Shown here piece by piece: positions 1 through 64,000 of a DNA stretch of 64,000 nt. How positions within the stretch are numbered: position 1 is the stretch's first letter; each line of letters opens with the position of its first letter. The DNA is from Adhaeribacter rhizoryzae (GTDB lineage Bacteria > Bacteroidota > Bacteroidia > Cytophagales > Hymenobacteraceae): assembly GCF_008629685.1 (NCBI RefSeq), contig NZ_VWSF01000016.1:62001-126000 (forward strand), given 5' to 3'. The notes beneath the pieces are model-generated. The model saw nothing but the letters and a program-made list of their open reading frames with translations. It was not told the DNA's origin and ran no database searches. A program made the position numbers and the translations under genes.

Positions 1-666
1 GAACCGTTGGGCGAAAAAATTACTTTAAACGGGCAAGAAGTAAATATTGTGGGCGTGGTGAAAGACTTCCATGTGACATCGTTGCACGCGCCCATGCAGC
101 CCTTGTTAATATTTTTAAGCCCGCAGAATGCTAATTTCCTTTTTGTGCGCACCGAAGCCGGCAAAACCAAAGAAGCCCTGGCCAGCCTGGAAAATTTAAC
201 CAAGCGGTTCAACCCAAATTATCCTTTTAACTACCGGTTCCTGGACGAAGATTTTGAACAAATGTACCGCAGCGAAGCCGTTATTGGTAAACTGGCCAAT
301 TACTTTGCCGGCATTGCCATTGTTATTTCTTGCTTGGGATTATTTGGCCTGGCCTTATTTACTGCCGAGCAGCGCACCAAAGAAATCGGCATCCGGAAAG
401 TGCTGGGTGCTTCGGTAAGCGGCATTGTGGCCATGCTCTCCAAAGATTTCCTGAAACTAGTATTAATTGCCAACTTAATTGCCTGGCCGCTGGGCTGGTA
501 CCTGATGCATAACTGGCTGCAAAATTATGCCTTCCGGGCCGATATGGGCTGGTGGATATTTGTGCTGGCGGGCGGCGCCACCCTGCTGATTGCCTTACTT
601 ACGGTTAGTTTTCAGGCGGTGCGGGCGGCGCTTACCAACCCGGTGCAATCGCTTAGGAGCGAGTAA
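1..666 (+). CDS. ABC transporter permease, MacB/FtsX type (5' truncated by window edge)
   Basis: This is the C-terminal part of an inner-membrane permease whose reading frame is already open at base 1. About 221 residues are visible. They comprise the end of a periplasmic MacB_PCD-like domain and a full FtsX-type membrane domain with three hydrophobic segments (roughly residues 95-120, 145-165 and 180-205). The motif TKEIGIRKVLGAS, typical of FtsX-domain permeases, lies between the first two segments. Such proteins pair with a MacB/LolD-like ATPase and act in mechanotransmission or export rather than classical uptake. No ATPase gene is visible here. The last 80 or so residues match the permease at 1862-4294 closely, so the two are tandem paralogs separated by a secreted pentapeptide-like gene. 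The substrate is unknown. Confidence 0.9.
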   Translation, partial: EPLGEKITLNGQEVNIVGVVKDFHVTSLHAPMQPLLIFLSPQNANFLFVRTEAGKTKEALASLENLTKRFNPNYPFNYRFLDEDFEQMYRSEAVIGKLANYFAGIAIVISCLGLFGLALFTAEQRTKEIGIRKVLGASVSGIVAMLSKDFLKLVLIANLIAWPLGWYLMHNWLQNYAFRADMGWWIFVLAGGATLLIALLTVSFQAVRAALTNPVQSLRSE

Positions 667-751
667 AATTTTTTTATCAAGATTTGTTACTTTTTGCCGG
701 CAAGGCAGTGCTGTAAATATTAAGTTCTTTTTCACCTTTAAAAGTTGCCTT

Positions 752-1582
752 ATGAAAAAGTATGCTCAGGTTTTGTTGCTGCTGTTGCTTTTGCCGGCGC
801 TCTCTTTTGCGCAGAGCCGGATAGATGCCAAAGAAATTATTGCCAGAATAAATCGCGGCGAAGCCGTAAATTATAAAAATGCGCGCATTGAAGGAAACCT
901 GGATTTTACCCAGTTAGCTAACAAAAAACTAAAGAAAGAAACCGATACCGAAGACCAGAGTAAGGTGTATATCAGTACGGTAGTAGCGCCAATCTCTTTT
1001 ACCAACTGTACTTTCAGCGGCCACGTGCTGGGCTATTTTAACCCGGATAATTTTGATCTTTCGAATGGCGGCACGGTCCGGAATTTAACCAGGAGTTGGG
1101 TAGGCGAAGCGAAAAACGAAGTGTACAATGCTAATTTCGAAAAAGAAGTTACGTTTCTGAATTGCACCTTCGAGCAGAGCAGTAATTTTAAATATTCAGA
1201 GTTTAAAGAGGGCGTATCTTTTGCCGGCAGCCGGTTTGGGAAAGAAGCAGTTTTTAAGTATACTAAGTTTGAGAAAGCCGCTGATTTTAATAAAGCCCAG
1301 TTCCAGAACGGGGCCATATTTAAATACGTGAAATTTCCGCAGCAACCCAATTTTAGCGGCGCTGCTTTTGCCGGCGAAACCGACTTTAAATACGCCCACT
1401 TTCCGGAAGGCGTAAATTTCCAGAAAACCCAGTTTAAAGATTTCGCCAACTTTAAATATACCCAGTTTGCCGAACCCCTGAATCTGAAAGGCGCTGCTTT
1501 TAAAAAAGAAGGCGATTTTAAATATACCCAGCTAAACGGCCGCAAAGTTTCCAGTACTTATTTCCTGGATAAAGCCGAATAA
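752..1582 (+). CDS. Secreted pentapeptide-like repeat protein (Pentapeptide_3 type)
   Basis: The predicted product has 276 residues. I chose the ATG at 752 because it begins a clean signal peptide (MKKYAQ, a run of eight leucines, cleavage after SFAQ). The open frame extends further upstream only through the 3' end of the preceding permease gene. The mature protein is dominated by aromatic repeats in which Phe recurs with alternating 5- and 6-residue spacing (an 11-residue unit, doubled to 22). FKY(T/V/A)xF recurs about every 22 residues from residue ~148 to the C-terminus. This spacing is known from Pentapeptide_3-like families and should form a right-handed quadrilateral beta-helix. No catalytic motif is seen. 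It sits between two paralogous FtsX permeases. A periplasmic or surface scaffold role is possible but is only inference. Confidence 0.85.
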   Translation: MKKYAQVLLLLLLLPALSFAQSRIDAKEIIARINRGEAVNYKNARIEGNLDFTQLANKKLKKETDTEDQSKVYISTVVAPISFTNCTFSGHVLGYFNPDNFDLSNGGTVRNLTRSWVGEAKNEVYNANFEKEVTFLNCTFEQSSNFKYSEFKEGVSFAGSRFGKEAVFKYTKFEKAADFNKAQFQNGAIFKYVKFPQQPNFSGAAFAGETDFKYAHFPEGVNFQKTQFKDFANFKYTQFAEPLNLKGAAFKKEGDFKYTQLNGRKVSSTYFLDKAE

Positions 1583-1599
1583 GCCAACTTATAATGTTT

Positions 1600-1720
1600 C
1601 GGAAAGCTCCTATCGTGAGCGCCCGCGCTCGTGATTACTTCCTGCGGCCTCTGGCCGCCTTGATTTATAATTAAATGCCGTCGCTCGCGTCAGTCTCTGA
1701 GTGGTGTGTTTACATGAAAG
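1600..1720. repeat. Palindrome-rich intergenic element
   Basis: This noncoding stretch between the pentapeptide-like gene and the second permease is GC-rich compared with other gaps. It contains short palindromes such as GCGGCC-tct-GGCCGC (1643-1657) and GAGCG-ccc-CGCTC-like inversions near 1616-1630. It may be a REP-like interspersed element. No second copy is seen in the window, so the identification is weak. Confidence 0.35.
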
Positions 1721-1861
1721 AGAGTCTTTGATTTCCGGAAGTTAAAACTTCCATTTATAATCAGCTACCAGTTATGCTGCGCTAAACGGGCGCCAGCATG
1801 TGCTAAGTAATTTTTAAAGCACTTTAACCGCTTAAATATTTCACCTTTAAAGCCCAGTAGC

Positions 1862-4294
1862 ATGTTTAAGAACTATCTTAAAATCGCTTTCCGGAATATG
1901 CTGCGGCATAAAATATATTCCTTTATAAATTTATTTGGCTTGACGGTAGGGTTAACCTGCTGCCTGCTGATTACGCTGTACATAACCAACGAGCTGAGCT
2001 ACGATAAATACCACGCCAAAGCTGATCGCATTTACCGGGTTACCCGCAACTTTGTAAACCAGGATGGCACCGTAAACCTGCATTTAGGCAATATTGCCCC
2101 GCCTTTCGGGCCCTTGCTCAAAAGTTATTTCCCGGATTTAGAAGAAGTAGTTCGCATATTACAGAATAATGCGGTAGTGGCGGTTAACCCCGAGCGCACT
2201 TTTAACGAAGAAGATATTTTTTTTGCCGAGCCTGCTTTCTTTAAAGTATTTACCGTGCCGGTACTCAGCGGCAATCCGGCTAAAGCCTTAGACGAGCCCA
2301 ATACGGTAATGCTGACTGCAGAAATGGCGAAGAAATATTTCCCGAACCAAAACCCGGTGGGCCAGGTGCTTCGCATGGACAGCCAGCTCAACCTGAAAGT
2401 AACCGGTGTCTATAAGTCGTTTCCGGCGAACTCGCATTTTCACCCAAACTTTCTGGTATCGTTTGCAACCTTAGAAGACAGCGCTGTTTTTGGCCGGGAG
2501 AACCTGCGCACCAACTACGGTAGCAATAATTTTGCGACTTATTTATTATTTCCGAAAGATTACCCGGTACAAAATGTGGAGGCACAGTTCCCGGCTTTTG
2601 TAGATAAAAGTATGCCGGCCGAGGGTGCTAATGCAGTTAAAGCCTCTTCCTGGACCAACTTGTTTCTGCAGAAATTAACCGATATTCACCTGTACTCGCA
2701 CTTAGATGCCGAACTGGAAGAAAACGGCGATATTAATACGGTTTACCTGTTTACGGCCATTGCCTTGTTTATCCTGCTGATTGCCTGCATCAATTTCATG
2801 AACCTCTCCACGGCGCGATCTTCGATTAGAGCCAAAGAAATTGGCGTGCGGAAGGTAATGGGCGCGACCCAACCCAAACTAGTAGTACAATTCCTGGCCG
2901 AATCGATGATTTTTGCGATACTAGCGGTATTGATAGCTTTAATACTAACTAAGCTTATGCTGCCGGTAATGAATAGTTTTACGGACCGGGAGTTAAGTTT
3001 TACCATTCAAAATAGTTGGTTACTGGCATTAGCTATGGTGGGGCTAGCCGCTTTGGTCGGATTATTGGCGGGTTCGTATCCGGCTTTATTTCTGGCCTCG
3101 TTTCAGCCGGTAAAAGTACTCAAGGGCAAGCTAACAACCGGTAAAAACAGTATTTCGTTGCGCAAGGTGTTGGTGATTCTGCAATTTGCTATTTCGGTGG
3201 TGTTGCTGGTAAGTACCGCGGTGGTTTACAAACAATTAAGTTACCTCCGGAACCGGGCCTTGGGTTTAGACAAAGACCATATTGTGAACCTCAATTACAA
3301 CAGTACCCAACTAGGACCTAAATACGAAGCTTTCCGGCAGGAATTATTGACCAATGCTGCTATAAAAGAAGTAGGCCGTTCCATTGGGGTTCCTTCCGAC
3401 CGGTTATTAAACTCGATGGGAAATGTAAAATTACAAACAACCGATTCAATGGCTAATTCACCGGTCGCGTTCCAGTATTTAGGCATCGACCAGGATTTTA
3501 TTCAGACTTATAAAATTAAATTACTAGCTGGCCGCAACTTCTCCGAATCGTACCCCACCGACGACTCCATGGCTTTTCTGCTGAACGAATCGGGTGCCCA
3601 ATTATTAGGACTGAATAATCCGCAGGAAGGTATTGGCCGCTCGCTCGAATACGGCAACCGGAAAGGCCGCCTGGTAGGTGTGCTGCAGGATTTCCATTTC
3701 GAATCGATGCACGAAAAAATCAAGCCCATTATTTTTATTATTCCGGATGGCCGCCAATATTCCGATATATCGGTGAAGCTGCAAGGTAATAATATTGCAG
3801 AAGGGCTGGCGCACCTCGAAAAAACCTGGAAAAAATTTCTGCCCGAAAACCCCTATGATTATAATTTCCTCGACGAAAGCTTTGGCCGCTTATACGAGGC
3901 AGAGCAAAAGCAAGGCCTCCTGTTTACCATTTTTGCCGGTATTGCCATTTTAATTGCGTGTTTAGGTTTGTTTGGCCTGGCTTCTTTTGCCACCGAGCAG
4001 CGCACCAAAGAAATCGGTATTCGTAAAGTATTGGGTGCTTCGGTAAGCGGTATTGTAGCCATGCTCTCGAAAGATTTCCTGAAACTGGTGTTGCTGGCCA
4101 ATATTATTGCCTGGCCGTTGAGCTGGTACGGCATGCACCGCTGGCTCCAGGATTTTGCTTACCGTACCAATATTTCGTGGTGGATATTTGGCGTTGCCAC
4201 CGTGTTGGCCTTAGTTGTAGCCTTGCTTACGGTTAGTTTCCACGCTGCCAAAGCCGCCGTAGCTAACCCGGTTAAAGCTTTAAAAACAGAGTAG
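1862..4294 (+). CDS. ABC transporter permease, MacB/FtsX type, full length
   Basis: The 810-residue protein has the usual duplicated architecture of large Bacteroidota permeases. It starts with MFKNYLKIAFRNMLRHK and an N-terminal membrane helix (about 20-43). A periplasmic MacB_PCD domain (about 50-245) follows, then the first FtsX membrane domain (about 285-420, with AKEIGVRKVMGAT). A second helix (about 430-455), a second periplasmic domain and a C-terminal FtsX domain (about 690-805, with TKEIGIRKVLGAS) complete it. The family works with a separate ATPase in tripartite efflux or envelope processes; the ATPase is not in this window. The C-terminal third shares long identical stretches with the truncated permease at the window start, so tandem duplication is likely. 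The substrate cannot be deduced. Confidence 0.92.
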   Translation: MFKNYLKIAFRNMLRHKIYSFINLFGLTVGLTCCLLITLYITNELSYDKYHAKADRIYRVTRNFVNQDGTVNLHLGNIAPPFGPLLKSYFPDLEEVVRILQNNAVVAVNPERTFNEEDIFFAEPAFFKVFTVPVLSGNPAKALDEPNTVMLTAEMAKKYFPNQNPVGQVLRMDSQLNLKVTGVYKSFPANSHFHPNFLVSFATLEDSAVFGRENLRTNYGSNNFATYLLFPKDYPVQNVEAQFPAFVDKSMPAEGANAVKASSWTNLFLQKLTDIHLYSHLDAELEENGDINTVYLFTAIALFILLIACINFMNLSTARSSIRAKEIGVRKVMGATQPKLVVQFLAESMIFAILAVLIALILTKLMLPVMNSFTDRELSFTIQNSWLLALAMVGLAALVGLLAGSYPALFLASFQPVKVLKGKLTTGKNSISLRKVLVILQFAISVVLLVSTAVVYKQLSYLRNRALGLDKDHIVNLNYNSTQLGPKYEAFRQELLTNAAIKEVGRSIGVPSDRLLNSMGNVKLQTTDSMANSPVAFQYLGIDQDFIQTYKIKLLAGRNFSESYPTDDSMAFLLNESGAQLLGLNNPQEGIGRSLEYGNRKGRLVGVLQDFHFESMHEKIKPIIFIIPDGRQYSDISVKLQGNNIAEGLAHLEKTWKKFLPENPYDYNFLDESFGRLYEAEQKQGLLFTIFAGIAILIACLGLFGLASFATEQRTKEIGIRKVLGASVSGIVAMLSKDFLKLVLLANIIAWPLSWYGMHRWLQDFAYRTNISWWIFGVATVLALVVALLTVSFHAAKAAVANPVKALKTE

Positions 4295-4492
4295 GAATAT
4301 TTTTAAGGCCTTGGCTTAAAGCAACCGCTATAAATGAAGGGCCGGGTAAATAATGCCTGTTAGTTGCATCCGGTTCTGCATCGGCAATTAGTCAATAATA
4401 TAAGAACAAGCTGAGCCATTCGCCATAAAGGCTAATATTTTTTTTGCCCAAATATTCCTTTAGCTTTAAGCCGAATATTGTTGTTGTTAAGG

Positions 4493-5368
4493 ATGCGTCT
4501 AACAAAAACCATTTTATTTTTATGCTGCCTGAGCCTAACCTTTACCGGATTGGCCGCCCGGGTAGATACCCTCACAGTTAAAAGCCTGGTGCTGGGCAAA
4601 GCATCGCGGGCCGGAATAGTTTTACCCGATAGCTACCGCAAATCCAAAGCTGCTTACCCGGTGCTGTATTTATTGCACGGCGGGCGGGGCAACTACCGCG
4701 ATTGGCTCTCTAAAACGCCTGATAAGCAACTGGTGCACCGGTTAGCCGACCAGTACCAGGTTATTATTGTCACACCCGATGCCGGTTATTCGAGTTACTA
4801 CGTTAATAGCCCCGTTGATAAAAGCAGCCAGTACGAAACCTATATTACCCACGACCTGCTAACCCAAGTAGACGAAACATACCGTACCATCCGCGACCGG
4901 AAAGGCCGTATTATTACGGGCTTGAGTATGGGTGGGCATGGCGCTCTTTACCTAGCCACCCGCCACCCCAATTTATACTGCGCAGCCGGGAGCATGAGCG
5001 GCGCTTTGGATTTAAATACCGCTAACTGGAAACTGCCCGCCCAAAACCTGGCCGAAATAAACGGGCGTTTAGAGAATATTATGGGACCGCGCAACAGCAT
5101 TCCTGATTTTTACCAGGCCAACTCAGTGGTAAATCTGGCCGAGAAAATAAACGCTAATAAATTGGCCCTGATTATAGATTGCGGTGTAGATGATTTTTTG
5201 CTAGAGCCAAACCGGGAACTGCACCGGCGCTTGGTTTATAACAAAACACCCCACGACTACACCGAGCGCCCCGGCGGCCACACCTGGGAATATTGGGAAA
5301 ATGCCCTGCCTTACCATCTAATATTTTTCCAGAAAGTGTGGCAGGCCAACGGTGCTTTAAAAATGTAG
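4493..5368 (+). CDS. Secreted esterase, alpha/beta hydrolase (esterase D/feruloyl esterase-like)
   Basis: This is a 291-residue secreted serine hydrolase. The ATG at 4493 is preferred over a TTG five codons upstream because it gives a short signal peptide (MRLTKTILFLCC...GLAA) after a purine-rich AAGG. The nucleophile elbow is GLSMG with Ser145. Probable acid residues lie in DCGVDDF (Asp229/233/234), and His263 in GGHTWEYW completes the triad. The oxyanion-side motif LYLLHGG is at about 58-64. The family removes acyl or feruloyl groups from sugars or short esters. The same protein type recurs at 34555-35424 with identical motif order, so a pair of these esterases brackets the PUL; deacylation of the glycan is a reasonable inference. 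A terminator-like hairpin lies downstream inside the opposing gene. Confidence 0.9.
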   Translation: MRLTKTILFLCCLSLTFTGLAARVDTLTVKSLVLGKASRAGIVLPDSYRKSKAAYPVLYLLHGGRGNYRDWLSKTPDKQLVHRLADQYQVIIVTPDAGYSSYYVNSPVDKSSQYETYITHDLLTQVDETYRTIRDRKGRIITGLSMGGHGALYLATRHPNLYCAAGSMSGALDLNTANWKLPAQNLAEINGRLENIMGPRNSIPDFYQANSVVNLAEKINANKLALIIDCGVDDFLLEPNRELHRRLVYNKTPHDYTERPGGHTWEYWENALPYHLIFFQKVWQANGALKM

Positions 5369-5381
5369 ACCCACAAGTTTA

Positions 5382-5954
5382 TTAACTGATTACGAGTTCG
5401 TACTTATCTAACAAACCGCTTAGCCCAAGCCGGGAGAACCGGGCTTTTTTTATCTTGTTATATTCCGGGTCTATTGAAAAGTTATAAGCTTCCCGGAAAT
5501 CAGCTTTTTCTAAATTACTTTCCCGAAATATTGCCCGCGTTAGATCCGAATGGGTAAAATCGGCACCTGTTAAGTTGCAAGCTTCAAAGTTTACTTCTTT
5601 CAGGCTGCAGCTAATAAATGGCGTAGCTTTTAATTTTTTTTGCCGGAAATCACAAAAGTCGAGCAGGCAATGGCTAAACGAAATGGAAAACAGAAAATCG
5701 GAGCAGGCACTAAAGTTAACGCCTACTATTTTGCAATGGCTGAATTGCGCATTTTCTAACTTTACCTGCGTTAGATCAGCCAAGCTAAGGTTGCAGGTAT
5801 CAAAAACGCAGTCGCTGAAAACAGCGCCTTTTAGTGATGTTTGCGTAAAATCGCAGTGTTTAAAAGTGCAGCTATTAAATTCAGTGCCGGCCAGCTTCTG
5901 GTCGGCGAAATTAGCTTTGGTAAATATTTCTTCGGCGTAGTAAAGTTCGGCCAT
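5382..5954 (-). CDS. Cytoplasmic pentapeptide-repeat protein
   Basis: The 190-residue protein has no signal peptide and is built almost entirely of canonical five-residue repeats of the form (A/C/S)-(D/N/x)-(L/F)-x-x. Examples are FTQTSLKGAVF, CNLSLADLTQVKL and CNLTGADFTHSDL. The number of turns and the short N-terminal cap resemble Qnr/MfpA-like and other cytoplasmic pentapeptide proteins that fold as right-handed quadrilateral beta-helices. The central position is often Phe or Leu and several turns carry Cys (TFKHC, SCSL). Some relatives mimic DNA and bind gyrase, but no residue here proves that role. The gene converges on the esterase, with 13 nt between stop codons. ATG on the minus strand at 5952-5954. 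Confidence 0.88.
   Translation of the reverse strand: MAELYYAEEIFTKANFADQKLAGTEFNSCTFKHCDFTQTSLKGAVFSDCVFDTCNLSLADLTQVKLENAQFSHCKIVGVNFSACSDFLFSISFSHCLLDFCDFRQKKLKATPFISCSLKEVNFEACNLTGADFTHSDLTRAIFRESNLEKADFREAYNFSIDPEYNKIKKARFSRLGLSGLLDKYELVIS
5427..5451 (+). terminator. Rho-independent terminator for the esterase, inside the opposing gene
   Basis: AAGCCGG, a GAGAA loop and CCGGGCTT (one bulged G) are followed by seven T residues. On the + strand this ends the esterase transcript. It lies inside the 3' coding end of the convergent pentapeptide-repeat gene. Confidence 0.5.
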
Positions 5955-6000
5955 GCTTAAATAAAGTAAAAGCTAAAATTACCGGTAATTTTTAAAAGTA

Positions 6001-7725
6001 TTATTTTTTCTGCTGGGGCAGAAAAATGGTAAAGCGGGTGCCAACGCTTTCGGTACTTTCTACCTGAATGGTGCCACCGTTGTTTTCAATGGTTTGCTTT
6101 ACCAGAAATAAACCAATGCCGCTGCCTTCTACGTGCTTGTGAAACCGCTTGTAGATGGTAAACAAGTGCGCCACCTGGTACTCCGACATGCCTAATCCGT
6201 TATCCTGAATAATTAATTCTAAGCCATTGGGTACTGCCTGCGATCGGATGTCTACTACCAACGAACGGTCGGGTACCCGGTATTTAAGGGCGTTAGAAAA
6301 TAAATTAAACAAAACGCTGCGCAGGTGTATCTGGGAAAAAACGATGGTATCTACTTCTAAATATTTATTTATTTGAGCGTCGCTTTGCTCTATTTCCCGG
6401 GCAAGTTCTTTTTTTATTTCTTGTATTAATTTGGTTAAAGAAAATGCCACCTGCTTGCCAATAATAAGCTGCTGCGATTTAATAATTTGGGTTAGGCCTT
6501 CGATGGTACTTTTAAGGCTGGCAATAGAATTTGCTACCATAATTACCAACTTTTCTTCGTGCGCCTGCATGTGCGGCTCCAACGATGGCCTTAACTCTTG
6601 CAATAAAAGTTCTAAGTTGTAAATGGGGGTTTTCAGGTCGTGGCTGGCCATGTGCACAATGTAATCTAAACTCTGATTTAATCGCGATAGCTCTTTGTTT
6701 TTAGCTTCTAAAGCCTGGCTGCCTAATAATGCTTCTTTGGTCATAACCGCCAGTTCGCGGTTACCAATTTTTACATCGGCCAGGGCTTCGCTTAGTTCCT
6801 GGTTGCGGCCCGAAAGGTCGGTGTTGGTTATTTGGAGTTCCTGGTGCGCTTTGCGGAGCCGGGCATCCAGGGCGTTTAGCCGGTGCAAATAATAATAAGT
6901 TATGGGCAGTGTAATGAGGCAGGTCAGAATAAAAAGACTTAAAATTCCCAATCCGGGCGTTAGGTTCCATTCGCTTAAGGTATACAGGTAAAAGCCCATA
7001 AATATAGGCGACACCAGCAAAAAATAACTAAACGAGTAACGGGCCAGCATGCCTCCCAAGTAAGGGCTGTATACTATTTTCATCCAGCCTTTGCTGGGGC
7101 AGTAAAATAAAAGCCCTAAGCTGATCAGCGCCAGCGTTAAGGCCGTGTGGCTGGTTATACCCGAAAAGTTTTTCAGCGGGTACAGGCCATCTATGTTATA
7201 TAAATTGCCAATAAGCGAAGCATAAGCCAGCAGAAACAAAAAAGCAGCCATTAATTGGCCCGGCAGGGTCCATCCTAAACTAAAGCTCAGCAGAATCAGA
7301 GCCAGTAAAATTAAATTCAACCCGTTTAGCAACAGCACCCAATGGGGTATTTCCTGCTGGGCAAATTCCTGAGCCGATTCGGCTAAAGTTACAGGAAATA
7401 AGTGCCAATCGGTTTGCCAGAAGAATTCCGCCAGATATAAAAAAGCTAGTAGTAGAATGAGCATTGCTCCCAGCCGCACTATTATTAACCAATTGCGGTG
7501 CAGGTAAAACAGGCCGCCGCTGGCGAGTACCAGTGCCAGTGCCAGGTGCCATTGCATGTTGGTTTCCCAATTGGCTTGTCTGGTTTGGTTAAATATAGTA
7601 AAGAAGTGGTTAAACAAATCGAGCAACCCCAGCGCCAAACCAGCCCAGGCCAACACAAGTGAATATTGTTTCCATTGGTTTTTCCGGACAGTGGGCGAGT
7701 GCTGTGTTAGGTTTTGGTTAATCAA
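6001..7725 (-). CDS. Membrane-bound sensor histidine kinase (orphan)
   Basis: The 574-residue kinase has about eight hydrophobic segments (roughly 20-44, 60-76, 79-100, 128-150, 155-174, 192-210, 229-250, 258-280). A coiled coil (about 285-355) and the catalytic core follow. The phospho-acceptor is His362 in MASHDLKTP. The N box is NLFSNALKYR (474-483), G1 is DNGLGM (508-513) and G2 is GSGIGLF (534-540), so it should be active. The sensor part is a multi-pass membrane domain without an extracytoplasmic PAS or propeller, unlike the hybrid regulators that usually control PULs. The start is a TTG at 7723-7725; an in-frame stop lies just upstream and the next Met is residue 57, inside the membrane domain. 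No response regulator is adjacent. Confidence 0.9.
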   Translation of the reverse strand: MINQNLTQHSPTVRKNQWKQYSLVLAWAGLALGLLDLFNHFFTIFNQTRQANWETNMQWHLALALVLASGGLFYLHRNWLIIVRLGAMLILLLAFLYLAEFFWQTDWHLFPVTLAESAQEFAQQEIPHWVLLLNGLNLILLALILLSFSLGWTLPGQLMAAFLFLLAYASLIGNLYNIDGLYPLKNFSGITSHTALTLALISLGLLFYCPSKGWMKIVYSPYLGGMLARYSFSYFLLVSPIFMGFYLYTLSEWNLTPGLGILSLFILTCLITLPITYYYLHRLNALDARLRKAHQELQITNTDLSGRNQELSEALADVKIGNRELAVMTKEALLGSQALEAKNKELSRLNQSLDYIVHMASHDLKTPIYNLELLLQELRPSLEPHMQAHEEKLVIMVANSIASLKSTIEGLTQIIKSQQLIIGKQVAFSLTKLIQEIKKELAREIEQSDAQINKYLEVDTIVFSQIHLRSVLFNLFSNALKYRVPDRSLVVDIRSQAVPNGLELIIQDNGLGMSEYQVAHLFTIYKRFHKHVEGSGIGLFLVKQTIENNGGTIQVESTESVGTRFTIFLPQQKK

Positions 7726-7741
7726 TGGTGTTAGGCGTTAA

Positions 7742-8586
7742 AGATTAAGCAAACAAAAGCGCTTGGTTGTATGCTAAGCCAGAAATAATGCTTTTACTTT
7801 TTACCAGCGCTTATTGGTTTGGCAAAATAGCGTAAGGCTAAAGAGAACTTGCCATTACTTCTAAAGATATACTAAATCTTTGAAAAATTTAACTTTTTAT
7901 ATAAGGTGCTTCTGGATAGGTAATAAAATAATCTATTTTGAAGCAATCTGGCCAGGTAAGTTCACTTAAATTTTAGAAAAGAGGTGGGTAAGGCTAAAGT
8001 TGTTTCTGCTAAGAATTGCTAACAACTGTTCGGAAACGAAAAAATAGAAAAAAAACATATAATAACGTTGTCGCATTTTAAATAGTTATGCTATACAGGT
8101 TTAATATGGGCAAAAATAAAATAAATTAAACAGTTTATTAAAATTTTTACACCCAAACGCCTTCAGCGTGGTTACATTCAAATTTTAATATTGTTAGGTT
8201 TTACTTATTTTTATTAAAAATACAGAAATTTAAATATTTATATAGCTTAAATAGAAGACAACATCATCAGTTAATCATTTATAAGTAGCAGGTTACTGGA
8301 ATTAATTGCGCGCGTTTTAATTGTCAATCAGATTATTTCCACCTTACACCTTAAGGACTAAAAAGAAAATAGTATGCATAAGATTTAAGTATTTTGGGTA
8401 AGTAATTATGCTTTAACTTTTTGGCACGAGTAAAGTAACCCGGTTCAGAATATGGCCACCGTTGTGTAAACGGTTCACCTCCAACCTTGCAAAGTCGAGT
8501 TAATCGCTAAACTTTTCTTTCATATAAAATTAAACACACACAAATACATTAATTACATCCAGTAGTTTTTCTTAAGTTAAACACCT
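7742..8586. other. 845-bp AT-rich intergenic region ahead of the SusC gene
   Basis: No credible ORF was found in this gap between the divergent kinase and SusC genes. The sequence is very AT-rich and should hold both promoters and a long SusC leader. I could not identify a convincing Bacteroidota -33/-7 pair, a riboswitch or a strong hairpin. Its length and conservation-free look fit a regulated PUL promoter region. Confidence 0.6.
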
Positions 8587-11500
8587 ATGCAAAAAACCTT
8601 TACGCCTCGATTAGGCAAATTCGGTCTGGCTACAGCGCTGGTTTGCCTTTATTTTTCAGGGGCAGCGCAAACCCAACAGATTCCGGCAACAGCTATGGCG
8701 GTTGCCCGCTCCGCCAGTACGGCCAACTCGCCTGTTTCAGCCGTCGCCTCGGCCGTTTTGCCGGTTATTGATATTCGTGGAAAAGTTACCGACGATAAAG
8801 GTGATCCCTTACCCGGGGTAACAGTAGTGGTAAAAGGCACCACTAACGGAACTGCCACCGGTGCCGATGGTACTTATACCCTTAATTTACCGGAAGCCTC
8901 GGGTACTTTAATATTTTCTTACATTGGTTATGTTACCCGCGAAATACCCATTACCGGCAGCCAAACCACCATTAACGTTACCTTACAAGTAGATGCCAAA
9001 ACCCTGGAAGAAGTAGTAGTGGTAGGTTACGGTACTCAGAAAAAAGCCAACGTTACCGGAGCGGTATCATCTATTACGGTTGACAACCAGGTTTCAAGCC
9101 GGGCAGTACCCAACGTTTCATCGGCTATGTCGGGTTTGGTGCCAGGTTTGGCGGCTGTGCAATCTTCCGGTATGGCCGGCAGAAATGGTGCGGCTTTGGT
9201 TATTCGCGGTATTGGTTCGGTTAACGGCAACAGTGCTCCGCTGGTAGTAGTTGATGGTATGCCCGATATTGATATTAACCGCATCGACATGAACGATGTG
9301 GAAAGTATTTCGGTACTGAAAGATGCTGCTTCTGCGGCGGTATACGGTTCCAGAGCAGCTAACGGGGTAATATTAATTACCACCAAATCTGGTAAAGGCA
9401 AGAAAAAGGCTACTATTAACTTTACCAGCACCAATGCCCTCGAAACGCCTGTCCGGTCTTATGATTTTATGTCGGATTATCCCCGGGCTTTAACGCTGCA
9501 CCAACGGGCGCAGGCGGTTGGTACCCTGCCATCGAACTTTAACTTCCGGAACGGTACTATTGACCAGTGGATGGCTATGGGCATGATAGACCCGGTAAGA
9601 TACCCCAACACCGACTGGTGGAATGTTATTATGCGCGATGGCATTATTAGCCGCCAAAATCTTTCGGCCTCCGGCGGTAACGATTTATCTAATTTCTATA
9701 TCTCCGTGGGGATGGTAGACCAACAGGGCTTGCAGATTAACAATGATTATAAACAATATAACGCCCGGATAAATTACGATTACAAGGTTCGGAATAATAT
9801 AAATGTAGGTATTAAACTTACGGGTAATTCTTCTAAGCTTTCTTACGCCTTAGAACAAGGCTTTACCGATAGTGATGGTACCAACACGGCAGGTTACGAC
9901 ATGCAGTACGCCATTGCCGGTATTTTGCCTTACGACCCAACTACCGGTTACTTTGGTGGCGTTATGGCTTACGGCGAAGACCCCCAAGCTTATAACCCTT
10001 ATACCGTTTATGTAAATAACCTTACCCGCCAGAACCGTCAGGAAGCTAATGGTAATATTTTTGCCGATTGGTCGCCGATTGAAGGATTAACGGCTCGGGT
10101 TGATTATTTTATAAATTATGCCAACCAGTTCCAGTACAATGCTAATATGCCCAACCAGGCATATAATTTTCAGCAAGGCGCTTTTGGTAGCCGGGTTTAT
10201 GTAGGTTCTAATGCCGGTATCAGCAACCGGACCGATTCGGACTACAAAACCATGTTTACCGGCCGGTTAACGTACAACAAAAAACTGGCAGCTAACCACG
10301 AACTTGGCCTGTTGGCGGTTTATAGCGAAGAATACTGGAATGAGCGTTATCAGGGCAGTGGCCGGTCGGACCGGTTATATCCTACTTTACACGAAGTAGA
10401 TGCTGCCCTTACCTTGCCCGGCATGGTTTCGGCGAGTGGCGGTGTTAGTACCGAAGGCCTGCGCTCTTACATTGGCCGATTAAATTATACTGCCTTCGAT
10501 AAATACCTGTTAGAAGCTAACTTCCGGTACGATGGTTCTTCTAAATTTGTGGAAGGTTCTCAGTTTGGTTTCTTCCCTTCCGTAGCTGTAGGGTGGCGTT
10601 TTGTGGAAGAAAGCTTTTTGAAAGATTTTACCAGCCGCTTCTTAAGTAATGGTAAACTGCGCATGTCGTACGGTGGTTTAGGTAATAATTCTGGAGTAGG
10701 CCGCTACCAGCAAAAAGAAGTACTTGCCAATAATAACTACATGATTGGCAATAATATTGTAAAAGGGTTTGTTTACAGCAAAATGATTAACCCTGATTTG
10801 TCTTGGGAGTCTACTAATGTATTTAACTTAGGTTTAGACTTAGGCTTTCTGGACAACCGTTTAAGCGCCGAGTTAGATTATTATAACCGGTTAACTACCG
10901 GCATGATTCGTCCTTCGGAGTTTTCCATTCACTTATCCGGCGCTTATAACCCGCCACCGCCACGTAATATTGGTAACCTCCGTAACCGGGGCGTTGAGGC
11001 TAATTTAAATTGGTCCGACAATTTCCGTGAGGTAAGATACGGTCTTAACCTGAATGCATCTTACAACCGGAATGTGCTGGAATCGTGGAACGAGTTTATT
11101 GGCCGGGGTGCATCGCATAACAGTAACCAAATATTTGTGAATATGCCGTATGGTTTTATTTATTCTTACGAGGATATGGGTATTGCCCAAACCTGGCAGG
11201 ATATTTATAATGCCACTCCCCAGGGCGCCTCGCCGGGCGATATTTTGCGCCGAGACTTAAACGGCGATGGTCGGATTGACGGTAACGACAGAAAAGCTTA
11301 CCCCAATGTACAACGCTTGCGTCCTTCCACTAACTTCTCGCTTAACGCCAATGCTTCCTACAAAGGGTTTGATTTACTCGCTTTGTTCCAGGGTTCAACC
11401 GGCCGGAAAGATTTCTGGTTAAATAATTACAACAACGTAAACTTTGGCACCCAGCGTTACGCCTCTACCTGGCAGCATTGGAACAACCCCTGGAACCTGG

Positions 11501-11793
11501 AAAACCGGGCGGGAGCATGGCCGCGCTTGGCTGGTAATGCAAACCGCGAAGAGACTACTTTCTGGCTAGACGATATGAGCTTTATCCGGATTAAAAACCT
11601 ACAATTAGGCTACACCATTCCGGCTACCATCTTAAACAAAATTGGTGTAACCAGTCTGCGTGTTTTCGGTTCAGCCGAGAACCTGGCAACTTTCACCAAT
11701 TTCCGGGGTCTCGATCCTGAAAAAGGTGCCGACAGAAACGACATGTACCCGATTGTAAAATCTTATTCACTAGGTGTAAACCTAAGTTTATAA
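8587..11793 (+). CDS. SusC/RagA-type TonB-dependent outer-membrane transporter
   Basis: This 1068-residue protein imports oligosaccharides across the outer membrane together with the SusD lipoprotein encoded 11 nt downstream. A signal peptide (about 1-28) precedes a CarboxypepD_reg-like domain (about 62-135, with GKVTDDKGDPLPGV). The conserved EEVVVVGYGTQKK segment (141-153) and a plug domain (with VVDGMPDIDI and LKDAASAAVYGSRAANG) follow, then a long beta-barrel ending in a typical aromatic/leucine terminus (SLGVNLSL). It lacks the N-terminal STN domain present in the second SusC at 54713-58141, so it is not expected to signal to an anti-sigma factor. As first gene of the enzyme-rich PUL it probably takes up large uronate oligosaccharides. 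Confidence 0.96.
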   Translation: MQKTFTPRLGKFGLATALVCLYFSGAAQTQQIPATAMAVARSASTANSPVSAVASAVLPVIDIRGKVTDDKGDPLPGVTVVVKGTTNGTATGADGTYTLNLPEASGTLIFSYIGYVTREIPITGSQTTINVTLQVDAKTLEEVVVVGYGTQKKANVTGAVSSITVDNQVSSRAVPNVSSAMSGLVPGLAAVQSSGMAGRNGAALVIRGIGSVNGNSAPLVVVDGMPDIDINRIDMNDVESISVLKDAASAAVYGSRAANGVILITTKSGKGKKKATINFTSTNALETPVRSYDFMSDYPRALTLHQRAQAVGTLPSNFNFRNGTIDQWMAMGMIDPVRYPNTDWWNVIMRDGIISRQNLSASGGNDLSNFYISVGMVDQQGLQINNDYKQYNARINYDYKVRNNINVGIKLTGNSSKLSYALEQGFTDSDGTNTAGYDMQYAIAGILPYDPTTGYFGGVMAYGEDPQAYNPYTVYVNNLTRQNRQEANGNIFADWSPIEGLTARVDYFINYANQFQYNANMPNQAYNFQQGAFGSRVYVGSNAGISNRTDSDYKTMFTGRLTYNKKLAANHELGLLAVYSEEYWNERYQGSGRSDRLYPTLHEVDAALTLPGMVSASGGVSTEGLRSYIGRLNYTAFDKYLLEANFRYDGSSKFVEGSQFGFFPSVAVGWRFVEESFLKDFTSRFLSNGKLRMSYGGLGNNSGVGRYQQKEVLANNNYMIGNNIVKGFVYSKMINPDLSWESTNVFNLGLDLGFLDNRLSAELDYYNRLTTGMIRPSEFSIHLSGAYNPPPPRNIGNLRNRGVEANLNWSDNFREVRYGLNLNASYNRNVLESWNEFIGRGASHNSNQIFVNMPYGFIYSYEDMGIAQTWQDIYNATPQGASPGDILRRDLNGDGRIDGNDRKAYPNVQRLRPSTNFSLNANASYKGFDLLALFQGSTGRKDFWLNNYNNVNFGTQRYASTWQHWNNPWNLENRAGAWPRLAGNANREETTFWLDDMSFIRIKNLQLGYTIPATILNKIGVTSLRVFGSAENLATFTNFRGLDPEKGADRNDMYPIVKSYSLGVNLSL

Positions 11794-11804
11794 TTATTTA
11801 ATTT

Positions 11805-13655
11805 ATGCGTAATTTAAAAATAACTTCAACAAAACTATTTGTACCCATTCTGGCGGGGTTAATGTTTTTCGTGAGTGCTTGTCAAGATGACTTACTCGAC
11901 CAACAACCTACCACCGAACTAGGTACCGTTGCCTTCTGGAAAACAGAAGATGATGCAACTTTTGCCCTTTACGGAGCCTATGCGGGCATCCGGCCATTAT
12001 TCGATCGCGATTATTATTTTGAAGGACATGGTGAATATACCCGGGTGCGGGGTACCAGCGCCACCAGCGGTAACTTACGGTTAGGCGATGCTTACCAGGG
12101 TGCTAACTACGATCCCAGCGGTTATGGCGATGATTTCGATAAATATTACCGCTACCTCTACGGTGGTGTGCACCGGGCTAATTACGTTATTGAAAATACC
12201 AGAAAATTAATGGCCACTGCTAACCCTAATTCTCAGGCCAACCTGGAAAGAATTGTGGGCGAAGCCCGGTTGCTCCGCGGTATGGTTTATTTTCGGCTTA
12301 TTTCTATGTGGGGCGATGTACCCTATATTAGTAATGTAGTTACCTCAAATGCCCAGATAGCCGATATTGCCCGGATGCCTATTGGCCAGGTAAAAGACTC
12401 TATTATGGCCGACTTTACCTATGCCTACGAGAAACTGCCGGTAAAATCTACAGAATTAGGCCGTATGGCCAAACCGGCTGCTTTAGCCTTCCGGGGTAAA
12501 TTACAACTGTATTGGGGTAGCTGGAATAAAAACGGCTGGCCGGAATTAGAGGGTTTTACGCCCAATGCTACTGCTGCTAATGAGGCTTTTACGGCCGCTG
12601 CTGCCGATTTTAAGCAAGTAATAGAAGGTTTTGGTTTAAATCTTTTCCGCAACGGCGAGCCCGGCAATATTGATGCTTTGGGTAAGGCAGAGGTACTGCC
12701 TAACTACTATTATTTGTTTACCCCGGTTGCCAACGGCGATCCCGAAATGATTATGTACTTTACCCACGGTGGCCCCGGTACCAGCCAGGGAGAGGAACTG
12801 ATGCGCGACTTTTCGGGCCGTTCGCACGAAGGTTCTCAGTGCTGGGTATCGCCGCGTTACGAATTAGCCGACCGTTACCAGTTAACTACCACCGGCGATT
12901 TTGCGCCTGCTATGGTTCCTATGAACCCATCTACCAATGCTGCTGCCAGAACGGTTCCGAATTCGGCCGTAAATCCGCAAAGTTATGCTGATCGCGACTA
13001 TCGCATGAAAGCATCTATCATGTGGGATTATGAAATGAGTATTGGCATGGCGGCTTTAAAATCTACGGGCTGGACCCCGTTTATTTATAGAACCTGGGCA
13101 CAACCCGTTACTATTGATGGAGCAAGATTAACTACTTATAATACCGATGGTTCTAACTCGGGTTATGTATTCCGTAAGTTTTTGCGCAATTATGCCGGCC
13201 AGGGCCGCAGCGATGGCGATTATGCTTTTCCGGTAATGCGTTTAGCCGATGTTTACCTGATGTACGCCGAAGCTACCAATGAAGTAAACGGCCCGCAAGC
13301 CGATGCCATTGCGCTGGTAGATAAAATCCGTCATCGTGGTAATCTGCCCGCCTTAACTTCCGATAAAACCAGCAGTAAAGAAGCATTCTTCAATGCTATT
13401 GAGCAAGAACGTATAATAGAACTGGTAGCTGAAGGACACCGTGGTTTTGACCTGCGCCGTTGGAGAGCCCTGGACAGAGTTTGGGGGCCGCCGGCCAGTG
13501 CAGGCGTTTGGCGCATAGATACCTGGGGTGCCCAGCAAACCCGCTACTATCAAAATACGCCCGAAAGAACTTACCAGCAAAACTATATTTTTAGAATTCC
13601 GCCCGGCGAACGCGACCGTAACCCTAATTTAACCCAAAATACACCGTGGTTATAA
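11805..13655 (+). CDS. SusD/RagB-type surface glycan-binding lipoprotein
   Basis: The 616-residue lipoprotein caps the SusC barrel and binds glycan at the cell surface. The N-terminus is a lipoprotein signal with lipobox FVSAC, giving Cys26, followed by the acidic QDDLLDQ characteristic of SusD proteins. TPR-like helices are spread through the chain. The usual C-terminal hallmarks are MRLADVYLMYAEA and, later, EGHRGFDLRRW (about 540-550) followed by an IPPGERDRNPNL-like end. Only 11 nt separate it from SusC, so the two are co-transcribed and should form one complex. It is somewhat longer than many SusD proteins, consistent with a large glycan. Confidence 0.96.
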   Translation: MRNLKITSTKLFVPILAGLMFFVSACQDDLLDQQPTTELGTVAFWKTEDDATFALYGAYAGIRPLFDRDYYFEGHGEYTRVRGTSATSGNLRLGDAYQGANYDPSGYGDDFDKYYRYLYGGVHRANYVIENTRKLMATANPNSQANLERIVGEARLLRGMVYFRLISMWGDVPYISNVVTSNAQIADIARMPIGQVKDSIMADFTYAYEKLPVKSTELGRMAKPAALAFRGKLQLYWGSWNKNGWPELEGFTPNATAANEAFTAAAADFKQVIEGFGLNLFRNGEPGNIDALGKAEVLPNYYYLFTPVANGDPEMIMYFTHGGPGTSQGEELMRDFSGRSHEGSQCWVSPRYELADRYQLTTTGDFAPAMVPMNPSTNAAARTVPNSAVNPQSYADRDYRMKASIMWDYEMSIGMAALKSTGWTPFIYRTWAQPVTIDGARLTTYNTDGSNSGYVFRKFLRNYAGQGRSDGDYAFPVMRLADVYLMYAEATNEVNGPQADAIALVDKIRHRGNLPALTSDKTSSKEAFFNAIEQERIIELVAEGHRGFDLRRWRALDRVWGPPASAGVWRIDTWGAQQTRYYQNTPERTYQQNYIFRIPPGERDRNPNLTQNTPWL

Positions 13656-13701
13656 GGTTAGTTAATGGAAAAGAAGCCTTTAAATTTTAGAATTATTTAA
13701 A

Positions 13702-14106
13702 ATGAAAAAATACATTAAAATATTATTTATATGCTTACTGGTACCATTTGTCTGGATCGGTTGCAAAGAAGATTTCCCGATTGATGAAGATGGTTTATTA
13801 ATTACCAACCGCGGACAATGCTATGTAAGTAATTTTGAATTACTCGGTTCCGACTTCCAAACCGTTCGGAGTAAAAATGCGGTAATTGATACTGTAGCCC
13901 AAACCATTCGGGTAGAAGTATTTTTTGGAACAGATTTAAAAAATCTTTACCCACAGTTTTCGCTCGTAACCGATGCCAAGCTAGATCCTAAAATTACGGG
14001 TAAAGTAGATTTCTCGGATTTAAATAGTCCCAAAGTTTACACGGTAGTTTCCGGAAACCGGAAGGTCAGAAAACCCTATACGGTTTATGTTACAGTTCAA
14101 CAATAG
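13702..14106 (+). CDS. Small surface lipoprotein, DUF5018-like
   Basis: The product is a 134-residue lipoprotein with a signal peptide ending in WIGC (Cys21) and an acidic linker (KEDFPIDEDG). The remainder is one beta-sandwich-like domain with the conserved pattern of a predicted strand, ITGKVDFSDLNSPKVYTV, and the terminal PYTVYVTVQ. This matches the DUF5018 layout known from many Bacteroidota PUL lipoproteins. It lies 46 nt after SusD and 30 nt before the DUF4466 gene, so it is part of the SusCD operon. A role as accessory glycan-binding or SusCD-associated surface protein is likely but unproven. The family assignment rests on recall of the pattern. Confidence 0.8.
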   Translation: MKKYIKILFICLLVPFVWIGCKEDFPIDEDGLLITNRGQCYVSNFELLGSDFQTVRSKNAVIDTVAQTIRVEVFFGTDLKNLYPQFSLVTDAKLDPKITGKVDFSDLNSPKVYTVVSGNRKVRKPYTVYVTVQQ

Positions 14107-14136
14107 TAATGCCTTGAAGCTAAAAGATAATAATCA

Positions 14137-15120
14137 ATGAAACGTAAATATATTTTAAATATACCTATTCTGCTGGCATTGCTCCTGCTTTTGAATGCCT
14201 GCGAGGAAGAGAAGTATGCTATTCCCACTACCAAAGATGCGCTCCAGAACGACGTAATTAAACGGTCGCTAGGACCCAATTTGGTAGGCCAGAATATAGA
14301 ATTTACTTATGCCATGGCCCTCCCCGAAACCAGGGGCAAATTGGAATCGGCGCAAGTAGAAGCTTCTATAGAAGGCGCAACTGGCACTTACCTTGAAAAT
14401 AATTCTTATTCTGCCGGCAGTAATGGGGCAGATGTGGGCGTAAAAATTGGCGAGCCATCAGTTACCGAAGGTAAAATAACCAAAGTTACTTTCTCTGCCG
14501 ATACCATGGCCGCTACTTTGCGTTACTTTTACCGCATTCCGGAAGCTGCCCGCGGGCAATCCGTTACCTTTAAATTTACCGCCAATAGCAGCAACGGCGA
14601 AACAGTTTCTTATTCTATGGGACCTTACAATATCTCTAAAATGGATATGAAGCTGGACCTGGCAGTAAAGGATGGCGATGCCGCTTATATTTCTATTGAA
14701 GATATGGCCGTATATAACGCCGCTGCAGCAGAAGCTAACGCCGGTAAGATTGACCTGGTTTATTTACACCGGACTACGCCAACTTCTTTTGCCCACGCTT
14801 TGGTAGCGCCAGCCACCGACGCCCAATACCGGCCAGGTATTACCCTGCCAGCGGGGGTAAATCGCAATACCAAAATTAATAAGGTATGGGCGTTGCGAGA
14901 CCAGCAACTGGCTCGGGCACAATTTGGGGTATTTATCGATGACCTGGATTTTCAGCAACTGAACATTGCAGATGCCCCTAATTTTGCCCTGAATATGAGA
15001 GCCGAATCGGGGATCTGGGTTGAAACCGCTGATGGTAAGTATCGGGCTTATGTTTATGTTAATTCGATAAATAATACAGCTAAAAGTGCCGTGATTAGCA
15101 TCAAGCGCTTTACGCTGTAA
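14137..15120 (+). CDS. DUF4466-family surface lipoprotein
   Basis: The 327-residue lipoprotein has lipobox LLNAC (Cys22) and the acidic CEEEKYAIP start. The characteristic family features are ALQNDVIKRSLGPN (about 36-49), IEFTYAMALP, VEASIEGATGTYLENN, TMAATLRYFYRIPEAARG and YSMGPYNISKMDMKL. These closely match the DUF4466 proteins encoded beside SusCD in host-glycan and other PULs. No enzymatic motif is visible; such proteins are considered surface glycan-binding components. It is the last of four genes in the outer-membrane uptake cluster. A GC-rich hairpin (15164-15183) separates it from the lyase genes and may reduce read-through. Confidence 0.85.
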   Translation: MKRKYILNIPILLALLLLLNACEEEKYAIPTTKDALQNDVIKRSLGPNLVGQNIEFTYAMALPETRGKLESAQVEASIEGATGTYLENNSYSAGSNGADVGVKIGEPSVTEGKITKVTFSADTMAATLRYFYRIPEAARGQSVTFKFTANSSNGETVSYSMGPYNISKMDMKLDLAVKDGDAAYISIEDMAVYNAAAAEANAGKIDLVYLHRTTPTSFAHALVAPATDAQYRPGITLPAGVNRNTKINKVWALRDQQLARAQFGVFIDDLDFQQLNIADAPNFALNMRAESGIWVETADGKYRAYVYVNSINNTAKSAVISIKRFTL

Positions 15121-15163
15121 TAAGTAAATAATAAATAAAAGTATAATATATTAAGGTAAGAGA

Positions 15164-15183
15164 GGCCTCGCTTAGGCGGGGCC
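15164..15183 (+). terminator. GC-rich hairpin, possible attenuator between binding proteins and lyases
   Basis: GGCCTCGC, TTAG and GCGGGGCC form an 8-bp stem with one G-U pair and a four-base loop. The following ATTTCTTA is a poor U-tract. It may partially terminate the SusCD transcript and set the ratio of transport proteins to enzymes. Confidence 0.45.
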
Positions 15184-15216
15184 ATTTCTTACTAAAGCTA
15201 ATTGCCCGGCGTAAAT

Positions 15217-17286
15217 ATGATAAGACTTTTTACGGTATTTACGGTTTTATTTACCTTAGTTGCTTTAACTGCTCTGTTGCCCGCGCAGGCTTTGGCCCAA
15301 AAGTTTACGCATCCAGGCATCGACCAAACCGCCCAGGACCTGGCCCACATGAAAAGCCTGGTGCTAAAAGGCGAACAACCTTATAAAGATGCCTTTACCC
15401 GCCTCAAAGCCGCAGCCGATTTAAATTATATCGTTAAGCCGTATACCCACGTGCTGCGCGGACCCTACGGCAAACCTAATATTGGCGGCGACGACCTGGC
15501 CAAAAGTGCCCAAATAGCCTACAACTGTGCCCTCGTCTGGTACATTACCCAGGATAAAGCCTACGCAGATAAAGCTATCGAAATATTAAATGCCTGGTCG
15601 CCGGTGCTCTGGGATTTTGACTACAACGATGCCAAGCTCTTAGCCGCCTGGACCGGCCACGTACTATGTAATGCCGCCGAAATATTGCGCTACACCAACG
15701 CCGGCTGGCAGCCAAAAGAGATAGAGAACTTCTCGAATATGCTAATGACGGTGTACTATCCGTTAATGCGGCATTATTATCCGCAGGCCAATGGCAACTG
15801 GGATGGCGCCATTATTCACTCCATTATGGCCATGGCGGTTTTTACCGATAACCGCGAAATGTTCCAGAATGCGGTTAACCATTATTTGCGGGCACCCGTG
15901 AACGGCAGTATTTTTAAATATATTTACCCTAGCGGCCAATGCCAGGAAAGTACCCGTGACCAAGCCCACGTACAGTTAGGTTTAGGCGAATTTGCGGGAG
16001 CTGCTCAAATAGCTTACACGCAGGGCGTAGATCTTTTTTCGGTGGGGAATAACCGGCTGGCTTTAGGATACGAATATACCGCTAGCTTTTTGCTCGGCCA
16101 GCAACCCCAGAGTTACGGTAAAATATCGGAGCGTGCCAAGACCCTGCGAGACGATTACGAAGCCGTTTATGCTCATTATACTGCTCGTGGCGTGGCCATG
16201 CCTTACACCAAAATGGCCCTCGACTCAATCCGCCCGAAAGCCAACCGCAGTATTTTAACGGCCGTGCGGGTTCCTGCCACCAAAGCACAAACGAAATCCG
16301 GTACGCCTAAACCGAGCCCCATTGGCTATGTGGCCGGTGCAGGAGTAGGAACTAAATTTAATTTTCCGGAAAATGCCATTATGGTTTCGCCCGGCCAATC
16401 GCTGCAGCAAGCACTAAACTCGGCGGCAGGTACTGGTAAGTGGGTGGTGGCCAAAGCGGGCTTACATACTTTACCAACCACGCTCAAAATACCCAGCGGT
16501 ATAACGCTGGCCGGCGAAGGTTTAGGCACTATTCTCTTCCTGGACCCGGCCTCCGGCGAAAGAGAAGCTTTGGTTAATGCCGCCAACGACCTGCACGATG
16601 TAACCATCCGGGATTTAGTAGTGGAAGGATCTAACAAACCGGAACCACCCAGCGATCCCAACAGTGCCCGTTCTTACCGCGTTGGCTACAACCGGGGCGG
16701 TATTATTTTCCGGGCTTTGCAAGAAGGCCAAATGAAGCGCATCAACTTCACCAACCTGACTGTGCGCAATTGTACGTTCAACGGTGTGCTGATTAGTGGT
16801 GCAGCGGGCGTAAATATTACCCGTTGCGATTTTGACGAAAACGGCTCTAGCATAGTACCCGGTCCCAAATTGCAACACAACCTCTTGTTAACCCATTGCT
16901 CCGACATAAATATTAAAGACAACCGCCTGGATACTTCGCCGCACGGCAGCGGGATAGCCCTGGACCATTGCCAAGATGCGGTTATCACCAATTCCGAAAT
17001 TGCCCGCAATGCTTATTATGGGGTATTAATTTCCGAATCTCAAAATATTACGGTTAAGGATAATTTAATCGAGGCGAACGACCACAGCGGCGTAATGGTA
17101 GAATTTCTGTCGCGGGGCTCTGAAAATATTACCGTCAGCAATAACCAAATTCAGTTTAACGATGGATACGGGGTAGAAACCTACGCGGTGCGTAACGGCA
17201 AAATTCAAAACAATAAATATACCGGCAACGGCAACCAAAACGAGCAGCAACTGGTGCGTGCTGATAAAGTAATCTTAATGCCTTAA
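15217..17286 (+). CDS. Secreted two-domain polysaccharide lyase candidate: alginate-lyase toroid fused to a parallel beta-helix
   Basis: The 689-residue protein uses the ATG at 15217, which starts a normal signal peptide (MIRLFTVFTV...ALAQ); a TTG five codons upstream is disfavoured. Residues ~30-330 form an alpha/alpha-toroid of the alginate-lyase superfamily (PF05426-like). Visible features are NGNWDG (192-197) and RDQAHVQLGLGE (247-258), which contain the Asn and His expected in the catalytic cleft. After a Pro/Lys-rich linker (~345-370), residues ~380-685 form a right-handed beta-helix with recurring N-x-I/V turns (ITRCDFDENG, ITVKDNLIEANDHSG, ITVSNNQIQFND), like PbH1 repeats of pectate-lyase-type proteins. 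Two different lyase folds in one chain suggest combined endo/exo cleavage or binding plus cleavage of a uronate polymer. Exact PL family is uncertain. Confidence 0.85.
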   Translation: MIRLFTVFTVLFTLVALTALLPAQALAQKFTHPGIDQTAQDLAHMKSLVLKGEQPYKDAFTRLKAAADLNYIVKPYTHVLRGPYGKPNIGGDDLAKSAQIAYNCALVWYITQDKAYADKAIEILNAWSPVLWDFDYNDAKLLAAWTGHVLCNAAEILRYTNAGWQPKEIENFSNMLMTVYYPLMRHYYPQANGNWDGAIIHSIMAMAVFTDNREMFQNAVNHYLRAPVNGSIFKYIYPSGQCQESTRDQAHVQLGLGEFAGAAQIAYTQGVDLFSVGNNRLALGYEYTASFLLGQQPQSYGKISERAKTLRDDYEAVYAHYTARGVAMPYTKMALDSIRPKANRSILTAVRVPATKAQTKSGTPKPSPIGYVAGAGVGTKFNFPENAIMVSPGQSLQQALNSAAGTGKWVVAKAGLHTLPTTLKIPSGITLAGEGLGTILFLDPASGEREALVNAANDLHDVTIRDLVVEGSNKPEPPSDPNSARSYRVGYNRGGIIFRALQEGQMKRINFTNLTVRNCTFNGVLISGAAGVNITRCDFDENGSSIVPGPKLQHNLLLTHCSDINIKDNRLDTSPHGSGIALDHCQDAVITNSEIARNAYYGVLISESQNITVKDNLIEANDHSGVMVEFLSRGSENITVSNNQIQFNDGYGVETYAVRNGKIQNNKYTGNGNQNEQQLVRADKVILMP

Positions 17287-17595
17287 CCGCAGCGAAGGCT
17301 TAAGCCTCACTGCCGCCAGCTTAATGCAATAACCAGGAACAGTCCCCCTTTGGAGGGGGTAGGGGGAGGATTAACATTTGCTGATAACTAAAAAACGGCA
17401 ATAGTAATAGGAGAGAAGATGCTCTCCGACAGGAATACGTGTTTTTGTTTAAATCAAAAGGGTAATTAGAACCAGGACTTTCAAACCTAAAACAAAATAA
17501 TAAAGCTGCTTAGCGTCGAGTTTACCGATAAATTTTATTCAACAGCCTTGACTAAATTTAATATTAGTCCGGGTGGAGTGACTTAAGAATAATTC
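17287..17595. other. 309-bp gap with a GC-rich hairpin repeat
   Basis: No gene was found. The gap contains CCCCCTTTGGAGGGGGTAGGG (17344-17365), one of several 'CCCC-loop-GGGG' elements in this window, and then AT-rich sequence up to the next start codon. Confidence 0.6.
17344..17369. repeat. CCCCC/GGGGG intergenic hairpin element, copy 1
   Basis: CCCCC-TTTGGA-GGGGG is followed by TAGGGGGAGG. It resembles the elements at 22376-22408 and 38060-38092 in stem, order and trailing TAGGGG/CAGGGG tail. Such sequences are common interspersed repeats in Bacteroidota genomes; whether they end transcripts or recruit proteins is not known. Confidence 0.55.
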
Positions 17596-19074
17596 ATGCA
17601 AAAAATTACCCTAGTTACCCTTCAACTGCTGCTTCTTTTAGCGTTTACCCGGTGCAGTAAACCGCAGTATGCCGGGGCCGATTTAGCCAAAACCGATTAC
17701 CGGCAGGAAATAAACCAGTACGGCATTACCTGGACTTTTGATAAACCCGTGCAAAGCGGTCAGTTTATTACCGGCGACTGGTGGGTAGTTGGCCCGGTAA
17801 CCGTAGTTAAAATTACCCCGGAACCGGGTCCCATCCGGACAGATGCTACCAACATTAAAATTAACCATTGGGGCGATACCAGCCTGAAAACCGATACGGC
17901 CATGCGCAACGGCTCTATGATTGTGCTAAAGGTAGGTACCAGGCAAAGCTACGATTCCCGGTCCGGATCGTACAGCCCCGATGGTGTAATTAAGTTACCC
18001 TTGCAGCTCGCACCCAACCGGTCACTGATTTCTTCTATCAGCAATACCACTTTGCCGGTCGATAATTTTGCAAAGAATATTCTGCCGGAAAGCGAAAAAA
18101 AATGCCAGAACGTCATGAAAACGGCGGCTGTTTTAACCTGTTTAACCGCCGTTCCGCCCCGCGATGCATTCCGGCCGCCTTATGCCGGAACCGAAAAACC
18201 GATATTCCAGGCCCGAAACATTAATTGGAAAAATTTACCCCAACTAAAGCCTGCCGGCGAAGTGCCCAACTGGGCAGAATTCGAACGCTATTTCCAGCGG
18301 CCCTGGCTGGACCACCTGATGAGTTGGGAGCAGCAGGAACTGGTACCCAACGAAAACGGACCCAACTACGGCCGCGAACACGCCCGCCTGGTTTCGATGG
18401 CTAGTTTAATGCTGCTATTGGATGTACCGCAGGCGCAAAAAGAAAAATTAGCCATTGGTTTAATTCAGCGGGGCATTGATTTGTACGGGTTGGCCCAAGT
18501 AGGCGGCTACTGGAACGAAGGCGGCGGCCATTCGAGTGGCCGCAAGTGGCCGATTTTATTTGCCAGTATTATGCTCGATAATCCTACGCTTACCCAACTA
18601 CCCGAAACTGCCTTTTTTCACGAAGATACCCAAACGTATTACGGCAAGGGCTGGTTTGGGCAAAATGCGCTTTATTGGATGGTGATGCACCACGGCAAGC
18701 GCGACCACTACGAAGAAAAACCGCCCGAGCAGTGGGAAAAATGGGATAAAACCTCCGAAAGTTACCGCTTGTGCTGCAATGCCGTCGCCTGGACCGGAAC
18801 TGCCTTGGCCGCCCGGTATCTGAAAGCTATAAAACGCTGGAACCACGATGCGCATTTTGATTACATCGACCGATGGATGCGCCTGGACGATCCATATGCC
18901 AGCGCCCGCGGTACACATCCCCGCCCCAAAGCCGAAACCACCACTTTCGACCCTTTTGTAACCGCTATGTGGCGGGCGCACCGCGATAAAGCTCCTGCAC
19001 AAGAAATGGCCGGCAACCCCCGCATGTGGGTCTGGCAAGGCAACAAAGGCAACTGGATACCTAACCCGCAATAA
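17596..19074 (+). CDS. Unrecognised PUL lipoprotein, possible (alpha/alpha)n-toroid enzyme
   Basis: I do not recognise this 492-residue protein. It has a lipoprotein-type N-terminus (signal ending AFTRC, Cys20). A beta-rich N-terminal half (about 35-160) contains GITWTFDKPVQSGQF and GDWWVVGP. The helical C-terminal half contains RPWLDHLMSWEQQE, GREHARL, GGYWNEGGGHSSGRK (about 304-318), GKGWFGQNALYWMVMHHGKRD and LCCNAVAWTGTA. Conserved-looking Trp, His, Glu and Arg residues in these blocks suggest a carbohydrate-processing active site on a helical toroid. The gene lies between the lyase fusion and a heparinase II/III protein and is read in the same direction, so a role in depolymerising the same glycan is likely. 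The reaction cannot be stated from sequence alone. Confidence 0.8.
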   Translation: MQKITLVTLQLLLLLAFTRCSKPQYAGADLAKTDYRQEINQYGITWTFDKPVQSGQFITGDWWVVGPVTVVKITPEPGPIRTDATNIKINHWGDTSLKTDTAMRNGSMIVLKVGTRQSYDSRSGSYSPDGVIKLPLQLAPNRSLISSISNTTLPVDNFAKNILPESEKKCQNVMKTAAVLTCLTAVPPRDAFRPPYAGTEKPIFQARNINWKNLPQLKPAGEVPNWAEFERYFQRPWLDHLMSWEQQELVPNENGPNYGREHARLVSMASLMLLLDVPQAQKEKLAIGLIQRGIDLYGLAQVGGYWNEGGGHSSGRKWPILFASIMLDNPTLTQLPETAFFHEDTQTYYGKGWFGQNALYWMVMHHGKRDHYEEKPPEQWEKWDKTSESYRLCCNAVAWTGTALAARYLKAIKRWNHDAHFDYIDRWMRLDDPYASARGTHPRPKAETTTFDPFVTAMWRAHRDKAPAQEMAGNPRMWVWQGNKGNWIPNPQ

Positions 19075-19126
19075 TTAACCAAGCTGCATACCAACCTGAT
19101 TTACAATACCAACTAAATTTTTTCAA

Positions 19127-21031
19127 ATGAAAATATTCCACCACTTAATTAATCTCCTGGCCGTTTTGCTGCTGCTATCCACTTCGGTAGCAGCGCAAAC
19201 CGGGCCCATTACCACCAACACCAAGCTGCCGGCGCACCCGCGTATATTATTGCTGACCGGCGAAGAAGCCGCTATCCGGAAAACCATCTCGGCCGATAAA
19301 ACCTGGGAGAAAATGCACCAGGCTATCTTAACTGAAAGCGATAATTTACTGGATAAACCACCGGTAGAAAGAATTCAGATTGGCCGGCGTTTACTCGATA
19401 AATCGCGGGAGGCCTTGCGGCGCATATTCTTTTTGTCGTATGCTTACCGCTTAAGCCAGCAACCTAAATATTTAGCGCGGGCCGAGAAAGAGATGGTTGC
19501 CATTGCGGGGTTCAGCGACTGGAATCCTTCGCACTTTCTGGATGTGGCCGAAATGACCATGGCCATGGCGATTGGTTATGACTGGCTGCACCCAAATTTA
19601 TCGGCTACGGCTAAAACTGCCATCAAAGAAGCCATTCTAAAAAAAGGTTTAGAACCTTCGCTCAATCCCAAACACAATAGCTGGCTGAAAGTAACCCACA
19701 ACTGGAACCAGGTTTGTAATGCCGGTATGGCTTACGGTGCCCTGGCTATTTACGAAGACCAGCCCGAACTCGCCCGCAATATTATTAATCGCGCCATCGA
19801 AACCATTGTGCTGCCTATGCATGATTATAGTCCGGGCGGCGCTTACCCCGAAGGTTATGGTTACTGGGGCTACGGCACCAGCTTTAACGTGATGTTTAAC
19901 AGTGCCATCGAGAAAGCCTTTGGGCAGGATTTTAATTTAAACAGCCAGCCCGGTTTTCTGCAAACGGCCGGTTACCTGCAAAACATGACGGGCCCATCGG
20001 GTAGTTCTTTTAATTATTCCGATGCTGGTACCGGCGGCGGTTTGCAGCCGGCTATGTTCTGGTTCGCGAATAAACTAAAAGACCCCTCGGTGTTGTGGGT
20101 AGAGCGCAGCCGTTTACAAAATGAAGATGCCAGCAAACACGTAAAAGATCGCCTGCTGCCGGCCATTATGATTTGGAGCAACGGCCAGAGCATCCAAAAT
20201 ATTCCGACTCCGAAGGAGAAAGTTTGGGCAGGCGGGGGCAGTATGCCGGTAGCCCTCATGCGCACCTCCTGGACCGACCCAAACGCGATTTACGTAGGGT
20301 TTAAAGGCGGTTCAGCCTCGGTAAACCACGCCCACATGGATATTGGATCGTTTGTAATGGAAGCCAACGGCGTACGTTGGGCCATGGACTTTGGTATGCA
20401 AAGTTACGAATCGCTCGAATCGAAAGGCATACAATTATTTGGCCGTACCCAGGATGCCCAGCGCTGGGAAGTATTCCGGTACACCAACCGGGTGCACAAT
20501 ACGCTTACAGTAAATAATGAACTGCAACGCGTAGCTGGCAAAGCCCCAATTACGGGTTATTCCAAAGCACCGGCCTTTATGAGTGCCATTACCGACATGA
20601 GCACTGTTTACGAGGGTTCGCTGGCCAAAGCTAACCGGGGTATTGCCGTTGTAGATCAGGCGTATGTTGTGGTACGCGACGAGCTGGAAACCCTACCACA
20701 AGCCAGCACCGTACGCTGGACTATGCTAACCCCCGCCCAGGTAAAAATCACCGGCAAAAACCGCGCGGAGTTAACCCAAAACGGTAAAAAACTGATTTTG
20801 CAAGTGCAGGAACCAGCGCAAATAACTATGAAAACCTGGTCCACCGATCCGCCTAAAGACTACGATGCACCGAACCCCGGAACAACCCTGGTCGGTTTCG
20901 AAGCCAAAATGCCGGCCAATTCCAAAGGAACCCTAACGGTTTTGTTAATTCCGGAAAATGCCGAAAAGAAAGCAACTAACAAAGTTCATCCCTTAGCCCA
21001 CTGGCCGAAATCACCGCTACCTGGTAAGTAG
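19127..21031 (+). CDS. Heparinase II/III-superfamily polysaccharide lyase (heparinase II-like)
   Basis: The 634-residue secreted protein (signal MKIFHHLINL...SVAAQ) has an alpha/alpha-toroid N-terminal domain (about 35-360). A beta-sandwich Hepar_II_III_C domain (about 365-620) follows. The segment THNWNQVCNAG (190-200) resembles the active-site block of heparinase II-type enzymes, and Tyr-rich EGYGYWGYG (242-250) probably carries the catalytic Tyr. NHAHMDIGSF (400-409) supplies the His/Asp set for the metal or structural site in the C-terminal domain. The family cleaves uronate glycans by beta-elimination. Together with GH88 and PL8 relatives this supports a glucuronate-type substrate. True specificity (heparin, ulvan, bacterial capsule) cannot be inferred. 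Confidence 0.9.
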   Translation: MKIFHHLINLLAVLLLLSTSVAAQTGPITTNTKLPAHPRILLLTGEEAAIRKTISADKTWEKMHQAILTESDNLLDKPPVERIQIGRRLLDKSREALRRIFFLSYAYRLSQQPKYLARAEKEMVAIAGFSDWNPSHFLDVAEMTMAMAIGYDWLHPNLSATAKTAIKEAILKKGLEPSLNPKHNSWLKVTHNWNQVCNAGMAYGALAIYEDQPELARNIINRAIETIVLPMHDYSPGGAYPEGYGYWGYGTSFNVMFNSAIEKAFGQDFNLNSQPGFLQTAGYLQNMTGPSGSSFNYSDAGTGGGLQPAMFWFANKLKDPSVLWVERSRLQNEDASKHVKDRLLPAIMIWSNGQSIQNIPTPKEKVWAGGGSMPVALMRTSWTDPNAIYVGFKGGSASVNHAHMDIGSFVMEANGVRWAMDFGMQSYESLESKGIQLFGRTQDAQRWEVFRYTNRVHNTLTVNNELQRVAGKAPITGYSKAPAFMSAITDMSTVYEGSLAKANRGIAVVDQAYVVVRDELETLPQASTVRWTMLTPAQVKITGKNRAELTQNGKKLILQVQEPAQITMKTWSTDPPKDYDAPNPGTTLVGFEAKMPANSKGTLTVLLIPENAEKKATNKVHPLAHWPKSPLPGK

Positions 21032-21076
21032 TAGTACGAAATACCGGATGTGTAATATTTTATAAGGCTAGTGAGC

Positions 21077-21147
21077 CCACATTTGTCATTCAGGAGGAAC
21101 CTATTTAGCAGGTAGCCAAATAGGTTCCTCCTGAATGACAAATGTGG
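21077..21147. repeat. Perfect 30-bp inverted repeat
   Basis: The left arm 21077-21106 and the right arm 21118-21147 are exact reverse complements over 30 bp with an 11-nt spacer. The arm begins CCACATTTGTCATTCAGG. A degenerate relative lies at 29912-30000. The structure sits between two lyase genes and would form a very stable RNA hairpin, but it has no U-tract. It may be a nonautonomous mobile element or a processing signal. Confidence 0.85.
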
Positions 21148-21232
21148 ATTGCTTAAACTATCAATATTTTTCCACTAATATTTTATCAAACCTGAGCCTA
21201 TCTCACAGTCAATATATTTTAAATTATCTCTC

Positions 21233-22315
21233 ATGCGAAGTATACGCTTATTAATATTTATTTTCTTTTGTCTTGTTTTAAGCCAACATGCGGTTGCTTA
21301 CGAGCATCCGGGCGGCATGCACCCGAAAAAGCAGATTGACTTTGTAAAGCAGAAAATCAAGCAAAAAGAACAGCCTTACTACCAGGCTTATCAGCAGTTA
21401 ATAGCCGAGGCAGATTCGGCGTTGCAGGCAAAAGACCATGCGTTGGCCGATTTTAATGTACCAGGCTATTACCGCGATGCCTTGGCCCACCGGACCAACT
21501 CCAAAAGTTTACAAACCGACGCTTTTAACGCTTACGCTTGCGCCCTGGCTTACCAATTAAGCGGTAAAAAAAAGTACGCCGATAAATCGCTGGAGTTCTT
21601 AATGGCTTGGGCAAACAAGAATACAAAATATTCGAACGCCGACGGCAGCCTCGTGATGGCTTACTCCGGTACCGCCATGATTATTTCGGCCGAACTCCTC
21701 TACAACTACAAAGGCTGGAAAGCTAAAGACAAAGAACAGTTTATGGGTTGGGCCAAAAACGTTTACCGGAAATCGGCCGACGAAATTCGTAACCGCAAAA
21801 ACAACTGGGCCGACTGGGGCCGGTTGGGCTCTATTTTAACCGCCTATCTGCTCGACGATAAAGCTGAAGTGGCCGAAAATATTCGTTTAATAAAAAGCGA
21901 CTTGTTTCATAAAATTGCCCCGGACGGGCACATGCCCGAAGAAGTAAAGCGAGAGGCCAACGGCATTTGGTATACCTATTTTTCGCTGGCTCCGATTACG
22001 GCGGCAAGTTGGGTTGCCTACCAGGCCGATGGCACCAATCTGTTTACCTACCAGGAAGACGGCCGCTCCATTAAAACCGCATTGGATTATATGCTTTACC
22101 ACAGTCAGCACCCCGATGAGTGGAAGTGGTTCCAAAAGCCGCACCCCGGCAAACCGAGTTCCTGGCCCGGCAATTTACTAGAAGCCATGTACCCGATTTA
22201 CAAAGACGAAAAGTACAACGCCTATGTAAAAGAGGCGCGGCCGCTGTATTACCCCGCACACCACTTTGCCTGGACTTTTCCTACGCTCATGAGACCCTTT
22301 TTAATTTATGATTAA
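21233..22315 (+). CDS. Alginate-lyase-superfamily protein, possibly PL38-like
   Basis: This 360-residue secreted protein has signal MRSIRLLIFIFF...AVAY. The single alpha/alpha-toroid begins with the family-typical EHPGGMHPKKQIDFVKQKI segment. NNWADWGRLG (190-199) is the counterpart of the catalytic Asn/His-Trp block of PF05426-type lyases. Other blocks are REANGIWYTYFSLAPI (about 238-253) and SSWPGNLLEAMYP near the C-terminus. The compact size without extra domains is like the glucuronan-type lyases placed in PL38, but assignment to that family is an inference from layout. It is located between the heparinase-like and PL8-like genes in the same direction and should act on the same uronate polymer in the periplasm or at the surface. 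Confidence 0.82.
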   Translation: MRSIRLLIFIFFCLVLSQHAVAYEHPGGMHPKKQIDFVKQKIKQKEQPYYQAYQQLIAEADSALQAKDHALADFNVPGYYRDALAHRTNSKSLQTDAFNAYACALAYQLSGKKKYADKSLEFLMAWANKNTKYSNADGSLVMAYSGTAMIISAELLYNYKGWKAKDKEQFMGWAKNVYRKSADEIRNRKNNWADWGRLGSILTAYLLDDKAEVAENIRLIKSDLFHKIAPDGHMPEEVKREANGIWYTYFSLAPITAASWVAYQADGTNLFTYQEDGRSIKTALDYMLYHSQHPDEWKWFQKPHPGKPSSWPGNLLEAMYPIYKDEKYNAYVKEARPLYYPAHHFAWTFPTLMRPFLIYD

Positions 22316-22375
22316 AGGTATATTTCTAAACTAACGCTCTGGCAAAATCAATCATATATTTTACATATACAGAAA

Positions 22376-22408
22376 GCTCCCCTCCTGTTTTAGGAGGGGT
22401 AGGGGTGG
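22376..22408. repeat. CCCCTCC/GGAGGGG intergenic hairpin element, copy 2
   Basis: AGCTCCCCTCCTGTTTTAGG continues as AGGGGTAGGGGTGGT. The stem CCCCTCC/GGAGGGG has a TGTTTTA loop. It lies between the PL38-like and PL8-like genes and shares its stem and tail with the element at 38060-38092. Confidence 0.65.
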
Positions 22409-22470
22409 TAAATTTTCAAGTACCTAAATATTGCTACCCACCTACTGCTGTAATATCCTGTTTATCCACC

Positions 22471-24693
22471 ATGAATTATAAATCTGTTTACCTGTTAAGT
22501 TTTTGCTGTTCTGTTTATTTATTGCCTTTCGGGGCAGTTGCGCATAATATATCAGAAAATCTAAAAGCTATTACAGATAACATTGCCCCTGATAAAACGG
22601 CCAATGCCGATCTGGAAAAAATCCGCGCCCGGATTATCGCAGATTTGCTGGAACCGGCAGTTAACGAAGCCCAGATTACGCAACTAATTAAATCCATAAA
22701 GCCGGATGGCAGTTGGCCAAATATTAATTACCAGGATGTATCGCGCACCGGTTTTCAGCACAGCGAGCATTTGCAGCATATGCTGGATATGGGCCGCGCG
22801 CTCAAGAAGCCGGATTCTAAATTTCAAGGCAATCCCGAACTGAAAAAAACGGTTTCGGCGGCGCTGGATTTCTGGCTGAAGCACGATTTTATTTGCGATA
22901 ACTGGTGGTGGAATGAAATGGGTACGCCCAGCCACATGATTAATATTTTACTGGTGCTGGATACTGATTTAACCCCAACCCAGCGCGAGAAAGGTTTAAA
23001 AATTGCGAATCGCGCCAGCCTGGAAGCTTTCGGGGCACGCCCCGGCGGCGACCTGATTCAGATTGCGGCCATGCTGGGTAAGCAAGGTTTATTTGCCCGC
23101 GACGAGCAAATTTTAGAAAGGGTAGTTAAAGTGATGGCCGATGAAATTAAGGTTACCACTGGTCGGGGACTGAAGCCCGATTTAAGTTTTCATCACCGCA
23201 CCGATAATGTAATTTCTACTTTGACTTACGGCACCGGTTACGCCAGCTCGTTTGCGTACTGGGCGGTAAAAATTGCCGGCACCAAATATACCTTACCCGA
23301 ATCGGCCATGAAACTGCTCGTCGATTATTTCCTCGACGGTATTTGCCAATCGATGGTGTATGGCCGGTACCCGGACCTAGGTGCCAAAAACCGCGATTTA
23401 TCCCGCAAAGATATTCTCAGCCCCTCCAGCGCCGAATTAGCCCAAAACTTACTACAGGCCTCGAATTACCGCCGCGAAGAACTGGCCGAGATGGTAAAAA
23501 TCCGCCAAGGCGAAATAAAACCAAATTTAGCGCGTACCCACTTTTTCTGGCATTCGGAATATTTTACCCACCAGCGACCCAATTATTTCGCTTCCGTTAG
23601 GATGCATTCGAGTCGCGGGAATAACATGGAAGAACCGCACAACGAAGAAGGCCTGAAAAACCACCACTTTGCCGACGGCTCTAATTTTATTTCCCTTACA
23701 GGCCAGGAATATTTTAATATTTTCCCGGTGTGGGATTGGCAAAAAATACCCGGTACCACGGTGGTGCAGAAACCCGCCTTGCCGCCCTGGAAGGAAATTG
23801 CCAAAAAAGGAAAATCTGATTTTGTGGGTGGTGTAACCGATGGCAACCTGGGTGCCGCCGCCATTGATTTAACCAGCGTACATGACCCGCTGAAAGCCCG
23901 CAAAGCCTGGTTTTTCTTCGAGAACGAATACGTTTGCCTGGGAGCCGGCATTACCGCCGAAGCCGATTACCCAGTAGCTACTACCCTGAACCAAAGTTTG
24001 CTGAACCAGCAGGTAACCGTAAAACGCAATAACCAGGAAGAAACTTTGCCACCAGGCGAACATACCTTGGATAAAGTTTCGTGGGTAGCGCACGATAATA
24101 TTGCTTATATTTTTACAACACCCACGGCGCTGCACCTGAAAAATAATACCGCTACCGGCAACTGGCGCGAAATAAACCATCATACCTGGGCCACGACCGA
24201 AGAAGTAAAAAAAGATGTGTTTAAGGCGTGGCTCGACCACGGTACCAAACCGCGAAATGCCGGCTACGCCTACATAGTTGTGCCCAACCTGGCAGCTAAT
24301 CAGGTAGAAGCTTACCGCAAGAAAGCTCCATTAGAAATATTAGCGAATACCCCAGAATTGCAAGCGGTAAATAATAAAGCTACCAACGTAAGCCAGGTCG
24401 TATTTTACCAGCCCGGCAAAATAAAAATCACTAAAAATCTGCTGCTTACCGCCCAAAGTCCTTGTATGGTGATGGTTCAGACAGGTAAAAAAGGTATCCA
24501 AAAATTAACAGTTTCGGACCCTTCGCGCAAACTACAAACCTTGCAATTAAATATTACCAGCCGCTTCGAAGGTGCCGGCGACAACTGGCAAGCTACCTGG
24601 CAAGGGAAGAAAGAAGGTACTGTCATACAAGTTAAATTGCCTACCGGCGGTATGGCCGGACAAAGCGTGGTTTTGGAAGCTAAAAACAAATAA
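22471..24693 (+). CDS. Polysaccharide lyase family 8-type enzyme
   Basis: The 740-residue secreted enzyme uses the ATG at 22471 (signal MNYKSVYLLSF...AVA). The longer frame from a GTG at 22405 runs into a repeat element and is rejected. Residues ~35-380 are the alpha/alpha-toroid with the PL8 landmarks NWWWNEMGTP (144-153), DLSFHHRTDN (237-246) and TYGTGY (252-257). GRYPDLGAKNRDLSR begins near residue 298. These provide the Asn, His, Tyr and Arg of the family catalytic set. Residues ~385-735 are the beta-sandwich lyase_8 domains. Known members cut hyaluronate, chondroitin or xanthan on the non-reducing side of glucuronate. Here, with no sulfatase nearby, an unsulfated glucuronate glycan is favoured. 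Confidence 0.92.
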   Translation: MNYKSVYLLSFCCSVYLLPFGAVAHNISENLKAITDNIAPDKTANADLEKIRARIIADLLEPAVNEAQITQLIKSIKPDGSWPNINYQDVSRTGFQHSEHLQHMLDMGRALKKPDSKFQGNPELKKTVSAALDFWLKHDFICDNWWWNEMGTPSHMINILLVLDTDLTPTQREKGLKIANRASLEAFGARPGGDLIQIAAMLGKQGLFARDEQILERVVKVMADEIKVTTGRGLKPDLSFHHRTDNVISTLTYGTGYASSFAYWAVKIAGTKYTLPESAMKLLVDYFLDGICQSMVYGRYPDLGAKNRDLSRKDILSPSSAELAQNLLQASNYRREELAEMVKIRQGEIKPNLARTHFFWHSEYFTHQRPNYFASVRMHSSRGNNMEEPHNEEGLKNHHFADGSNFISLTGQEYFNIFPVWDWQKIPGTTVVQKPALPPWKEIAKKGKSDFVGGVTDGNLGAAAIDLTSVHDPLKARKAWFFFENEYVCLGAGITAEADYPVATTLNQSLLNQQVTVKRNNQEETLPPGEHTLDKVSWVAHDNIAYIFTTPTALHLKNNTATGNWREINHHTWATTEEVKKDVFKAWLDHGTKPRNAGYAYIVVPNLAANQVEAYRKKAPLEILANTPELQAVNNKATNVSQVVFYQPGKIKITKNLLLTAQSPCMVMVQTGKKGIQKLTVSDPSRKLQTLQLNITSRFEGAGDNWQATWQGKKEGTVIQVKLPTGGMAGQSVVLEAKNK

Positions 24694-24731
24694 TCGGGGA
24701 GTAGAATTAAAGAACATAGAGAAAGTACAAC

Positions 24732-26108
24732 ATGGGTAAATTTAAAAGCTGGTGTTTATTAGTCGGGTTGTTCGTGCTGCTGATTTCAGTAGGAGCAAAG
24801 GCGCAAACCAAGCGGGCAGACGGGTATAAAGGTATCTGGTTTACGTTGGGGCAGTTTTCGGAGTACGGCGATAAATATTCCGGCGGTTTAGGTACTTATA
24901 CCGCTAACCACATTCCGGTAGCTATTTACGCGCCAGCGGTGAAAAAAACCTTTTTCGTGTACGGCGGCACCACGCAACAAAACGAAAAACACCTGCTCAT
25001 TATGTTGTCTTACTACGATCACCGGAAGGGCGTGGTACCTAAACCGGTTATTGTGTACGATAAAATGGGCGTGGACGATCCGCACGACAATGCTTCGCTT
25101 TCCATTGATGAACAAGGGTATATCTGGGTATTTGTGAGCGGGCGGAACACTTCGCGGCTAGGGCTAATATTTAAAAGCCGTGAGCCTTACCAGATTAGTG
25201 CTTTCGATAAAATATACGAGGACGACATGACTTACCCGCAGCCCTGGTGGGTACCCGGTAAAGGGTTTATCCATATGTTTACCCGCTACACTAAAGGCCG
25301 GGAGCTGTATTTTGCCACCAGTCCGGATGGGAAAACCTGGGCCCCTGCCCAAAAACTGGCGGGCATGGGCGGCCATTACCAGCTTACCAACCAACACGGG
25401 AATAAACTGGTTTCGGTGTTTAATTACCACCCCGGCGGCAACGTAGATAAGCGTACCAATATTTACCTGGTGCAAACCGAAGATATGGGTAGAACCTGGA
25501 AAACCATATCGGGTAAACCCGTTGTTATTCCTTTAGCCGATTCGCAGCACGAAGCCATCGTAAAAGATTACCAGGCCGAAGGCAAGCTGGTTTACCTGAA
25601 TGACCTGAACTTCGATAAAAATGGCAATCCCGTCATATTAGCCGTGGTGAGCCGCCACTTTCAGCCCGGCCCCAAAGGCGACCCGCACGAGTGGGTAATT
25701 ATTAGTTGGGAAAACGGCCAATGGCAATTCCGGAAAGTCTGCGAATCGACGCACAACTACGACATGGGTTCGCTTTACATTAAAGGCGATTACTGGGGAA
25801 TTATTGGCCCCACCGAACCAGGGCCGCAACGGTACGGTACCGGCGGCGAAATGGCTTTGTGGGTGAGTAAAGATGGCGGCAAAACTTGGGCAAAGCAGCA
25901 ACAAATTACGCAAAACAGCCCGCGTAACCACTCGTATGCCCGTCGTCCGCTAAACGCCCATCCTGGTTTTTACGCTTTCTGGGCCGACGGCAACGCCGAC
26001 AAATTCTCAGAATCGAAGTTATATTTCACAAACAAGAAAGGAAATAAAGTTTGGGAACTGCCTTACCAAATGGAACAGGATTTTGCCAAACCCAAAAGGT
26101 TAAAATAA
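24732..26108 (+). CDS. Secreted BNR_4-type beta-propeller, possible lyase
   Basis: The 458-residue protein (signal MGKFKSWCLL...GAKAQ) is a BNR_4-like propeller. Repeated blades show Asp-box-like SxDxGxTW motifs: SPDGKTWAP (~197), EDMGRTWKT (~251) and SKDGGKTWAK (~380). The opening YKGIWFTLGQFSEYGDKYSGG and the VDDPHDNASLS block with His118 are characteristic of this family. Some ulvan lyases (PL24/PL25) share the fold and use His/Tyr/Arg residues. His118 and Tyr186 (FTRYTKGRE) are candidates here, but this equivalence is not proved. It is unlikely to be a sialidase, since the usual arginine triad context and FRIP motif are not seen. The position 38 nt after PL8 indicates co-expression. Confidence 0.85.
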   Translation: MGKFKSWCLLVGLFVLLISVGAKAQTKRADGYKGIWFTLGQFSEYGDKYSGGLGTYTANHIPVAIYAPAVKKTFFVYGGTTQQNEKHLLIMLSYYDHRKGVVPKPVIVYDKMGVDDPHDNASLSIDEQGYIWVFVSGRNTSRLGLIFKSREPYQISAFDKIYEDDMTYPQPWWVPGKGFIHMFTRYTKGRELYFATSPDGKTWAPAQKLAGMGGHYQLTNQHGNKLVSVFNYHPGGNVDKRTNIYLVQTEDMGRTWKTISGKPVVIPLADSQHEAIVKDYQAEGKLVYLNDLNFDKNGNPVILAVVSRHFQPGPKGDPHEWVIISWENGQWQFRKVCESTHNYDMGSLYIKGDYWGIIGPTEPGPQRYGTGGEMALWVSKDGGKTWAKQQQITQNSPRNHSYARRPLNAHPGFYAFWADGNADKFSESKLYFTNKKGNKVWELPYQMEQDFAKPKRLK

Positions 26109-26166
26109 TGAAGCTATCTAATGAAATATTATTCGCTGTTAAAGAGCAGCCATTTCCCTTTCCTCG

Positions 26167-26236
26167 GTTTGTGCCCTCACAAACCGAAAGAAAGCCGGTA
26201 GCTAAAGTTATGCTACAGGTCTGTGAGGGCACAGAC
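26167..26236. repeat. Imperfect inverted repeat with GTGCCCTCAC arms
   Basis: GTTTGTGCCCTCAC (26167-26180) pairs with GTGAGGGCACAGAC (26223-26236), 13 of 14 positions. It lies between the BNR_4 and heparinase-type genes. Downstream, two 20-21 bp tandem copies of GCTACCAACGTCCAAT(A/T)AAAA occupy 26293-26333. Confidence 0.65.
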
Positions 26237-26292
26237 CTTGGTGACTGGAATATTTAAATAATATAAATCAAAGGTCTAATATCCAACGTCTT

Positions 26293-26333
26293 GCTACCAA
26301 CGTCCAATAAAAGCTACCAACGTCCAATTAAAA
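26293..26333. repeat. Two-copy 20-21 bp tandem repeat
   Basis: GCTACCAACGTCCAATAAAA is immediately followed by GCTACCAACGTCCAATTAAA plus one A, and a further partial copy (CCAACGTCTT) precedes them at about 26283. It sits 45 nt upstream of the next start codon; a protein-binding site is possible. Confidence 0.55.
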
Positions 26334-26377
26334 ATATCCACCACAAATAATTGAATCAACCAAACTTAAAATTTCAC

Positions 26378-28327
26378 ATGAAAAAAATATTATTGGTTTT
26401 TGTGCTCTTCTGGGTTTGCGGAGTGGGCTGGGCGCAGGATAAAAACTTGCTTAGCGGCAAATACACGGCAGAAGAAATAAAAAAGATTTTAATTCCGCAG
26501 GCCAGTTGGGAGCCTTTCCCGAAGTTGCAGAACCGTAGCGGCTGGTCTAAAGCCGACCAAGCGATGATGCAGGCGTACGTAAAAAAGGCGGAAGGCTATC
26601 TGAATTACGAATGGCCTTATATACCAGCTACCAAATCGCTGCTCTTTGTACGCACCGGCGACCGCGACGAGTACCAAACCATCAGTTTCAAGAAAAGAGA
26701 AGTACTGGGAATATTGCTGCTAGCCGAAATTCACGAGAACCAAGGCCGCTTTATCGACCCGATTATTGATGGTGTTTGGTCTATATGCGAGGAATCTTTC
26801 TGGGGCGTGCCGGCGCACTTGTCGCAAGGGCAATCATATAGCGGCTTAATTAATACCGCTGAACCGTTTGTAGATTTATTTGCCGCCGAAACAGGTACTT
26901 ATCTGGCCTGGGTCGATTATTTTCTGGGCGAGAAATTGGATGCGGTTTCGCCCGAAATCCGGAAAAGAATTTACAACGAAACCAATGCGCGCTTGTTTAA
27001 ACCGCTTATGAACAAGCCGCACGGCTGGATGACGAAGACCAAGAACGGCCGGGCGCCGAATAACTGGAATCCTTGGATTTGCTCGAACTGGTTAAATACG
27101 GCTTTGTTGCTGGAAAAAGACGAGCAGAAACGCACCGCTATGGTGTTTAAAACCTTAGATGTACTGGACGAATTCCTTAACCCATACCCGCAGGATGGCG
27201 GCTGCGACGAAGGTCCGAGTTACTGGGGTGCCGCAGCGGCCTCGTTGTACGATAATATTTCGATGCTGAACCTGGCCAGTAAAGATGCTTTTGCTTATGT
27301 GTACCAGGATGCAAAATTCAAAAACATGGGCAAGTTTATTTTCCGGGCTCAAATCAGCGATAAATATTTTCTCAACTTCGCCGATGCCGATCCGCAGCCC
27401 AAAATGTCGGCGAACATGATTTACCGCTACGGCAAAGACATTAAAGATGCCGATATGATGCGCTTTGGGGCTTATTACCGCGAACCCGAAAATGGTTCTG
27501 TTGGCCGTTTCCATTATTTCCGGAATTTCTTTGCGCTGTTTATGCAGGAGGAATACCAGAAAGCCAAAGGCGGTTTGCCGCTCCCCAAAGATGTTTGGCT
27601 GCCCGATTTGCAGGTAATGGTCGCCCGCGATCAGGCAGGCACTACCAAAGGGTTGTACGTAGCAGCCAAAGGCGGCCACAACGACGAAAGCCACAATCAC
27701 AACGACATTGGCAATTACGTGGTGTATTACGACGGGCAACCGCTGCTGATAGATGTGGGTCGGGGAACTTACACGAGCAAAACCTTCAGCAATAAACGCT
27801 ACGACATTTGGTACAATTGCTCCGACCACCACAACGCACCTACAGTAAACGGCAAAACCCAATTGCCGGGCAGCCAATACAAAGCCACGGGCGTAAATTA
27901 CAATGCCGGTAAAAACTTTGCCCAGTTTTCGCTGGATATCGCCAAAGCTTACCCTGCCGAAGCCGGTATTAACAGCTGGCAGCGCACCGTGCGGTTAAAC
28001 CGGGGTAAAAACGTGCAGGTAGCCGATGTTATTAACCTGAAAGACGCCGGCGAACTCACCCAGCATCTGATGACCTGCTACCCCGCCGAAGTAAGAGCGC
28101 CCGGCGAACTGGTTATTCATTACAGTCCGAAAGAAGGTAAAGCCCGCGATTTTGTAATAAAATATAACGCCAGCCAAATGCAGCCTACCGTAGAAAAAGT
28201 AAAACTCACGGCCATGGAAGACAAAGGCATTATTCAGAAATGGGGCGATACCATTTACCGCATCAACTTTAAAGTAACGCAGCCCAAAACCCAGGATAAG
28301 CTCTCTTTTGAGATTGCAGCGCGGTAA
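26378..28327 (+). CDS. Heparinase II/III-superfamily polysaccharide lyase (PL12/PL21-like)
   Basis: The 649-residue secreted enzyme begins at ATG 26378 (signal MKKILLVFVLFWVCGVGWAQ); a TTG nine codons upstream is disfavoured. The toroid domain (about 30-390) contains NNWNPW (228-233) and DEGPSYWG (277-284), the Asn and Tyr expected at the catalytic centre. The Hepar_II_III_C beta-domain (about 405-640) contains KGGHNDESHNHNDIGNY (431-447) with the clustered His residues. This second heparinase-type protein is clearly different from the one at 19127-21031, so the two probably attack different linkages or fragment sizes of the same glycan. GH88 follows after a repeat-containing gap. Confidence 0.92.
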   Translation: MKKILLVFVLFWVCGVGWAQDKNLLSGKYTAEEIKKILIPQASWEPFPKLQNRSGWSKADQAMMQAYVKKAEGYLNYEWPYIPATKSLLFVRTGDRDEYQTISFKKREVLGILLLAEIHENQGRFIDPIIDGVWSICEESFWGVPAHLSQGQSYSGLINTAEPFVDLFAAETGTYLAWVDYFLGEKLDAVSPEIRKRIYNETNARLFKPLMNKPHGWMTKTKNGRAPNNWNPWICSNWLNTALLLEKDEQKRTAMVFKTLDVLDEFLNPYPQDGGCDEGPSYWGAAAASLYDNISMLNLASKDAFAYVYQDAKFKNMGKFIFRAQISDKYFLNFADADPQPKMSANMIYRYGKDIKDADMMRFGAYYREPENGSVGRFHYFRNFFALFMQEEYQKAKGGLPLPKDVWLPDLQVMVARDQAGTTKGLYVAAKGGHNDESHNHNDIGNYVVYYDGQPLLIDVGRGTYTSKTFSNKRYDIWYNCSDHHNAPTVNGKTQLPGSQYKATGVNYNAGKNFAQFSLDIAKAYPAEAGINSWQRTVRLNRGKNVQVADVINLKDAGELTQHLMTCYPAEVRAPGELVIHYSPKEGKARDFVIKYNASQMQPTVEKVKLTAMEDKGIIQKWGDTIYRINFKVTQPKTQDKLSFEIAAR

Positions 28328-28398
28328 AATACCAGCTTATGGCCGGGCAAAACCAAACTTTGGTTCTCCCGGATACTTTCTCTAACTTTATTAAATTT

Positions 28399-28425
28399 AA
28401 TACTACTATCAAATAGAGAATGCGC
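28399..28425. repeat. Interspersed 27-bp repeat, copy 1
   Basis: The sequence from AATACTACTATCAAATAG to AATGCGC matches 60963-60989 at 26 of 27 positions. AAATAGAGAATGC is repeated at 28411-28423 and 28428-28440. Confidence 0.6.
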
Positions 28426-28465
28426 TTAAATAGAGAATGCTTTTAAAAATGAATATTGGTCATCC

Positions 28466-28528
28466 TGAGCTTGTCGAAGGATCTATAACAGCATTATAAA
28501 GTAGATTATAGCTACTTCGACAAGCTCA
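28466..28528. repeat. TGAGCTTGTCGAAG inverted repeat
   Basis: TGAGCTTGTCGAAG (28466-28479) pairs with CTTCGACAAGCTCA (28515-28528), a perfect 14-bp inversion around 35 nt. The sequence CATCCTGAGCTTGTCGAAGG is a well-known type of interspersed repeat in Bacteroidota genomes. Confidence 0.7.
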
Positions 28529-28647
28529 ACATAACTACAATAAGTGAAGCACTTAACTAATTAATAAGAGTATAAATTTTCCGATTAAAAAGAATAAAAA
28601 TTTATTTCCACCATTACTAATAGCTTAAATTATTTACCAAATCCATC

Positions 28648-29850
28648 ATGAAAATTTCTTATAAACTAATGGCCGTGCTCGGCCTGATTTCCATTTTTGC
28701 TTTTGTACAGTATGCCTCCGTTCCGGTGAAAAGTGCCATGCAAGCCGTTCAGGTGCATTTAGCCAACATGGCCAAAACCAACACCGACTTAACCAAATAT
28801 CCCCGTTCTACTAAAAAAGACGGTACTATTGCCACTACTGCTTCGCGCGACTGGACCAGCGGTTTCTTCCCCGGTTCGTTGTGGCTAACGTACGAATATA
28901 CCAAAGATAAAAAATGGGAAACGCTGGCCCGCCAGTGGACCGCCGGCTTAGAAAAAGAGCAGTTTAACAAAGGAACCCACGACTTAGGCTTTATGATTTT
29001 CTGCAGCTTTGGCAATGGTTACCGCTTAACCAAAGATCCGAAATACAAAGACATTATTATTCAGGCTTCTAAATCGCTGATTACCCGTTTTAATAAGAAA
29101 GCCGGCGTTATCCGGTCCTGGGACCACAACCGCGATAAGTGGGATTACCCGGTAATTATTGACAACATGATGAACCTGGAAATGCTGTACTGGGCTTCTA
29201 AGCAAACCGGCGACCCGATTTATGCCAATGTGGCCACCACCCACGCCTTAACCACGCTTAAACACCATTTCCGTCCCGATTACAGCAGTTTTCACGTAGT
29301 AGATTATGATACCCTAACCGGCCAGGTGCGTAAGAAAACCACCCACCAGGGCTACTCCGATGCTTCGGCTTGGGCCCGTGGCCAAGCCTGGGGCTTATAT
29401 GGCTACACCGTTACTTACCGCGAAACCAAAGACCCGCGTTTCCTGAAACAAGCGCAAGCCATTGCCGATTTCTTCATCAACCACAAAAATACGCCGGCCG
29501 ATAAAATTCCTTACTGGGATTTTGATGCGCCTGCCCGGGCCGATTTACCCCGCGATGCTTCCGCCGCCGCTATTGCCGCTTCTGGCTTGTTGGAGTTAAG
29601 CAAATATTCCGGTGCCAAAGGCGAAACCTACAAAAAAGCGGCTTCGCAAATGTTAGCCAGTTTAGCTTCGCCGGCTTACCTGGCCAAAGCCAACACCAAC
29701 AATAACTTTGTTCTGATGCACTCTACCGGCCACTTACCCAACAACTCCGAAATAGATGTACCCCTGAACTACGCCGATTATTATTTTATTGAAGGCCTGA
29801 TGCGCTGGGAGCAAATGAATAAAACCAAAGCGCCAGCGAAAAAAGGATAA
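28648..29850 (+). CDS. Unsaturated glucuronyl hydrolase, glycoside hydrolase family 88
   Basis: The 400-residue protein has a signal peptide or short N-terminal anchor (about 1-30) and a (alpha/alpha)6 GH88 barrel. The family acids are Asp112 in KGTHDLGFM and Asp172 in IIDNMMNLEM, in the positions that act in known unsaturated glucuronyl hydrolases. RDWTSGFFPGSLW, RGQAWGLYGY and WDFDAP are further signatures. The enzyme hydrates the 4,5-double bond of the terminal unsaturated uronate made by lyases, causing ring opening and release from the oligosaccharide. It therefore completes the lyase pathway encoded upstream and is the strongest evidence that the PUL degrades a uronate glycan. Confidence 0.95.
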   Translation: MKISYKLMAVLGLISIFAFVQYASVPVKSAMQAVQVHLANMAKTNTDLTKYPRSTKKDGTIATTASRDWTSGFFPGSLWLTYEYTKDKKWETLARQWTAGLEKEQFNKGTHDLGFMIFCSFGNGYRLTKDPKYKDIIIQASKSLITRFNKKAGVIRSWDHNRDKWDYPVIIDNMMNLEMLYWASKQTGDPIYANVATTHALTTLKHHFRPDYSSFHVVDYDTLTGQVRKKTTHQGYSDASAWARGQAWGLYGYTVTYRETKDPRFLKQAQAIADFFINHKNTPADKIPYWDFDAPARADLPRDASAAAIAASGLLELSKYSGAKGETYKKAASQMLASLASPAYLAKANTNNNFVLMHSTGHLPNNSEIDVPLNYADYYFIEGLMRWEQMNKTKAPAKKG

Positions 29851-29911
29851 GCAAATTAGTTTTCATTAACGGCTGTTGCGCAAAAGCCTAAGAATTGGAA
29901 GTTCAAGTAAC

Positions 29912-30000
29912 CCACTCGTGTCATTCTGGGAATCCGAGGATTCCGGGAGGAAACTATTTAGTTCCCCGCCAAATAGTTTCCTCCTGAATGACAGAAGTGG
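29912..30000. repeat. Long inverted repeat with a nested palindrome, relative of 21077-21147
   Basis: CCACTCGTGTCATTC and GAGGAAACTATTTAG on the left pair with the right part AAATAGTTTCCTCC...GAATGACAGAAGTGG. The left arm carries an additional segment containing the palindrome GGAATCC-ga-GGATTCC (29930-29945). The outer arms correspond to the perfect 30-bp repeat at 21077-21147. Confidence 0.7.
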
Positions 30001-30118
30001 ATTTCAAAGACTAATCAGAAGCATACAGTTTGATTTTGCGTAACAGCAGTAATTTACAGCTTGTTGATTTTATCGTTGACAAGCGTTCAGGGTAGAATAT
30101 TCGCAGGTTAAAATAAAA

Positions 30119-30144
30119 GAGCCGGGTAACTCCGGTTTTTTTAT
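30119..30144 (+). terminator. Rho-independent terminator after GH88
   Basis: A short GC hairpin, GAGCCGG-GTAA-CTCCGG, is followed by seven T residues and ATTTTA. It probably ends the PUL transcript segment that includes GH88, before the island. Confidence 0.6.
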
Positions 30145-30276
30145 TTTATGCTTGCTGCTTTATGGTGGCTTTACTATATTGTTAGGTACGTTTATTATTC
30201 CACTTTGGACAGATTAACGCCAAGAATGTGTATGTAAAAAGGTTAGTGGAAAGCCTAAAAGATGACACGGTAAGAA

Positions 30277-31827
30277 ATGGAAATCTGGCAATACATAGAA
30301 ATTTTAAGAAGACCGAACAAGACTTGGTTTTTCTCTAAGGACAACACCGAAGAGAAAATTAATGCCTTGACAAAAATAGCTAGTAACGGCTATCCAAGTC
30401 TTATATACAGCTTAACTGATTATCTTAAAGACAGTAATAAAGAAATAAGAGAAACTACTTGCAGGACAATCATTCACTTATTTAAGAAGATTGACAATAA
30501 AAAAGAATATTACGATACTCTTAAACACTGCAACATTTCGAAAAGTGATATTGACTTCTATGAAGCTAATTTTCCGACAGAGCAGTATGTTGAGTTGTTG
30601 GCAATTAGTTCATTAAACGGAAGTGGTTATATTCGAGAAAAAGCTGTCAAAAGACTTTCACAAGTTAATAATCGAAGAGCTATCAAGTTTTTAATTTATA
30701 GATTGGCTGATTGGGTTTTGCCAGTTCGACAAGAAGCACTTAAAGGAATTGAGATTTACAAAACAGGTGCATACATTGATAGTCTTATTGAAAACTTGCC
30801 AATTATTACATGGCTTCAAAAGGTTGAACGGACTGACTTAAGCGGAGTTTATCAAGAAATAATTAATTTTATTGCTTCAGAAAACAGAAATTATGTAATT
30901 ACTAATTTCAGCAAGTATCCCGATAAACTAAGATTGATTTTAGCTAAACATATTTCAAGTTCTTTGATTGATATTTCAAAGGAATTAAAAATATTTCTAA
31001 CCGATAAACATTTTCTGATAAGAAATTTGGCTGTTGACCACTTTGACAAACTTGAACAAAGTGAAATTGACCAATTACTAAATGACAAGTCAGCTAGAGT
31101 CAGATTTCAAACTCTTCTTTGTCTAAAGAACCGAGACGAATTTGAAAATGTCGTTAAAAACTATTTAGCTGACAATTCAGCTACAATAAGATATTTTGCA
31201 AGATTTACGCTAAAGCAAACAAGTATTAACTTTGCTGACTTTTACAATAAAAGCTTACAAGTTGGTAATCAAGTAATTGGTTCTCTCATTGGACTTGCAG
31301 AAGTTGAAGCAAAACAATACTCAAAAAATGTAAAAAACTATTTAAACGACAATAAAATAAAGATTAGAAAGACAGCTTTTTTAGTCCTGTGTAAACTTGA
31401 CGAAGAAAATGCTTATGAATTTGCTTTTGCAAACCTTGATAGTTCATATGTTGGACTTAGAAACGTAATCATTGACTTTTTATCACTTGTTCCGAGACAA
31501 GAGGTTTTGGCGAAGGCAAGAGAAATTTACAAAAACGGCAACTACGAACTAAAAAGATCAATGTTGAATCTTTTCAATAAAATTGGCGGATGGATAACAA
31601 TCCCTGACTTAATGATAGGAACCGTTGACGAAAACGAAAACATTAGACAATTGGCTTGGCAATATTTACAAATATGGAAAGCCAGAGCAGTCAGATTATT
31701 TTCAGCCCCTAAACAAGAAGAAATAGAAAGAGCAAAACGGATTTTCAACTTTGCACACGAGACACATGAAGATAAACAATATTTTATAACAAATCCGTTA
31801 AATGGGCTTGACTTTTACTTCAAATAA
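30277..31827 (+). CDS. HEAT-repeat protein
   Basis: The 516-residue soluble protein has no signal peptide and consists of tandem helical repeats with HEAT-like patterning. Examples are REKAVKRLSQVNNRRAIKFL, VRQEALKGIEIY, IRNLAVDHFDKL, ARVRFQTLLCL, IRYFARFTLKQT, IRKTAFLVLCKL and IRQLAWQYLQIW. The chain is Lys/Asn/Ile-rich and codons end mainly in A or T, unlike the GC-richer PUL genes on both sides, which suggests recent horizontal acquisition. No catalytic motif was recognised; such proteins usually act as scaffolds for protein binding. It is followed by toxin-antitoxin-like genes, so a role in an accessory or defence island is possible, but there is no direct evidence. Confidence 0.85.
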   Translation: MEIWQYIEILRRPNKTWFFSKDNTEEKINALTKIASNGYPSLIYSLTDYLKDSNKEIRETTCRTIIHLFKKIDNKKEYYDTLKHCNISKSDIDFYEANFPTEQYVELLAISSLNGSGYIREKAVKRLSQVNNRRAIKFLIYRLADWVLPVRQEALKGIEIYKTGAYIDSLIENLPIITWLQKVERTDLSGVYQEIINFIASENRNYVITNFSKYPDKLRLILAKHISSSLIDISKELKIFLTDKHFLIRNLAVDHFDKLEQSEIDQLLNDKSARVRFQTLLCLKNRDEFENVVKNYLADNSATIRYFARFTLKQTSINFADFYNKSLQVGNQVIGSLIGLAEVEAKQYSKNVKNYLNDNKIKIRKTAFLVLCKLDEENAYEFAFANLDSSYVGLRNVIIDFLSLVPRQEVLAKAREIYKNGNYELKRSMLNLFNKIGGWITIPDLMIGTVDENENIRQLAWQYLQIWKARAVRLFSAPKQEEIERAKRIFNFAHETHEDKQYFITNPLNGLDFYFK

Positions 31828-31931
31828 AAGAAGGTCTGTCACCTACACGCAAACCGTTAGGAAACTAGTCGGGAAAGAAAAGGTATAAGGATTCCCAACT
31901 GAAAATGTTAAATCCTGTAAAATAAACTGTT

Positions 31932-32165
31932 ATGAATATACAAGCAGAAAAATTAAAGCTTATAGAATGGCTTGCCGGAGTTACAGACCAGACCGTAATA
32001 GAAAGAATTAAATATTTAAAGGAGAATCAACCGGCAGAAGCTGATTGGTGGGAAGAAATTACCCAAGCCGAGAAAGATGCTATTGACCAAGGGCTAGACG
32101 ATGCCCAGAATGGTAAAGTAACTGCTCATGAAGAAGTAAAGAAGCGTTATGAGAAATGGCTATAA
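31932..32165 (+). CDS. Antitoxin of a RelE/ParE-type module
   Basis: The 77-residue acidic protein has a short N-terminal helix (EKLKLIEWLAGV) and the central WWEEITQAEKDAIDQGLDDA segment. It ends with GKVTAHEEVKKRYEKW. This layout is common among Bacteroidota antitoxins paired with RelE/ParE toxins. The last 17 nt overlap the toxin start, indicating translational coupling. A DNA-binding autoregulatory role is expected, but no classic helix-turn-helix is certain. The gene is AT-rich like its neighbours. Confidence 0.85.
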   Translation: MNIQAEKLKLIEWLAGVTDQTVIERIKYLKENQPAEADWWEEITQAEKDAIDQGLDDAQNGKVTAHEEVKKRYEKWL

Positions 32166-32451
32166 AGTAGTCTGGACAAACAAAGCCTTAGCCAATCTTG
32201 ACAATATTATTAAATATTTAACGGACAACTGGACGGAAGTAGAAATAGCAAAATTCTTCCGAAAGCTCGATAACAGGATAAATATCATTGCACAACGACC
32301 TCTTCTTTATCCCTTAACGAATAGCAGAAAGAACGTTAGACGTTCTGTTTTGACCCCTCAAATTACCATCTATTATAGAATAAATAAGCAGGTGGTTGAA
32401 ATTATAACGCTCTTTGATAATAGGCAGAGACCTTCTAAATTAATACTATAA
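32149..32451 (+). CDS. RelE/ParE-family toxin
   Basis: The 100-residue basic protein has the RelE/ParE pattern: the VVWTNKALANLDNIIKYLTDNW N-terminal strand and helix, and the middle RINIIAQRPLLYPLT. C-terminal strands VRRSVLTPQITIYYRI and VVEIITLFDNRQRPSKL follow. The ending with Tyr, Arg and the DNRQ(R/N)P motif is typical of ParE-like members, which can inhibit gyrase; RelE-like members cut mRNA on the ribosome. Which applies cannot be decided. It overlaps the antitoxin by 17 nt. Confidence 0.9.
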   Translation: MRNGYKVVWTNKALANLDNIIKYLTDNWTEVEIAKFFRKLDNRINIIAQRPLLYPLTNSRKNVRRSVLTPQITIYYRINKQVVEIITLFDNRQRPSKLIL

Positions 32452-32606
32452 AACCAATATGCTGCTTAATAGTGCCTTTACTACAACCGTGTTTAAATGC
32501 TTAAGTTAAGATTTATTCGGTTTGCTTTGGGTGGTTATACTAAGCCGGGACGCAAGGCACAAACTAAAGAATTACGCTACTTTACTTAAATCATAAATTT
32601 AGTATA

Positions 32607-32849
32607 ATGACAAATATCAAAGACTACATCAGTATTGACCAAAAAATATTAGGAGGGCAACCCGTTTTTAAAGGAACCCGAGTTCCAATAGAAACCCTTT
32701 TCTTTCATTTAGAAAAAGGAGTTTCTTTAGACGAGTTTTTAGAAGATTTTCCTTCGGTAAGCAAAGAACAAGCAGTTAGTGTATTGGGAATTGCCGAAAA
32801 AATAATGACTTCTAAAAATATTGAAAAGCTGTATGAAGCTGCTGCTTGA
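32607..32849 (+). CDS. DUF433 protein, VapB-like antitoxin
   Basis: The 80-residue protein has the full DUF433 signature: ISIDQKILGGQPVFKGTRVPIETLF followed by GVSLDEFLEDFPSVSKEQA and a C-terminal helix. DUF433 proteins have a small winged-helix-like fold and are usually paired with a PIN-like DUF5615 nuclease, as here. The last 17 nt overlap the start of the downstream gene, the same overlap length as in the upstream RelE module. Confidence 0.92.
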   Translation: MTNIKDYISIDQKILGGQPVFKGTRVPIETLFFHLEKGVSLDEFLEDFPSVSKEQAVSVLGIAEKIMTSKNIEKLYEAAA

Positions 32850-33156
32850 TGAAAACTTACCCAAGCGGCTAAAACTTGCTTTTTCGGAACATGAAATCTA
32901 CACAGTTCACGACAAAGGCTGGGCCGGAAAGAAGAATGGAGAATTAATGAAGCTATTAATAGCCGAGAACTTTGACGCTTTATTCACCTTCGACAAGAAT
33001 TTGCAGTACCAACAGAACTTTAAAAAGTATGCTGTTCCTGTTTTAGTACTTAATGCTACTGACAATACTTATTTAACATTGAACAAACTGGTGCCCAAAA
33101 CCAAAGAAGTTCTCAACGAAAAACTAGTACCTGGGCCCATAATTATTAGTGAATAA
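32833..33156 (+). CDS. DUF5615 PIN-like protein, VapC-like toxin
   Basis: The 107-residue protein starts at ATG 32833, since MKLLLDENLP is the canonical family start; a TTG four codons earlier is less likely. Asp6 and Glu7 in LLDENLP, the DKGWAGKKNGEL segment and FDALFTFDKNLQYQQN (with two Asp residues) form the acidic PIN-like active-site set. The family is presumed to be Mg-dependent ribonuclease toxins neutralised by DUF433 partners. It ends the AT-rich island; the next gene returns to the uronate-lyase theme. Confidence 0.9.
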   Translation: MKLLLDENLPKRLKLAFSEHEIYTVHDKGWAGKKNGELMKLLIAENFDALFTFDKNLQYQQNFKKYAVPVLVLNATDNTYLTLNKLVPKTKEVLNEKLVPGPIIISE

Positions 33157-33236
33157 GAGTAAGCCTGTTTCTAATAAAGTGTATACCTAATTTCCACTCT
33201 GCTTATTTATCATTTCTTTAAGGCGTTTTAATAAAT

Positions 33237-34472
33237 ATGTTTCTTATAAAAACCAATAATTTGTTGCGCTGGTTTGTCTTTTTTCTCTTAATCCAAACAA
33301 CAATAACCGCCGCTTTCCCAAAAGAAACCAAAGCACCACGGCTATTTATTCTAAAACCGGCGGCTTTAGAACTAGCGGCTAAAAAACTAAAAGCCGGCGA
33401 TGCCGCTACTACCGCTGCTTACAAAAAGCTGATAACCGAAGCCGATAAAGCTTTGCAACTTGGCCCCCTTACGGTAATGCACAAGCAAATTATACCACCC
33501 AGCGGCGATAAGCACGATTACATGAGCGTAGGCCCTTACTGGTGGCCCGACCCCAGCAAACCCAACGGCTTGCCTTACATCCGGCGCGACGGCGAAGTAA
33601 ATCCGGAACGTACTAAAAACGGCGACAACGATGAACTGAAACAGATGCAGGAAGCGGTAATGAATCTGGCTTATGCTTATTATTTCAGCCGGAACGAAAA
33701 ATATGCTACGCACGCGGCCACCTTAATCCGCACCTGGTTCTTAAACGAAGCCACGCGCATGAACCCCAACTTAAACTATGGGCAAGCTATTCCGGGCATA
33801 ACCCAGGGCCGGGGCATTGGCATTATCGATACGCATTATTTCCCTTACCTGGTAGATGCTGTTGGTTTACTGGCGGGCTCCAAAGCCTGGACCAAAGCCG
33901 ACCAGCAAGGCCTGGAAAAGTGGTTTGGCGAATATTTGAATTGGCTCTTGAAAAGTCCGTTGGGGGTAGACGAAGCCGATGAGCATAACAACCACGGCAC
34001 CTGGTACGATGTGCAAGTGGCCTCTTTTGCACTGTTTTCGGGTAAGCCAGATTTGGCCAAAAAAATACTGGAAGAAGTAAAAACCAAACGCGTTGCCACG
34101 CAAATTAAGCCCGATGGTTCGCAGCCCCACGAACTGGCCCGCACTCTATCGTTTAACTACAGCACCATGAACCTGCAGGCATTTTTCGATTTGGCTTCGC
34201 TGGGCCGCCACGTAGGCGTAGATTTATGGCATTACAAAACACCTGATGGCAAAGGCATCCGGACCGCCATCGATTATTTTCTGCCGTTTATTAAGGAGGA
34301 GCAAAAATGGCCGCATCAGCAAATAAAAGCAATAAATTATGCCGGCGTTTTGCCGTTGCTGCTGGAGGCTGCCCGGCAATATAAAGACCCGCGTTACACG
34401 GCAGCCGTTGCCAAAATATCCGGACCCGCTACTACCGGCAATAAAGCTTTTCTGCTGAACCCGGTAAATTAA
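33237..34472 (+). CDS. Alginate lyase family protein (PF05426 type)
   Basis: The 411-residue secreted protein (signal about 1-26) has a single toroid. PYWWPDPSKPNGLPYIRRDG (100-119) is the conserved early block of PF05426 enzymes. EHNNHGTWYDVQ (249-260) carries the catalytic Asn/His pair, and HELARTLSFNYSTMNL (298-313) supplies Arg302 and Tyr308. This is a nearly textbook active-site set, so enzymatic activity is likely. Known members depolymerise alginate or related uronates. It is separated from the rest of the PUL by the AT-rich island, but its direction and role fit the same pathway. The esterase gene follows. Confidence 0.92.
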   Translation: MFLIKTNNLLRWFVFFLLIQTTITAAFPKETKAPRLFILKPAALELAAKKLKAGDAATTAAYKKLITEADKALQLGPLTVMHKQIIPPSGDKHDYMSVGPYWWPDPSKPNGLPYIRRDGEVNPERTKNGDNDELKQMQEAVMNLAYAYYFSRNEKYATHAATLIRTWFLNEATRMNPNLNYGQAIPGITQGRGIGIIDTHYFPYLVDAVGLLAGSKAWTKADQQGLEKWFGEYLNWLLKSPLGVDEADEHNNHGTWYDVQVASFALFSGKPDLAKKILEEVKTKRVATQIKPDGSQPHELARTLSFNYSTMNLQAFFDLASLGRHVGVDLWHYKTPDGKGIRTAIDYFLPFIKEEQKWPHQQIKAINYAGVLPLLLEAARQYKDPRYTAAVAKISGPATTGNKAFLLNPVN

Positions 34473-34554
34473 TGGCTTTTATATGCAGATTTGGGTTTAC
34501 GCGCTTATCTGCTTAACATTGCTCTATAACTTGCTAATTTCTTTTTATTACCCG

Positions 34555-35424
34555 ATGAAATTATTTAAAAGTACCCTCTTTGTTTTTTTGTTTCTAACAA
34601 CTTTCAGCTCGTGGGCGGCTAAGGTAGATACCCTAACTATTCAGAGTGCGGCCATGAATAAAACCTGGCGGGTCGGAGTAGTGGTGCCGCAATCGTATAA
34701 AAAAGCCAAAATGGCTTTCCCGGTGTTGTATTTATTGCACGGCTACAGTGGCAATTTCCGCGATTGGCTTACCAAAACCCCGGATAAGGAATTACTGCAC
34801 CGCATGGCCGATAAATACAACATGATTATTGTAACGCCCGACGGCGGCTTTAGCAGTTGGTACCTCGATAGCCCCCTGGACAAAGAAACCCAGTTCGAAA
34901 CCTTCATCACAAAAGAACTAGTTGACCGGGTAGATAAAGATTATCGAACAGTTAAAACCCGAGAGGGTAGGTTTATTTCGGGCCTGAGTATGGGCGGCCA
35001 CGGTGCTTTGTATTTGTCGGCGCGCCACCCGCAACTGTACAGCGCGGCCGGCAGCATGAGCGGCGCGCTCGATATTTCGGGCCTCGAAGCCAAAAACCTG
35101 AACCAGAGCATCGAAAAATTACTCGGCCCGAAAGAACAAAATCTGGAGAAGTTTAAAGCCAACTCGATGGTGTACCTGGCTGACCAACTAAAAGCCAACG
35201 ACGTAAAAATATTTATTGATTGCGGCGTAGACGATTTCTTAATTGAGAGCAACCGCGAATTGCACCGCCGGCTGGTTTACAACAAAACTCCCCACGAATA
35301 CATAGAACGGCCCGGCGCTCATACCTGGCCTTACTGGGGTTATGCCTTAGAATACCATTTATTGTTTTACCAGAAAGTTAGAGAAGGCAATAGCCCCTTG
35401 CCCCCGGCTTCTGCCAAGAAATAA
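34555..35424 (+). CDS. Secreted esterase, alpha/beta hydrolase, paralog of 4493-5368
   Basis: The 289-residue protein starts at ATG 34555 because that gives the signal peptide MKLFKSTLFV...SSWAA, aligning with its paralog. An ATG 24 codons upstream would prepend an additional hydrophobic helix. The nucleophile is Ser145 in GLSMG. Acid candidates are Asp222/226/227 in IDCGVDDFL and the His is His256 in GAHTWPYW. The motif order and many residues match the esterase at 4493-5368, so the two are recent paralogs on either side of the PUL. Substrate is probably an acylated oligosaccharide, by inference from context. Confidence 0.9.
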   Translation: MKLFKSTLFVFLFLTTFSSWAAKVDTLTIQSAAMNKTWRVGVVVPQSYKKAKMAFPVLYLLHGYSGNFRDWLTKTPDKELLHRMADKYNMIIVTPDGGFSSWYLDSPLDKETQFETFITKELVDRVDKDYRTVKTREGRFISGLSMGGHGALYLSARHPQLYSAAGSMSGALDISGLEAKNLNQSIEKLLGPKEQNLEKFKANSMVYLADQLKANDVKIFIDCGVDDFLIESNRELHRRLVYNKTPHEYIERPGAHTWPYWGYALEYHLLFYQKVREGNSPLPPASAKK

Positions 35425-35483
35425 ATACCGCCTGCTGTTTAATTAAACAATGTATTAACTTACCTGAGAATTTTTATTTAAAT

Positions 35484-35560
35484 AATTCATAATTCATAAT
35501 TCATAATTCATAATTCATAATTCATAATTCATAATTCATAATTCATAATTCATAATTCAT
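35484..35560. repeat. Heptanucleotide tandem repeat (AATTCAT) x 11
   Basis: Eleven perfect copies of AATTCAT occupy 77 bp. The array ends 11 nt before the ATG of the glyoxalase-fold gene at 35572, where the promoter or ribosome-binding site should be. Perfect short repeats of this kind are prone to slipped-strand changes in copy number. Confidence 0.95.
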
Positions 35561-35571
35561 AAATTAACCCT

Positions 35572-35970
35572 ATGCTCTTTCAGGGATTAAGAACCGTTAT
35601 TTACCACGTGCCCGATTTGGCTAAAGCCAAAGCCTGGTACAGTGCTGCTTTAAATATATTGCCTTATTTCGATGAGCCTTTTTACGTGGGCTTTAATGTG
35701 AGCGGCTTTGAGTTGGGCCTCGACCCCGATATACCCAAGGTAACCACCGGCAGTAATGTAGAGGCTTACTGGGGCGTGCGCAATATTAACGAAGCCTACA
35801 AAAGCTTAATCGAGAAAGGAGCCCAGGAGCATAACCCAATTCGGGAAGTTGGCGGCGGCATTTACGTAGCTACCCTGCTCGACCCTTTTGGCAATATTTT
35901 CGGCATTATCCAAAATCCGCACTTTGGCCAAAGTTCAGAAGAAACTAGTGCGCATTCCAGTTTAGCATGA
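35572..35970 (+). CDS. VOC-superfamily (glyoxalase/bleomycin-resistance fold) protein
   Basis: The 132-residue protein has the two beta-alpha-beta-beta-beta modules of vicinal-oxygen-chelate enzymes. FQGLRTVIYHVPDLAKAKAWYSAAL is the first module (candidate metal His11), with GFELGLD after it. VEAYWGVRNINEAYKSLIEKGA and YVATLLDPFGNIFGIIQNP form the second. Substrate and reaction are not defined by these motifs. The 4-nt ATGA overlap with the next gene indicates co-translation. The heptanucleotide array immediately upstream may make expression variable. Confidence 0.88.
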   Translation: MLFQGLRTVIYHVPDLAKAKAWYSAALNILPYFDEPFYVGFNVSGFELGLDPDIPKVTTGSNVEAYWGVRNINEAYKSLIEKGAQEHNPIREVGGGIYVATLLDPFGNIFGIIQNPHFGQSSEETSAHSSLA

Positions 35971-36665
35971 CCGAAACATTTGCCGATAAAGTAATCCGGT
36001 TTAACCAGAACCTCCAATTTACGGGCACGTTACCGGCGGGCATCAGCATTATGAACCCTTTCCGGGAAGACGAGAAAATAATGCCAATATCGTCGGCGTT
36101 TTACCACAAGTTTTACCACGATACGAATCCGCGCCACATGATTCTGGGCATTAACCCAGGCCGGTTTGGTGGCGGCGTTACGGGCGTTCCTTTTACCGAT
36201 TCTAAAAGGTTGAAGAACGAATGTAGCATTGCTTACAGCGGCAAAGAAACCCACGAACCTTCTTCGGTTTTTGTGTACGATGTTATTAAAGCTTACGGTG
36301 GCCCGGCAGCGTTTTACCAGAAGTTTTACATTAATTCTATTTGTCCGTTGGGCTTTACAGCTACGGGTAAAACCGGCAAAGAAGTAAATTACAATTACTA
36401 CGATAGCCGCGAACTAACCGCTGCCGTGTACGATTTTATTATTCAGAGCATTCGGCAGCAAATAGCTTTTGGTATTAACACCAATATTTGTTTTTGTTTT
36501 GGCACCGGTAAAAACGAAAAGTTTTTGCGCCAGCTCAACGCCGAGCAAAAGTTTTTCCAAAATATTGTGGCTTTGGAGCACCCGCGATTTGTGATGCAAT
36601 ACAAAGCCCGCTCCAAAGAAGTTTACATCAATAAATACCTGGCTGCCTTTCAGCAGGCAGCCTAA
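35967..36665 (+). CDS. DUF4918 family protein, uracil-DNA-glycosylase-like
   Basis: The 232-residue cytoplasmic protein has the UDG-superfamily-like opening MILGINPGRFGGGVTGVPFTD (about 57-77). The central block is YINSICPLGFTATG, and near the C-terminus it has ALEHPRFVMQYK with the His expected in the second motif of this superfamily. This resembles SMUG-like DUF4918 proteins. DNA repair by base excision is the family-based expectation, but the catalytic residues differ among members and activity is not shown. It overlaps the preceding VOC gene by 4 nt. Confidence 0.82.
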   Translation: MTETFADKVIRFNQNLQFTGTLPAGISIMNPFREDEKIMPISSAFYHKFYHDTNPRHMILGINPGRFGGGVTGVPFTDSKRLKNECSIAYSGKETHEPSSVFVYDVIKAYGGPAAFYQKFYINSICPLGFTATGKTGKEVNYNYYDSRELTAAVYDFIIQSIRQQIAFGINTNICFCFGTGKNEKFLRQLNAEQKFFQNIVALEHPRFVMQYKARSKEVYINKYLAAFQQAA

Positions 36666-36819
36666 TTCTTGTTTAAATATTGGGGTGGCCTGTAACTATT
36701 TAGTTTTCAATTACTTTAAATTTTATAATGCGTATGATATTTTATCAGCAATATTTTAAGCTTGGCCCCGCATCGCGATAAAACAGAAGCAAAAACAACC
36801 CTATTTAAAAGTAATTTCT

Positions 36820-36849
36820 TTTGTTTTTATCTATAAATAGGTACTTTTA
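36820..36849 (+). promoter_or_regulatory. Candidate Bacteroidota promoter for the sugar isomerase gene
   Basis: TTTG at 36820-36823 and TACTTTTA at 36842-36849 resemble the -33 TTTG and -7 TAnnTTTG elements, with an 18-nt spacer slightly below the usual 19-21. The start codon follows 45 nt downstream. Confidence 0.35.
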
Positions 36850-36894
36850 AAGAATTTAAGTTTTGCAATTAATATCCCCACGAATAAAAAAAAC

Positions 36895-37782
36895 ATGACT
36901 AATAATTCACGTCGTATGGCTCTGAAAAAAATTGCCGGTACTGCGGCGGCCGTAAGTGTAGGCGCTTCGCTTACCAACCGCCTGGAGGCCGCAGATGCAA
37001 TAATGGGCGATAAACTGAAAGGTAAAATCAATCACTCGGTTTGTCGCTGGTGCTACGAAAAAATTCCGTTGGAAGACTTGTGTAAAGCGGCCAAAAATAT
37101 TGGTTTAACTTCCATTGAACTGGTAGGCCCCGAGGAATGGCCGGTGCTGAAAAAACACGGTTTAACCTCGGCTTTGCCCTGGGGAGCCGGTATGGGTATT
37201 AACAAAGGTTTTAACGACCCCCAACACCACGATGCTTTAATAAAAAGCTACGAAGAAGTAATTCCGAAAGTGGCCGCTGCCGGTTTTAACCAGATTATTT
37301 GCTTTTCGGGTAACCGCAACGGCATGGACGATGAAAAGGGAATGGAAAATGCCGCCATTGGTTTAAAGCGCCTCATGTCTACGGCCGAGAAGTACAAAGT
37401 TACAATGGTAATGGAGCTGCTGAACAGCAAAGTAAACCACAAAGACTACATGTGCGATCGTACCCACTGGGGAGCTGCTTTAGCCGATAAAATTGGTTCG
37501 GACCGCTTTAAGCTGCTCTACGATATTTATCACATGCAAATTATGGAAGGCGACGTAATTGCCACCATCAAAAAATATCAGAAATATATTTCGCATTACC
37601 ACACCGGCGGCGTACCAGGGCGTAACGAAATAGATGAAACCCAGGAATTATATTACCCAGCCATTATGAAAGCTATTGCCGAAACCGGCTATAAAGGCTT
37701 TGTGGCGCAGGAGTTTATTCCCAAACGCGAAGACAAGCTGGCTTCCTTGAAGCAAGGTGTGCAAATTTGCGATATCGCTTAA
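36895..37782 (+). CDS. Tat-exported hydroxypyruvate-isomerase-like TIM-barrel protein
   Basis: The 295-residue protein begins with a twin-arginine-type signal (NNSRRMALKKIAG) and an Ala-rich hydrophobic stretch. The remainder is a xylose-isomerase-like TIM barrel. The metal and substrate residues are visible: Glu174 (VMELLNS), Asp210 and His213 (LLYDIYHMQ), His236 (HYHTGGVPGR) and Glu273 (AQEF). The HTGGVPGR block is typical of hydroxypyruvate isomerases (Hyi), so that activity or a related ketose isomerisation is likely. Periplasmic location is unusual for central metabolism. No PUL gene is directly coupled; a strong terminator follows. Confidence 0.88.
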   Translation: MTNNSRRMALKKIAGTAAAVSVGASLTNRLEAADAIMGDKLKGKINHSVCRWCYEKIPLEDLCKAAKNIGLTSIELVGPEEWPVLKKHGLTSALPWGAGMGINKGFNDPQHHDALIKSYEEVIPKVAAAGFNQIICFSGNRNGMDDEKGMENAAIGLKRLMSTAEKYKVTMVMELLNSKVNHKDYMCDRTHWGAALADKIGSDRFKLLYDIYHMQIMEGDVIATIKKYQKYISHYHTGGVPGRNEIDETQELYYPAIMKAIAETGYKGFVAQEFIPKREDKLASLKQGVQICDIA

Positions 37783-37803
37783 TTCCTAAATAATAAAATA
37801 TTC

Positions 37804-37841
37804 AAACGCCCCGACTGGTATTCCAGTTGGGGCGTTTTTGT
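37804..37841 (+). terminator. Strong rho-independent terminator
   Basis: AAACGCCCCGACTGG, TATT and CCAGTTGGGGCGTTT form a 15-bp stem with one G-U pair, followed by TTG and more T residues. It ends the sugar isomerase transcript. Confidence 0.9.
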
Positions 37842-37937
37842 TTATATATCCAAAGCAATATTTTATTCTTCAATTTCTTGTAAAATTACAGCCAAGCGTG
37901 TCCGTGTGTGAAATTAACCCTTCCGCCCTCCGGGCAC

Positions 37938-37957
37938 CTTCCCTAAATTAGGGAAGG
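37938..37957. repeat. CTTCCCTAAATTAGGGAAGG hairpin
   Basis: CTTCCCTAA-TTAGGGAAG forms a near-perfect palindrome. It is preceded by GCCCTCCGGGC, another short palindrome. It may be part of an interspersed repeat family. Confidence 0.5.
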
Positions 37958-38059
37958 AGTTGCAGAAGAGCCAAGGCTAATCAAGCTTGCCGCTTAATAA
38001 AGCAGTATAAATTATTGCCGCTTTGCCCTTTCTGTCCAGATAATCGGTAGCTACTGGGG

Positions 38060-38092
38060 GCTCCCCTCATTGGCTAAGGAGGGGCAGGGGTG
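38060..38092. repeat. CCCCTC/GAGGGG intergenic hairpin element, copy 3
   Basis: CTCCCCTCATTGGCTAAGGA then GGGGCAGGGGTGG. Stem TCCCCTC/AAGGAGGGG with a loop, and the same trailing (C/T)AGGGGTGGT as the element at 22376-22408. Confidence 0.6.
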
Positions 38093-38308
38093 GTTTGATT
38101 TATTTCCATACCAGTAATCTAAAAGAAAAATGCCCGAAGTCCGCAAGCAAACTGCAGCAGTTAGAGCGGCGAGTGCCTTTTAGAAGATGCGCTTCTAAGT
38201 TTCCGGTGCATAAGGCCGAGAATCTTATTTCTGAAAATTTTCCTCATTTTTATACACCAACGCTTTAGCTGCGTAAAAGAGCAGGTGTTAACCCTAAAAG
38301 AAAAAATA

Positions 38309-38794
38309 ATGGAAGATAAAAATAAGAATATAGATACTGATACCATTAAAGGTGGTACGAAACGCGCGAACCAAGCCGGTAACCTGGGCGATGATGTGCC
38401 GAACGAAACGGACAACGTGTTACGGATGGGAGCCGCGGCCTTAACCGGTATGGGCGCCGAAAGCCAGGTAGAAAGAATGAGCAGCGGCGGCGATAGCTTC
38501 CGGGCCATTGGCGGCAGCGAAGGTTATACCGGCGACGATACCAGCGGGGGCGGCGCTGACCCTTACTACGATGAGAACGAAGATGAAGAAGGCAGCGGCA
38601 CTGGTTCGGGCGTAGGAGCCGGAGCAGGCAGGCCCGGAGGCGGTACCGGTAACGATTTAGCCGGCGAAGAAGGCTACGACAGAGAGGCCGATGGTGGCGG
38701 CGGAGCCGGTATGGGTGCCGGCGGTTTAAGAAGAGGCGACAGCAACCGGCCCGATACCAGCGCTTCGCCGGGCGGTTTAGGCTCCGAGGAGTAG
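38309..38794 (+). CDS. Small hydrophilic glycine-rich acidic protein
   Basis: I do not recognise the 161-residue product. The ATG at 38309 follows an A-rich AAAGAAAAAATA stretch and is preferred over a GTG eight codons upstream. It has no signal peptide or membrane segment. The composition is dominated by Gly, Asp, Glu and Ser, with runs such as DDTSGGGADPYYDENEDEE and GAGAGRPGGGTGND. It is probably intrinsically disordered. A stress-tolerance or chaperone-like role is known for some hydrophilins of this kind, but there is no motif to confirm it here. Confidence 0.7.
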   Translation: MEDKNKNIDTDTIKGGTKRANQAGNLGDDVPNETDNVLRMGAAALTGMGAESQVERMSSGGDSFRAIGGSEGYTGDDTSGGGADPYYDENEDEEGSGTGSGVGAGAGRPGGGTGNDLAGEEGYDREADGGGGAGMGAGGLRRGDSNRPDTSASPGGLGSEE

Positions 38795-39026
38795 TTTGGC
38801 CAAACGGGTTTCTGCCTGTCTAAACTTGTCTATTTAAGGCAATATTTTTGAAGAAGTTCTGCTGAAGATTTTAACGGTTTAGCCGTTGACAGCGATTAAT
38901 TTTAGTTGCGAGTAGTAGCCTCGGCCATTATATTTTAATAATGTAGCTTTTTAAGAACCTGATTATCAAATATAAGTAAATAATAAGGTGGCAGACTAAT
39001 CTTGAGAAACCTTAAAATTTGAACTT

Positions 39027-39242
39027 ATGAAACAGCACAGCAGGAAGAACGAAACGGAACAGAAAGATAACCCTGGTTCAGAAACTAATAAGCGGCACAC
39101 GGAGCAACCAATAGAAAGTGCCAGCCGCTTGCCGGGTGATAAAGCAGATAATGCAGCCGCTCAAACTAAAGGCGACCGTGGGAGCGAAATTGCCCGCGAT
39201 CCCGAAGGACGACCCGGTAGCTTTGGCATAGATGATTTTTAG
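39027..39242 (+). CDS. Small hydrophilic disordered protein
   Basis: The 71-residue protein is rich in Lys, Glu, Asn, Gln and Asp, with no hydrophobic core. It has few aromatic residues and a GRPGSFGIDD ending. It has a reasonable start context and a strong terminator 19 nt after its stop codon, so it is likely a real gene. Composition resembles hydrophilin-type stress proteins, and the gene lies next to another disordered protein at 38309-38794. Function is unknown. Confidence 0.65.
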   Translation: MKQHSRKNETEQKDNPGSETNKRHTEQPIESASRLPGDKADNAAAQTKGDRGSEIARDPEGRPGSFGIDDF

Positions 39243-39260
39243 CCCGATTTTTTCTGATCT

Positions 39261-39299
39261 AAACAAAACAGGCTGCCAATAAAGCAGCCTGTTTTGTTT
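39261..39299. terminator. Bidirectional terminator between convergent genes
   Basis: AAACAAAACAGGCTGC and GCAGCCTGTTTTGTTT form a perfect 16-bp stem with a CAATAAA loop. A-rich and T-rich flanks make it effective in both directions, between the small hydrophilic gene (+) and the sugar isomerase (-). Confidence 0.93.
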
Positions 39300-39364
39300 A
39301 AAAATAATACAAAAGGTTTAGAAACACACTCTTTTAAGAAGTTCAGGACTAAAAATATTAAACA

Positions 39365-40204
39365 CTAAAAGTTCAGCTTCTTTAAAAAATCAATATTGTG
39401 TTTTACGCTGGCCATTGGTTCGCCGGCGTATTCTTCTTGCTCTATAAAAAAGTATTTCATACCCGATTTTTGTGCGTTCTGGAACATGCGGGTAATATTA
39501 ATCCGGCCTTTGCCAAACTCGGTGCTTTCTTCTTTGGTTTTGTGCATATCCTTTAAATGCCAGAGCGGGAAACGGTTGGGATATTTCTCGAAATATTTTA
39601 CCGGATCGTGACCGGTTACAATTACCCAGCCCAAATCCAGTTCCATTTTTACCAGGTTCGGATCGGTTTGGTCCAGCAGAATATCGTACAATATTTTGCC
39701 ATCTGCTTTCTCAAATTCGTACTCGTGGTTGTGGTAGCCAAATACCAGGTTGGCTTTTTTACAGGCTTCGGCGGCTTTGGTAAAAGTTTCGGCTACACGC
39801 TGGTAATTGCTCACGGTTTGGCCCTGGCTGGGCAACGACGAACAGATTAAATATTGCTGCCCCGAGGCGGCGGCTTCGTCCACGGTTTTTTGCCAATCTT
39901 TATCAATATGTACGTGGCCGCTGCGCAGGTTCATGCCCAAGTCGCGGGTTACTTTTTTTATTTCGGCGGCGCTTAAACCATAATAGTGGCCTTTCTCACT
40001 TCTCGCCGATTCCAGTTCTTTGTAGCCCAATTTGGCCAGTTGCTTCAGGGTACCTACGGCATCGGCTAACATTTCTTTCCGGACGGTATACAACTGAATG
40101 CCCACATTATTAGGTACTTTGGCTGCCTCGCTGGCGTAGGGCTGCAATAAAGCGCCTAGCGCCAACGCACCGGATGTCTTCAAAAAATCTCTTCTGGTTT
40201 TCAT
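39365..40204 (-). CDS. Tat-exported sugar phosphate isomerase/epimerase-like protein
   Basis: The 279-residue protein begins with the twin-arginine motif TRRDFLK and an Ala/Leu-rich hydrophobic segment. The TIM barrel carries the usual metal ligands: FGYHNHEYEFE (His158, His160, Glu163), MELDLGW (Glu188, Asp190), HLKDM (His216, Asp219) and EQEEY (Glu255). It is a close relative of the protein at 61269-62237 (same GHYYG, YHNH and KYPNRFPL segments). The family acts on sugars or sugar acids, but the substrate is not defined. Its minus-strand promoter region lies in the 143-bp gap upstream of its start. Confidence 0.88.
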   Translation of the reverse strand: MKTRRDFLKTSGALALGALLQPYASEAAKVPNNVGIQLYTVRKEMLADAVGTLKQLAKLGYKELESARSEKGHYYGLSAAEIKKVTRDLGMNLRSGHVHIDKDWQKTVDEAAASGQQYLICSSLPSQGQTVSNYQRVAETFTKAAEACKKANLVFGYHNHEYEFEKADGKILYDILLDQTDPNLVKMELDLGWVIVTGHDPVKYFEKYPNRFPLWHLKDMHKTKEESTEFGKGRINITRMFQNAQKSGMKYFFIEQEEYAGEPMASVKHNIDFLKKLNF

Positions 40205-40347
40205 GGGTGGTGGTAATTTTTATGCTGAATATTTTAACTGAATAGAAATATTGGTGCGCGGTAAGTTTTTAGCTGCAGCAATATAGTTTGATAAGCAAAA
40301 TATATAATTCGATTCGGTAAGCCTGTTTTTATTTGCTTCACGTATTT

Positions 40348-42822
40348 CTATAACGCGGTTTTCACGACTAACGGTATGGTTACGCTGCCGGCTTGCCCGT
40401 TAGTATTCATGCCTTGTATCACTACTAAATAATCGCCGTCTTGGTCGGAGGTGTAAAACTGCGCCTGGTGTTGGCCGTTGGTGCCCATTTTAAGCTCCGG
40501 TTTCCAATATAATAAATTTCTGAAGTCGGGCAGGCGGCTTTGCTGCTGCTGGGGGGTATCGTAAACCGGGGCATAAAATTCGCGGGGTATTTGTAACCCT
40601 TCGTACTCCTGCAACAAGGCGCGGGCATCTACCGGGAAACCAGCTAAATCGCCGTGGTAAGTAGTATAGCTCACGACGCCATCGTAAATCTGCGACCCCT
40701 GAAAATACCGGCTGGTAACCACTTCCAGTTTCTGAATTTTAAGCGGATCGAAAGCCATTAATTTGTTTATATTAAATACCGGCACCCCGTCGAGTAAAAC
40801 CATGGGACTGGTCTGGAAAAAGACTTTGTTAATGTGGTCGAGGGTTAAAAAATGAAAACCATCTTTGCGGATGCGAACCATAACGCCCGGCACATATTCC
40901 CGCATTACTTCTTCCATTACCTTAAAACGGGTAAAATCATCGAGTAAATATTTCTCGTCGGGCTTGCCGTAAAAAGGCAAACTATCTACAGCCGGTAGTT
41001 GCACCAGTCGCTGATATTTATCGTAATAGGCCTCTTGTACTTGCATTTGCAGGTGGCGCAAAGCTATTTCGGGGCCGTGGCGTTCGGTAATATTTAAGTT
41101 TGATATTGGCTGCGCCGCGTATTTCGACGAAAACGGACTGAATATTTCAAAATGATACAGGCTGTCTTTGGCAAAATTGCTTTGCACCACAATTTCTTTC
41201 GGGCCATAAAAATCTTTTAACTCAAACTGAATTAAGCCTTTGGCGTTGCTTGTAGCATTATAAAGCCGGATGTGCTTGCTCGGGGCTGCCAGGTAAGTAG
41301 TAATATTCGGAACCGCCGCGCCCGTAAGCCGGTCGGTAACTTTGCCGCGTACAAGCGGGCCGTTTACTTCAGGAATAAATTCTGGTATTGCCTGATTTTT
41401 AGCAAATATTTCGGGCCACCGGAAACGACGCCAGCCTTGGGTAAGCAGCAAATTATCGAGGGCTTCGCGGGCTTGCGAATTATTTTCCTCGAAATAAAAA
41501 CTTGGGTTCTCGATGGTGCCGGTTAATTCAGAAGTTAGCCACAAATAATCCTGAATATTAACAGTGGGTGGGGTTTGCAGCGAATCGAGGCGGTAAACGG
41601 CCACAGATAAATTGGCCGGGGAAGTTGTGCCGGCTGTTACTGGCGTGGCAATATCTAAGGTTATTTTTTGGCGGGTACTGTATTGGGCTTTATCGGTTTT
41701 GGCCTGAATAAGTAGTTTTTGGGTAGTTGGTTTAAAATACAGGCGTTCACAAATTGGTTGTTTGCGGCTGTTAAAAATAGTCAGGTGCGAAATGCCTTCG
41801 CCTAAAGCGCTTTTAGTTAAAGTAAAACTTGCCTGATTTTGGGCTAATATTTCGGCTTTGGCTACGGCATTATTACCGCGGGTATGCGCCAGCAAATAAA
41901 TAAGCTCAGCGGGGTTAGCACTGTTTTGGCTGGCTTGTACGGTTATTTTCAGGCTTTCGGGCGAACTATCGTCGAGGTGCATTACGTAGCCTTGTTCCTG
42001 TACGGCGGGTAAGTTGCGGGTTAAGGTACGGCCATTTGGTAAACGTAGTACGGCCTGGTACTGGGTTTGAGCAGCGGGGGTAAAGCTGAAATTGCCCATG
42101 CCAAATTTAAAAGACTGGAACTGCGCCACGGTTTTACCGGCCGGGTCTTTTATTTCGCCCGCAAGGTTAACGCCTTTGCCGGTGTTGTTGGTAATTTTAA
42201 AAGCAACTTTGCTCGTTAAGCCTTGTACCAGGTGGCCACCTTCCGGAAAAAACTGAATTGCGTAAACCGCTGAATCTTTAACCGGTTTGGTATCTAGTGG
42301 GCGGGAGGTATTTACAATTGTAATGGGCTGCTGAAAATAAAATTCCGGACTTTGGTTTTTCATCCAGTTGGTGTAAGCCCGCACCATATAATTGCCTGCA
42401 TTTAAAGTTACCGGTACTACCAAAGAGCCGTGGCCGGTGCCTTCCTGTAAAGCAATTTTGGTCTGTAATACTGCTTGCTTATTCGGCCCGATTACTTCTA
42501 CATAAGCTACTTTACTCAGGTTTAGAGGTTTGTTTGCTGCGCCATCTACCGCGTATACTTTAAACCATAGGGTTTCGCCGCACACGTATGTAGGCCGATC
42601 CAGGTGCAAAAATAATTTCTCCTGCACATGCTGTTGTTGATATTGCTGGAAGTGCCGCGATATACGACTCAAAGAATCGGCCTGCCCAAACGATGGTAAT
42701 ACGGGTAACAACAAAAATAATAAGGCCAGCAAGCCGTTGTAGCCAGCTGGTAAACAATAGTTGGTTTTTAACAGCACTGTTTTTGTAGTATTTACCTGGT
42801 TCAGATTATTTAATCTTCGCAT
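40348..42822 (-). CDS. Large secreted MG2/TonB-plug-like protein
   Basis: The 824-residue protein has a signal peptide (hydrophobic LLALLFLLLPVLPSFGQ at about 31-47, after an extended N-terminus). An MG2/alpha-2-macroglobulin-like region follows, with EKLFLHLDRPTYVCGETLWFKVY, GNYMVRAYTNWM and FPEGGHLVQGL. A middle carboxypeptidase-regulatory-like segment is marked by VRGKVTDRLTGAAVP. A C-terminal plug-like region has PMVLLDGVPVFNINKL and LEVVTSRYFQGSQIYDGVVSY, a pattern taken from TonB-dependent receptor plugs without a barrel. Such proteins occur beside TonB receptors in Bacteroidota but their role is unclear. It is the last gene of a four-gene operon; its start lies 1 nt past the stop of the DUF4249 gene. 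Confidence 0.85.
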   Translation of the reverse strand: MRRLNNLNQVNTTKTVLLKTNYCLPAGYNGLLALLFLLLPVLPSFGQADSLSRISRHFQQYQQQHVQEKLFLHLDRPTYVCGETLWFKVYAVDGAANKPLNLSKVAYVEVIGPNKQAVLQTKIALQEGTGHGSLVVPVTLNAGNYMVRAYTNWMKNQSPEFYFQQPITIVNTSRPLDTKPVKDSAVYAIQFFPEGGHLVQGLTSKVAFKITNNTGKGVNLAGEIKDPAGKTVAQFQSFKFGMGNFSFTPAAQTQYQAVLRLPNGRTLTRNLPAVQEQGYVMHLDDSSPESLKITVQASQNSANPAELIYLLAHTRGNNAVAKAEILAQNQASFTLTKSALGEGISHLTIFNSRKQPICERLYFKPTTQKLLIQAKTDKAQYSTRQKITLDIATPVTAGTTSPANLSVAVYRLDSLQTPPTVNIQDYLWLTSELTGTIENPSFYFEENNSQAREALDNLLLTQGWRRFRWPEIFAKNQAIPEFIPEVNGPLVRGKVTDRLTGAAVPNITTYLAAPSKHIRLYNATSNAKGLIQFELKDFYGPKEIVVQSNFAKDSLYHFEIFSPFSSKYAAQPISNLNITERHGPEIALRHLQMQVQEAYYDKYQRLVQLPAVDSLPFYGKPDEKYLLDDFTRFKVMEEVMREYVPGVMVRIRKDGFHFLTLDHINKVFFQTSPMVLLDGVPVFNINKLMAFDPLKIQKLEVVTSRYFQGSQIYDGVVSYTTYHGDLAGFPVDARALLQEYEGLQIPREFYAPVYDTPQQQQSRLPDFRNLLYWKPELKMGTNGQHQAQFYTSDQDGDYLVVIQGMNTNGQAGSVTIPLVVKTAL

Positions 42823-42823
42823 A

Positions 42824-43963
42824 TTATTCCCAGAAATCAGGTTTTACATTGGTACCGCGCACCCGGCAGTCAACGCAATCAGCCGAACTACCCGTATAGC
42901 CAACTAAGGCTCCCATATCGCTTCTGACTTCGCCAATCGGTAAAAAATGGCCTGATGCAAAATTGGCTGGTACATCCTTTACTATTATCGTATCGAGTTG
43001 GCAAAAATCATATTCGTTTAGAGGGCGCCAGTTAGTAGGCAACTGCGAACGCCCGATAAATATTCTTTTTACCTGTTCCGAAGCCACACTTACAAAGCCA
43101 ATTACCGGCTCGGCGGGGTTCGAAATACATTGAATATTGCCGGTAAGTTGGGTGGGCAGCGGGTCGAACAAGGTGCCAATATTTTCGGTGTTTTTTTTCA
43201 GGGTTTCGGCATACTCGTAGGCTTCTTTGGTTTGGGCGTATTGCTTCACCAGAATGCTGTATTTGTATTTTAATTTAACTGAAGTATTCGGAATCTTGGT
43301 TAATGGAAATTCGCTTACCACATCCTGACTAAGTTTAGCCGTAGAAGCAATGTTAACGGCGGTGGAGTTACTGCCACGGTAGCAAAGGTTAATATTTTCG
43401 CGCCGGTCTACCATATCAAAATTTATGTATTCTAAAGTACTGTAAAAAGGCGTCGTAAATTGCCAGGTTTCTTCAAATTTCCAGCGGTAATAGCGGGTGT
43501 TTAGCTCCGGGTCGTGGGTATTTACATAAATTTGCAAAGCATCAGCTTCGGCTTTAAACGAAATACTATCAATGGGCGGCGTTCTTTTATTATCCTGGTA
43601 AGCCGAGGCGTATTGCTTGCCATCGGCCGTCCGGATGCGGAGCCGGTAGCGTTTAGCCGGTTTTAGTTGCAATGGCTGACTAATATAATTACCGTTTGGG
43701 CCTTCGGCTAATTCGTACTGCAAACCGCCTTCTTCTTCAATAAGCACTTGCGCACTGCTTTCGCCGGGCGGAATATTGGTGCCATCGAGGTTAACGGTGC
43801 GCGACAGCCGGATAGCCGTAGGGCCATTGCTGTTAATAAAGCCGTCTACTACCAGGTAATTATTAGGCATTTGTATTACATCTGGCTGATAGGGTTCTAT
43901 GCAACTGCTGAGGCAACTAAGTAAAAAAACAAAAAAATAATAAGTGGAATATCGCGCAGACAT
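42824..43963 (-). CDS. DUF4249 surface lipoprotein
   Basis: The 379-residue lipoprotein has lipobox LSSC (Cys21) and the family opening CIEPYQPDV. The DUF4249 features are NYLVVDGFINSNGPTAIRLSRT, AQVLIEEEGG, YRLRIRTADGKQYASAY and the central YRWKFEETWQF. The C-terminal region contains SADCVDCRVRGTN. DUF4249 proteins are encoded directly downstream of TonB-dependent receptors, as here (6 nt gap). They are thought to be surface partners of these receptors, but the ligand is unknown. Confidence 0.95.
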   Translation of the reverse strand: MSARYSTYYFFVFLLSCLSSCIEPYQPDVIQMPNNYLVVDGFINSNGPTAIRLSRTVNLDGTNIPPGESSAQVLIEEEGGLQYELAEGPNGNYISQPLQLKPAKRYRLRIRTADGKQYASAYQDNKRTPPIDSISFKAEADALQIYVNTHDPELNTRYYRWKFEETWQFTTPFYSTLEYINFDMVDRRENINLCYRGSNSTAVNIASTAKLSQDVVSEFPLTKIPNTSVKLKYKYSILVKQYAQTKEAYEYAETLKKNTENIGTLFDPLPTQLTGNIQCISNPAEPVIGFVSVASEQVKRIFIGRSQLPTNWRPLNEYDFCQLDTIIVKDVPANFASGHFLPIGEVRSDMGALVGYTGSSADCVDCRVRGTNVKPDFWE

Positions 43964-43969
43964 GCTTTA

Positions 43970-46744
43970 TTAAAATTTGAAATTATAAGTAAGGTTAGGA
44001 ATAGGCCGGCCGAAAACCGATAATTTATAGCCGTTAATGCGGCCGTTTTCGGTTTTAAAGTAAATGGAATAAGGATTTTTTCGCCCGGTCAGGTTATAAA
44101 TACCCAAGGTCCAGGAGCTGTGGGCCAGCTTACGCACTTTATGGTTACCTTCAATATTTAAGGCAAAGTCGGCGCGGTAATAATCGGGTACACGGTATGC
44201 ATTTCTATCAGAATAATAAACCCGCATGGCATTATCGGCAAAGTAGCGGGCTAACGGCAAGGTAATAGGCCGGCCGGTGCTGTACGTAAAGTTTAACGAC
44301 GTGCTAAACCGGCGGCTAAACCGGTAATTGCCAATCATGGTAAAATCATGTGGTTTATCGAAATTGCTGGGGTAATATTTGCCGTTGTTGATTACATCCG
44401 AAGATGCCGGCTGGTTTACCCGCACCAACGACCGGGCATAGGTATAGCTCACCCAACCGTTTATTTTGCCGGTAAGCTTTTTTACCATGAGTTCCACGCC
44501 GTGGGCTTTGCCTTCGGCATTAATTACATCGGTTTCGAGGTGATGATTTAATAAAAGCGTGGCGCTGTTTTTATAATCTACAAAATCGTGCATGTTTTTA
44601 ATGTAAGCTTCCACGGAGGTTTCAATGGTATTGGCTCTGAAATTCCGGTAATAACCAATGGCGTATTGTTCGCCTACCTGCGGCCGGATGTGGGCATCGC
44701 TGAGTTTCCAGATATCGGTCGGCGACATAGAAGCCGTGTTTGATAGCATGTGAATATATTGGCGCATGCGGTTAAAACTTACTTTTACCGAAGAATTATC
44801 GGAAAGCGAATATTTAGCCGAAAGCCTATATTCCGGCCCGTGATAATTAGCAATTACATCGCCTTTGTTATACATAAGGGTATCGGTAATGCTGTTGGTC
44901 GTTTTGGATATTAAAGGCGCGTATTGGTAGGTTTCTCTTGGCCCCAATGCCTGGTAAAGCGAGTAGCGCAAGCCCACACTCACCGATAAACGCTGCGAAA
45001 CGTCAAACTTATCCGAAAGATACACGGCACTTTCGCGGGCTTTTTCCCGGTCCAGCACATCGGGCGTTATCAGCGACTCTGGCCCAACCGGTTGCAGGCT
45101 ACCCGCGGCTACGTTGTAACGAATGGTACTCACCCCAAAATCAAACGTATGTTTGGCACTATGAAAATAATTAAAATCGGCCTGAAGCTGTGTTTGGTCA
45201 ATGCCGTAGGTTAATTCAGAAGCGTTTACCGGGTTGAGTTCGCTGGTAGCGGCGTAATCGTAATGGCTGTAGCTGCCGGTAAGTACGCCGTATAGTTTGT
45301 TGTTAAATATATGTTTCCATTTGGCGCTGCCGGTCCGGTTAGAATAATTAAACAAGGTATCGCCGCCCAGTTTAAATTTATCGCGGCTAAGGTAGCCGGT
45401 GGCGTACAAGGTGTTGCGGTCGTTTATTTCGTGGGTCAGGTGGGCATTCAGGTCGTAGAAAGAAGCTTTGCTTTGGTTTAAAACCGAATTGGGCAGTTTG
45501 GTTAAAAGCCAGTCGGAGTAAGTAGAGCGGCCGCCTACCAAGAAAGAAGTTTTATCTTTTATAATGGGGCCTTCTAAGGTAAGCCGGCTGGTTAACAAAC
45601 CAATACCGCCGGAGCCGGCCAGTTGTTTTTTGTTGCCGTCGCGGGTAGCAATTTCCAGCACCGACGATAACCGCCCGCCGTATTTGGCCGGCACCGCACT
45701 TTTATACAGTTCCACGGTTTTTAAAATATCGGGGTTAAAAGCCGAAAAGAACCCGAATAAATGCGACGGATTAAAGATGGTAGCATCGTTAAATAAAATC
45801 AGATTCTGGTCGGTGGCGCCGCCCCGCACGTTTAAGCCGGTGCTGCCTTCGCCCACCGATTTTACCCCCGGCAACGTAAGTACCACCCGTAAAATATCGG
45901 TTTCGCCGAAAGCCGTGGGTACTTGCCGCATGGTTTTAATATCCAGTTTTTCGAGGCCCATTTGCATACCGGCCACGTTTTTGTCTTTCTCGGCTTCTAT
46001 TACTACTTCTTTCAGCGGGGTAATATCTTCTTCGAGTTCAATATCCAGTTTGCCGTTAGCGTTTAACTGCACTTGGCGGCGGGTATTTTTCAGGCCCAGG
46101 CGTTTAATTTTTATTTCGTGGCGGCCTACTGGCAAGGTTAAAGAATAATACCCAAACTGGTCGGTGGTGGTGCCAATCAGCGGCGATTCGATGTAAACGG
46201 CGGCGCCAATAACCGGTTCCCCGGATTTACTTTCGCGGATATGGCCGGCCAGGTTAGCTTTGTCGGCGGTGGAAGCGCCCGTACCAATGGTGTAAAGTTT
46301 TAGTTCTGATTGGTTTATATTCCGGGTAGGGGAAGCAATTCGGCTGGTAGTGGGTGTTTTGTTGTCCGCAATGGGCGCCGTGGTGGTATTCCCCTGGAAA
46401 AAATCGGTGGGTAAATTAGGATTAATTTCGCGACCTTTAATAATAAATACCCGGTTATAAGCATCCAGGGCAAAGCGGAAATCGGTGTTTTGAAATACCT
46501 GTTCCAGCACCTGCGGTAAAGTTTTTTCAGATACCACCAGGTTTATTTTCAGGCTATCTACCTGCGCCGGATCGAAATAAAACCGGCGGCCGGTTTTGGT
46601 TTCCAGTACCCGCGCAAAACTTTCGAACGATAAATTCTGAAAATCGCCGCTAATGAGTTTGGTTTCGGTAGATTGGCCTTGTGCCGCCGAAAAGCTAATG
46701 AAAAAGCCTAGCAAAAAAAGTAAGACGCGGTAAAATTGAGGCAT
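43970..46744 (-). CDS. TonB-dependent receptor with STN domain
   Basis: The 924-residue receptor starts at ATG 46744 (MPQFYRVLLFLLGF signal); a TTG two codons upstream is less likely. After the signal peptide comes an STN domain (about 30-100, with SFESFARVLETKTGRRFYF). A linker and a CarboxypepD_reg-like domain (with GHIRESKSGEPVIGAAVYIE) follow. The plug has FGETDILRVVLTLPGVKSVGEG and LNVRGGATDQNLILFNDATIF. The barrel ends with RPIPNLTYNFKF. STN domains allow contact with anti-sigma factors, but no FecR gene is next to it. The following DUF4249 and MG2-like genes suggest a complex for a non-SusD-dependent ligand such as a peptide or metal chelate. Confidence 0.95.
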   Translation of the reverse strand: MPQFYRVLLFLLGFFISFSAAQGQSTETKLISGDFQNLSFESFARVLETKTGRRFYFDPAQVDSLKINLVVSEKTLPQVLEQVFQNTDFRFALDAYNRVFIIKGREINPNLPTDFFQGNTTTAPIADNKTPTTSRIASPTRNINQSELKLYTIGTGASTADKANLAGHIRESKSGEPVIGAAVYIESPLIGTTTDQFGYYSLTLPVGRHEIKIKRLGLKNTRRQVQLNANGKLDIELEEDITPLKEVVIEAEKDKNVAGMQMGLEKLDIKTMRQVPTAFGETDILRVVLTLPGVKSVGEGSTGLNVRGGATDQNLILFNDATIFNPSHLFGFFSAFNPDILKTVELYKSAVPAKYGGRLSSVLEIATRDGNKKQLAGSGGIGLLTSRLTLEGPIIKDKTSFLVGGRSTYSDWLLTKLPNSVLNQSKASFYDLNAHLTHEINDRNTLYATGYLSRDKFKLGGDTLFNYSNRTGSAKWKHIFNNKLYGVLTGSYSHYDYAATSELNPVNASELTYGIDQTQLQADFNYFHSAKHTFDFGVSTIRYNVAAGSLQPVGPESLITPDVLDREKARESAVYLSDKFDVSQRLSVSVGLRYSLYQALGPRETYQYAPLISKTTNSITDTLMYNKGDVIANYHGPEYRLSAKYSLSDNSSVKVSFNRMRQYIHMLSNTASMSPTDIWKLSDAHIRPQVGEQYAIGYYRNFRANTIETSVEAYIKNMHDFVDYKNSATLLLNHHLETDVINAEGKAHGVELMVKKLTGKINGWVSYTYARSLVRVNQPASSDVINNGKYYPSNFDKPHDFTMIGNYRFSRRFSTSLNFTYSTGRPITLPLARYFADNAMRVYYSDRNAYRVPDYYRADFALNIEGNHKVRKLAHSSWTLGIYNLTGRKNPYSIYFKTENGRINGYKLSVFGRPIPNLTYNFKF

Positions 46745-46794
46745 GAGCAAAAAGTAATATTTTATAGTAATTTAAAAACCAGCAGCGGCTAATT

Positions 46795-47523
46795 TCAGGC
46801 AGCCGGCCGATCGTAAAACTGGGTTAATTCCAGAATAGCCTTTTCCCGGTCCTTCCGGAATTGCAGTTTTTGTTCCCGGGCGTGCCGCTGCAGTTCTTTC
46901 TTTTTATCTGCCAGCACATTCAGCACCGAACGCTTGTCTTTTACCTGGTAATAAGTATTTTCTTTTCGGATGTAATATTTGGTTTGCTGTTCAAAGCGGC
47001 CTTCCATGCCGTACGGCGTGGGTTGTTCCTGTATATTTTTGGTGCGTTTAGCTAAAAACTGAATCTGGCCATCGTGCAGCAAATCGTAAAAACCGGTTTT
47101 TAAGGCAGCTAAACTATCTTTTTCCAGCCGGATAAAAGTGTGATCCAGGAAATTGAAATATTTTACTTTCTCGTTTACCAGCGATAACATAAATTCCGAA
47201 GTGGGATGCTCCAGCACAATTTTATCCAGCACAATATCGTATAACATGGGCACTTGCGTGTACCAAACGCCATCGTATAAAATACCAGACGAGCTGGGGT
47301 CATCGGTCCGGAAAAACTGGTGCCCGGTCAGGTAATATTTATCATAGTTTATGTATTGCGGTCCGTTGTACAGGTGCGATTCGTCGCCGATAGCTTCTTC
47401 GTACAAACTGCGGGCATATAGCAACGGCTTTAAAGCGGCAGAATCGGCGGTTTGGGCCAGGGTTTGGCCGCAAAAGCTAATTCCCCAAAAAAAGCAGCAA
47501 GTAAATGTTAAATAAAATTTCAT
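46795..47523 (-). CDS. Secreted protein of unknown function, first gene of the TonB-receptor operon
   Basis: The 242-residue protein has a signal peptide (MKFYLTFTCCFFWGISFCGQTLAQ). The mature part is mixed, with ARSLYEEAIGDESHLYNGPQYINYDKYYLTGHQFF and a Lys/Glu/Arg-rich helical C-terminus (about 205-240, with KKKELQRHAREQKLQF). I do not recognise the family with certainty; proteins of this shape precede TonB-dependent receptors in some Bacteroidota. The TonB receptor starts 50 nt later, so the two are likely in one transcript. Function is unknown. Confidence 0.8.
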   Translation of the reverse strand: MKFYLTFTCCFFWGISFCGQTLAQTADSAALKPLLYARSLYEEAIGDESHLYNGPQYINYDKYYLTGHQFFRTDDPSSSGILYDGVWYTQVPMLYDIVLDKIVLEHPTSEFMLSLVNEKVKYFNFLDHTFIRLEKDSLAALKTGFYDLLHDGQIQFLAKRTKNIQEQPTPYGMEGRFEQQTKYYIRKENTYYQVKDKRSVLNVLADKKKELQRHAREQKLQFRKDREKAILELTQFYDRPAA

Positions 47524-48053
47524 TTTAAAGAGAATAGCTCGGAGGTAAAATATTGGAATTTCTAAATTCCCTTAAATATATCAATTTAATATGTTTTTAA
47601 GACTAAACAGGAATGTTTCTGTTGGCTATAAATGTAGAATTTTGGTATTATAAATATTTACGGACTGGCACGGATGGCCAAGCTTTAAAATACGAAGCTG
47701 CCAATGTTTATTTAAAGTCCTTTCTGAGGTTGCAGACTAGGAATAAATATAATTTATCAAGAGTTGATCGTTTAAATAGCTGCTTTGGGTTTTTAGCTTG
47801 AAATGCGGCGTTAGTTATTTTATAAAAGCAATATTTTCTGGATTTTTTGGAATATTATTCTATAAACCTGGAATTTAGCAAAAGGCTTGGTTGTTCAACC
47901 AGAAGGCTTGTTATTTAACCTGCTTAATAAATTAACGGTAATAAATATTAAGCTCATCTTGATTGCTTTATAGGCAATCTGCTCCAAAACAAGTATTTTA
48001 GCAATATTTTTCTATCTTTTAATGGTGTACGGTTTAAGACCAATTATTTTTTC
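47524..48053. other. 530-bp intergenic region between divergent operons
   Basis: Divergent promoters are expected here. The region is AT-rich and has only a short, unconvincing ORF (47613-47801). A -7-like TATCTTTT lies at 48013-48020, 33 nt ahead of the multi-domain gene, but a matching -33 was not found. Confidence 0.55.
47555..47570. promoter_or_regulatory. Small palindrome upstream of the operon, candidate operator
   Basis: GGAATTT-ct-AAATTCC is a perfect 7-bp inversion 31 nt upstream of the 47523 start codon. It could bind a dimeric regulator. No regulator is identified. Confidence 0.3.
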
Positions 48054-51000
48054 ATGAAACCCAAAAATATTAGTATTTCGGATTACCGAAAAAGTATTTT
48101 CCCGGTAGCGCGTTGGTATGCGCTGGCGGCTTTAATATTATTGTCTACGGTGGGGCTCTTGTCGTTCCGGAGCACCCAGCAAAAAATATTGATTTTCTCG
48201 AAACCGGCCGGTGCCGAGGCTTCCCGCCAGGCCCATTTGGCATTGCTCCAGAAGCTAAGCGATGGGCGCAAAATAACTGTTGATACCACCGCTAACCCCG
48301 CTTATTTTTCCGAAGATTCTTTAAAAGCCTATAATGCGGTGGTTTTTCTGCATGCACCCTTAGAAGCGTTGGATTACCGCCAGCAAGCTGATTTGGAACG
48401 TTATGTGCAAGCCGGCGGCGGCGTAATGGCTTTAAATGCGGCTACCGATACGGTGCGTAACTGGCCCTGGTACCAAAGTTTAAATGCAGCCCGTTTAAAA
48501 GCAGCCAAGCCTTTGTGGGAAGCCAAGTACGATGGTGGCCGGGTATATTTTGCGCAATTGGGTGCCGATGCCGCTGCTAAAAACCTGGAAAGTACCCTGG
48601 CGAAAGGCCTGAAGTTTGTTGCCGGCAAAGGTAACCTGAACTACAGCAAAGCCACCACCGACCGCGTGCCCGAACCTAACCGCTTTGTAACCGAGGTGCT
48701 CGAAACTTACATGTACGAGCCCATGGAAATGGTTATTTTTAAAGATGGCCGCGTGCTGTATTTAGAGCGCCGGGGCAACGTAAAACTCTACGACCCTAAG
48801 AAAAGAACATCCCGCGTAATTGCCAAGTTTGATGTAAGCATTACGGGTAACTACGAAGACGGTATGCTAGGCGTAGCCCTGGACCCGAACTACGAAAAAA
48901 ACCACTGGATTTACATTAACTACTCACCGGCCGGCGATATTCCGAAACAGAACGTATCACGTTTCGAAATGATCGGCGATAGCCTGAATATGAAATCCGA
49001 GAAAATTGTGCTGGAAATACCTACCCAGCGCGAAACCTGCTGCCACTCCGGCGGCCATTTGGAGTTTGGCCCGAACGGCGATTTGTATATTTCTTCCGGC
49101 GATAACACCAGCTCGAAAGAGTCAGATGGTTTTAGCCCGATTGATGAGCGCCCGGGCCGGATGCCGTTTGATGCCCAGAAATCTTCGGGTAATACCAACA
49201 GCCTGACCGGTAAAATATTGCGCATTCACCCCGAGCCGGACGGCTCTTACACCATTCCGGAAGGTAATTTATTCCCGAAAGGAACGCCCAACACCAAACC
49301 CGAAATTTACGCCATGGGTACCCGTAACGCGTTCCGGTTTACCGTAGACCAGCGCAACGGCTACGTATATTGGGGCGATGTTGGTCCGGATGGCGGCGTA
49401 ACCAACGAGCGCGGCCCGCAAAGCTACGACGAGTGGAACCAGGCCCGGAAAGCCGGCAACTTTGGCTGGCCTTACTTTGTGGGTAATAATTTTGCTTACG
49501 CCGATTTTGATTTTGCCACGAATAAAATTGGTCCGAAGTTTAACCCCGAAAAACCGGAAAATACTTCGCCTAACAATACCGGTCAGAAAATATTGCCGCC
49601 GGCCCAGAAACCCATGATCTGGTATCCGTATGGGGTATCGCGCGAGTTTCCGGAGTTAGGTAAAGGTTCGCGCAGCGCCATGGCCGGCCCCGTTTATTAC
49701 GCCGATAATTATCCGGCTGCCAGTCGTTTTCCGAAATATTACGATGGCAAGCTCTTTATTTACGAGTGGGCCCGGAGCTGGGTAAAAGTAATTTCTTTTG
49801 ATAAAGATAAAAACCTGGCCAAAATAGAGCCTTTCCTGCCCGAGCAAGAATGGTACAAGCCCATTGATATGAAATTTGGTCCGGACGGTGCTTTGTATGT
49901 ATTGCAATACGGCGCTAATTATTTCGAACACAACCCGGATTCCCGTTTAATAAAAATTACTTACTCCGAAGGTAACCGTCAGCCAATTGCTAAAATTACG
50001 GCGGATAGAACCGTAGGAGCCGCTCCATTAACTGTTAATTTATCGGCGGCCCAATCTTTCGACTACGATAAAAACGATAAGCTGAATTATAGTTTTGACT
50101 TTGGTAACCAAAGCGGCACCAGCAATAACCAGCCAACCGCTTCGGTTACGTATACCAAACCCGGTATTTACCGGCCATCGGTTACGGTTACCGATGCCGA
50201 GGGTAAGAAAACCATTGCCGATTTGGAAGTGAAAGTAGGGAACGAGCCGCCGCAGGTTACGGTAGATTTAGGTAAAGGCAACCGCAGTTTTTACTTCGAT
50301 AACCAGAAACTGAACTACCAGGTAAAAGTAACCGACAAAGAAGACGGTACGCTGCAAAAAGGCGTAGATCCGGCCAATGTATTTTTCTCTTTTGATTACC
50401 TGAAAGTAGGCCGCGATTTGGCTTTGCTGGCTTCGAATACTCAAATGACCGGCGGTTTTAAATATTTGCGCGGCAAAACTTTGGTAGCCAACAGCGATTG
50501 TAAGTCCTGCCACGATGTAAGCAAGAATTCGATTGGCCCAAGCTACATAGCGGTGGCGGAGCGTTACCGCGGTAAAACTGGTTCCGAAGATATGCTGGCA
50601 ACCAAAATTATTAAAGGCGGAAACGGCACCTGGGGCAAAAATATGATGGCCCCGCACCCGCAGCACACCAAAGAAGAAACCACCGAAATGGCCCAATATA
50701 TTTTGTCGTTGAGTAACAAGCAAAATATTGGTATGCCGCTGCAGGGTACGGTTACTACTTCGGAGCACGTGGGCGCACCGCGTCCCGGGGCTTACGTAAT
50801 CCGGGCAAGTTACGCCGATAAAGGCAACCAGCCCATTGGCAGCTTAACCGGTTCTACGGTACTCTTATTGCGTAGCCCTAAAATTCAGGCCGAAGAATTT
50901 GACTTAACCAAAAATATTGGCCGCCGGCACATTGATGGCAGCGACTTTACTTTTGTAACCGATGTGCAAAACGGCTCTTACCTGGGGCTGAATAAAATAG

Positions 51001-51284
51001 ACTTAACCGCCATTAGCAAGCTGACGTTCCGGGGCGGTGCCCGGCAGGCCGGTAGCCGCATCGAAATCCGGCAGGGCTCACCGGATGGCAAACTGCTGGC
51101 TACGGCCGCGGTACCCGTTACGCCAAAGGAAGAAGATATGCAAACCTTTAGCGCGAATATTGCCAACCCCGGCGAACCGCAGGATTTATACCTGGTGTTC
51201 CGGAACGATAACGTGAAAAATAATTTACTGCAGCTTGACTGGGTTAATTTTGAAAGCGGGCAATCAACCGCATCTAATAAATAA
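48054..51284 (+). CDS. Multi-domain secreted oxidoreductase: ThuA-like, sugar dehydrogenase, PKD, cytochrome c, CBM-like
   Basis: The 1076-residue protein has an N-terminal hydrophobic segment (about 20-40, signal or anchor). A ThuA-like domain follows (about 44-190, with KILIFSKPAGAEAS and GGGVMALNAATD). The six-bladed glucose/sorbosone dehydrogenase-like propeller (about 205-655) has YEDGMLGVALDP, TCCHSGGHLEFGPNGDLY (catalytic-type His331) and the MKFGPDGALYVLQYG block. A PKD domain comes next (about 660-745, ITADRTVGAAPLTVNLSAAQSFDYD). Then a class I cytochrome c with Cys816-x-x-Cys819-His820 (CKSCH) and Met864/865 as likely haem ligand, and a C-terminal carbohydrate-binding-like region (about 950-1065). 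Domain order suggests oxidation of a sugar at the cell surface with electrons passed to the fused haem. A terminator follows. Confidence 0.92.
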   Translation: MKPKNISISDYRKSIFPVARWYALAALILLSTVGLLSFRSTQQKILIFSKPAGAEASRQAHLALLQKLSDGRKITVDTTANPAYFSEDSLKAYNAVVFLHAPLEALDYRQQADLERYVQAGGGVMALNAATDTVRNWPWYQSLNAARLKAAKPLWEAKYDGGRVYFAQLGADAAAKNLESTLAKGLKFVAGKGNLNYSKATTDRVPEPNRFVTEVLETYMYEPMEMVIFKDGRVLYLERRGNVKLYDPKKRTSRVIAKFDVSITGNYEDGMLGVALDPNYEKNHWIYINYSPAGDIPKQNVSRFEMIGDSLNMKSEKIVLEIPTQRETCCHSGGHLEFGPNGDLYISSGDNTSSKESDGFSPIDERPGRMPFDAQKSSGNTNSLTGKILRIHPEPDGSYTIPEGNLFPKGTPNTKPEIYAMGTRNAFRFTVDQRNGYVYWGDVGPDGGVTNERGPQSYDEWNQARKAGNFGWPYFVGNNFAYADFDFATNKIGPKFNPEKPENTSPNNTGQKILPPAQKPMIWYPYGVSREFPELGKGSRSAMAGPVYYADNYPAASRFPKYYDGKLFIYEWARSWVKVISFDKDKNLAKIEPFLPEQEWYKPIDMKFGPDGALYVLQYGANYFEHNPDSRLIKITYSEGNRQPIAKITADRTVGAAPLTVNLSAAQSFDYDKNDKLNYSFDFGNQSGTSNNQPTASVTYTKPGIYRPSVTVTDAEGKKTIADLEVKVGNEPPQVTVDLGKGNRSFYFDNQKLNYQVKVTDKEDGTLQKGVDPANVFFSFDYLKVGRDLALLASNTQMTGGFKYLRGKTLVANSDCKSCHDVSKNSIGPSYIAVAERYRGKTGSEDMLATKIIKGGNGTWGKNMMAPHPQHTKEETTEMAQYILSLSNKQNIGMPLQGTVTTSEHVGAPRPGAYVIRASYADKGNQPIGSLTGSTVLLLRSPKIQAEEFDLTKNIGRRHIDGSDFTFVTDVQNGSYLGLNKIDLTAISKLTFRGGARQAGSRIEIRQGSPDGKLLATAAVPVTPKEEDMQTFSANIANPGEPQDLYLVFRNDNVKNNLLQLDWVNFESGQSTASNK

Positions 51285-51307
51285 TTTAATAATAAAAAAG
51301 AATTCAG

Positions 51308-51336
51308 AAGCGGGTTAACAGCCCGCTTTTGTTTTT
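51308..51336 (+). terminator. Rho-independent terminator after the multi-domain enzyme
   Basis: AAGCGGG, TTAACAG and CCCGCTT form a 7-bp stem followed by a T-rich tract (TTGTTTTTT). Confidence 0.8.
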
Positions 51337-51563
51337 TACCCGAATGGGGGCTGCACCTGTAGGTTTATTTACAGAATTTAATATATTAAACAATCAGCGT
51401 ATTTGCTGCCAAAGCTGTTAAAGCTGAATTATTCTTCTGGTATTAAGATGTTTTATATTGCATGTATTACGGATTTACGCGTAAACAGAATTAGCACATA
51501 GATATAGATTTTAATATTTATCCTGGCCAATTTATCCGTGTAAATTGTAAACCTACCTAAACA

Positions 51564-51602
51564 AAAAAGCCAGATTCAGCGGGTTGAATCTGGCTTTTTG
51601 TT
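51564..51602. terminator. Strong hairpin terminator, probably bidirectional
   Basis: AAAAAGCCAGATTCA and TGAATCTGGCTTTTT form a perfect 15-bp stem with a GCGGGT loop, with A- and T-rich flanks on both sides. It can end transcripts from both the + gene and the - strand PUL. Confidence 0.88.
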
Positions 51603-51724
51603 TGAGTCCTATTCTGTTAGAGGTTAGTACCATATCCAGAATAACTTATTAGCAAAACACTTCTGCTGCCGTTAGTTGTATTAATATTAAACTTGCAGCA
51701 GGTGTGCCTTAATGGGTTTAGTTC

Positions 51725-52762
51725 TTACTCGAAAATATTAAGAAACTGCGTTAGCTTTACTTGCTTTATCCGGAAATATTGCGATTCCTGGACAAAATTA
51801 GCGGAAATACCAAAGGAAACTGTTTTCTTGGTATCAAGGGTAAATGTTGCTTTGGGCGCATCAAAAGGAGCTGCTGCCAAGGCAGTTGTTACATCGGTAG
51901 CATCGGGCAGCGTATTGCCTTCGGCTACGGCTACAAAGGCCTGGTCTCTTACGGTATAGCCGGGGCTACCATCAAACGAAACAATTTCGAACAAGTATTT
52001 ACCGGCCGGCAGCTCTGCTGTTTGGTAAATTTTACCGTTTGGTATGGCCGGGGTACCCCAGCGCTCTAAAGACATCCAGCCGCCGTTGTTAAAGCTATCG
52101 AAACCGCCCTTGGTGCCGTTTTCCATGTTTTTTACCGCGTCATTTACCATCCAATCGGCCAATAAGCCAAAGCGCGAACTGGCACCCACATCGGAGCGCT
52201 TAAAAGGATTACCGGCATTTTTTACATACTTTGCGGTAACATCAACACTCCGGTCAGCAAAATTATTAACGTCCAGTAAAATATTGGCCGTGGCGAGTTG
52301 CTCATTTAACTCATATTGGCTTGGGTTGGCAATTCTGATACGCAGGCCTAGTTTTTTACCTTTGTTTTCATCCAGCACCGCTTTGGGTATGGTTAAATAA
52401 AAGCTACCGGCAGCTTTACCCGCCGGAACCTCTATGTGCGTGCCCGACAGCAAATCGCTGGCTAAGGGAATGGTACCCGCCGGTAAATTACTGTTTTCCG
52501 AAATTATTTCTACTGAATAAGCTTCCCGGGCCTGGTTGCCGGAACGGCTAATGCCCAGCAATGCTTTAATTACTTTGCGCTCTTTATCAATAATAACATT
52601 GCCCGGCGTTAGGTTTATGGTACCACCGTTTACCTGGGTTATGTACACTTTAGGGGGTATGCTCTCCAGGCTTTTTAATTCGTCTTTCTCGCAGGAGCTC
52701 AGAAAGAGCAGGTTACAGGCGAAAACGCCTAAGGTTATTTTTTTGAATAAATATTTCATCAT
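51725..52762 (-). CDS. PUL surface lipoprotein with DUF1735- and DUF5013-like domains
   Basis: The 345-residue lipoprotein has lipobox LSSC (Cys24). The N-terminal half resembles DUF1735 (residues ~35-180, with SYELNEQ-like and LGISRSGNQAREAYSVEI segments). The C-terminal half resembles DUF5013: FGLLADWMVNDAVKNMENG, GGFDSFNNGGWMSLERWG, GKIYQTAELPAGKYLFEI. Two successive ATGs start the frame. Proteins of this type are surface glycan-binding parts of SusCD loci and carry no visible catalytic residues. It is the last gene of the minus-strand locus. Confidence 0.88.
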   Translation of the reverse strand: MMKYLFKKITLGVFACNLLFLSSCEKDELKSLESIPPKVYITQVNGGTINLTPGNVIIDKERKVIKALLGISRSGNQAREAYSVEIISENSNLPAGTIPLASDLLSGTHIEVPAGKAAGSFYLTIPKAVLDENKGKKLGLRIRIANPSQYELNEQLATANILLDVNNFADRSVDVTAKYVKNAGNPFKRSDVGASSRFGLLADWMVNDAVKNMENGTKGGFDSFNNGGWMSLERWGTPAIPNGKIYQTAELPAGKYLFEIVSFDGSPGYTVRDQAFVAVAEGNTLPDATDVTTALAAAPFDAPKATFTLDTKKTVSFGISANFVQESQYFRIKQVKLTQFLNIFE

Positions 52763-52838
52763 GAATTCTTTTATGTATTTATATCTATTTCCAGAAGGAT
52801 GCTACCGGCTTGGTGATAGCCAGTAGCATCCAATAATA

Positions 52839-54617
52839 TTACCAGCCCGGATTTTGTACCATTTGTTTATTGCGGTCAATTTCGGATTGCGGAATGGGCC
52901 ATAAGTAATGTCTGTCGTCGAATACCCGGTTCTCAAATACACTTCTTTTGTAGAATGAGGCGTCGGTAAAGCTGTTGCCGGCGCTTACATTCATACCGTA
53001 CATTGGGCCACCATCGGTTTGTTCGGCAATTTTCCAGCGGCGGGTATCAAACAAGCGGTGTCCTTCAAAAGCTAGTTCCACCTGGCGTTCGAGGCGGATT
53101 CTTTCGCGCATTTGCTCTTGCGATAAGCCGCTGGGTAAAGCAGGTAAACCCGCCCGTTCCCGTACCAGGTTTACGTACTTGGCAATATCGGCGTGGCCGG
53201 GCTCAACTTCGTTCAGGGCTTCGGCATAATTCAGGTACATCTCACCTAACCGGAAGAAAATCCAGGCTTGTGGCGTGAACCGGCCGTTTTGTATATCGCT
53301 GTTGGGGCTCACAAATTTGGTTACCAGGTAGCCGGTTTCGGTATGGTCGTGAGAGCCATTTTTACCGGAGCGGCCGGTGGCGTACAGTTCAACTTTAATA
53401 ATATTGGTGCCGGAAGCGCCTTTGTATTTCCATTCGGCACCATTATACAATATCGAAACATAAAAGCGGGGTTCCCGGCCTACGTACATGTTCCAGGTGC
53501 CGGGTTTGGTAAATTCAGTGGTGCCAGTAGAAAAACCTTCTTCTACATAACCAGAGCCTTCTTCGTGTATAAGCTTGCCATTGGCCATGTGGTAGGCATC
53601 TACTAATTGCTGGGTGGGGCTGGAGCCATTCCAGCCGGTTGCCTGGCGTGGCGCAGCATGTTTCTGCCAGCCGTTGCCGTCGTTAGCTGGCCGGGCCCAG
53701 ATTACTTCTTTGTTCCACCGGTCAAAAAATAAATCCTGATAAGACAAGTACGGGTCAAAAACGCCGGCTGCATTATTCTTTTTAAACAAGCCTTCGGGCA
53801 TCATGTCTATTACTACTTTAGCCGCATCAGCCGCCTTTTTCCATTTGTTAGCATCGTAAGTAGTACTTACCAGTTGCTTGCCATCCGGATTCTTAAAGTT
53901 GGCGTACTCCTGGTTACCGTTCCATAAAGGGCTGGCTGCATAAAGCAGTACCCGCGATTTTAAGGCTTGCGCAAACCGCTGATCGGCCCGGCCGTATTCC
54001 GTATTAACTGATTGCTTAATGGGCAAGTCTTTAATAGCGGCATCCAGTTCGCTGATAATATAATCTACCCCCTCATCGTAAGAATTGCGGGGCACCTGGG
54101 TTTCAGAAACCTGTACATCTACCGGAATTTCTTCCTGTAAAATAGGCACCGGACCAAACTGGCGCATTAAATTATAATAATAAAAAGCGCGTATGGCGCG
54201 CGCTTCGGCCTTAAACTGCGTGGTTATACCGGGGTTATTTTTATCGCATTCTTTGCACTCGTTTATCCGGTTCATAAATACTGTAGCCGACCGGATGCCG
54301 CGGTAATACCGCGAGAAGGTATTATAAGGAACGTTGGTAGAGTTCCAGCTACCGTTGTTAATATTATTGGCGCCCACACCGGTCCAGACAAAATCAGCTT
54401 CGTCTGAAACCGGCGATAAATTTTCGTAAGGGTTGGCTTCGTCCATTACGTAGCTGTACACATTAGCCAGGTAGCTTTTAGCTTCTGCTTCGTTGGTAAA
54501 TACCTGGTCCATGGTAAGCATATCGTCCGGCTGCTTGTCGAGGAAATCGCCGCAGGAAAAGAAGGATACACTGCCCGCCAGGAGCAGCATATTCAGGTAT
54601 GATTTATATTTAAACAT
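52839..54617 (-). CDS. SusD/RagB-type surface glycan-binding lipoprotein (second pair)
   Basis: The 592-residue lipoprotein has lipobox FFSC (Cys22) and the GDFLDKQPDD opening. SusD hallmarks are ARAIRAFYYYNLMRQFGPVPI, RLGEMYLNYAEALNEV and EGHRLFDTRRWK near the C-terminus, with LWPIPQSEIDRNKQMVQNPGW at the end. It lies 95 nt downstream of the SusC gene and should form an outer-membrane uptake complex with it. The glycan differs from that of the first pair, since the two SusD proteins are only distantly alike by eye. Confidence 0.96.
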   Translation of the reverse strand: MFKYKSYLNMLLLAGSVSFFSCGDFLDKQPDDMLTMDQVFTNEAEAKSYLANVYSYVMDEANPYENLSPVSDEADFVWTGVGANNINNGSWNSTNVPYNTFSRYYRGIRSATVFMNRINECKECDKNNPGITTQFKAEARAIRAFYYYNLMRQFGPVPILQEEIPVDVQVSETQVPRNSYDEGVDYIISELDAAIKDLPIKQSVNTEYGRADQRFAQALKSRVLLYAASPLWNGNQEYANFKNPDGKQLVSTTYDANKWKKAADAAKVVIDMMPEGLFKKNNAAGVFDPYLSYQDLFFDRWNKEVIWARPANDGNGWQKHAAPRQATGWNGSSPTQQLVDAYHMANGKLIHEEGSGYVEEGFSTGTTEFTKPGTWNMYVGREPRFYVSILYNGAEWKYKGASGTNIIKVELYATGRSGKNGSHDHTETGYLVTKFVSPNSDIQNGRFTPQAWIFFRLGEMYLNYAEALNEVEPGHADIAKYVNLVRERAGLPALPSGLSQEQMRERIRLERQVELAFEGHRLFDTRRWKIAEQTDGGPMYGMNVSAGNSFTDASFYKRSVFENRVFDDRHYLWPIPQSEIDRNKQMVQNPGW

Positions 54618-54712
54618 GTCTATTTTAAATTTAAGTTACTATTAGGAGTTTCTAGCCGGCGCCGAAGCTATGTCTAAGGGCCAGCCGTTTTGCTCAAAAA
54701 ACAATGTTCTGC

Positions 54713-57700
54713 TTATAAATTCAGGTTAATACCGGCGTTAAAGTTGCGCTGAATAGGATAAGCCGAGCCGTTGCCGTTACCCAATTCGGGGTCCCAGTAA
54801 TCGAACTTGCTCCAGGTGAATAAATTAAAGCCCGATACATAAATGCGAAGGGTATTAATTTTTAACCGTTGCGTTATTACTTTTGGAATGGTGTAGCCCA
54901 ATTCGGTTGTTTTCAGGCGCAGGTAACTGGCATCGCGCTGCCACCAGGTAGAACTGCGGTAATTATTGGTGTTGGGGCCAAACGAAAGCCGCGGAAACAA
55001 CACATCCTGGCTGGGGTTTTCCGGGGTCCAGCGGTCTAAAGCATTCTCGTTTAAGTTGCCGCGCAGCCCGCCTTGTACAAACGGAAACCAGCCGTTACCA
55101 CTCAGCATAAAATCCATATTACCGGTGCCCTGGAAGAAAGCCGATAAGTCGAAGCCTTTGTAGTTTAATGTGGTACCGAAACCATACACAATTTCCGGGG
55201 TAGATGGGTTACCAATAGCTACTTCGTCGAAAGCATTAACAACGCCATCGCCGTTTATATCTTTGTACTTCAGATCGCCGGGACGTACCGGGCCAAAAGT
55301 GTGCGTGGGCGAAGCATTAATATCTTCCTGGTCTTGGAACAAACCATCGGCAATTAAACCAAAAGGCTGATTTAACCTTTTACCTTTCCGGTTCTGGTAA
55401 GTATAAGCCCAATCTGGTTCGTCGTTGTTCAAGAGGTTATTGCGGGCAAAGGTGTAGTTTCCGCGCAGGGTAACATCTACCTGTCCAATTTTTTTCCGGT
55501 ATTCCAGTGTGGCATCAATGCCCTGGTTTTCGAATTCGCCCAGGTTACCCCAAGGATTGTTTTGTAAACCCATTATGGCCGGCAAGGCATTGCGCTGCAG
55601 GAAAATACCGGTCCGGTGCCGTTTAAATACATCAGCCTGCAAGTAGAACCCGCGCAGGAAGCGGGCCTCGATGCCCACGTTTATTTCCCGCTCTCTTTCC
55701 CAGGTCAGGTTAGCGCCCCACTGGTCTTCGCCGCGGCCGTTAAAGCCATTTTGGTTGGCATCGCCGAAGGTATAGCCACCATTGCCGGTACCTACCGTAG
55801 TAATATAGGCAAATCTCCGGACCGAACCATTAGACTGGCCCAGCTGGTCGTTGCCTTTGTAACCGAACGAACCCCGGAACTTTAAGAAATCTACCAGATT
55901 AATGTTGTTTTTAAAGAAAGGTTCTTCCGAAACAATCCAGCCCAGGGCATAAGCCGGGAAGAAGCCATAACGGTGACCTTTGGCAAAGTTTTCGGAGCCA
56001 TTGTAGCCGGCGTTAAATTCGGCGAAATACCGCTCTTTAAAACCATACGATACCCGGCTTACCAAACCCTGCAACCGGAAAGGCAGCGCGTTAATAGCAT
56101 TGGCGGCATCGCCTACCTGGTAATCTTGCTGATTATACAATACTAAACCCGCTATGGTGTGGTTACCAAAGGTGCGGTCGTAGTTAATATTGGCCTGGGT
56201 GTAAATCCGTCGGTTACCGCCCGAATTCCGGTTATAAGGTAAGTCGTCTACGCCATCGTAAAATTTGGTTAAGATCAGGTTGCCGTTGGCATCCCGGCCA
56301 TTCAGGGCCCAGCGGTCGCCGGAGTCATCGTTGCTGCCTCTTACGCGTTGTATGTTGTGGTAATTATAACCATCAAACGCAAACTTGCCCATCAGCTTTA
56401 AGCCTTTTACAAACCGGCTTAAATCGTGGCGCAAAGTCAAATCCGATTGAATATTGTTCCGCCATTCGGTGGTAAAACCGGCGCCGGTCAGGTGTTGGTA
56501 AGGGTTACCAATACCGTTCACGCCACCATATATTATTTTGTTCGGGTTAGTAGGATCTGGGTAAAATGGTGCGTAGCCAATAGGCGTGTTCATCATAATA
56601 CCACCGTTGTTGCCCCAAATATCGGCGGCGCTCCGGCCCGGGTAGTTAGAGGTAACCAAAATACCGCCAATGCCTAAACTCAGCTCCGTGTCTTTGTTCA
56701 GGTTAATATCGGTGTTGGCCCGGAAGTTATAGCGCTTCAGCTTAATATTGGTATTATAAGTATTCAGGTTATCGCCTTTCCAGATGCCGTCTTCGTCGTA
56801 GTAAGTAGCCGAAACAAAATATTTAGCCACATCGCCGCCACCGGTAATATTTAAGTTGGCCCGCTGGTTATTAGACCAATCTTTCATCATCATATCCATC
56901 CAGTTTACATTAGGATATAAATAAGGATCTTCGCCAGAGCGGGTTTTTTCGATGTATTCCGGCGTATAAGGCGTTACAAAATTGGGGTTTGTGGCTAGCT
57001 GCGCCTCGTTGTACAGTTCCAGGTAAGTAGGACCGTCTACCAAATCGGGTAGCATGGTAGCCCCCACAATGCCTCTTTCTACTTTCAGGCTAATGCTGGG
57101 CTTTTCTTTGGTGCCCCGGCGGGTAGTAACCAGAATTACCCCGTTGGCTCCCCGTATACCATACACCGCCGTAGCGGCGGCATCTTTTAAAATAGAGAAA
57201 GTTTCTATTTCTTCCGGTTCTATGTTGCTAATGGGGCGTTCTACCCCGTCTACCAGAATTAAGGGATTGGCGCCGCCGCCAAAAGTACTTACTCCCCTAA
57301 TCCAGAACTGTGCATCGTCGTAACCGGGTTCGCCGCTCCGTTGTACGGCAATAACGCCCGCTACTTTACCGGCCAGCGCATTTTGCAGGTTACGGGTAGG
57401 GGTAGTTATTTCTTTAACTTTCACCGTAGAAATGGCACCCACTACGCTTTCTTTTTTCTGCTCACCGTAAGCAACTATCTGCACTTCTTCTAAAGAACTG
57501 GCATCTACCTCCAGGGCCACATTTACCTGGGTGCGGTTGTTAATAGCTACTTCCTGTGTTTTATAACCTACAAAAGAAAACACCAGCGTGGCGTTATTTT
57601 CAGCTACTACCAGCGAATAATTACCATCGGTAGTGGTGGCAGTACCATTGGTGGTGCCCTTTACCAAAACGGTAACACCAGGCAAAGGCGAATTATCTTC

Positions 57701-58141
57701 TTTGGCCGTTACCTTGCCCTTTACGGTAATTTGTTTTGCATCGGTGGTGCTGGCTGGTGCGGCAGTAGTTACGGGCGTGGCCAGTTGTTGAATGACAAAG
57801 TAGTTCTCAGCGGCTTTTTTTACACCAAGGTTTAAAGGCGCTAATAATACCTTTAACTCTGCTTCTAACCGGCCTTTTTTAATATCTGAGCCAGATTTCG
57901 CGATGTACTTGTGCTGAATAAGTTCCGGGTCGTACATAAACCTGACTTTCTGCGTAGTTTCCAGCCGGTTTAGCACCTCCTGCAATGTATAAGATGCTTT
58001 GTTGGCCTGAACCGTGTGGGTTTGCCGGGTATTGGCAGCCACACTGCTAAAAGAAACCTGCTGGGCCTGTACCCAGGGCAGACTAAAAGCCAGCCCAATG
58101 GCCGTGGTAAGCCATTTTTTCTTGCGTAATGTTTGTTTCAT
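54713..58141 (-). CDS. SusC/RagA-type TonB-dependent transporter with STN domain (second pair)
   Basis: The 1142-residue protein starts at ATG 58141 (MKQTLRKKKWLTTAIGLAFSLP...VQAQ); an earlier frame start adds 14 residues without improving the signal peptide. Domains are an STN (about 50-125, with YTLQEVLNRLETTQKVRFMYD), CarboxypepD_reg-like (about 150-235, GKVTAKEDNSPLPGV), the EEVQIVAYGEQKKESVVGAIS segment and a plug (VDGVERPISNIEPEEIETFSILKDAAATAVYG). A long barrel ends in NAGINLNL. The STN domain, absent in the first SusC, lets it contact the FecR anti-sigma factor encoded 63 nt upstream and switch on the locus when substrate binds. Confidence 0.96.
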   Translation of the reverse strand: MKQTLRKKKWLTTAIGLAFSLPWVQAQQVSFSSVAANTRQTHTVQANKASYTLQEVLNRLETTQKVRFMYDPELIQHKYIAKSGSDIKKGRLEAELKVLLAPLNLGVKKAAENYFVIQQLATPVTTAAPASTTDAKQITVKGKVTAKEDNSPLPGVTVLVKGTTNGTATTTDGNYSLVVAENNATLVFSFVGYKTQEVAINNRTQVNVALEVDASSLEEVQIVAYGEQKKESVVGAISTVKVKEITTPTRNLQNALAGKVAGVIAVQRSGEPGYDDAQFWIRGVSTFGGGANPLILVDGVERPISNIEPEEIETFSILKDAAATAVYGIRGANGVILVTTRRGTKEKPSISLKVERGIVGATMLPDLVDGPTYLELYNEAQLATNPNFVTPYTPEYIEKTRSGEDPYLYPNVNWMDMMMKDWSNNQRANLNITGGGDVAKYFVSATYYDEDGIWKGDNLNTYNTNIKLKRYNFRANTDINLNKDTELSLGIGGILVTSNYPGRSAADIWGNNGGIMMNTPIGYAPFYPDPTNPNKIIYGGVNGIGNPYQHLTGAGFTTEWRNNIQSDLTLRHDLSRFVKGLKLMGKFAFDGYNYHNIQRVRGSNDDSGDRWALNGRDANGNLILTKFYDGVDDLPYNRNSGGNRRIYTQANINYDRTFGNHTIAGLVLYNQQDYQVGDAANAINALPFRLQGLVSRVSYGFKERYFAEFNAGYNGSENFAKGHRYGFFPAYALGWIVSEEPFFKNNINLVDFLKFRGSFGYKGNDQLGQSNGSVRRFAYITTVGTGNGGYTFGDANQNGFNGRGEDQWGANLTWEREREINVGIEARFLRGFYLQADVFKRHRTGIFLQRNALPAIMGLQNNPWGNLGEFENQGIDATLEYRKKIGQVDVTLRGNYTFARNNLLNNDEPDWAYTYQNRKGKRLNQPFGLIADGLFQDQEDINASPTHTFGPVRPGDLKYKDINGDGVVNAFDEVAIGNPSTPEIVYGFGTTLNYKGFDLSAFFQGTGNMDFMLSGNGWFPFVQGGLRGNLNENALDRWTPENPSQDVLFPRLSFGPNTNNYRSSTWWQRDASYLRLKTTELGYTIPKVITQRLKINTLRIYVSGFNLFTWSKFDYWDPELGNGNGSAYPIQRNFNAGINLNL

Positions 58142-58204
58142 AAAACTTGTTTGTGGTGAATATAAAATCAGGATGGCCACCATACATAGCCATCGTGGGT
58201 AATG

Positions 58205-59260
58205 CTATTTGGTGGCGGGTAAATCCGGCGCCGGTGTTTTACTTTTAATTAAAATATTATTTCCTTCTTGCTTAATATTAAGGTTGTAACCATCCTGGAG
58301 CCCTAAAAACAAAACCGATAAGTCATCGGCCGGAACAGTGCCGGTAAACTTTCGCTGCAGGATGCCCAGGTCTTCGGTCGTGATCTGCAGGTTGTAATTA
58401 TCCCGGAGTAGCTGAAATATATTTTCCAGGCTTTCGGCTTTAAAGCTGAGTAAATTATTTTTCCAGGCCAGATAGTGTTCAGGGTCAACGGTTTCTCTGG
58501 TAAAGGTGGTGCCTTGGTGGTAGGTAACAAAGTCGCCGGGTTTTAGCAGCAAGGGTTTTTCGGCATTTTTAAGGCCCAGGCTAATTTTACCGGTCTGCAA
58601 CAACACCTTTACGGCCTGGCGGCGGTGGTTTACGTTAAAGGTGGTGCCCAGCACTTTAATATTTACCTTGCCGGCATGCACAATAAATTTCTGTTTGTTT
58701 TGCTTAGGTTGAATACTAAAGAATCCTTCCCCGGTAAGCCAAACCTCCCGATCCTGATCAGAGCCCCAATTATCATAATACCTAATGTTGCTATTGGCAT
58801 TTAATAAAATTTTAGAGCCGTCCGGCAGCCGGAATTCTTTCCGTTCACCAAAGGTGGTAGCTAGGGTAACCGGCGTTGGGTTTTTCAGCCAGAACCAATA
58901 CAAAGCGCCTGAAACTAATAATAGGGTAATCATGGCCGCTGCCGCAAACCATGGCCGCCGGTAATTATTCAGGCTATAAACCCGGGCTGGTTCGGGGTTA
59001 GGTAAGCTGGCACGGGTAGTTTCTATTCTTTGCCAGAGCTGCTTTACTCTTGCTTCCGAAAAGTTATTTTGGGGTTGATTCAGGCTTAAAACAAGTTCCC
59101 GTGCCTTTTCTATTTCAACCTGCTTACCTGGATTTTCCCGGAGAAAGTTCGTCCAGAAAGTGGTTTGGGCCGAATCATTTTCAACTACCCAGAGCCAAAA
59201 TTTTTCGTCGTTGGCAAAGTCGTCGGCAGCATAATATTTGTACTTATCAGTTGGCTCCAT
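58205..59260 (-). CDS. FecR-type anti-sigma factor
   Basis: The 351-residue protein has a short cytoplasmic N-terminal domain (about 1-100). One membrane helix follows (about 104-124, FAAAAMITLLLVSGALYWFW). The periplasmic FecR domain (about 130-235) contains FGERKEFRLPDGSKILLNANS and REVWLTGEGFFSI. A DUF4974-like C-terminal domain (about 275-340) resembles the STN fold. It holds the ECF sigma factor until the STN domain of SusC signals through it. Gene order sigma, FecR, SusC, SusD is the standard trans-envelope signalling layout. Confidence 0.95.
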   Translation of the reverse strand: MEPTDKYKYYAADDFANDEKFWLWVVENDSAQTTFWTNFLRENPGKQVEIEKARELVLSLNQPQNNFSEARVKQLWQRIETTRASLPNPEPARVYSLNNYRRPWFAAAAMITLLLVSGALYWFWLKNPTPVTLATTFGERKEFRLPDGSKILLNANSNIRYYDNWGSDQDREVWLTGEGFFSIQPKQNKQKFIVHAGKVNIKVLGTTFNVNHRRQAVKVLLQTGKISLGLKNAEKPLLLKPGDFVTYHQGTTFTRETVDPEHYLAWKNNLLSFKAESLENIFQLLRDNYNLQITTEDLGILQRKFTGTVPADDLSVLFLGLQDGYNLNIKQEGNNILIKSKTPAPDLPATK

Positions 59261-59713
59261 GTGGTAGTAACGTGGCGTGGTGCTTTTATTAGAACAGACA
59301 CACTGCTACTTCTTTTTTGGACAAGTATTTAAATATATTTTTAAAATATATGAATTTACTAAGTAATATTTTAAAGAATTGCGATAATAGAAAAGATATG
59401 CCCTTTTTTATGAATAAAATATAAAGAAATAAGCTGCAAGTATATTCATTAGTTAAGCATGCGCGAAACTTACGAGAGGTGTTCTTATTTTAATGAGTAA
59501 GATTAGATTTAATAGGGTGAGGTTAAAAATTGTGGCAGACGTTTAGGCCAAGAATAAATTTGCGGGAAGTAAGCACGAAATTATTGAAATATTAAACTTT
59601 TATAAGCGCTACTGTTAAAGTTGTACTAGGAACGGTCAAGCTCATTCTTCAAAATTACGTTAAACGCCAATTGCGCATGTTTACAATTAATGCGGGGTAT
59701 GTAGGAAGAAAAA
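59261..59713. other. 453-bp gap between sigma factor and FecR genes
   Basis: AT-rich, no gene seen. It separates the minus-strand sigma gene from FecR and should contain the FecR-SusCD promoter, a natural target of the ECF sigma factor. No motif could be assigned by eye. Confidence 0.5.
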
Positions 59714-60331
59714 CTAAATAGGAGGGAAGGACAGGAAAATCAGGGTAAACAAATTTAAAAAGTTACTCTTCGCATTCTTCTTAAGAATATCTAAGCCCCG
59801 GCTAATTAATTTATATACGTTATCGGGTTTCAGGCCCATTATCCCGGAAATCTCCTGACACGATAAATTATTGTAGTACTTTAGTTCAATGGCCTGGCGC
59901 TGGTTGCCGGTAAGCAGGCCAAAAGCATTATCAATATACGCTTTACGTTCCTCTTCTTCCTGCCAGTTTATGTAATTGGTTTCGGCAGAATTTTCGGCAG
60001 CGTGGTTATTAGTTTCGGTAGTTAATTCCTGCGGAACAAATATTTCGCGTCTTTTTAGCAGTTCCCGGAATATGCGCCGCTTAACTGCCGAAAACAAATA
60101 AAACTTAACCGATAGCGGCACCGCCAGTTTACTTTTATGCTGCCACAAATAAATAAAAAGGTTATGAATGGTATCTTCTATTAGCACTTCATCCTTAGTA
60201 TATTTTTTGGCATAACTATAAATAACCTGGATGTGTGTTTCGTAAAGCCGGGCAAAAGCCAATTCATCTCCATTCTGAAACCGAACCCATAATTCTATGG
60301 CATCCTCTGGCTGTGGGGGACTTATTTTCAT
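59714..60331 (-). CDS. ECF RNA polymerase sigma-70 factor
   Basis: The 205-residue protein has sigma region 2 (about 23-90, with GDELAFARLYETHIQVIYSYA and DEVLIEDTIHNLFIYLWQ). Region 4 (about 135-185) has LTGNQRQAIELKYYNNLSCQEISGIMGLKPDNVYKLISRGL as helix-turn-helix. A basic linker with many His/Asn residues joins them. It is the sigma partner of the FecR at 58205-59260 and most likely transcribes the FecR-SusCD genes after a substrate signal. The C-terminal tail is a hydrophobic LFTLIFLSFPPI, somewhat unusual for a soluble sigma factor. Confidence 0.95.
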   Translation of the reverse strand: MKISPPQPEDAIELWVRFQNGDELAFARLYETHIQVIYSYAKKYTKDEVLIEDTIHNLFIYLWQHKSKLAVPLSVKFYLFSAVKRRIFRELLKRREIFVPQELTTETNNHAAENSAETNYINWQEEEERKAYIDNAFGLLTGNQRQAIELKYYNNLSCQEISGIMGLKPDNVYKLISRGLDILKKNAKSNFLNLFTLIFLSFPPI

Positions 60332-60530
60332 GCTGAAGTAATAATAGCGGCTCCTACTTTATTTTATTATTGATGCAGAACTAAGTAAGCTTGCCGTAAG
60401 ATACAATATTTAACTATAACTCTTTGTATTTATACGGGTAAGAATAATAATTTATATTGTATTAATACTGGTAATGATGAGCCATAAATATAGATTAAGC
60501 GTATAAGATATAAACTTTAAAATATTGATA

Positions 60531-60848
60531 ATGAGGACTTTTATTTTAACCTTAATAGCGGGCTTATTTACACTGCTAAGTAACCAGGTAGCTGCCCAAA
60601 CCACCGAAACAACGCCGGCCCAGACTGCCCCCGTGCAAACATCTGACCCGCAACAGGATAAACAACGCTTAGACGATGCCAAAAGACAAGCGCGGGAAGC
60701 CAAAAAAGAAGCCCGGAGAACCGAAGAACTAGACGATGCCGCCGATAAAATGGCTAAGCAAACCCAGAAAGCTGCTAAAACCGAAGCGCGTGCCCAACGT
60801 GCCCGTAAAAAAGCCGATAAAGCTGCCCGCAAAGCCAGCGATTTCTAA
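60531..60848 (+). CDS. Small secreted Lys/Ala/Arg-rich protein
   Basis: The 105-residue protein starts at ATG 60531 (a TTG two codons earlier is weaker). It has a signal peptide MRTFILTLIAGLFTLLSNQVAAQ. The mature part is Thr/Gln/Pro-rich at first and then a continuous basic helix from about residue 43 (QDKQRLDDAKRQAREAKKEARR and later ARAQRARKKADKAARK). It should form a coiled coil or bind acidic partners such as nucleic acid or polysaccharide. The family is not recognised. A good terminator follows 62 nt after the stop codon, which supports the gene. Confidence 0.75.
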   Translation: MRTFILTLIAGLFTLLSNQVAAQTTETTPAQTAPVQTSDPQQDKQRLDDAKRQAREAKKEARRTEELDDAADKMAKQTQKAAKTEARAQRARKKADKAARKASDF

Positions 60849-60910
60849 AATAGAAATTTAGCCGTAAGCTTATTTATTTCTACAAAACCTGACTTTGCAT
60901 TTTTACAAAT

Positions 60911-60945
60911 AAAGCCTCCGGTATTTTATATCGGAGGCTTTGTTT
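60911..60945 (+). terminator. Rho-independent terminator after the small basic protein
   Basis: AAAGCCTCCG and CGGAGGCTTT form a 10-bp stem around GTATTTTATAT, followed by TGTTTT. Confidence 0.88.
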
Positions 60946-60962
60946 TGCCGGAATATTTATTG

Positions 60963-60989
60963 AATACTACTATCAAATAGAAAATGCGC
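60963..60989. repeat. Interspersed 27-bp repeat, copy 2
   Basis: Matches 28399-28425 at 26 of 27 positions (AATACTACTATCAAATAG, then AATGCGC). It lies 32 kb from the first copy, immediately after a terminator. Confidence 0.6.
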
Positions 60990-61107
60990 ATTAACTCTCA
61001 TGTTAATATTTTCTAAAAAACGACCGCGCTTTAAGGCTATCCTTTTATGCAATTAAAAGCGAAGTATTATTTGATGATGGTGTTATGAATTGATTATAGG
61101 TGCTAAA

Positions 61108-61149
61108 CTTAAAAACCAGATTCAGGCTAGGCTAAATCTGGTTTTTAAG
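61108..61149. terminator. Bidirectional hairpin before the sugar isomerase 3' end
   Basis: CTTAAAAACCAGATT and AATCTGGTTTTTAAG form a perfect 15-bp stem with a CAGGCTAGGCTA loop. It is suitable as terminator for the minus-strand isomerase gene as well as any + transcript. Confidence 0.8.
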
Positions 61150-61268
61150 TAAGTAAAATACTGACTAGTGCTTGTCCAAGTTAATATTCAGCAAACTTAT
61201 CCATCAAATAAGACATTACTGACCGAGTTAATGGTAATTTTTAATGCATAATTTGGCGGAGCACCAGG

Positions 61269-62237
61269 CTATACGGTTAAGCCGGCCAAATAATTATAGT
61301 TCATGCGCATACTCTCGATAGAAGGACGGGTAAAGCTTTCCTGCTCTACTAAGTAATGTTTCATGCCGGCTTCTTTGGCAGCTTTTAATATTTGCTGGTA
61401 ATTAATAGCGCCGCTACCAATTTCGGTATTTTTAGATTTGTCTTGCTTGTCCATGTCTTTCACGTGGCACAACGGGAACCGGTTAGGATATTTGCTGAAG
61501 TAAGCCAACGGATCTTGTCCGCCGTTTACTACCCAGAAAAGATCCAGTTCGTATTTTACCAGCTCCGGATCGGTGTTCTCCAGCAAATAATCATATACCA
61601 TTACATCGCCAATTTTTTCGAACTCAAAAGCGTGGTTGTGGTAGGCAAACTGTAAGCCGGCGTTTTTGGCAGTTTCGCCCGATTTATTAAACAATTCGGC
61701 GGTGCGTTTTAGGTCGTCGGTGGTTTTGCGCAGGCTGCCGTCCAGCGAAGAACAAGTAATATATTTCTGTCCGGTTTCGGCTGCTTTGGCTGCTAATTCC
61801 GGGAAATTCTGCATCAGGTTGGCCTGCTGCCAGGCACCCGGTTTGCTGTCTTTGTTACCGGAACCTACGTGGCTGCTAACCAGGGTAATGCCCATATCGC
61901 GCAGCATATCACCAAAAGCTTTGGCTTCCATGCCATAATAATGGCCTTGCTGGCCCGGATACGATTCGGCTTCGGTGTAACCAATACTGGCCAGTTGCTG
62001 CAAGGTGCCTTTCAAATCTTTTTCCAGTACATCTTTTACCGAATACAACTGCAGACCAATAGCGCCCAGGTTGCCTTTAGCGGCATTGTTGGCTCCGGCG
62101 TCAGCAGAATCGGCAGCGGCGGTTTCGTTTTCAGCACCAGCTTCGGTGTTGGTTTTCGGCGAATTACAGGCGGGCAATAACAAGGTGCCAAGGGCAAAAG
62201 CGCCGGCATGTTTCAAAAAGTTTCTTCTGTTCTTCAT
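61269..62237 (-). CDS. Tat-lipoprotein sugar phosphate isomerase/epimerase-like protein
   Basis: The 322-residue protein combines a twin-arginine motif (NRRNFLK) with a lipobox (LLPAC, Cys24), then an Ala/Asp/Glu-rich linker (about 30-55). The TIM barrel has the metal ligands of the family: AYHNHAFEFE, YELDLFW, CHVKDMDK and LVEQESF. It is paralogous to 39365-40204 (shared GHYYG, YPNRFPL and KDM segments). Folded export and lipid anchoring would place it at a membrane in the cell envelope. Substrate is not defined; related proteins are often encoded near sugar-acid oxidation genes. Confidence 0.9.
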   Translation of the reverse strand: MKNRRNFLKHAGAFALGTLLLPACNSPKTNTEAGAENETAAADSADAGANNAAKGNLGAIGLQLYSVKDVLEKDLKGTLQQLASIGYTEAESYPGQQGHYYGMEAKAFGDMLRDMGITLVSSHVGSGNKDSKPGAWQQANLMQNFPELAAKAAETGQKYITCSSLDGSLRKTTDDLKRTAELFNKSGETAKNAGLQFAYHNHAFEFEKIGDVMVYDYLLENTDPELVKYELDLFWVVNGGQDPLAYFSKYPNRFPLCHVKDMDKQDKSKNTEIGSGAINYQQILKAAKEAGMKHYLVEQESFTRPSIESMRMNYNYLAGLTV

Positions 62238-62415
62238 TAATTTTTTGAGGTGAACGTTAAGGTTAGCAATATTTTAAAAACGTAATCGGCACGGTTAAAT
62301 ATTAAGACCGGAAAGATAAGAGAAAATCTGTTTTCTTGCGAAAGCAATAATATTTTACCAACTCAACAGAAAAAGTAGTTGATGGCCTGATATAGTGGCA
62401 GCGGCTAATATTAAT

Positions 62416-63153
62416 TTAAGAAGGATTTACTTGTTTAAACATCCGGTCTATTTCTTCGCGCGAAGCAGCCCGTACTTGTTCGGCGGTGCCGTAGCCCAGT
62501 TCCAGTTCTTCGCGCTCTAAACCTTGCATAACAGCATCGGCAAACTCGGGCAGTGGCACACCAAAATCGTGCAAACCGGGGCCGCCCAAATCGGTTTGTA
62601 CGCCCGGCGGTACTATTTCAAATACCTGAATGCGGGGTTTGCTTAACTGATGCCTTAACGATAAGGTAAAAGAATGAATGGCGGCTTTGGTAGCGCTGTA
62701 AACCGGTATCCAGGTAGCCGGCACAAAAGCCACAATAGACGAAATATTGATAATGGCCGGGTGGTACTGGTTGCGCAGCAACGGAATAAACAAGACCGAT
62801 AAATGGATAGGCGCTTCGAGGTTTACCATAATTTCCTGGTGGGTTTCGCTCCAATCTTCTTCGTACTCGGCAAAACGCAGGCGGCGCTGAATACCGGCAT
62901 TATTAACCAATATATTTACTTCCGGAAACTGCGTTTTAATTTTATGGAACAAGGCTATTCTATCTGCTTCCTGCCCAACATCGCACTGTAAGGTTTGCAG
63001 TTGCGGATGCGCCTGCTGGGCCTCTGTCAAGGCTTCCTGACTCAGATCGCAAATAATTACTTTGCTACCGGCCTGCAAAAAACGTTCGGCTAAAGCTAAG
63101 CCTATGCCGGAAGCACCACCGGTAATTAAAACTGTGTTAGCAGAGAGGTTCAT
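62416..63153 (-). CDS. Short-chain dehydrogenase/reductase, DltE-like
   Basis: The 245-residue Rossmann-fold enzyme has TGGASGIG (11-18) for nucleotide binding, NNAG (84-87), Ser138/139 and the catalytic YSATK (Tyr152, Lys156). CDLS after the second strand (Asp36) suggests NAD preference. The C-terminal half (PPGVQTDLGG and the helical tail) matches DltE-type SDRs, which are of uncertain substrate. The gene is transcribed away from the 63916 gene. Confidence 0.9.
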   Translation of the reverse strand: MNLSANTVLITGGASGIGLALAERFLQAGSKVIICDLSQEALTEAQQAHPQLQTLQCDVGQEADRIALFHKIKTQFPEVNILVNNAGIQRRLRFAEYEEDWSETHQEIMVNLEAPIHLSVLFIPLLRNQYHPAIINISSIVAFVPATWIPVYSATKAAIHSFTLSLRHQLSKPRIQVFEIVPPGVQTDLGGPGLHDFGVPLPEFADAVMQGLEREELELGYGTAEQVRAASREEIDRMFKQVNPS

Positions 63154-63915
63154 ATACTATAATATTAAGATAGTTATCTGTGCTGCTTTACCTTGTACGA
63201 TGGCGGCGGCAATAAAGGCAAACAAAAATAATATTAATAGCGGCAGTTACTTTTGGGTTTAGCCAGGCAAGCCGGGTTAGTAGCAGCAAATTAAACGCTA
63301 TAGCAAGGTTAGCTATAATATTGAATTATTAAGGCCGGTAATAAAACCAGATAATCTAAATATACTAAATATTAACGGATTTTTACAACGATACTGAATA
63401 TGGTAACAGTATCTTTGGCTGGTTCAGGAAACATCAAGCGCCAGATAAATTCCGGTTTTTAATTCCTATTCAGCTTACCGCTTAAATCAAATATTAGCTT
63501 GCTGCTTAAGGGTACAGCAGCTTAAAAGTAAATGTAAGATCTATCTAAAAACATGCGCAATATGTTGTGTAAATTAGATAAAATTATATATTTGGTGAGG
63601 ATTGATGTAATAACACGATTATCAGAATATTAGGGGCTTGTGCCGGCCCTAAAATAGTGTTGTAACAATAGCTTAACTCCAGGTTATTTCTGCTACAGAT
63701 AAATACAGGCTGTTTATCTGTAGCAGAAAGATATTTTTTCAAATTCTCTTTAGTGCCTTATTACCAAAGCAGTAGCTTTTAACGGCTGTAATAAGGAACA
63801 AGTACAAAGCTTTCAGGGTGTATCAGGATTATCTTATAGCAAGATAATTTTAAAATATATACAACAAGTCGCTTACCATTCTTTATCCACCAAACAATTT
63901 TAATCATTTAAGCTT
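63154..63915. other. 762-bp intergenic region with a long hairpin
   Basis: No convincing gene lies between the SDR and the final partial gene. The most notable object is a perfect 17-bp inverted repeat (63687-63729). The rest is AT-rich and should hold promoters for both neighbours. Confidence 0.6.
63687..63737 (+). terminator. Stand-alone terminator-like hairpin
   Basis: TTTCTGCTACAGATAAA and TTTATCTGTAGCAGAAA are exact 17-bp inverted arms with a TACAGGCTG loop, followed by GATATTTTTT. No + strand gene ends here, so it may end a leader RNA or act as an attenuator. Confidence 0.6.
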
Positions 63916-64000
63916 ATGAGAAATTTCAAACTCATTTTTTGTCTGCTTTTCACCTGGCTTGGTTTGCTGCAAGTAATAGATGCCCAGGCACAAAGTCAAA
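63916..64000 (+). CDS. N-terminus of a secreted protein (truncated by window edge)
   Basis: The frame opens at ATG 63916 and is still open at the last base. Its 28 visible codons encode a signal peptide (MRNFKLIFCLLFTWLGLLQV, then IDAQAQSQ). An A/T-rich, SusC-like leader region precedes it, but the remainder is missing, so no function is given. Confidence 0.75.
   Translation, partial: MRNFKLIFCLLFTWLGLLQVIDAQAQSQ

Follow-up and report, generated by a model that had tools for sequence, protein, structure and literature searches.

Gene content of the locus

The window, a 64,000-nucleotide stretch of the Adhaeribacter rhizoryzae genome (contig NZ_VWSF01000016.1), carries a PUL with the following features:

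8587..11793, + strand: SusC-like TonB-dependent transporter (Pfam CarbopepD_reg_2 and Plug; 77% identity to A. aerolatus)
11805..13655, + strand: SusD-like glycan-binding protein (Pfam SusD_RagB, E 2.4e-49)
13702..14106, + strand: small accessory lipoprotein-like protein, no Pfam family (63-85% relatives adjoin SusD in A. aerolatus L026 and Segetibacter L033 and L038)
14137..15120, + strand: DUF4466 accessory protein (Pfam, E 1.3e-142)
15202..17286, + strand: alginate-lyase-type toroid fused to a right-handed beta-helix (Pfam Alginate_lyase)
17596..19074, + strand: U492, unclassified beta-sandwich and alpha-helical protein, predicted glycan-cleaving enzyme (AF2 pLDDT 92.6)
19127..21031, + strand: PL35 lyase, GAGase II-like (8khv, E 5e-278, 604 residues aligned; Pfam Hepar_II_III)
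21233..22315, + strand: stand-alone alginate-lyase toroid, PL38/PL5-related (Pfam Alginate_lyase)
22405..24693, + strand: PL8 protein (Pfam; chondroitinase AC, E 2.4e-96)
24732..26108, + strand: BNR_4 propeller of the PL25 / Rha-GlcA lyase / GH145 fold group (Pfam; AF2 pLDDT 77.6, a moderate model)
26351..28327, + strand: PL33 subfamily-1-type lyase (8r73, E 5.5e-116; Pfam Hepar_II_III)
28648..29850, + strand: GH88 unsaturated glucuronyl hydrolase (3wiw, E 1.5e-121, then 2zzr and 1vd5)
30277..33156, + strand: unrelated insertion outside the PUL (HEAT-repeat gene, ParE-like ORF, DUF433/DUF5615 pair)
33237..34472, + strand: PL38 lyase with intact NNHG motif (3nfv, E 2.6e-96; 8bdq, E 1.1e-71; Pfam Alginate_lyase)
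34483..35424, + strand: PF00756 esterase (Pfam; paralog of 4478-5368)

The region has two conserved parts, a SusCD block (8587-15120) and an enzyme block (15202-29850). PL38 and the esterase at 34483 form a separate pair (33237-35424) behind the insertion, in which the ParE-like ORF at 32140 is our own reading of the ORF data. Pfam and PDB searches bore out the SusC, SusD, two accessory proteins and GH88 of the initial annotation and also its abundance of lyases, with seven lyase-like proteins. A Pfam scan of 40 window ORFs, a subset of all ORFs in the window, found no sulfatase, in agreement with the same annotation. The locus had further been described as lacking a dedicated regulator, and we found no PUL-specific one. 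The nearest regulator-like gene, a kinase at 6001-7725, is not specific to the PUL, because near full-length relatives (44-49%) occur in congeners G002, G003 and G005, where PL35 and U492 were not found. The proposed pairing of two esterases did not hold: the genes at 34483 and 4478-5368 are paralogs (58% identity), the latter lies outside the interval 8587-35424, 3 kb upstream of the PUL and behind two opposite-strand genes, and the former accompanies PL38 outside the conserved locus.

In A. aerolatus the region 4478-29850 is collinear (70-98% amino acid identity). Within 78.0-136.8 kb of the A. aerolatus contig PL38 has no match, and the one match of the 34483 esterase is the ortholog of 4478; nothing near the A. 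aerolatus locus matches the HEAT, DUF433 or DUF5615 genes. The enzyme block is less diverged between the Adhaeribacter species than SusCD. It looks as if two Adhaeribacter species exchanged this block independently of SusCD, and such exchange would account for its low divergence. L033 and L038 of Segetibacter have the DUF4466 protein together with the SusCD block, and both the 15202 fusion and the 21233 toroid are absent from the collinear stretch of genome G006 (locus L027).

Active sites and folds in the enzyme block

The GH88 protein aligns with solved GH88 enzymes over the HDLGFM and IIDN(L/M)MN motifs, including the acid of each motif; these acids are catalytic. Its best solved relative, 3wiw, is GAG-specific. 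In PL35, alignment to 8khv showed the catalytic residues Asn192, Tyr246 and His401, which align with the published residues and bear the same numbers (excerpts of PMC12088678 and PMC11262172). In PL33, alignment to 8r73 showed that Asn238, Trp239, Trp242, Tyr291 and the SHNHND motif are kept. Subfamily PL33_1 is marked by a Trp at the -1 base (residue roles from excerpts of PMC11848413), and the window protein has this Trp together with Asn238, Tyr291 and the catalytic His. According to the same excerpts, N238, W239, W242, Y291 and SHNHND are shared with the PL33_1 enzymes BtPL33-HA and BcPL33-HA, and the residues checked do not separate HA from heparosan specificity.

The remaining proteins depart from their families to different degrees. 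All three PL8 domains (Lyase_8_N, Lyase_8 and Lyase_8_C) score over the Pfam cut-off, and Tyr275 and Arg330 are retained. We rejected a canonical PL8 reading, as Asp216 and Arg265 align with the active-site Asn and His. This pattern is found in 5/7 aligned rows (5/5 of the clade of the window protein), and the remaining two rows (L034 and L029) have the canonical Asn and His. Since His263 and His264 directly precede Arg265, a shifted His could serve in this protein. The catalytic Asn-Asn-His motif of PL38/PL5 reads GNW in the toroid-beta-helix fusion and NNW in the 21233 toroid; with the motif missing, neither was accepted as a typical PL38/PL5-type alginate lyase.

The propeller resembles PL25 enzyme 5uam (Foldseek E 1.8e-16, TM 0.70), at 11-15% identity to its Foldseek matches. 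The first 14 matches are chains of six such enzymes (PL25 ulvan lyase, Fusarium Rha-GlcA lyase, BACINT_00347, BACCELL_00856, BT3686 and lyase Uly1) and of one "putative neuraminidase". BACINT_00347, BACCELL_00856 and BT3686 are titled glycoside hydrolase and represent GH145; PL42 and GH145 are names used for families of this fold. Those of known function act at Rha-GlcA bonds. On this structural model the propeller could be either a lyase or a GH145-type hydrolase. The earlier view that all these proteins are lyases is weakened by the altered PL8, the two core toroids and the propeller.

U492 and its phage homologs

The gene at 17596-19074 was missing from the initial annotation; we rate it the most interesting gene of the locus. 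U492 has no Pfam or NCBIfam match and no PDB fold at E<=0.001, and it may still belong to a CAZy family. Relatives are found at 63 genome loci. With the window proteins as queries, other cassette lyases were detected at only 8/63 of these, so its occurrence is not bound to that of uronate lyases. Elsewhere U492 has as neighbours GH106 (L039 and L054), a PL12-like protein (L037) and a heparinase/alginate-lyase protein (L046), and in L030 it is fused to a PL38 domain.

A mycobacteriophage protein found in 20 records (Redno2 counted twice) shares 42% identity with U492 over 92% of U492 length. The phage family, phrog_34846, has unknown function according to PHROGs; positions 238-703 of its profile match U492 residues 36-491 (E 3.5e-110), and the phage protein differs from U492 by an added minor-tail N-terminus and Laminin_G_3 domain. 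We read the tail-operon context in Halley and Dove. In Halley the homolog is annotated as a minor tail protein, one gene separates it from lysin A, and the U492 part follows the minor-tail N-terminus and the lectin-like Laminin_G_3 domain. The Halley protein has the layout looked for in a tail depolymerase, a putative enzymatic domain C-terminal to a tail-attachment domain among tail genes. Dove shows the same gene order, and there the homolog is annotated as hypothetical. Weaker relatives (23-25%) occur in two Microcystis phages under the annotation carbohydrate esterase, one of them adjoining a tail-fiber gene. As a weak control, six other cassette enzymes (GH88 left out) were compared with the same phage collection and matched no annotated tail gene; their matches came to 9 records, of which 8 carry no annotation and the ninth is bacterial, with the match in a gene annotated as PL8. 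U492 is not alone in having phage homologs, because one unannotated Enterococcus phage record has a PL8-like match (22% identity).

Nine polar residues of U492 (Arg193, Arg235, Tyr258, Asp295, His312, Arg316, Lys317, Glu343 and Asp344) are kept in 12/12 rows of an alignment that includes three near-identical phage rows, and each is kept in 37-39/39 rows of the bacterial set. U492 is predicted to represent a new glycan-cleaving family. Against this, phage tail domains may bind instead of cutting, and the envelope of M. smegmatis, host of U492-bearing phages, is not known to be GlcA-rich. The kinship with tail genes hints that the food is perhaps the slime or coat of other microbes.

A wider scenario may be put forward tentatively, and we would sooner bet against it. 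U492 would found a polysaccharide-cleaving family whose fold, beta-sandwich first and helical part second, has no significant PDB match. It would serve phages as a tail-borne depolymerase, and Bacteroidota, Planctomycetota, Verrucomicrobia and Myxococcota in digesting microbial surface polysaccharides. In this PUL its role would be to open up a branched exopolysaccharide of GlcA and Rha, itself new, on which a lyase cassette with a rewired Asp/Arg PL8 could act; the cassette would move between species separately from SusCD.

Target glycan and closest known systems

The uronate target originally proposed, in the form of a GlcA-containing glycan, gains support, as GlcA glycans are the substrates of the best solved relatives of PL35, PL33, GH88 and PL8. 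Overall, we suggest, with a probability of roughly 0.4, that this is a two-module PUL degrading a branched, largely unsulfated GlcA polymer, which bacteria, cyanobacteria or microalgae most likely make as an exopolysaccharide or capsule. The enzyme activities, glycan identity and cellular location given here are those we infer. The SusC/SusD/lipoprotein/DUF4466 block would capture and import the glycan, and the movable cassette 15202-29850 would dismantle it. At the cell surface U492, perhaps with the beta-helix fusion, may make the first cuts in the polymer; PL35 and PL33 would act by beta-elimination at hexose(amine)-1,4-GlcA bonds; Rha-alpha-1,4-GlcA may be removed or cut at by the propeller; PL8 and the two core toroids, with their altered motifs, may work on uronates with other substitutions or serve for binding alone; and GH88 would take off the unsaturated uronates. 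Rha in the target is slightly favoured by the modelled fold of the propeller. Fucosidase and GH31 (L028), CE15 (L030) and GH28 (L034) in related loci count for a branched glycan, as a linear GAG would not need them.

The exopolysaccharide reading has to be weighed against a PUL for GAG, which has an appreciable chance, well under even, of being correct. In that case animal debris or bacterial capsules would supply hyaluronan, unsulfated chondroitin or heparosan; PL35, PL33 and PL8 would cleave the chains and GH88 would complete the breakdown. The best solved relatives of all four proteins are GAG enzymes, those of the three lyases being the nearest characterized ones, and a compact relative (L159) has SusCD, PL35, PL33 and GH88 as its recognised PUL genes. 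In excerpts of PMC13027841, the marine Bacteroidete Roseihalotalea indica has a PUL with PL8, PL35, PL38 and CE19 and with no sulfatase listed; its expression rises on chondroitin sulfate, its three lyases all cleave HA, and two of the three cleave CS as well. The glycan had initially been called not obvious; this PUL makes GAG a strong rival. BcPL35 and BcGH88 likewise act on unsulfated chondroitin (excerpts of PMC12269599). On the other side, the window PL8 has Asp and Arg where GAG-active PL8 enzymes use Asn and His, and GAG leaves no evident role for the Rha-GlcA-type propeller, the two altered toroids, the beta-helix fusion and U492. The Pfam matches in the locus include no hexosaminidase, though GH20 is present elsewhere in the genome, and kinship to GAG enzymes is biased, since these are the enzymes that have been studied. 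We slightly favour a Rha/GlcA exopolysaccharide over hyaluronan or chondroitin.

A sulfated glycan whose sulfate groups are removed by enzymes from other parts of the genome appears unlikely. Of 13 genome-wide Pfam sulfatase matches 12 pass the cut-off (two are neighbouring pieces), and a cluster on contig C7 combines three sulfatases, GH20 and, by our own reading, two SusC/SusD-like sets. The proposal that the target is unsulfated agrees with the locus itself and less well with its relatives: Pfam found a sulfatase gene in the related lyase locus L028, L034 has one 44% identical to it, and the PL35 stretch L161 also has one. BcPL35, moreover, depends on an unlinked sulfatase (excerpts of PMC12269599). 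However, tblastn found no sulfatase within the stretches examined of Segetibacter L033 and L038 and A. aerolatus L026, the C7 cluster seems to be served by SusCD sets of its own, and published PL35 enzymes favour unsulfated or 6-O-sulfated chains.

A PUL for mannuronan, alginate or glucuronan, in which the toroids do the main work, is equally improbable: three proteins match Pfam Alginate_lyase, PL38 covers alginate and glucuronan lyases (excerpts of PMC13027841), and PL35 His191 matches His188 of alginate-active GAGase III, where GAGase II has Asn (excerpts of PMC12088678 and PMC11262172), but NNH is missing from the two core toroids, the motif is intact only in the toroid at 33237, outside the conserved locus, published Asn to His swaps gave other GAGases no alginate activity (excerpts of PMC12088678), and no further alginate-lyase family was found among the 40 ORFs scanned.

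If the target is a microbial exopolysaccharide, one bacterium would feed on the slime of others, a poorly mapped carbon flow. U492, common to PULs and phage tail operons, would offer a direct route for seeking a new glycan-cleaving enzyme class, with the phage hosts M. smegmatis and Microcystis as concrete substrate sources. How much change in a lyase active site selection will tolerate could be tested on the Asp/Arg PL8 clade.

The closest published system is the R. indica GAG-PUL (excerpts of PMC13027841), with which the window shares SusC, SusD, PL8, PL35, PL38, an esterase and the absence of a listed sulfatase. In contrast to R. indica, the window PL38 is separated from the locus by the insertion and does not share its conservation, and the PL8 active site is altered. 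The Alginate_lyase toroid, an inactive N-terminus of RiPL8 in R. indica, has a gene of its own here, immediately upstream of PL8, and PL33, GH88, the BNR_4 propeller, the beta-helix fusion, DUF4466 and U492 come in addition. Bacteroides caccae PUL25 (excerpts of PMC12269599) resembles the window in that PL35 works with GH88 and a chondroitin sulfatase is absent from the PUL. It differs in having GH154-type dehydratase, GH109 and M60-like proteins, none of which was recognised among the window ORFs scanned, whereas the window locus holds more lyase folds than PUL25.

Extent and divergence of the locus

The genome of Adhaeribacter rhizoryzae that carries the locus has 6.5 Mb. Pfam assignments confirmed the gene list of the initial annotation: SusC, SusD, a small lipoprotein-like protein, DUF4466, an Alginate_lyase/beta-helix fusion, the unassigned protein U492 (gene 17596-19074), Hepar_II_III, Alginate_lyase, PL8, BNR_4, Hepar_II_III and GH88. 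The claim that sulfatases are lacking also held, with none found by Pfam among the 40 window ORFs scanned. The region 4478-29850 is collinear in A. aerolatus, and synteny ends after GH88. The PL38 gene at 33237 has no match near the A. aerolatus locus, and the sole match there to the adjoining esterase (34483) is the ortholog of the upstream esterase (4478). Because synteny ends after GH88 and the PL38-esterase pair is not conserved near the A. aerolatus locus, the interval first drawn as one polysaccharide utilization locus (PUL) is a mixture: the conserved locus stands, while PL38 and its esterase form a separate pair that we rejected as core members of it. Between the two parts lies the following stretch.

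30277-33156, between GH88 and PL38: a HEAT-repeat gene with ParE-like and DUF433/DUF5615 toxin-antitoxin-like ORFs

The kinase gene at 6001-7725, a candidate dedicated regulator, was rejected because it has near full-length relatives in three congeners in which PL35 and U492 were not found; orthologs of PL35 and of U492 each occur in 3 of the 8 genus genomes, own genome included. A second SusC/SusD pair is present in the window at 48054-60331, with DUF5013, FecR and a sigma factor, near a ThuA/GSDH/PKD/cytochrome c/CBM6 protein. Elsewhere in the same genome, a separate cluster (C7, 92000-111900) holds three sulfatases, GH20 and two SusC/SusD-like sets with a hydrolase-like gene between them.

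Comparison with A. aerolatus revealed a switch in divergence at 15200-15300, the enzyme block (15202-29850) being far less diverged at synonymous sites than 4478-15120. Three upstream genes, SusC, SusD, the lipoprotein and DUF4466 have dS of 0.86-3.1, versus 0.35-0.59 for eight enzymes; fourfold-site identity is 531/1108 in the upstream genes and SusCD block versus 1313/1819 in the enzymes (Fisher test, P-value 2.5e-39). Since dS of the enzyme block is below that of both the SusCD and the upstream genes, the sequences point to a putative exchange in which the enzyme block by itself passed, at a later time, between these two species or relatives of theirs, with the three upstream genes as the only chromosomal yardstick. 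Stronger constraint on synonymous sites in the enzymes could also lower dS; this is less likely than exchange, as SusC and SusD, the more diverged genes, usually have high expression. Against a third congener, U492, PL35, PL8 and the propeller have dS of 1.0-1.3; neither altered toroid gene is present in the stretch compared.

U492, a predicted polysaccharide-cleaving protein shared with phages

U492 has no family in Pfam or NCBIfam. A 39-row alignment gave a structural model of high confidence (pLDDT 92.6), which matched no PDB fold at E <= 0.001; the weak matches include PL17, PL33 and other helical toroids. A GH154-like dehydratase was considered and found no support, the beta-glucuronate dehydratase 9nwf matching only at E 7.9. 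In a 12-row alignment with phage members included, nine charged or polar residues do not vary; of the 39 bacterial rows, 37-39 retain each of them. The most economical reading is that U492 cleaves polysaccharide; alternatively, it may only bind polysaccharide without cleavage.

We found U492 relatives at 63 loci in a collection of 84,980 genomes (tblastn, E <= 1e-3); some of these loci are short contigs or match only in part. The record titles name Bacteroidota, Planctomycetota, Verrucomicrobia, Myxococcales and other groups. The protein is rare in an evenly drawn sample of the phylum (2/395 genomes, own included), and plasmids gave no match. Lyase-type neighbours were detected at 10 of the 63 loci, six of these 10 having supplied queries themselves, and at 8 with window queries alone. 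Sulfatase matches, self-queries left out, occur at four (L028, L034, L055 and L086).

A viral structure library returned two strong matches to U492 (TM 0.88, 41% identity), and we therefore searched for it in a phage collection. Matches came from 20 mycobacteriophage records (42% identity, 92% of U492 covered) and from two Microcystis phages (23-25% identity, 61-71% covered). The gene neighbours in eight viral contigs were left out of the evidence; two of these contigs, L169 and L170, match over just 35 residues. PHROG 34846, of unknown function, matches U492 at E 3.5e-110. Gene order was examined in two of the 20 mycobacteriophage records, Halley and Dove. Halley gp45 (L173:8287-10407), a minor tail protein by annotation, consists of a minor-tail N-terminus, a lectin-like domain and U492 as its C-terminal domain; its gene is the last of the tail genes, and a single gene separates it from lysin A. 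Dove has the same gene order, its U492 protein being annotated as hypothetical. In Redno2 the U492-matching gene is itself labelled lysin A, whereas in Halley and Dove lysin A is a distinct gene further downstream. The same collection was also searched with six more cassette enzymes as a control. The records matched numbered 1 for PL35, 2 for the fusion, 0 for the propeller, 1 for PL33, 5 for PL8 and 0 for the toroid, and no annotated tail gene was hit; the control is weak because 8 of 9 matched records have no annotation. Literature searches gave no paper on DUF4466, a cluster J depolymerase or Mwe-JY phages.

Active sites of the lyases and the target glycan

The PL8 enzyme (22405-24693) has chondroitinase AC as its best solved relative. 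In a seven-row alignment, five rows (the window protein and those of L026 from A. aerolatus, L033 and L038 from Segetibacter, and L030) carry Asp/Arg where the two canonical rows have Asn175/His224 (L034 numbers); the active-site Tyr and Arg are retained in this clade. The spacing in the canonical L034 row, 49 and 9 residues, agrees with the published active site of 1RWA (Asn183, His233, Tyr242). Decay is thought an unlikely cause, since Asp/Arg is identical in 5/5 clade rows and reading frames are open. Two His immediately precede the clade Arg in the window protein, so the catalytic His may have shifted.

The NNH motif is absent from the toroid/beta-helix fusion (15202) and the toroid (21233) and kept in PL38 (33237). 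In other lineages PL38 lies inside the locus, 36-37% identical to 33237 and with the motif NNHGTC. The best solved relative of GH88 is 3wiw, followed by two further unsaturated glucuronyl hydrolases, presumably streptococcal and Bacillus in origin. For PL33 it is BcPL33-HA (8r73, E 5.5e-116); Asn238, Trp239, Trp242, Tyr291 and the SHNHND motif are retained, Trp242 as in subfamily 1 according to the residue roles in PMC11848413. PL35 is closest to GAGase II (8khv, E 5e-278), with Asn192, Tyr246 and His401 aligned; its His191 occupies the position of His188 in GAGase III, an alginate-active enzyme (PMC12088678, PMC11262172).

PL35 was dismissed as an indicator of the PUL: it is common in the order (75/390 genomes, E <= 1e-30) and often stands without the other genes, as 15 of 20 stretches chosen around PL35 matches had no match to another lyase, propeller or GH88 query. 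The stretches with further matches are L153, L154, L155, L156 and L159, the last a compact locus of SusCD, PL35, PL33 and GH88. In L143-L148, from relatives in the order, PL35 is 68-71% identical with no other queried PUL gene nearby; in L161 a sulfatase lies close to PL35. A. aerolatus carries a second PL35-like gene, 30% identical (L124, G001:C7:174000-193900; match G001:C7:183634-185382), adjoining another SusC/SusD pair.

The propeller has no PDB sequence match at E <= 0.01, and its best NCBIfam match, rhamnosidase BT3686, is far under the cut-off (27 of 700 bits). Its model (pLDDT 77.6, nine-row alignment) best matches the PL25 ulvan lyase fold (E 1.8e-16, TM 0.70); next come a Fusarium Rha-alpha-1,4-GlcA lyase and further enzymes that we take to be GH145. 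Because enzymes of this fold group act at Rha-GlcA bonds, we infer from the model a putative Rha-GlcA unit in the target glycan.

Related loci and known systems

Two Segetibacter genomes carry the SusC/SusD/lipoprotein/DUF4466 block and an enzyme block (U492, PL35, PL8, PL38 and GH88) in opposite orientations. Three loci in metagenome-assembled genomes (MAGs) have additional genes.

L028: adds GH29, GH31 and a sulfatase
L030: adds a second BNR_4 protein and CE15 and AXE1 esterases
L034: adds a PL12-like lyase, GH28 and a sulfatase

In L030, a Prolixibacteraceae MAG, U492 is joined to a PL38 domain in one protein (9032-11602).

Literature searches listed no publication that deals with the Adhaeribacter locus. 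Among published systems the Roseihalotalea indica PUL, which has PL8, PL35, PL38 and CE19, comes closest; it is up-regulated on chondroitin sulfate (CS; PMC13027841). RiPL8 acts on HA, and RiPL35 and RiPL38 on HA and CS. BcPL35 and BcGH88 are described as cooperating on unsulfated chondroitin (PMC12269599). A glycosaminoglycan target is, judged on sequence, a serious rival to the Rha-GlcA glycan suggested by the propeller. The locus is real, ordinary in kind and unusually rich. Its novelty does not lie in the lyase count; it lies in U492, judged against Pfam, NCBIfam and PDB folds, and in the altered PL8 clade.
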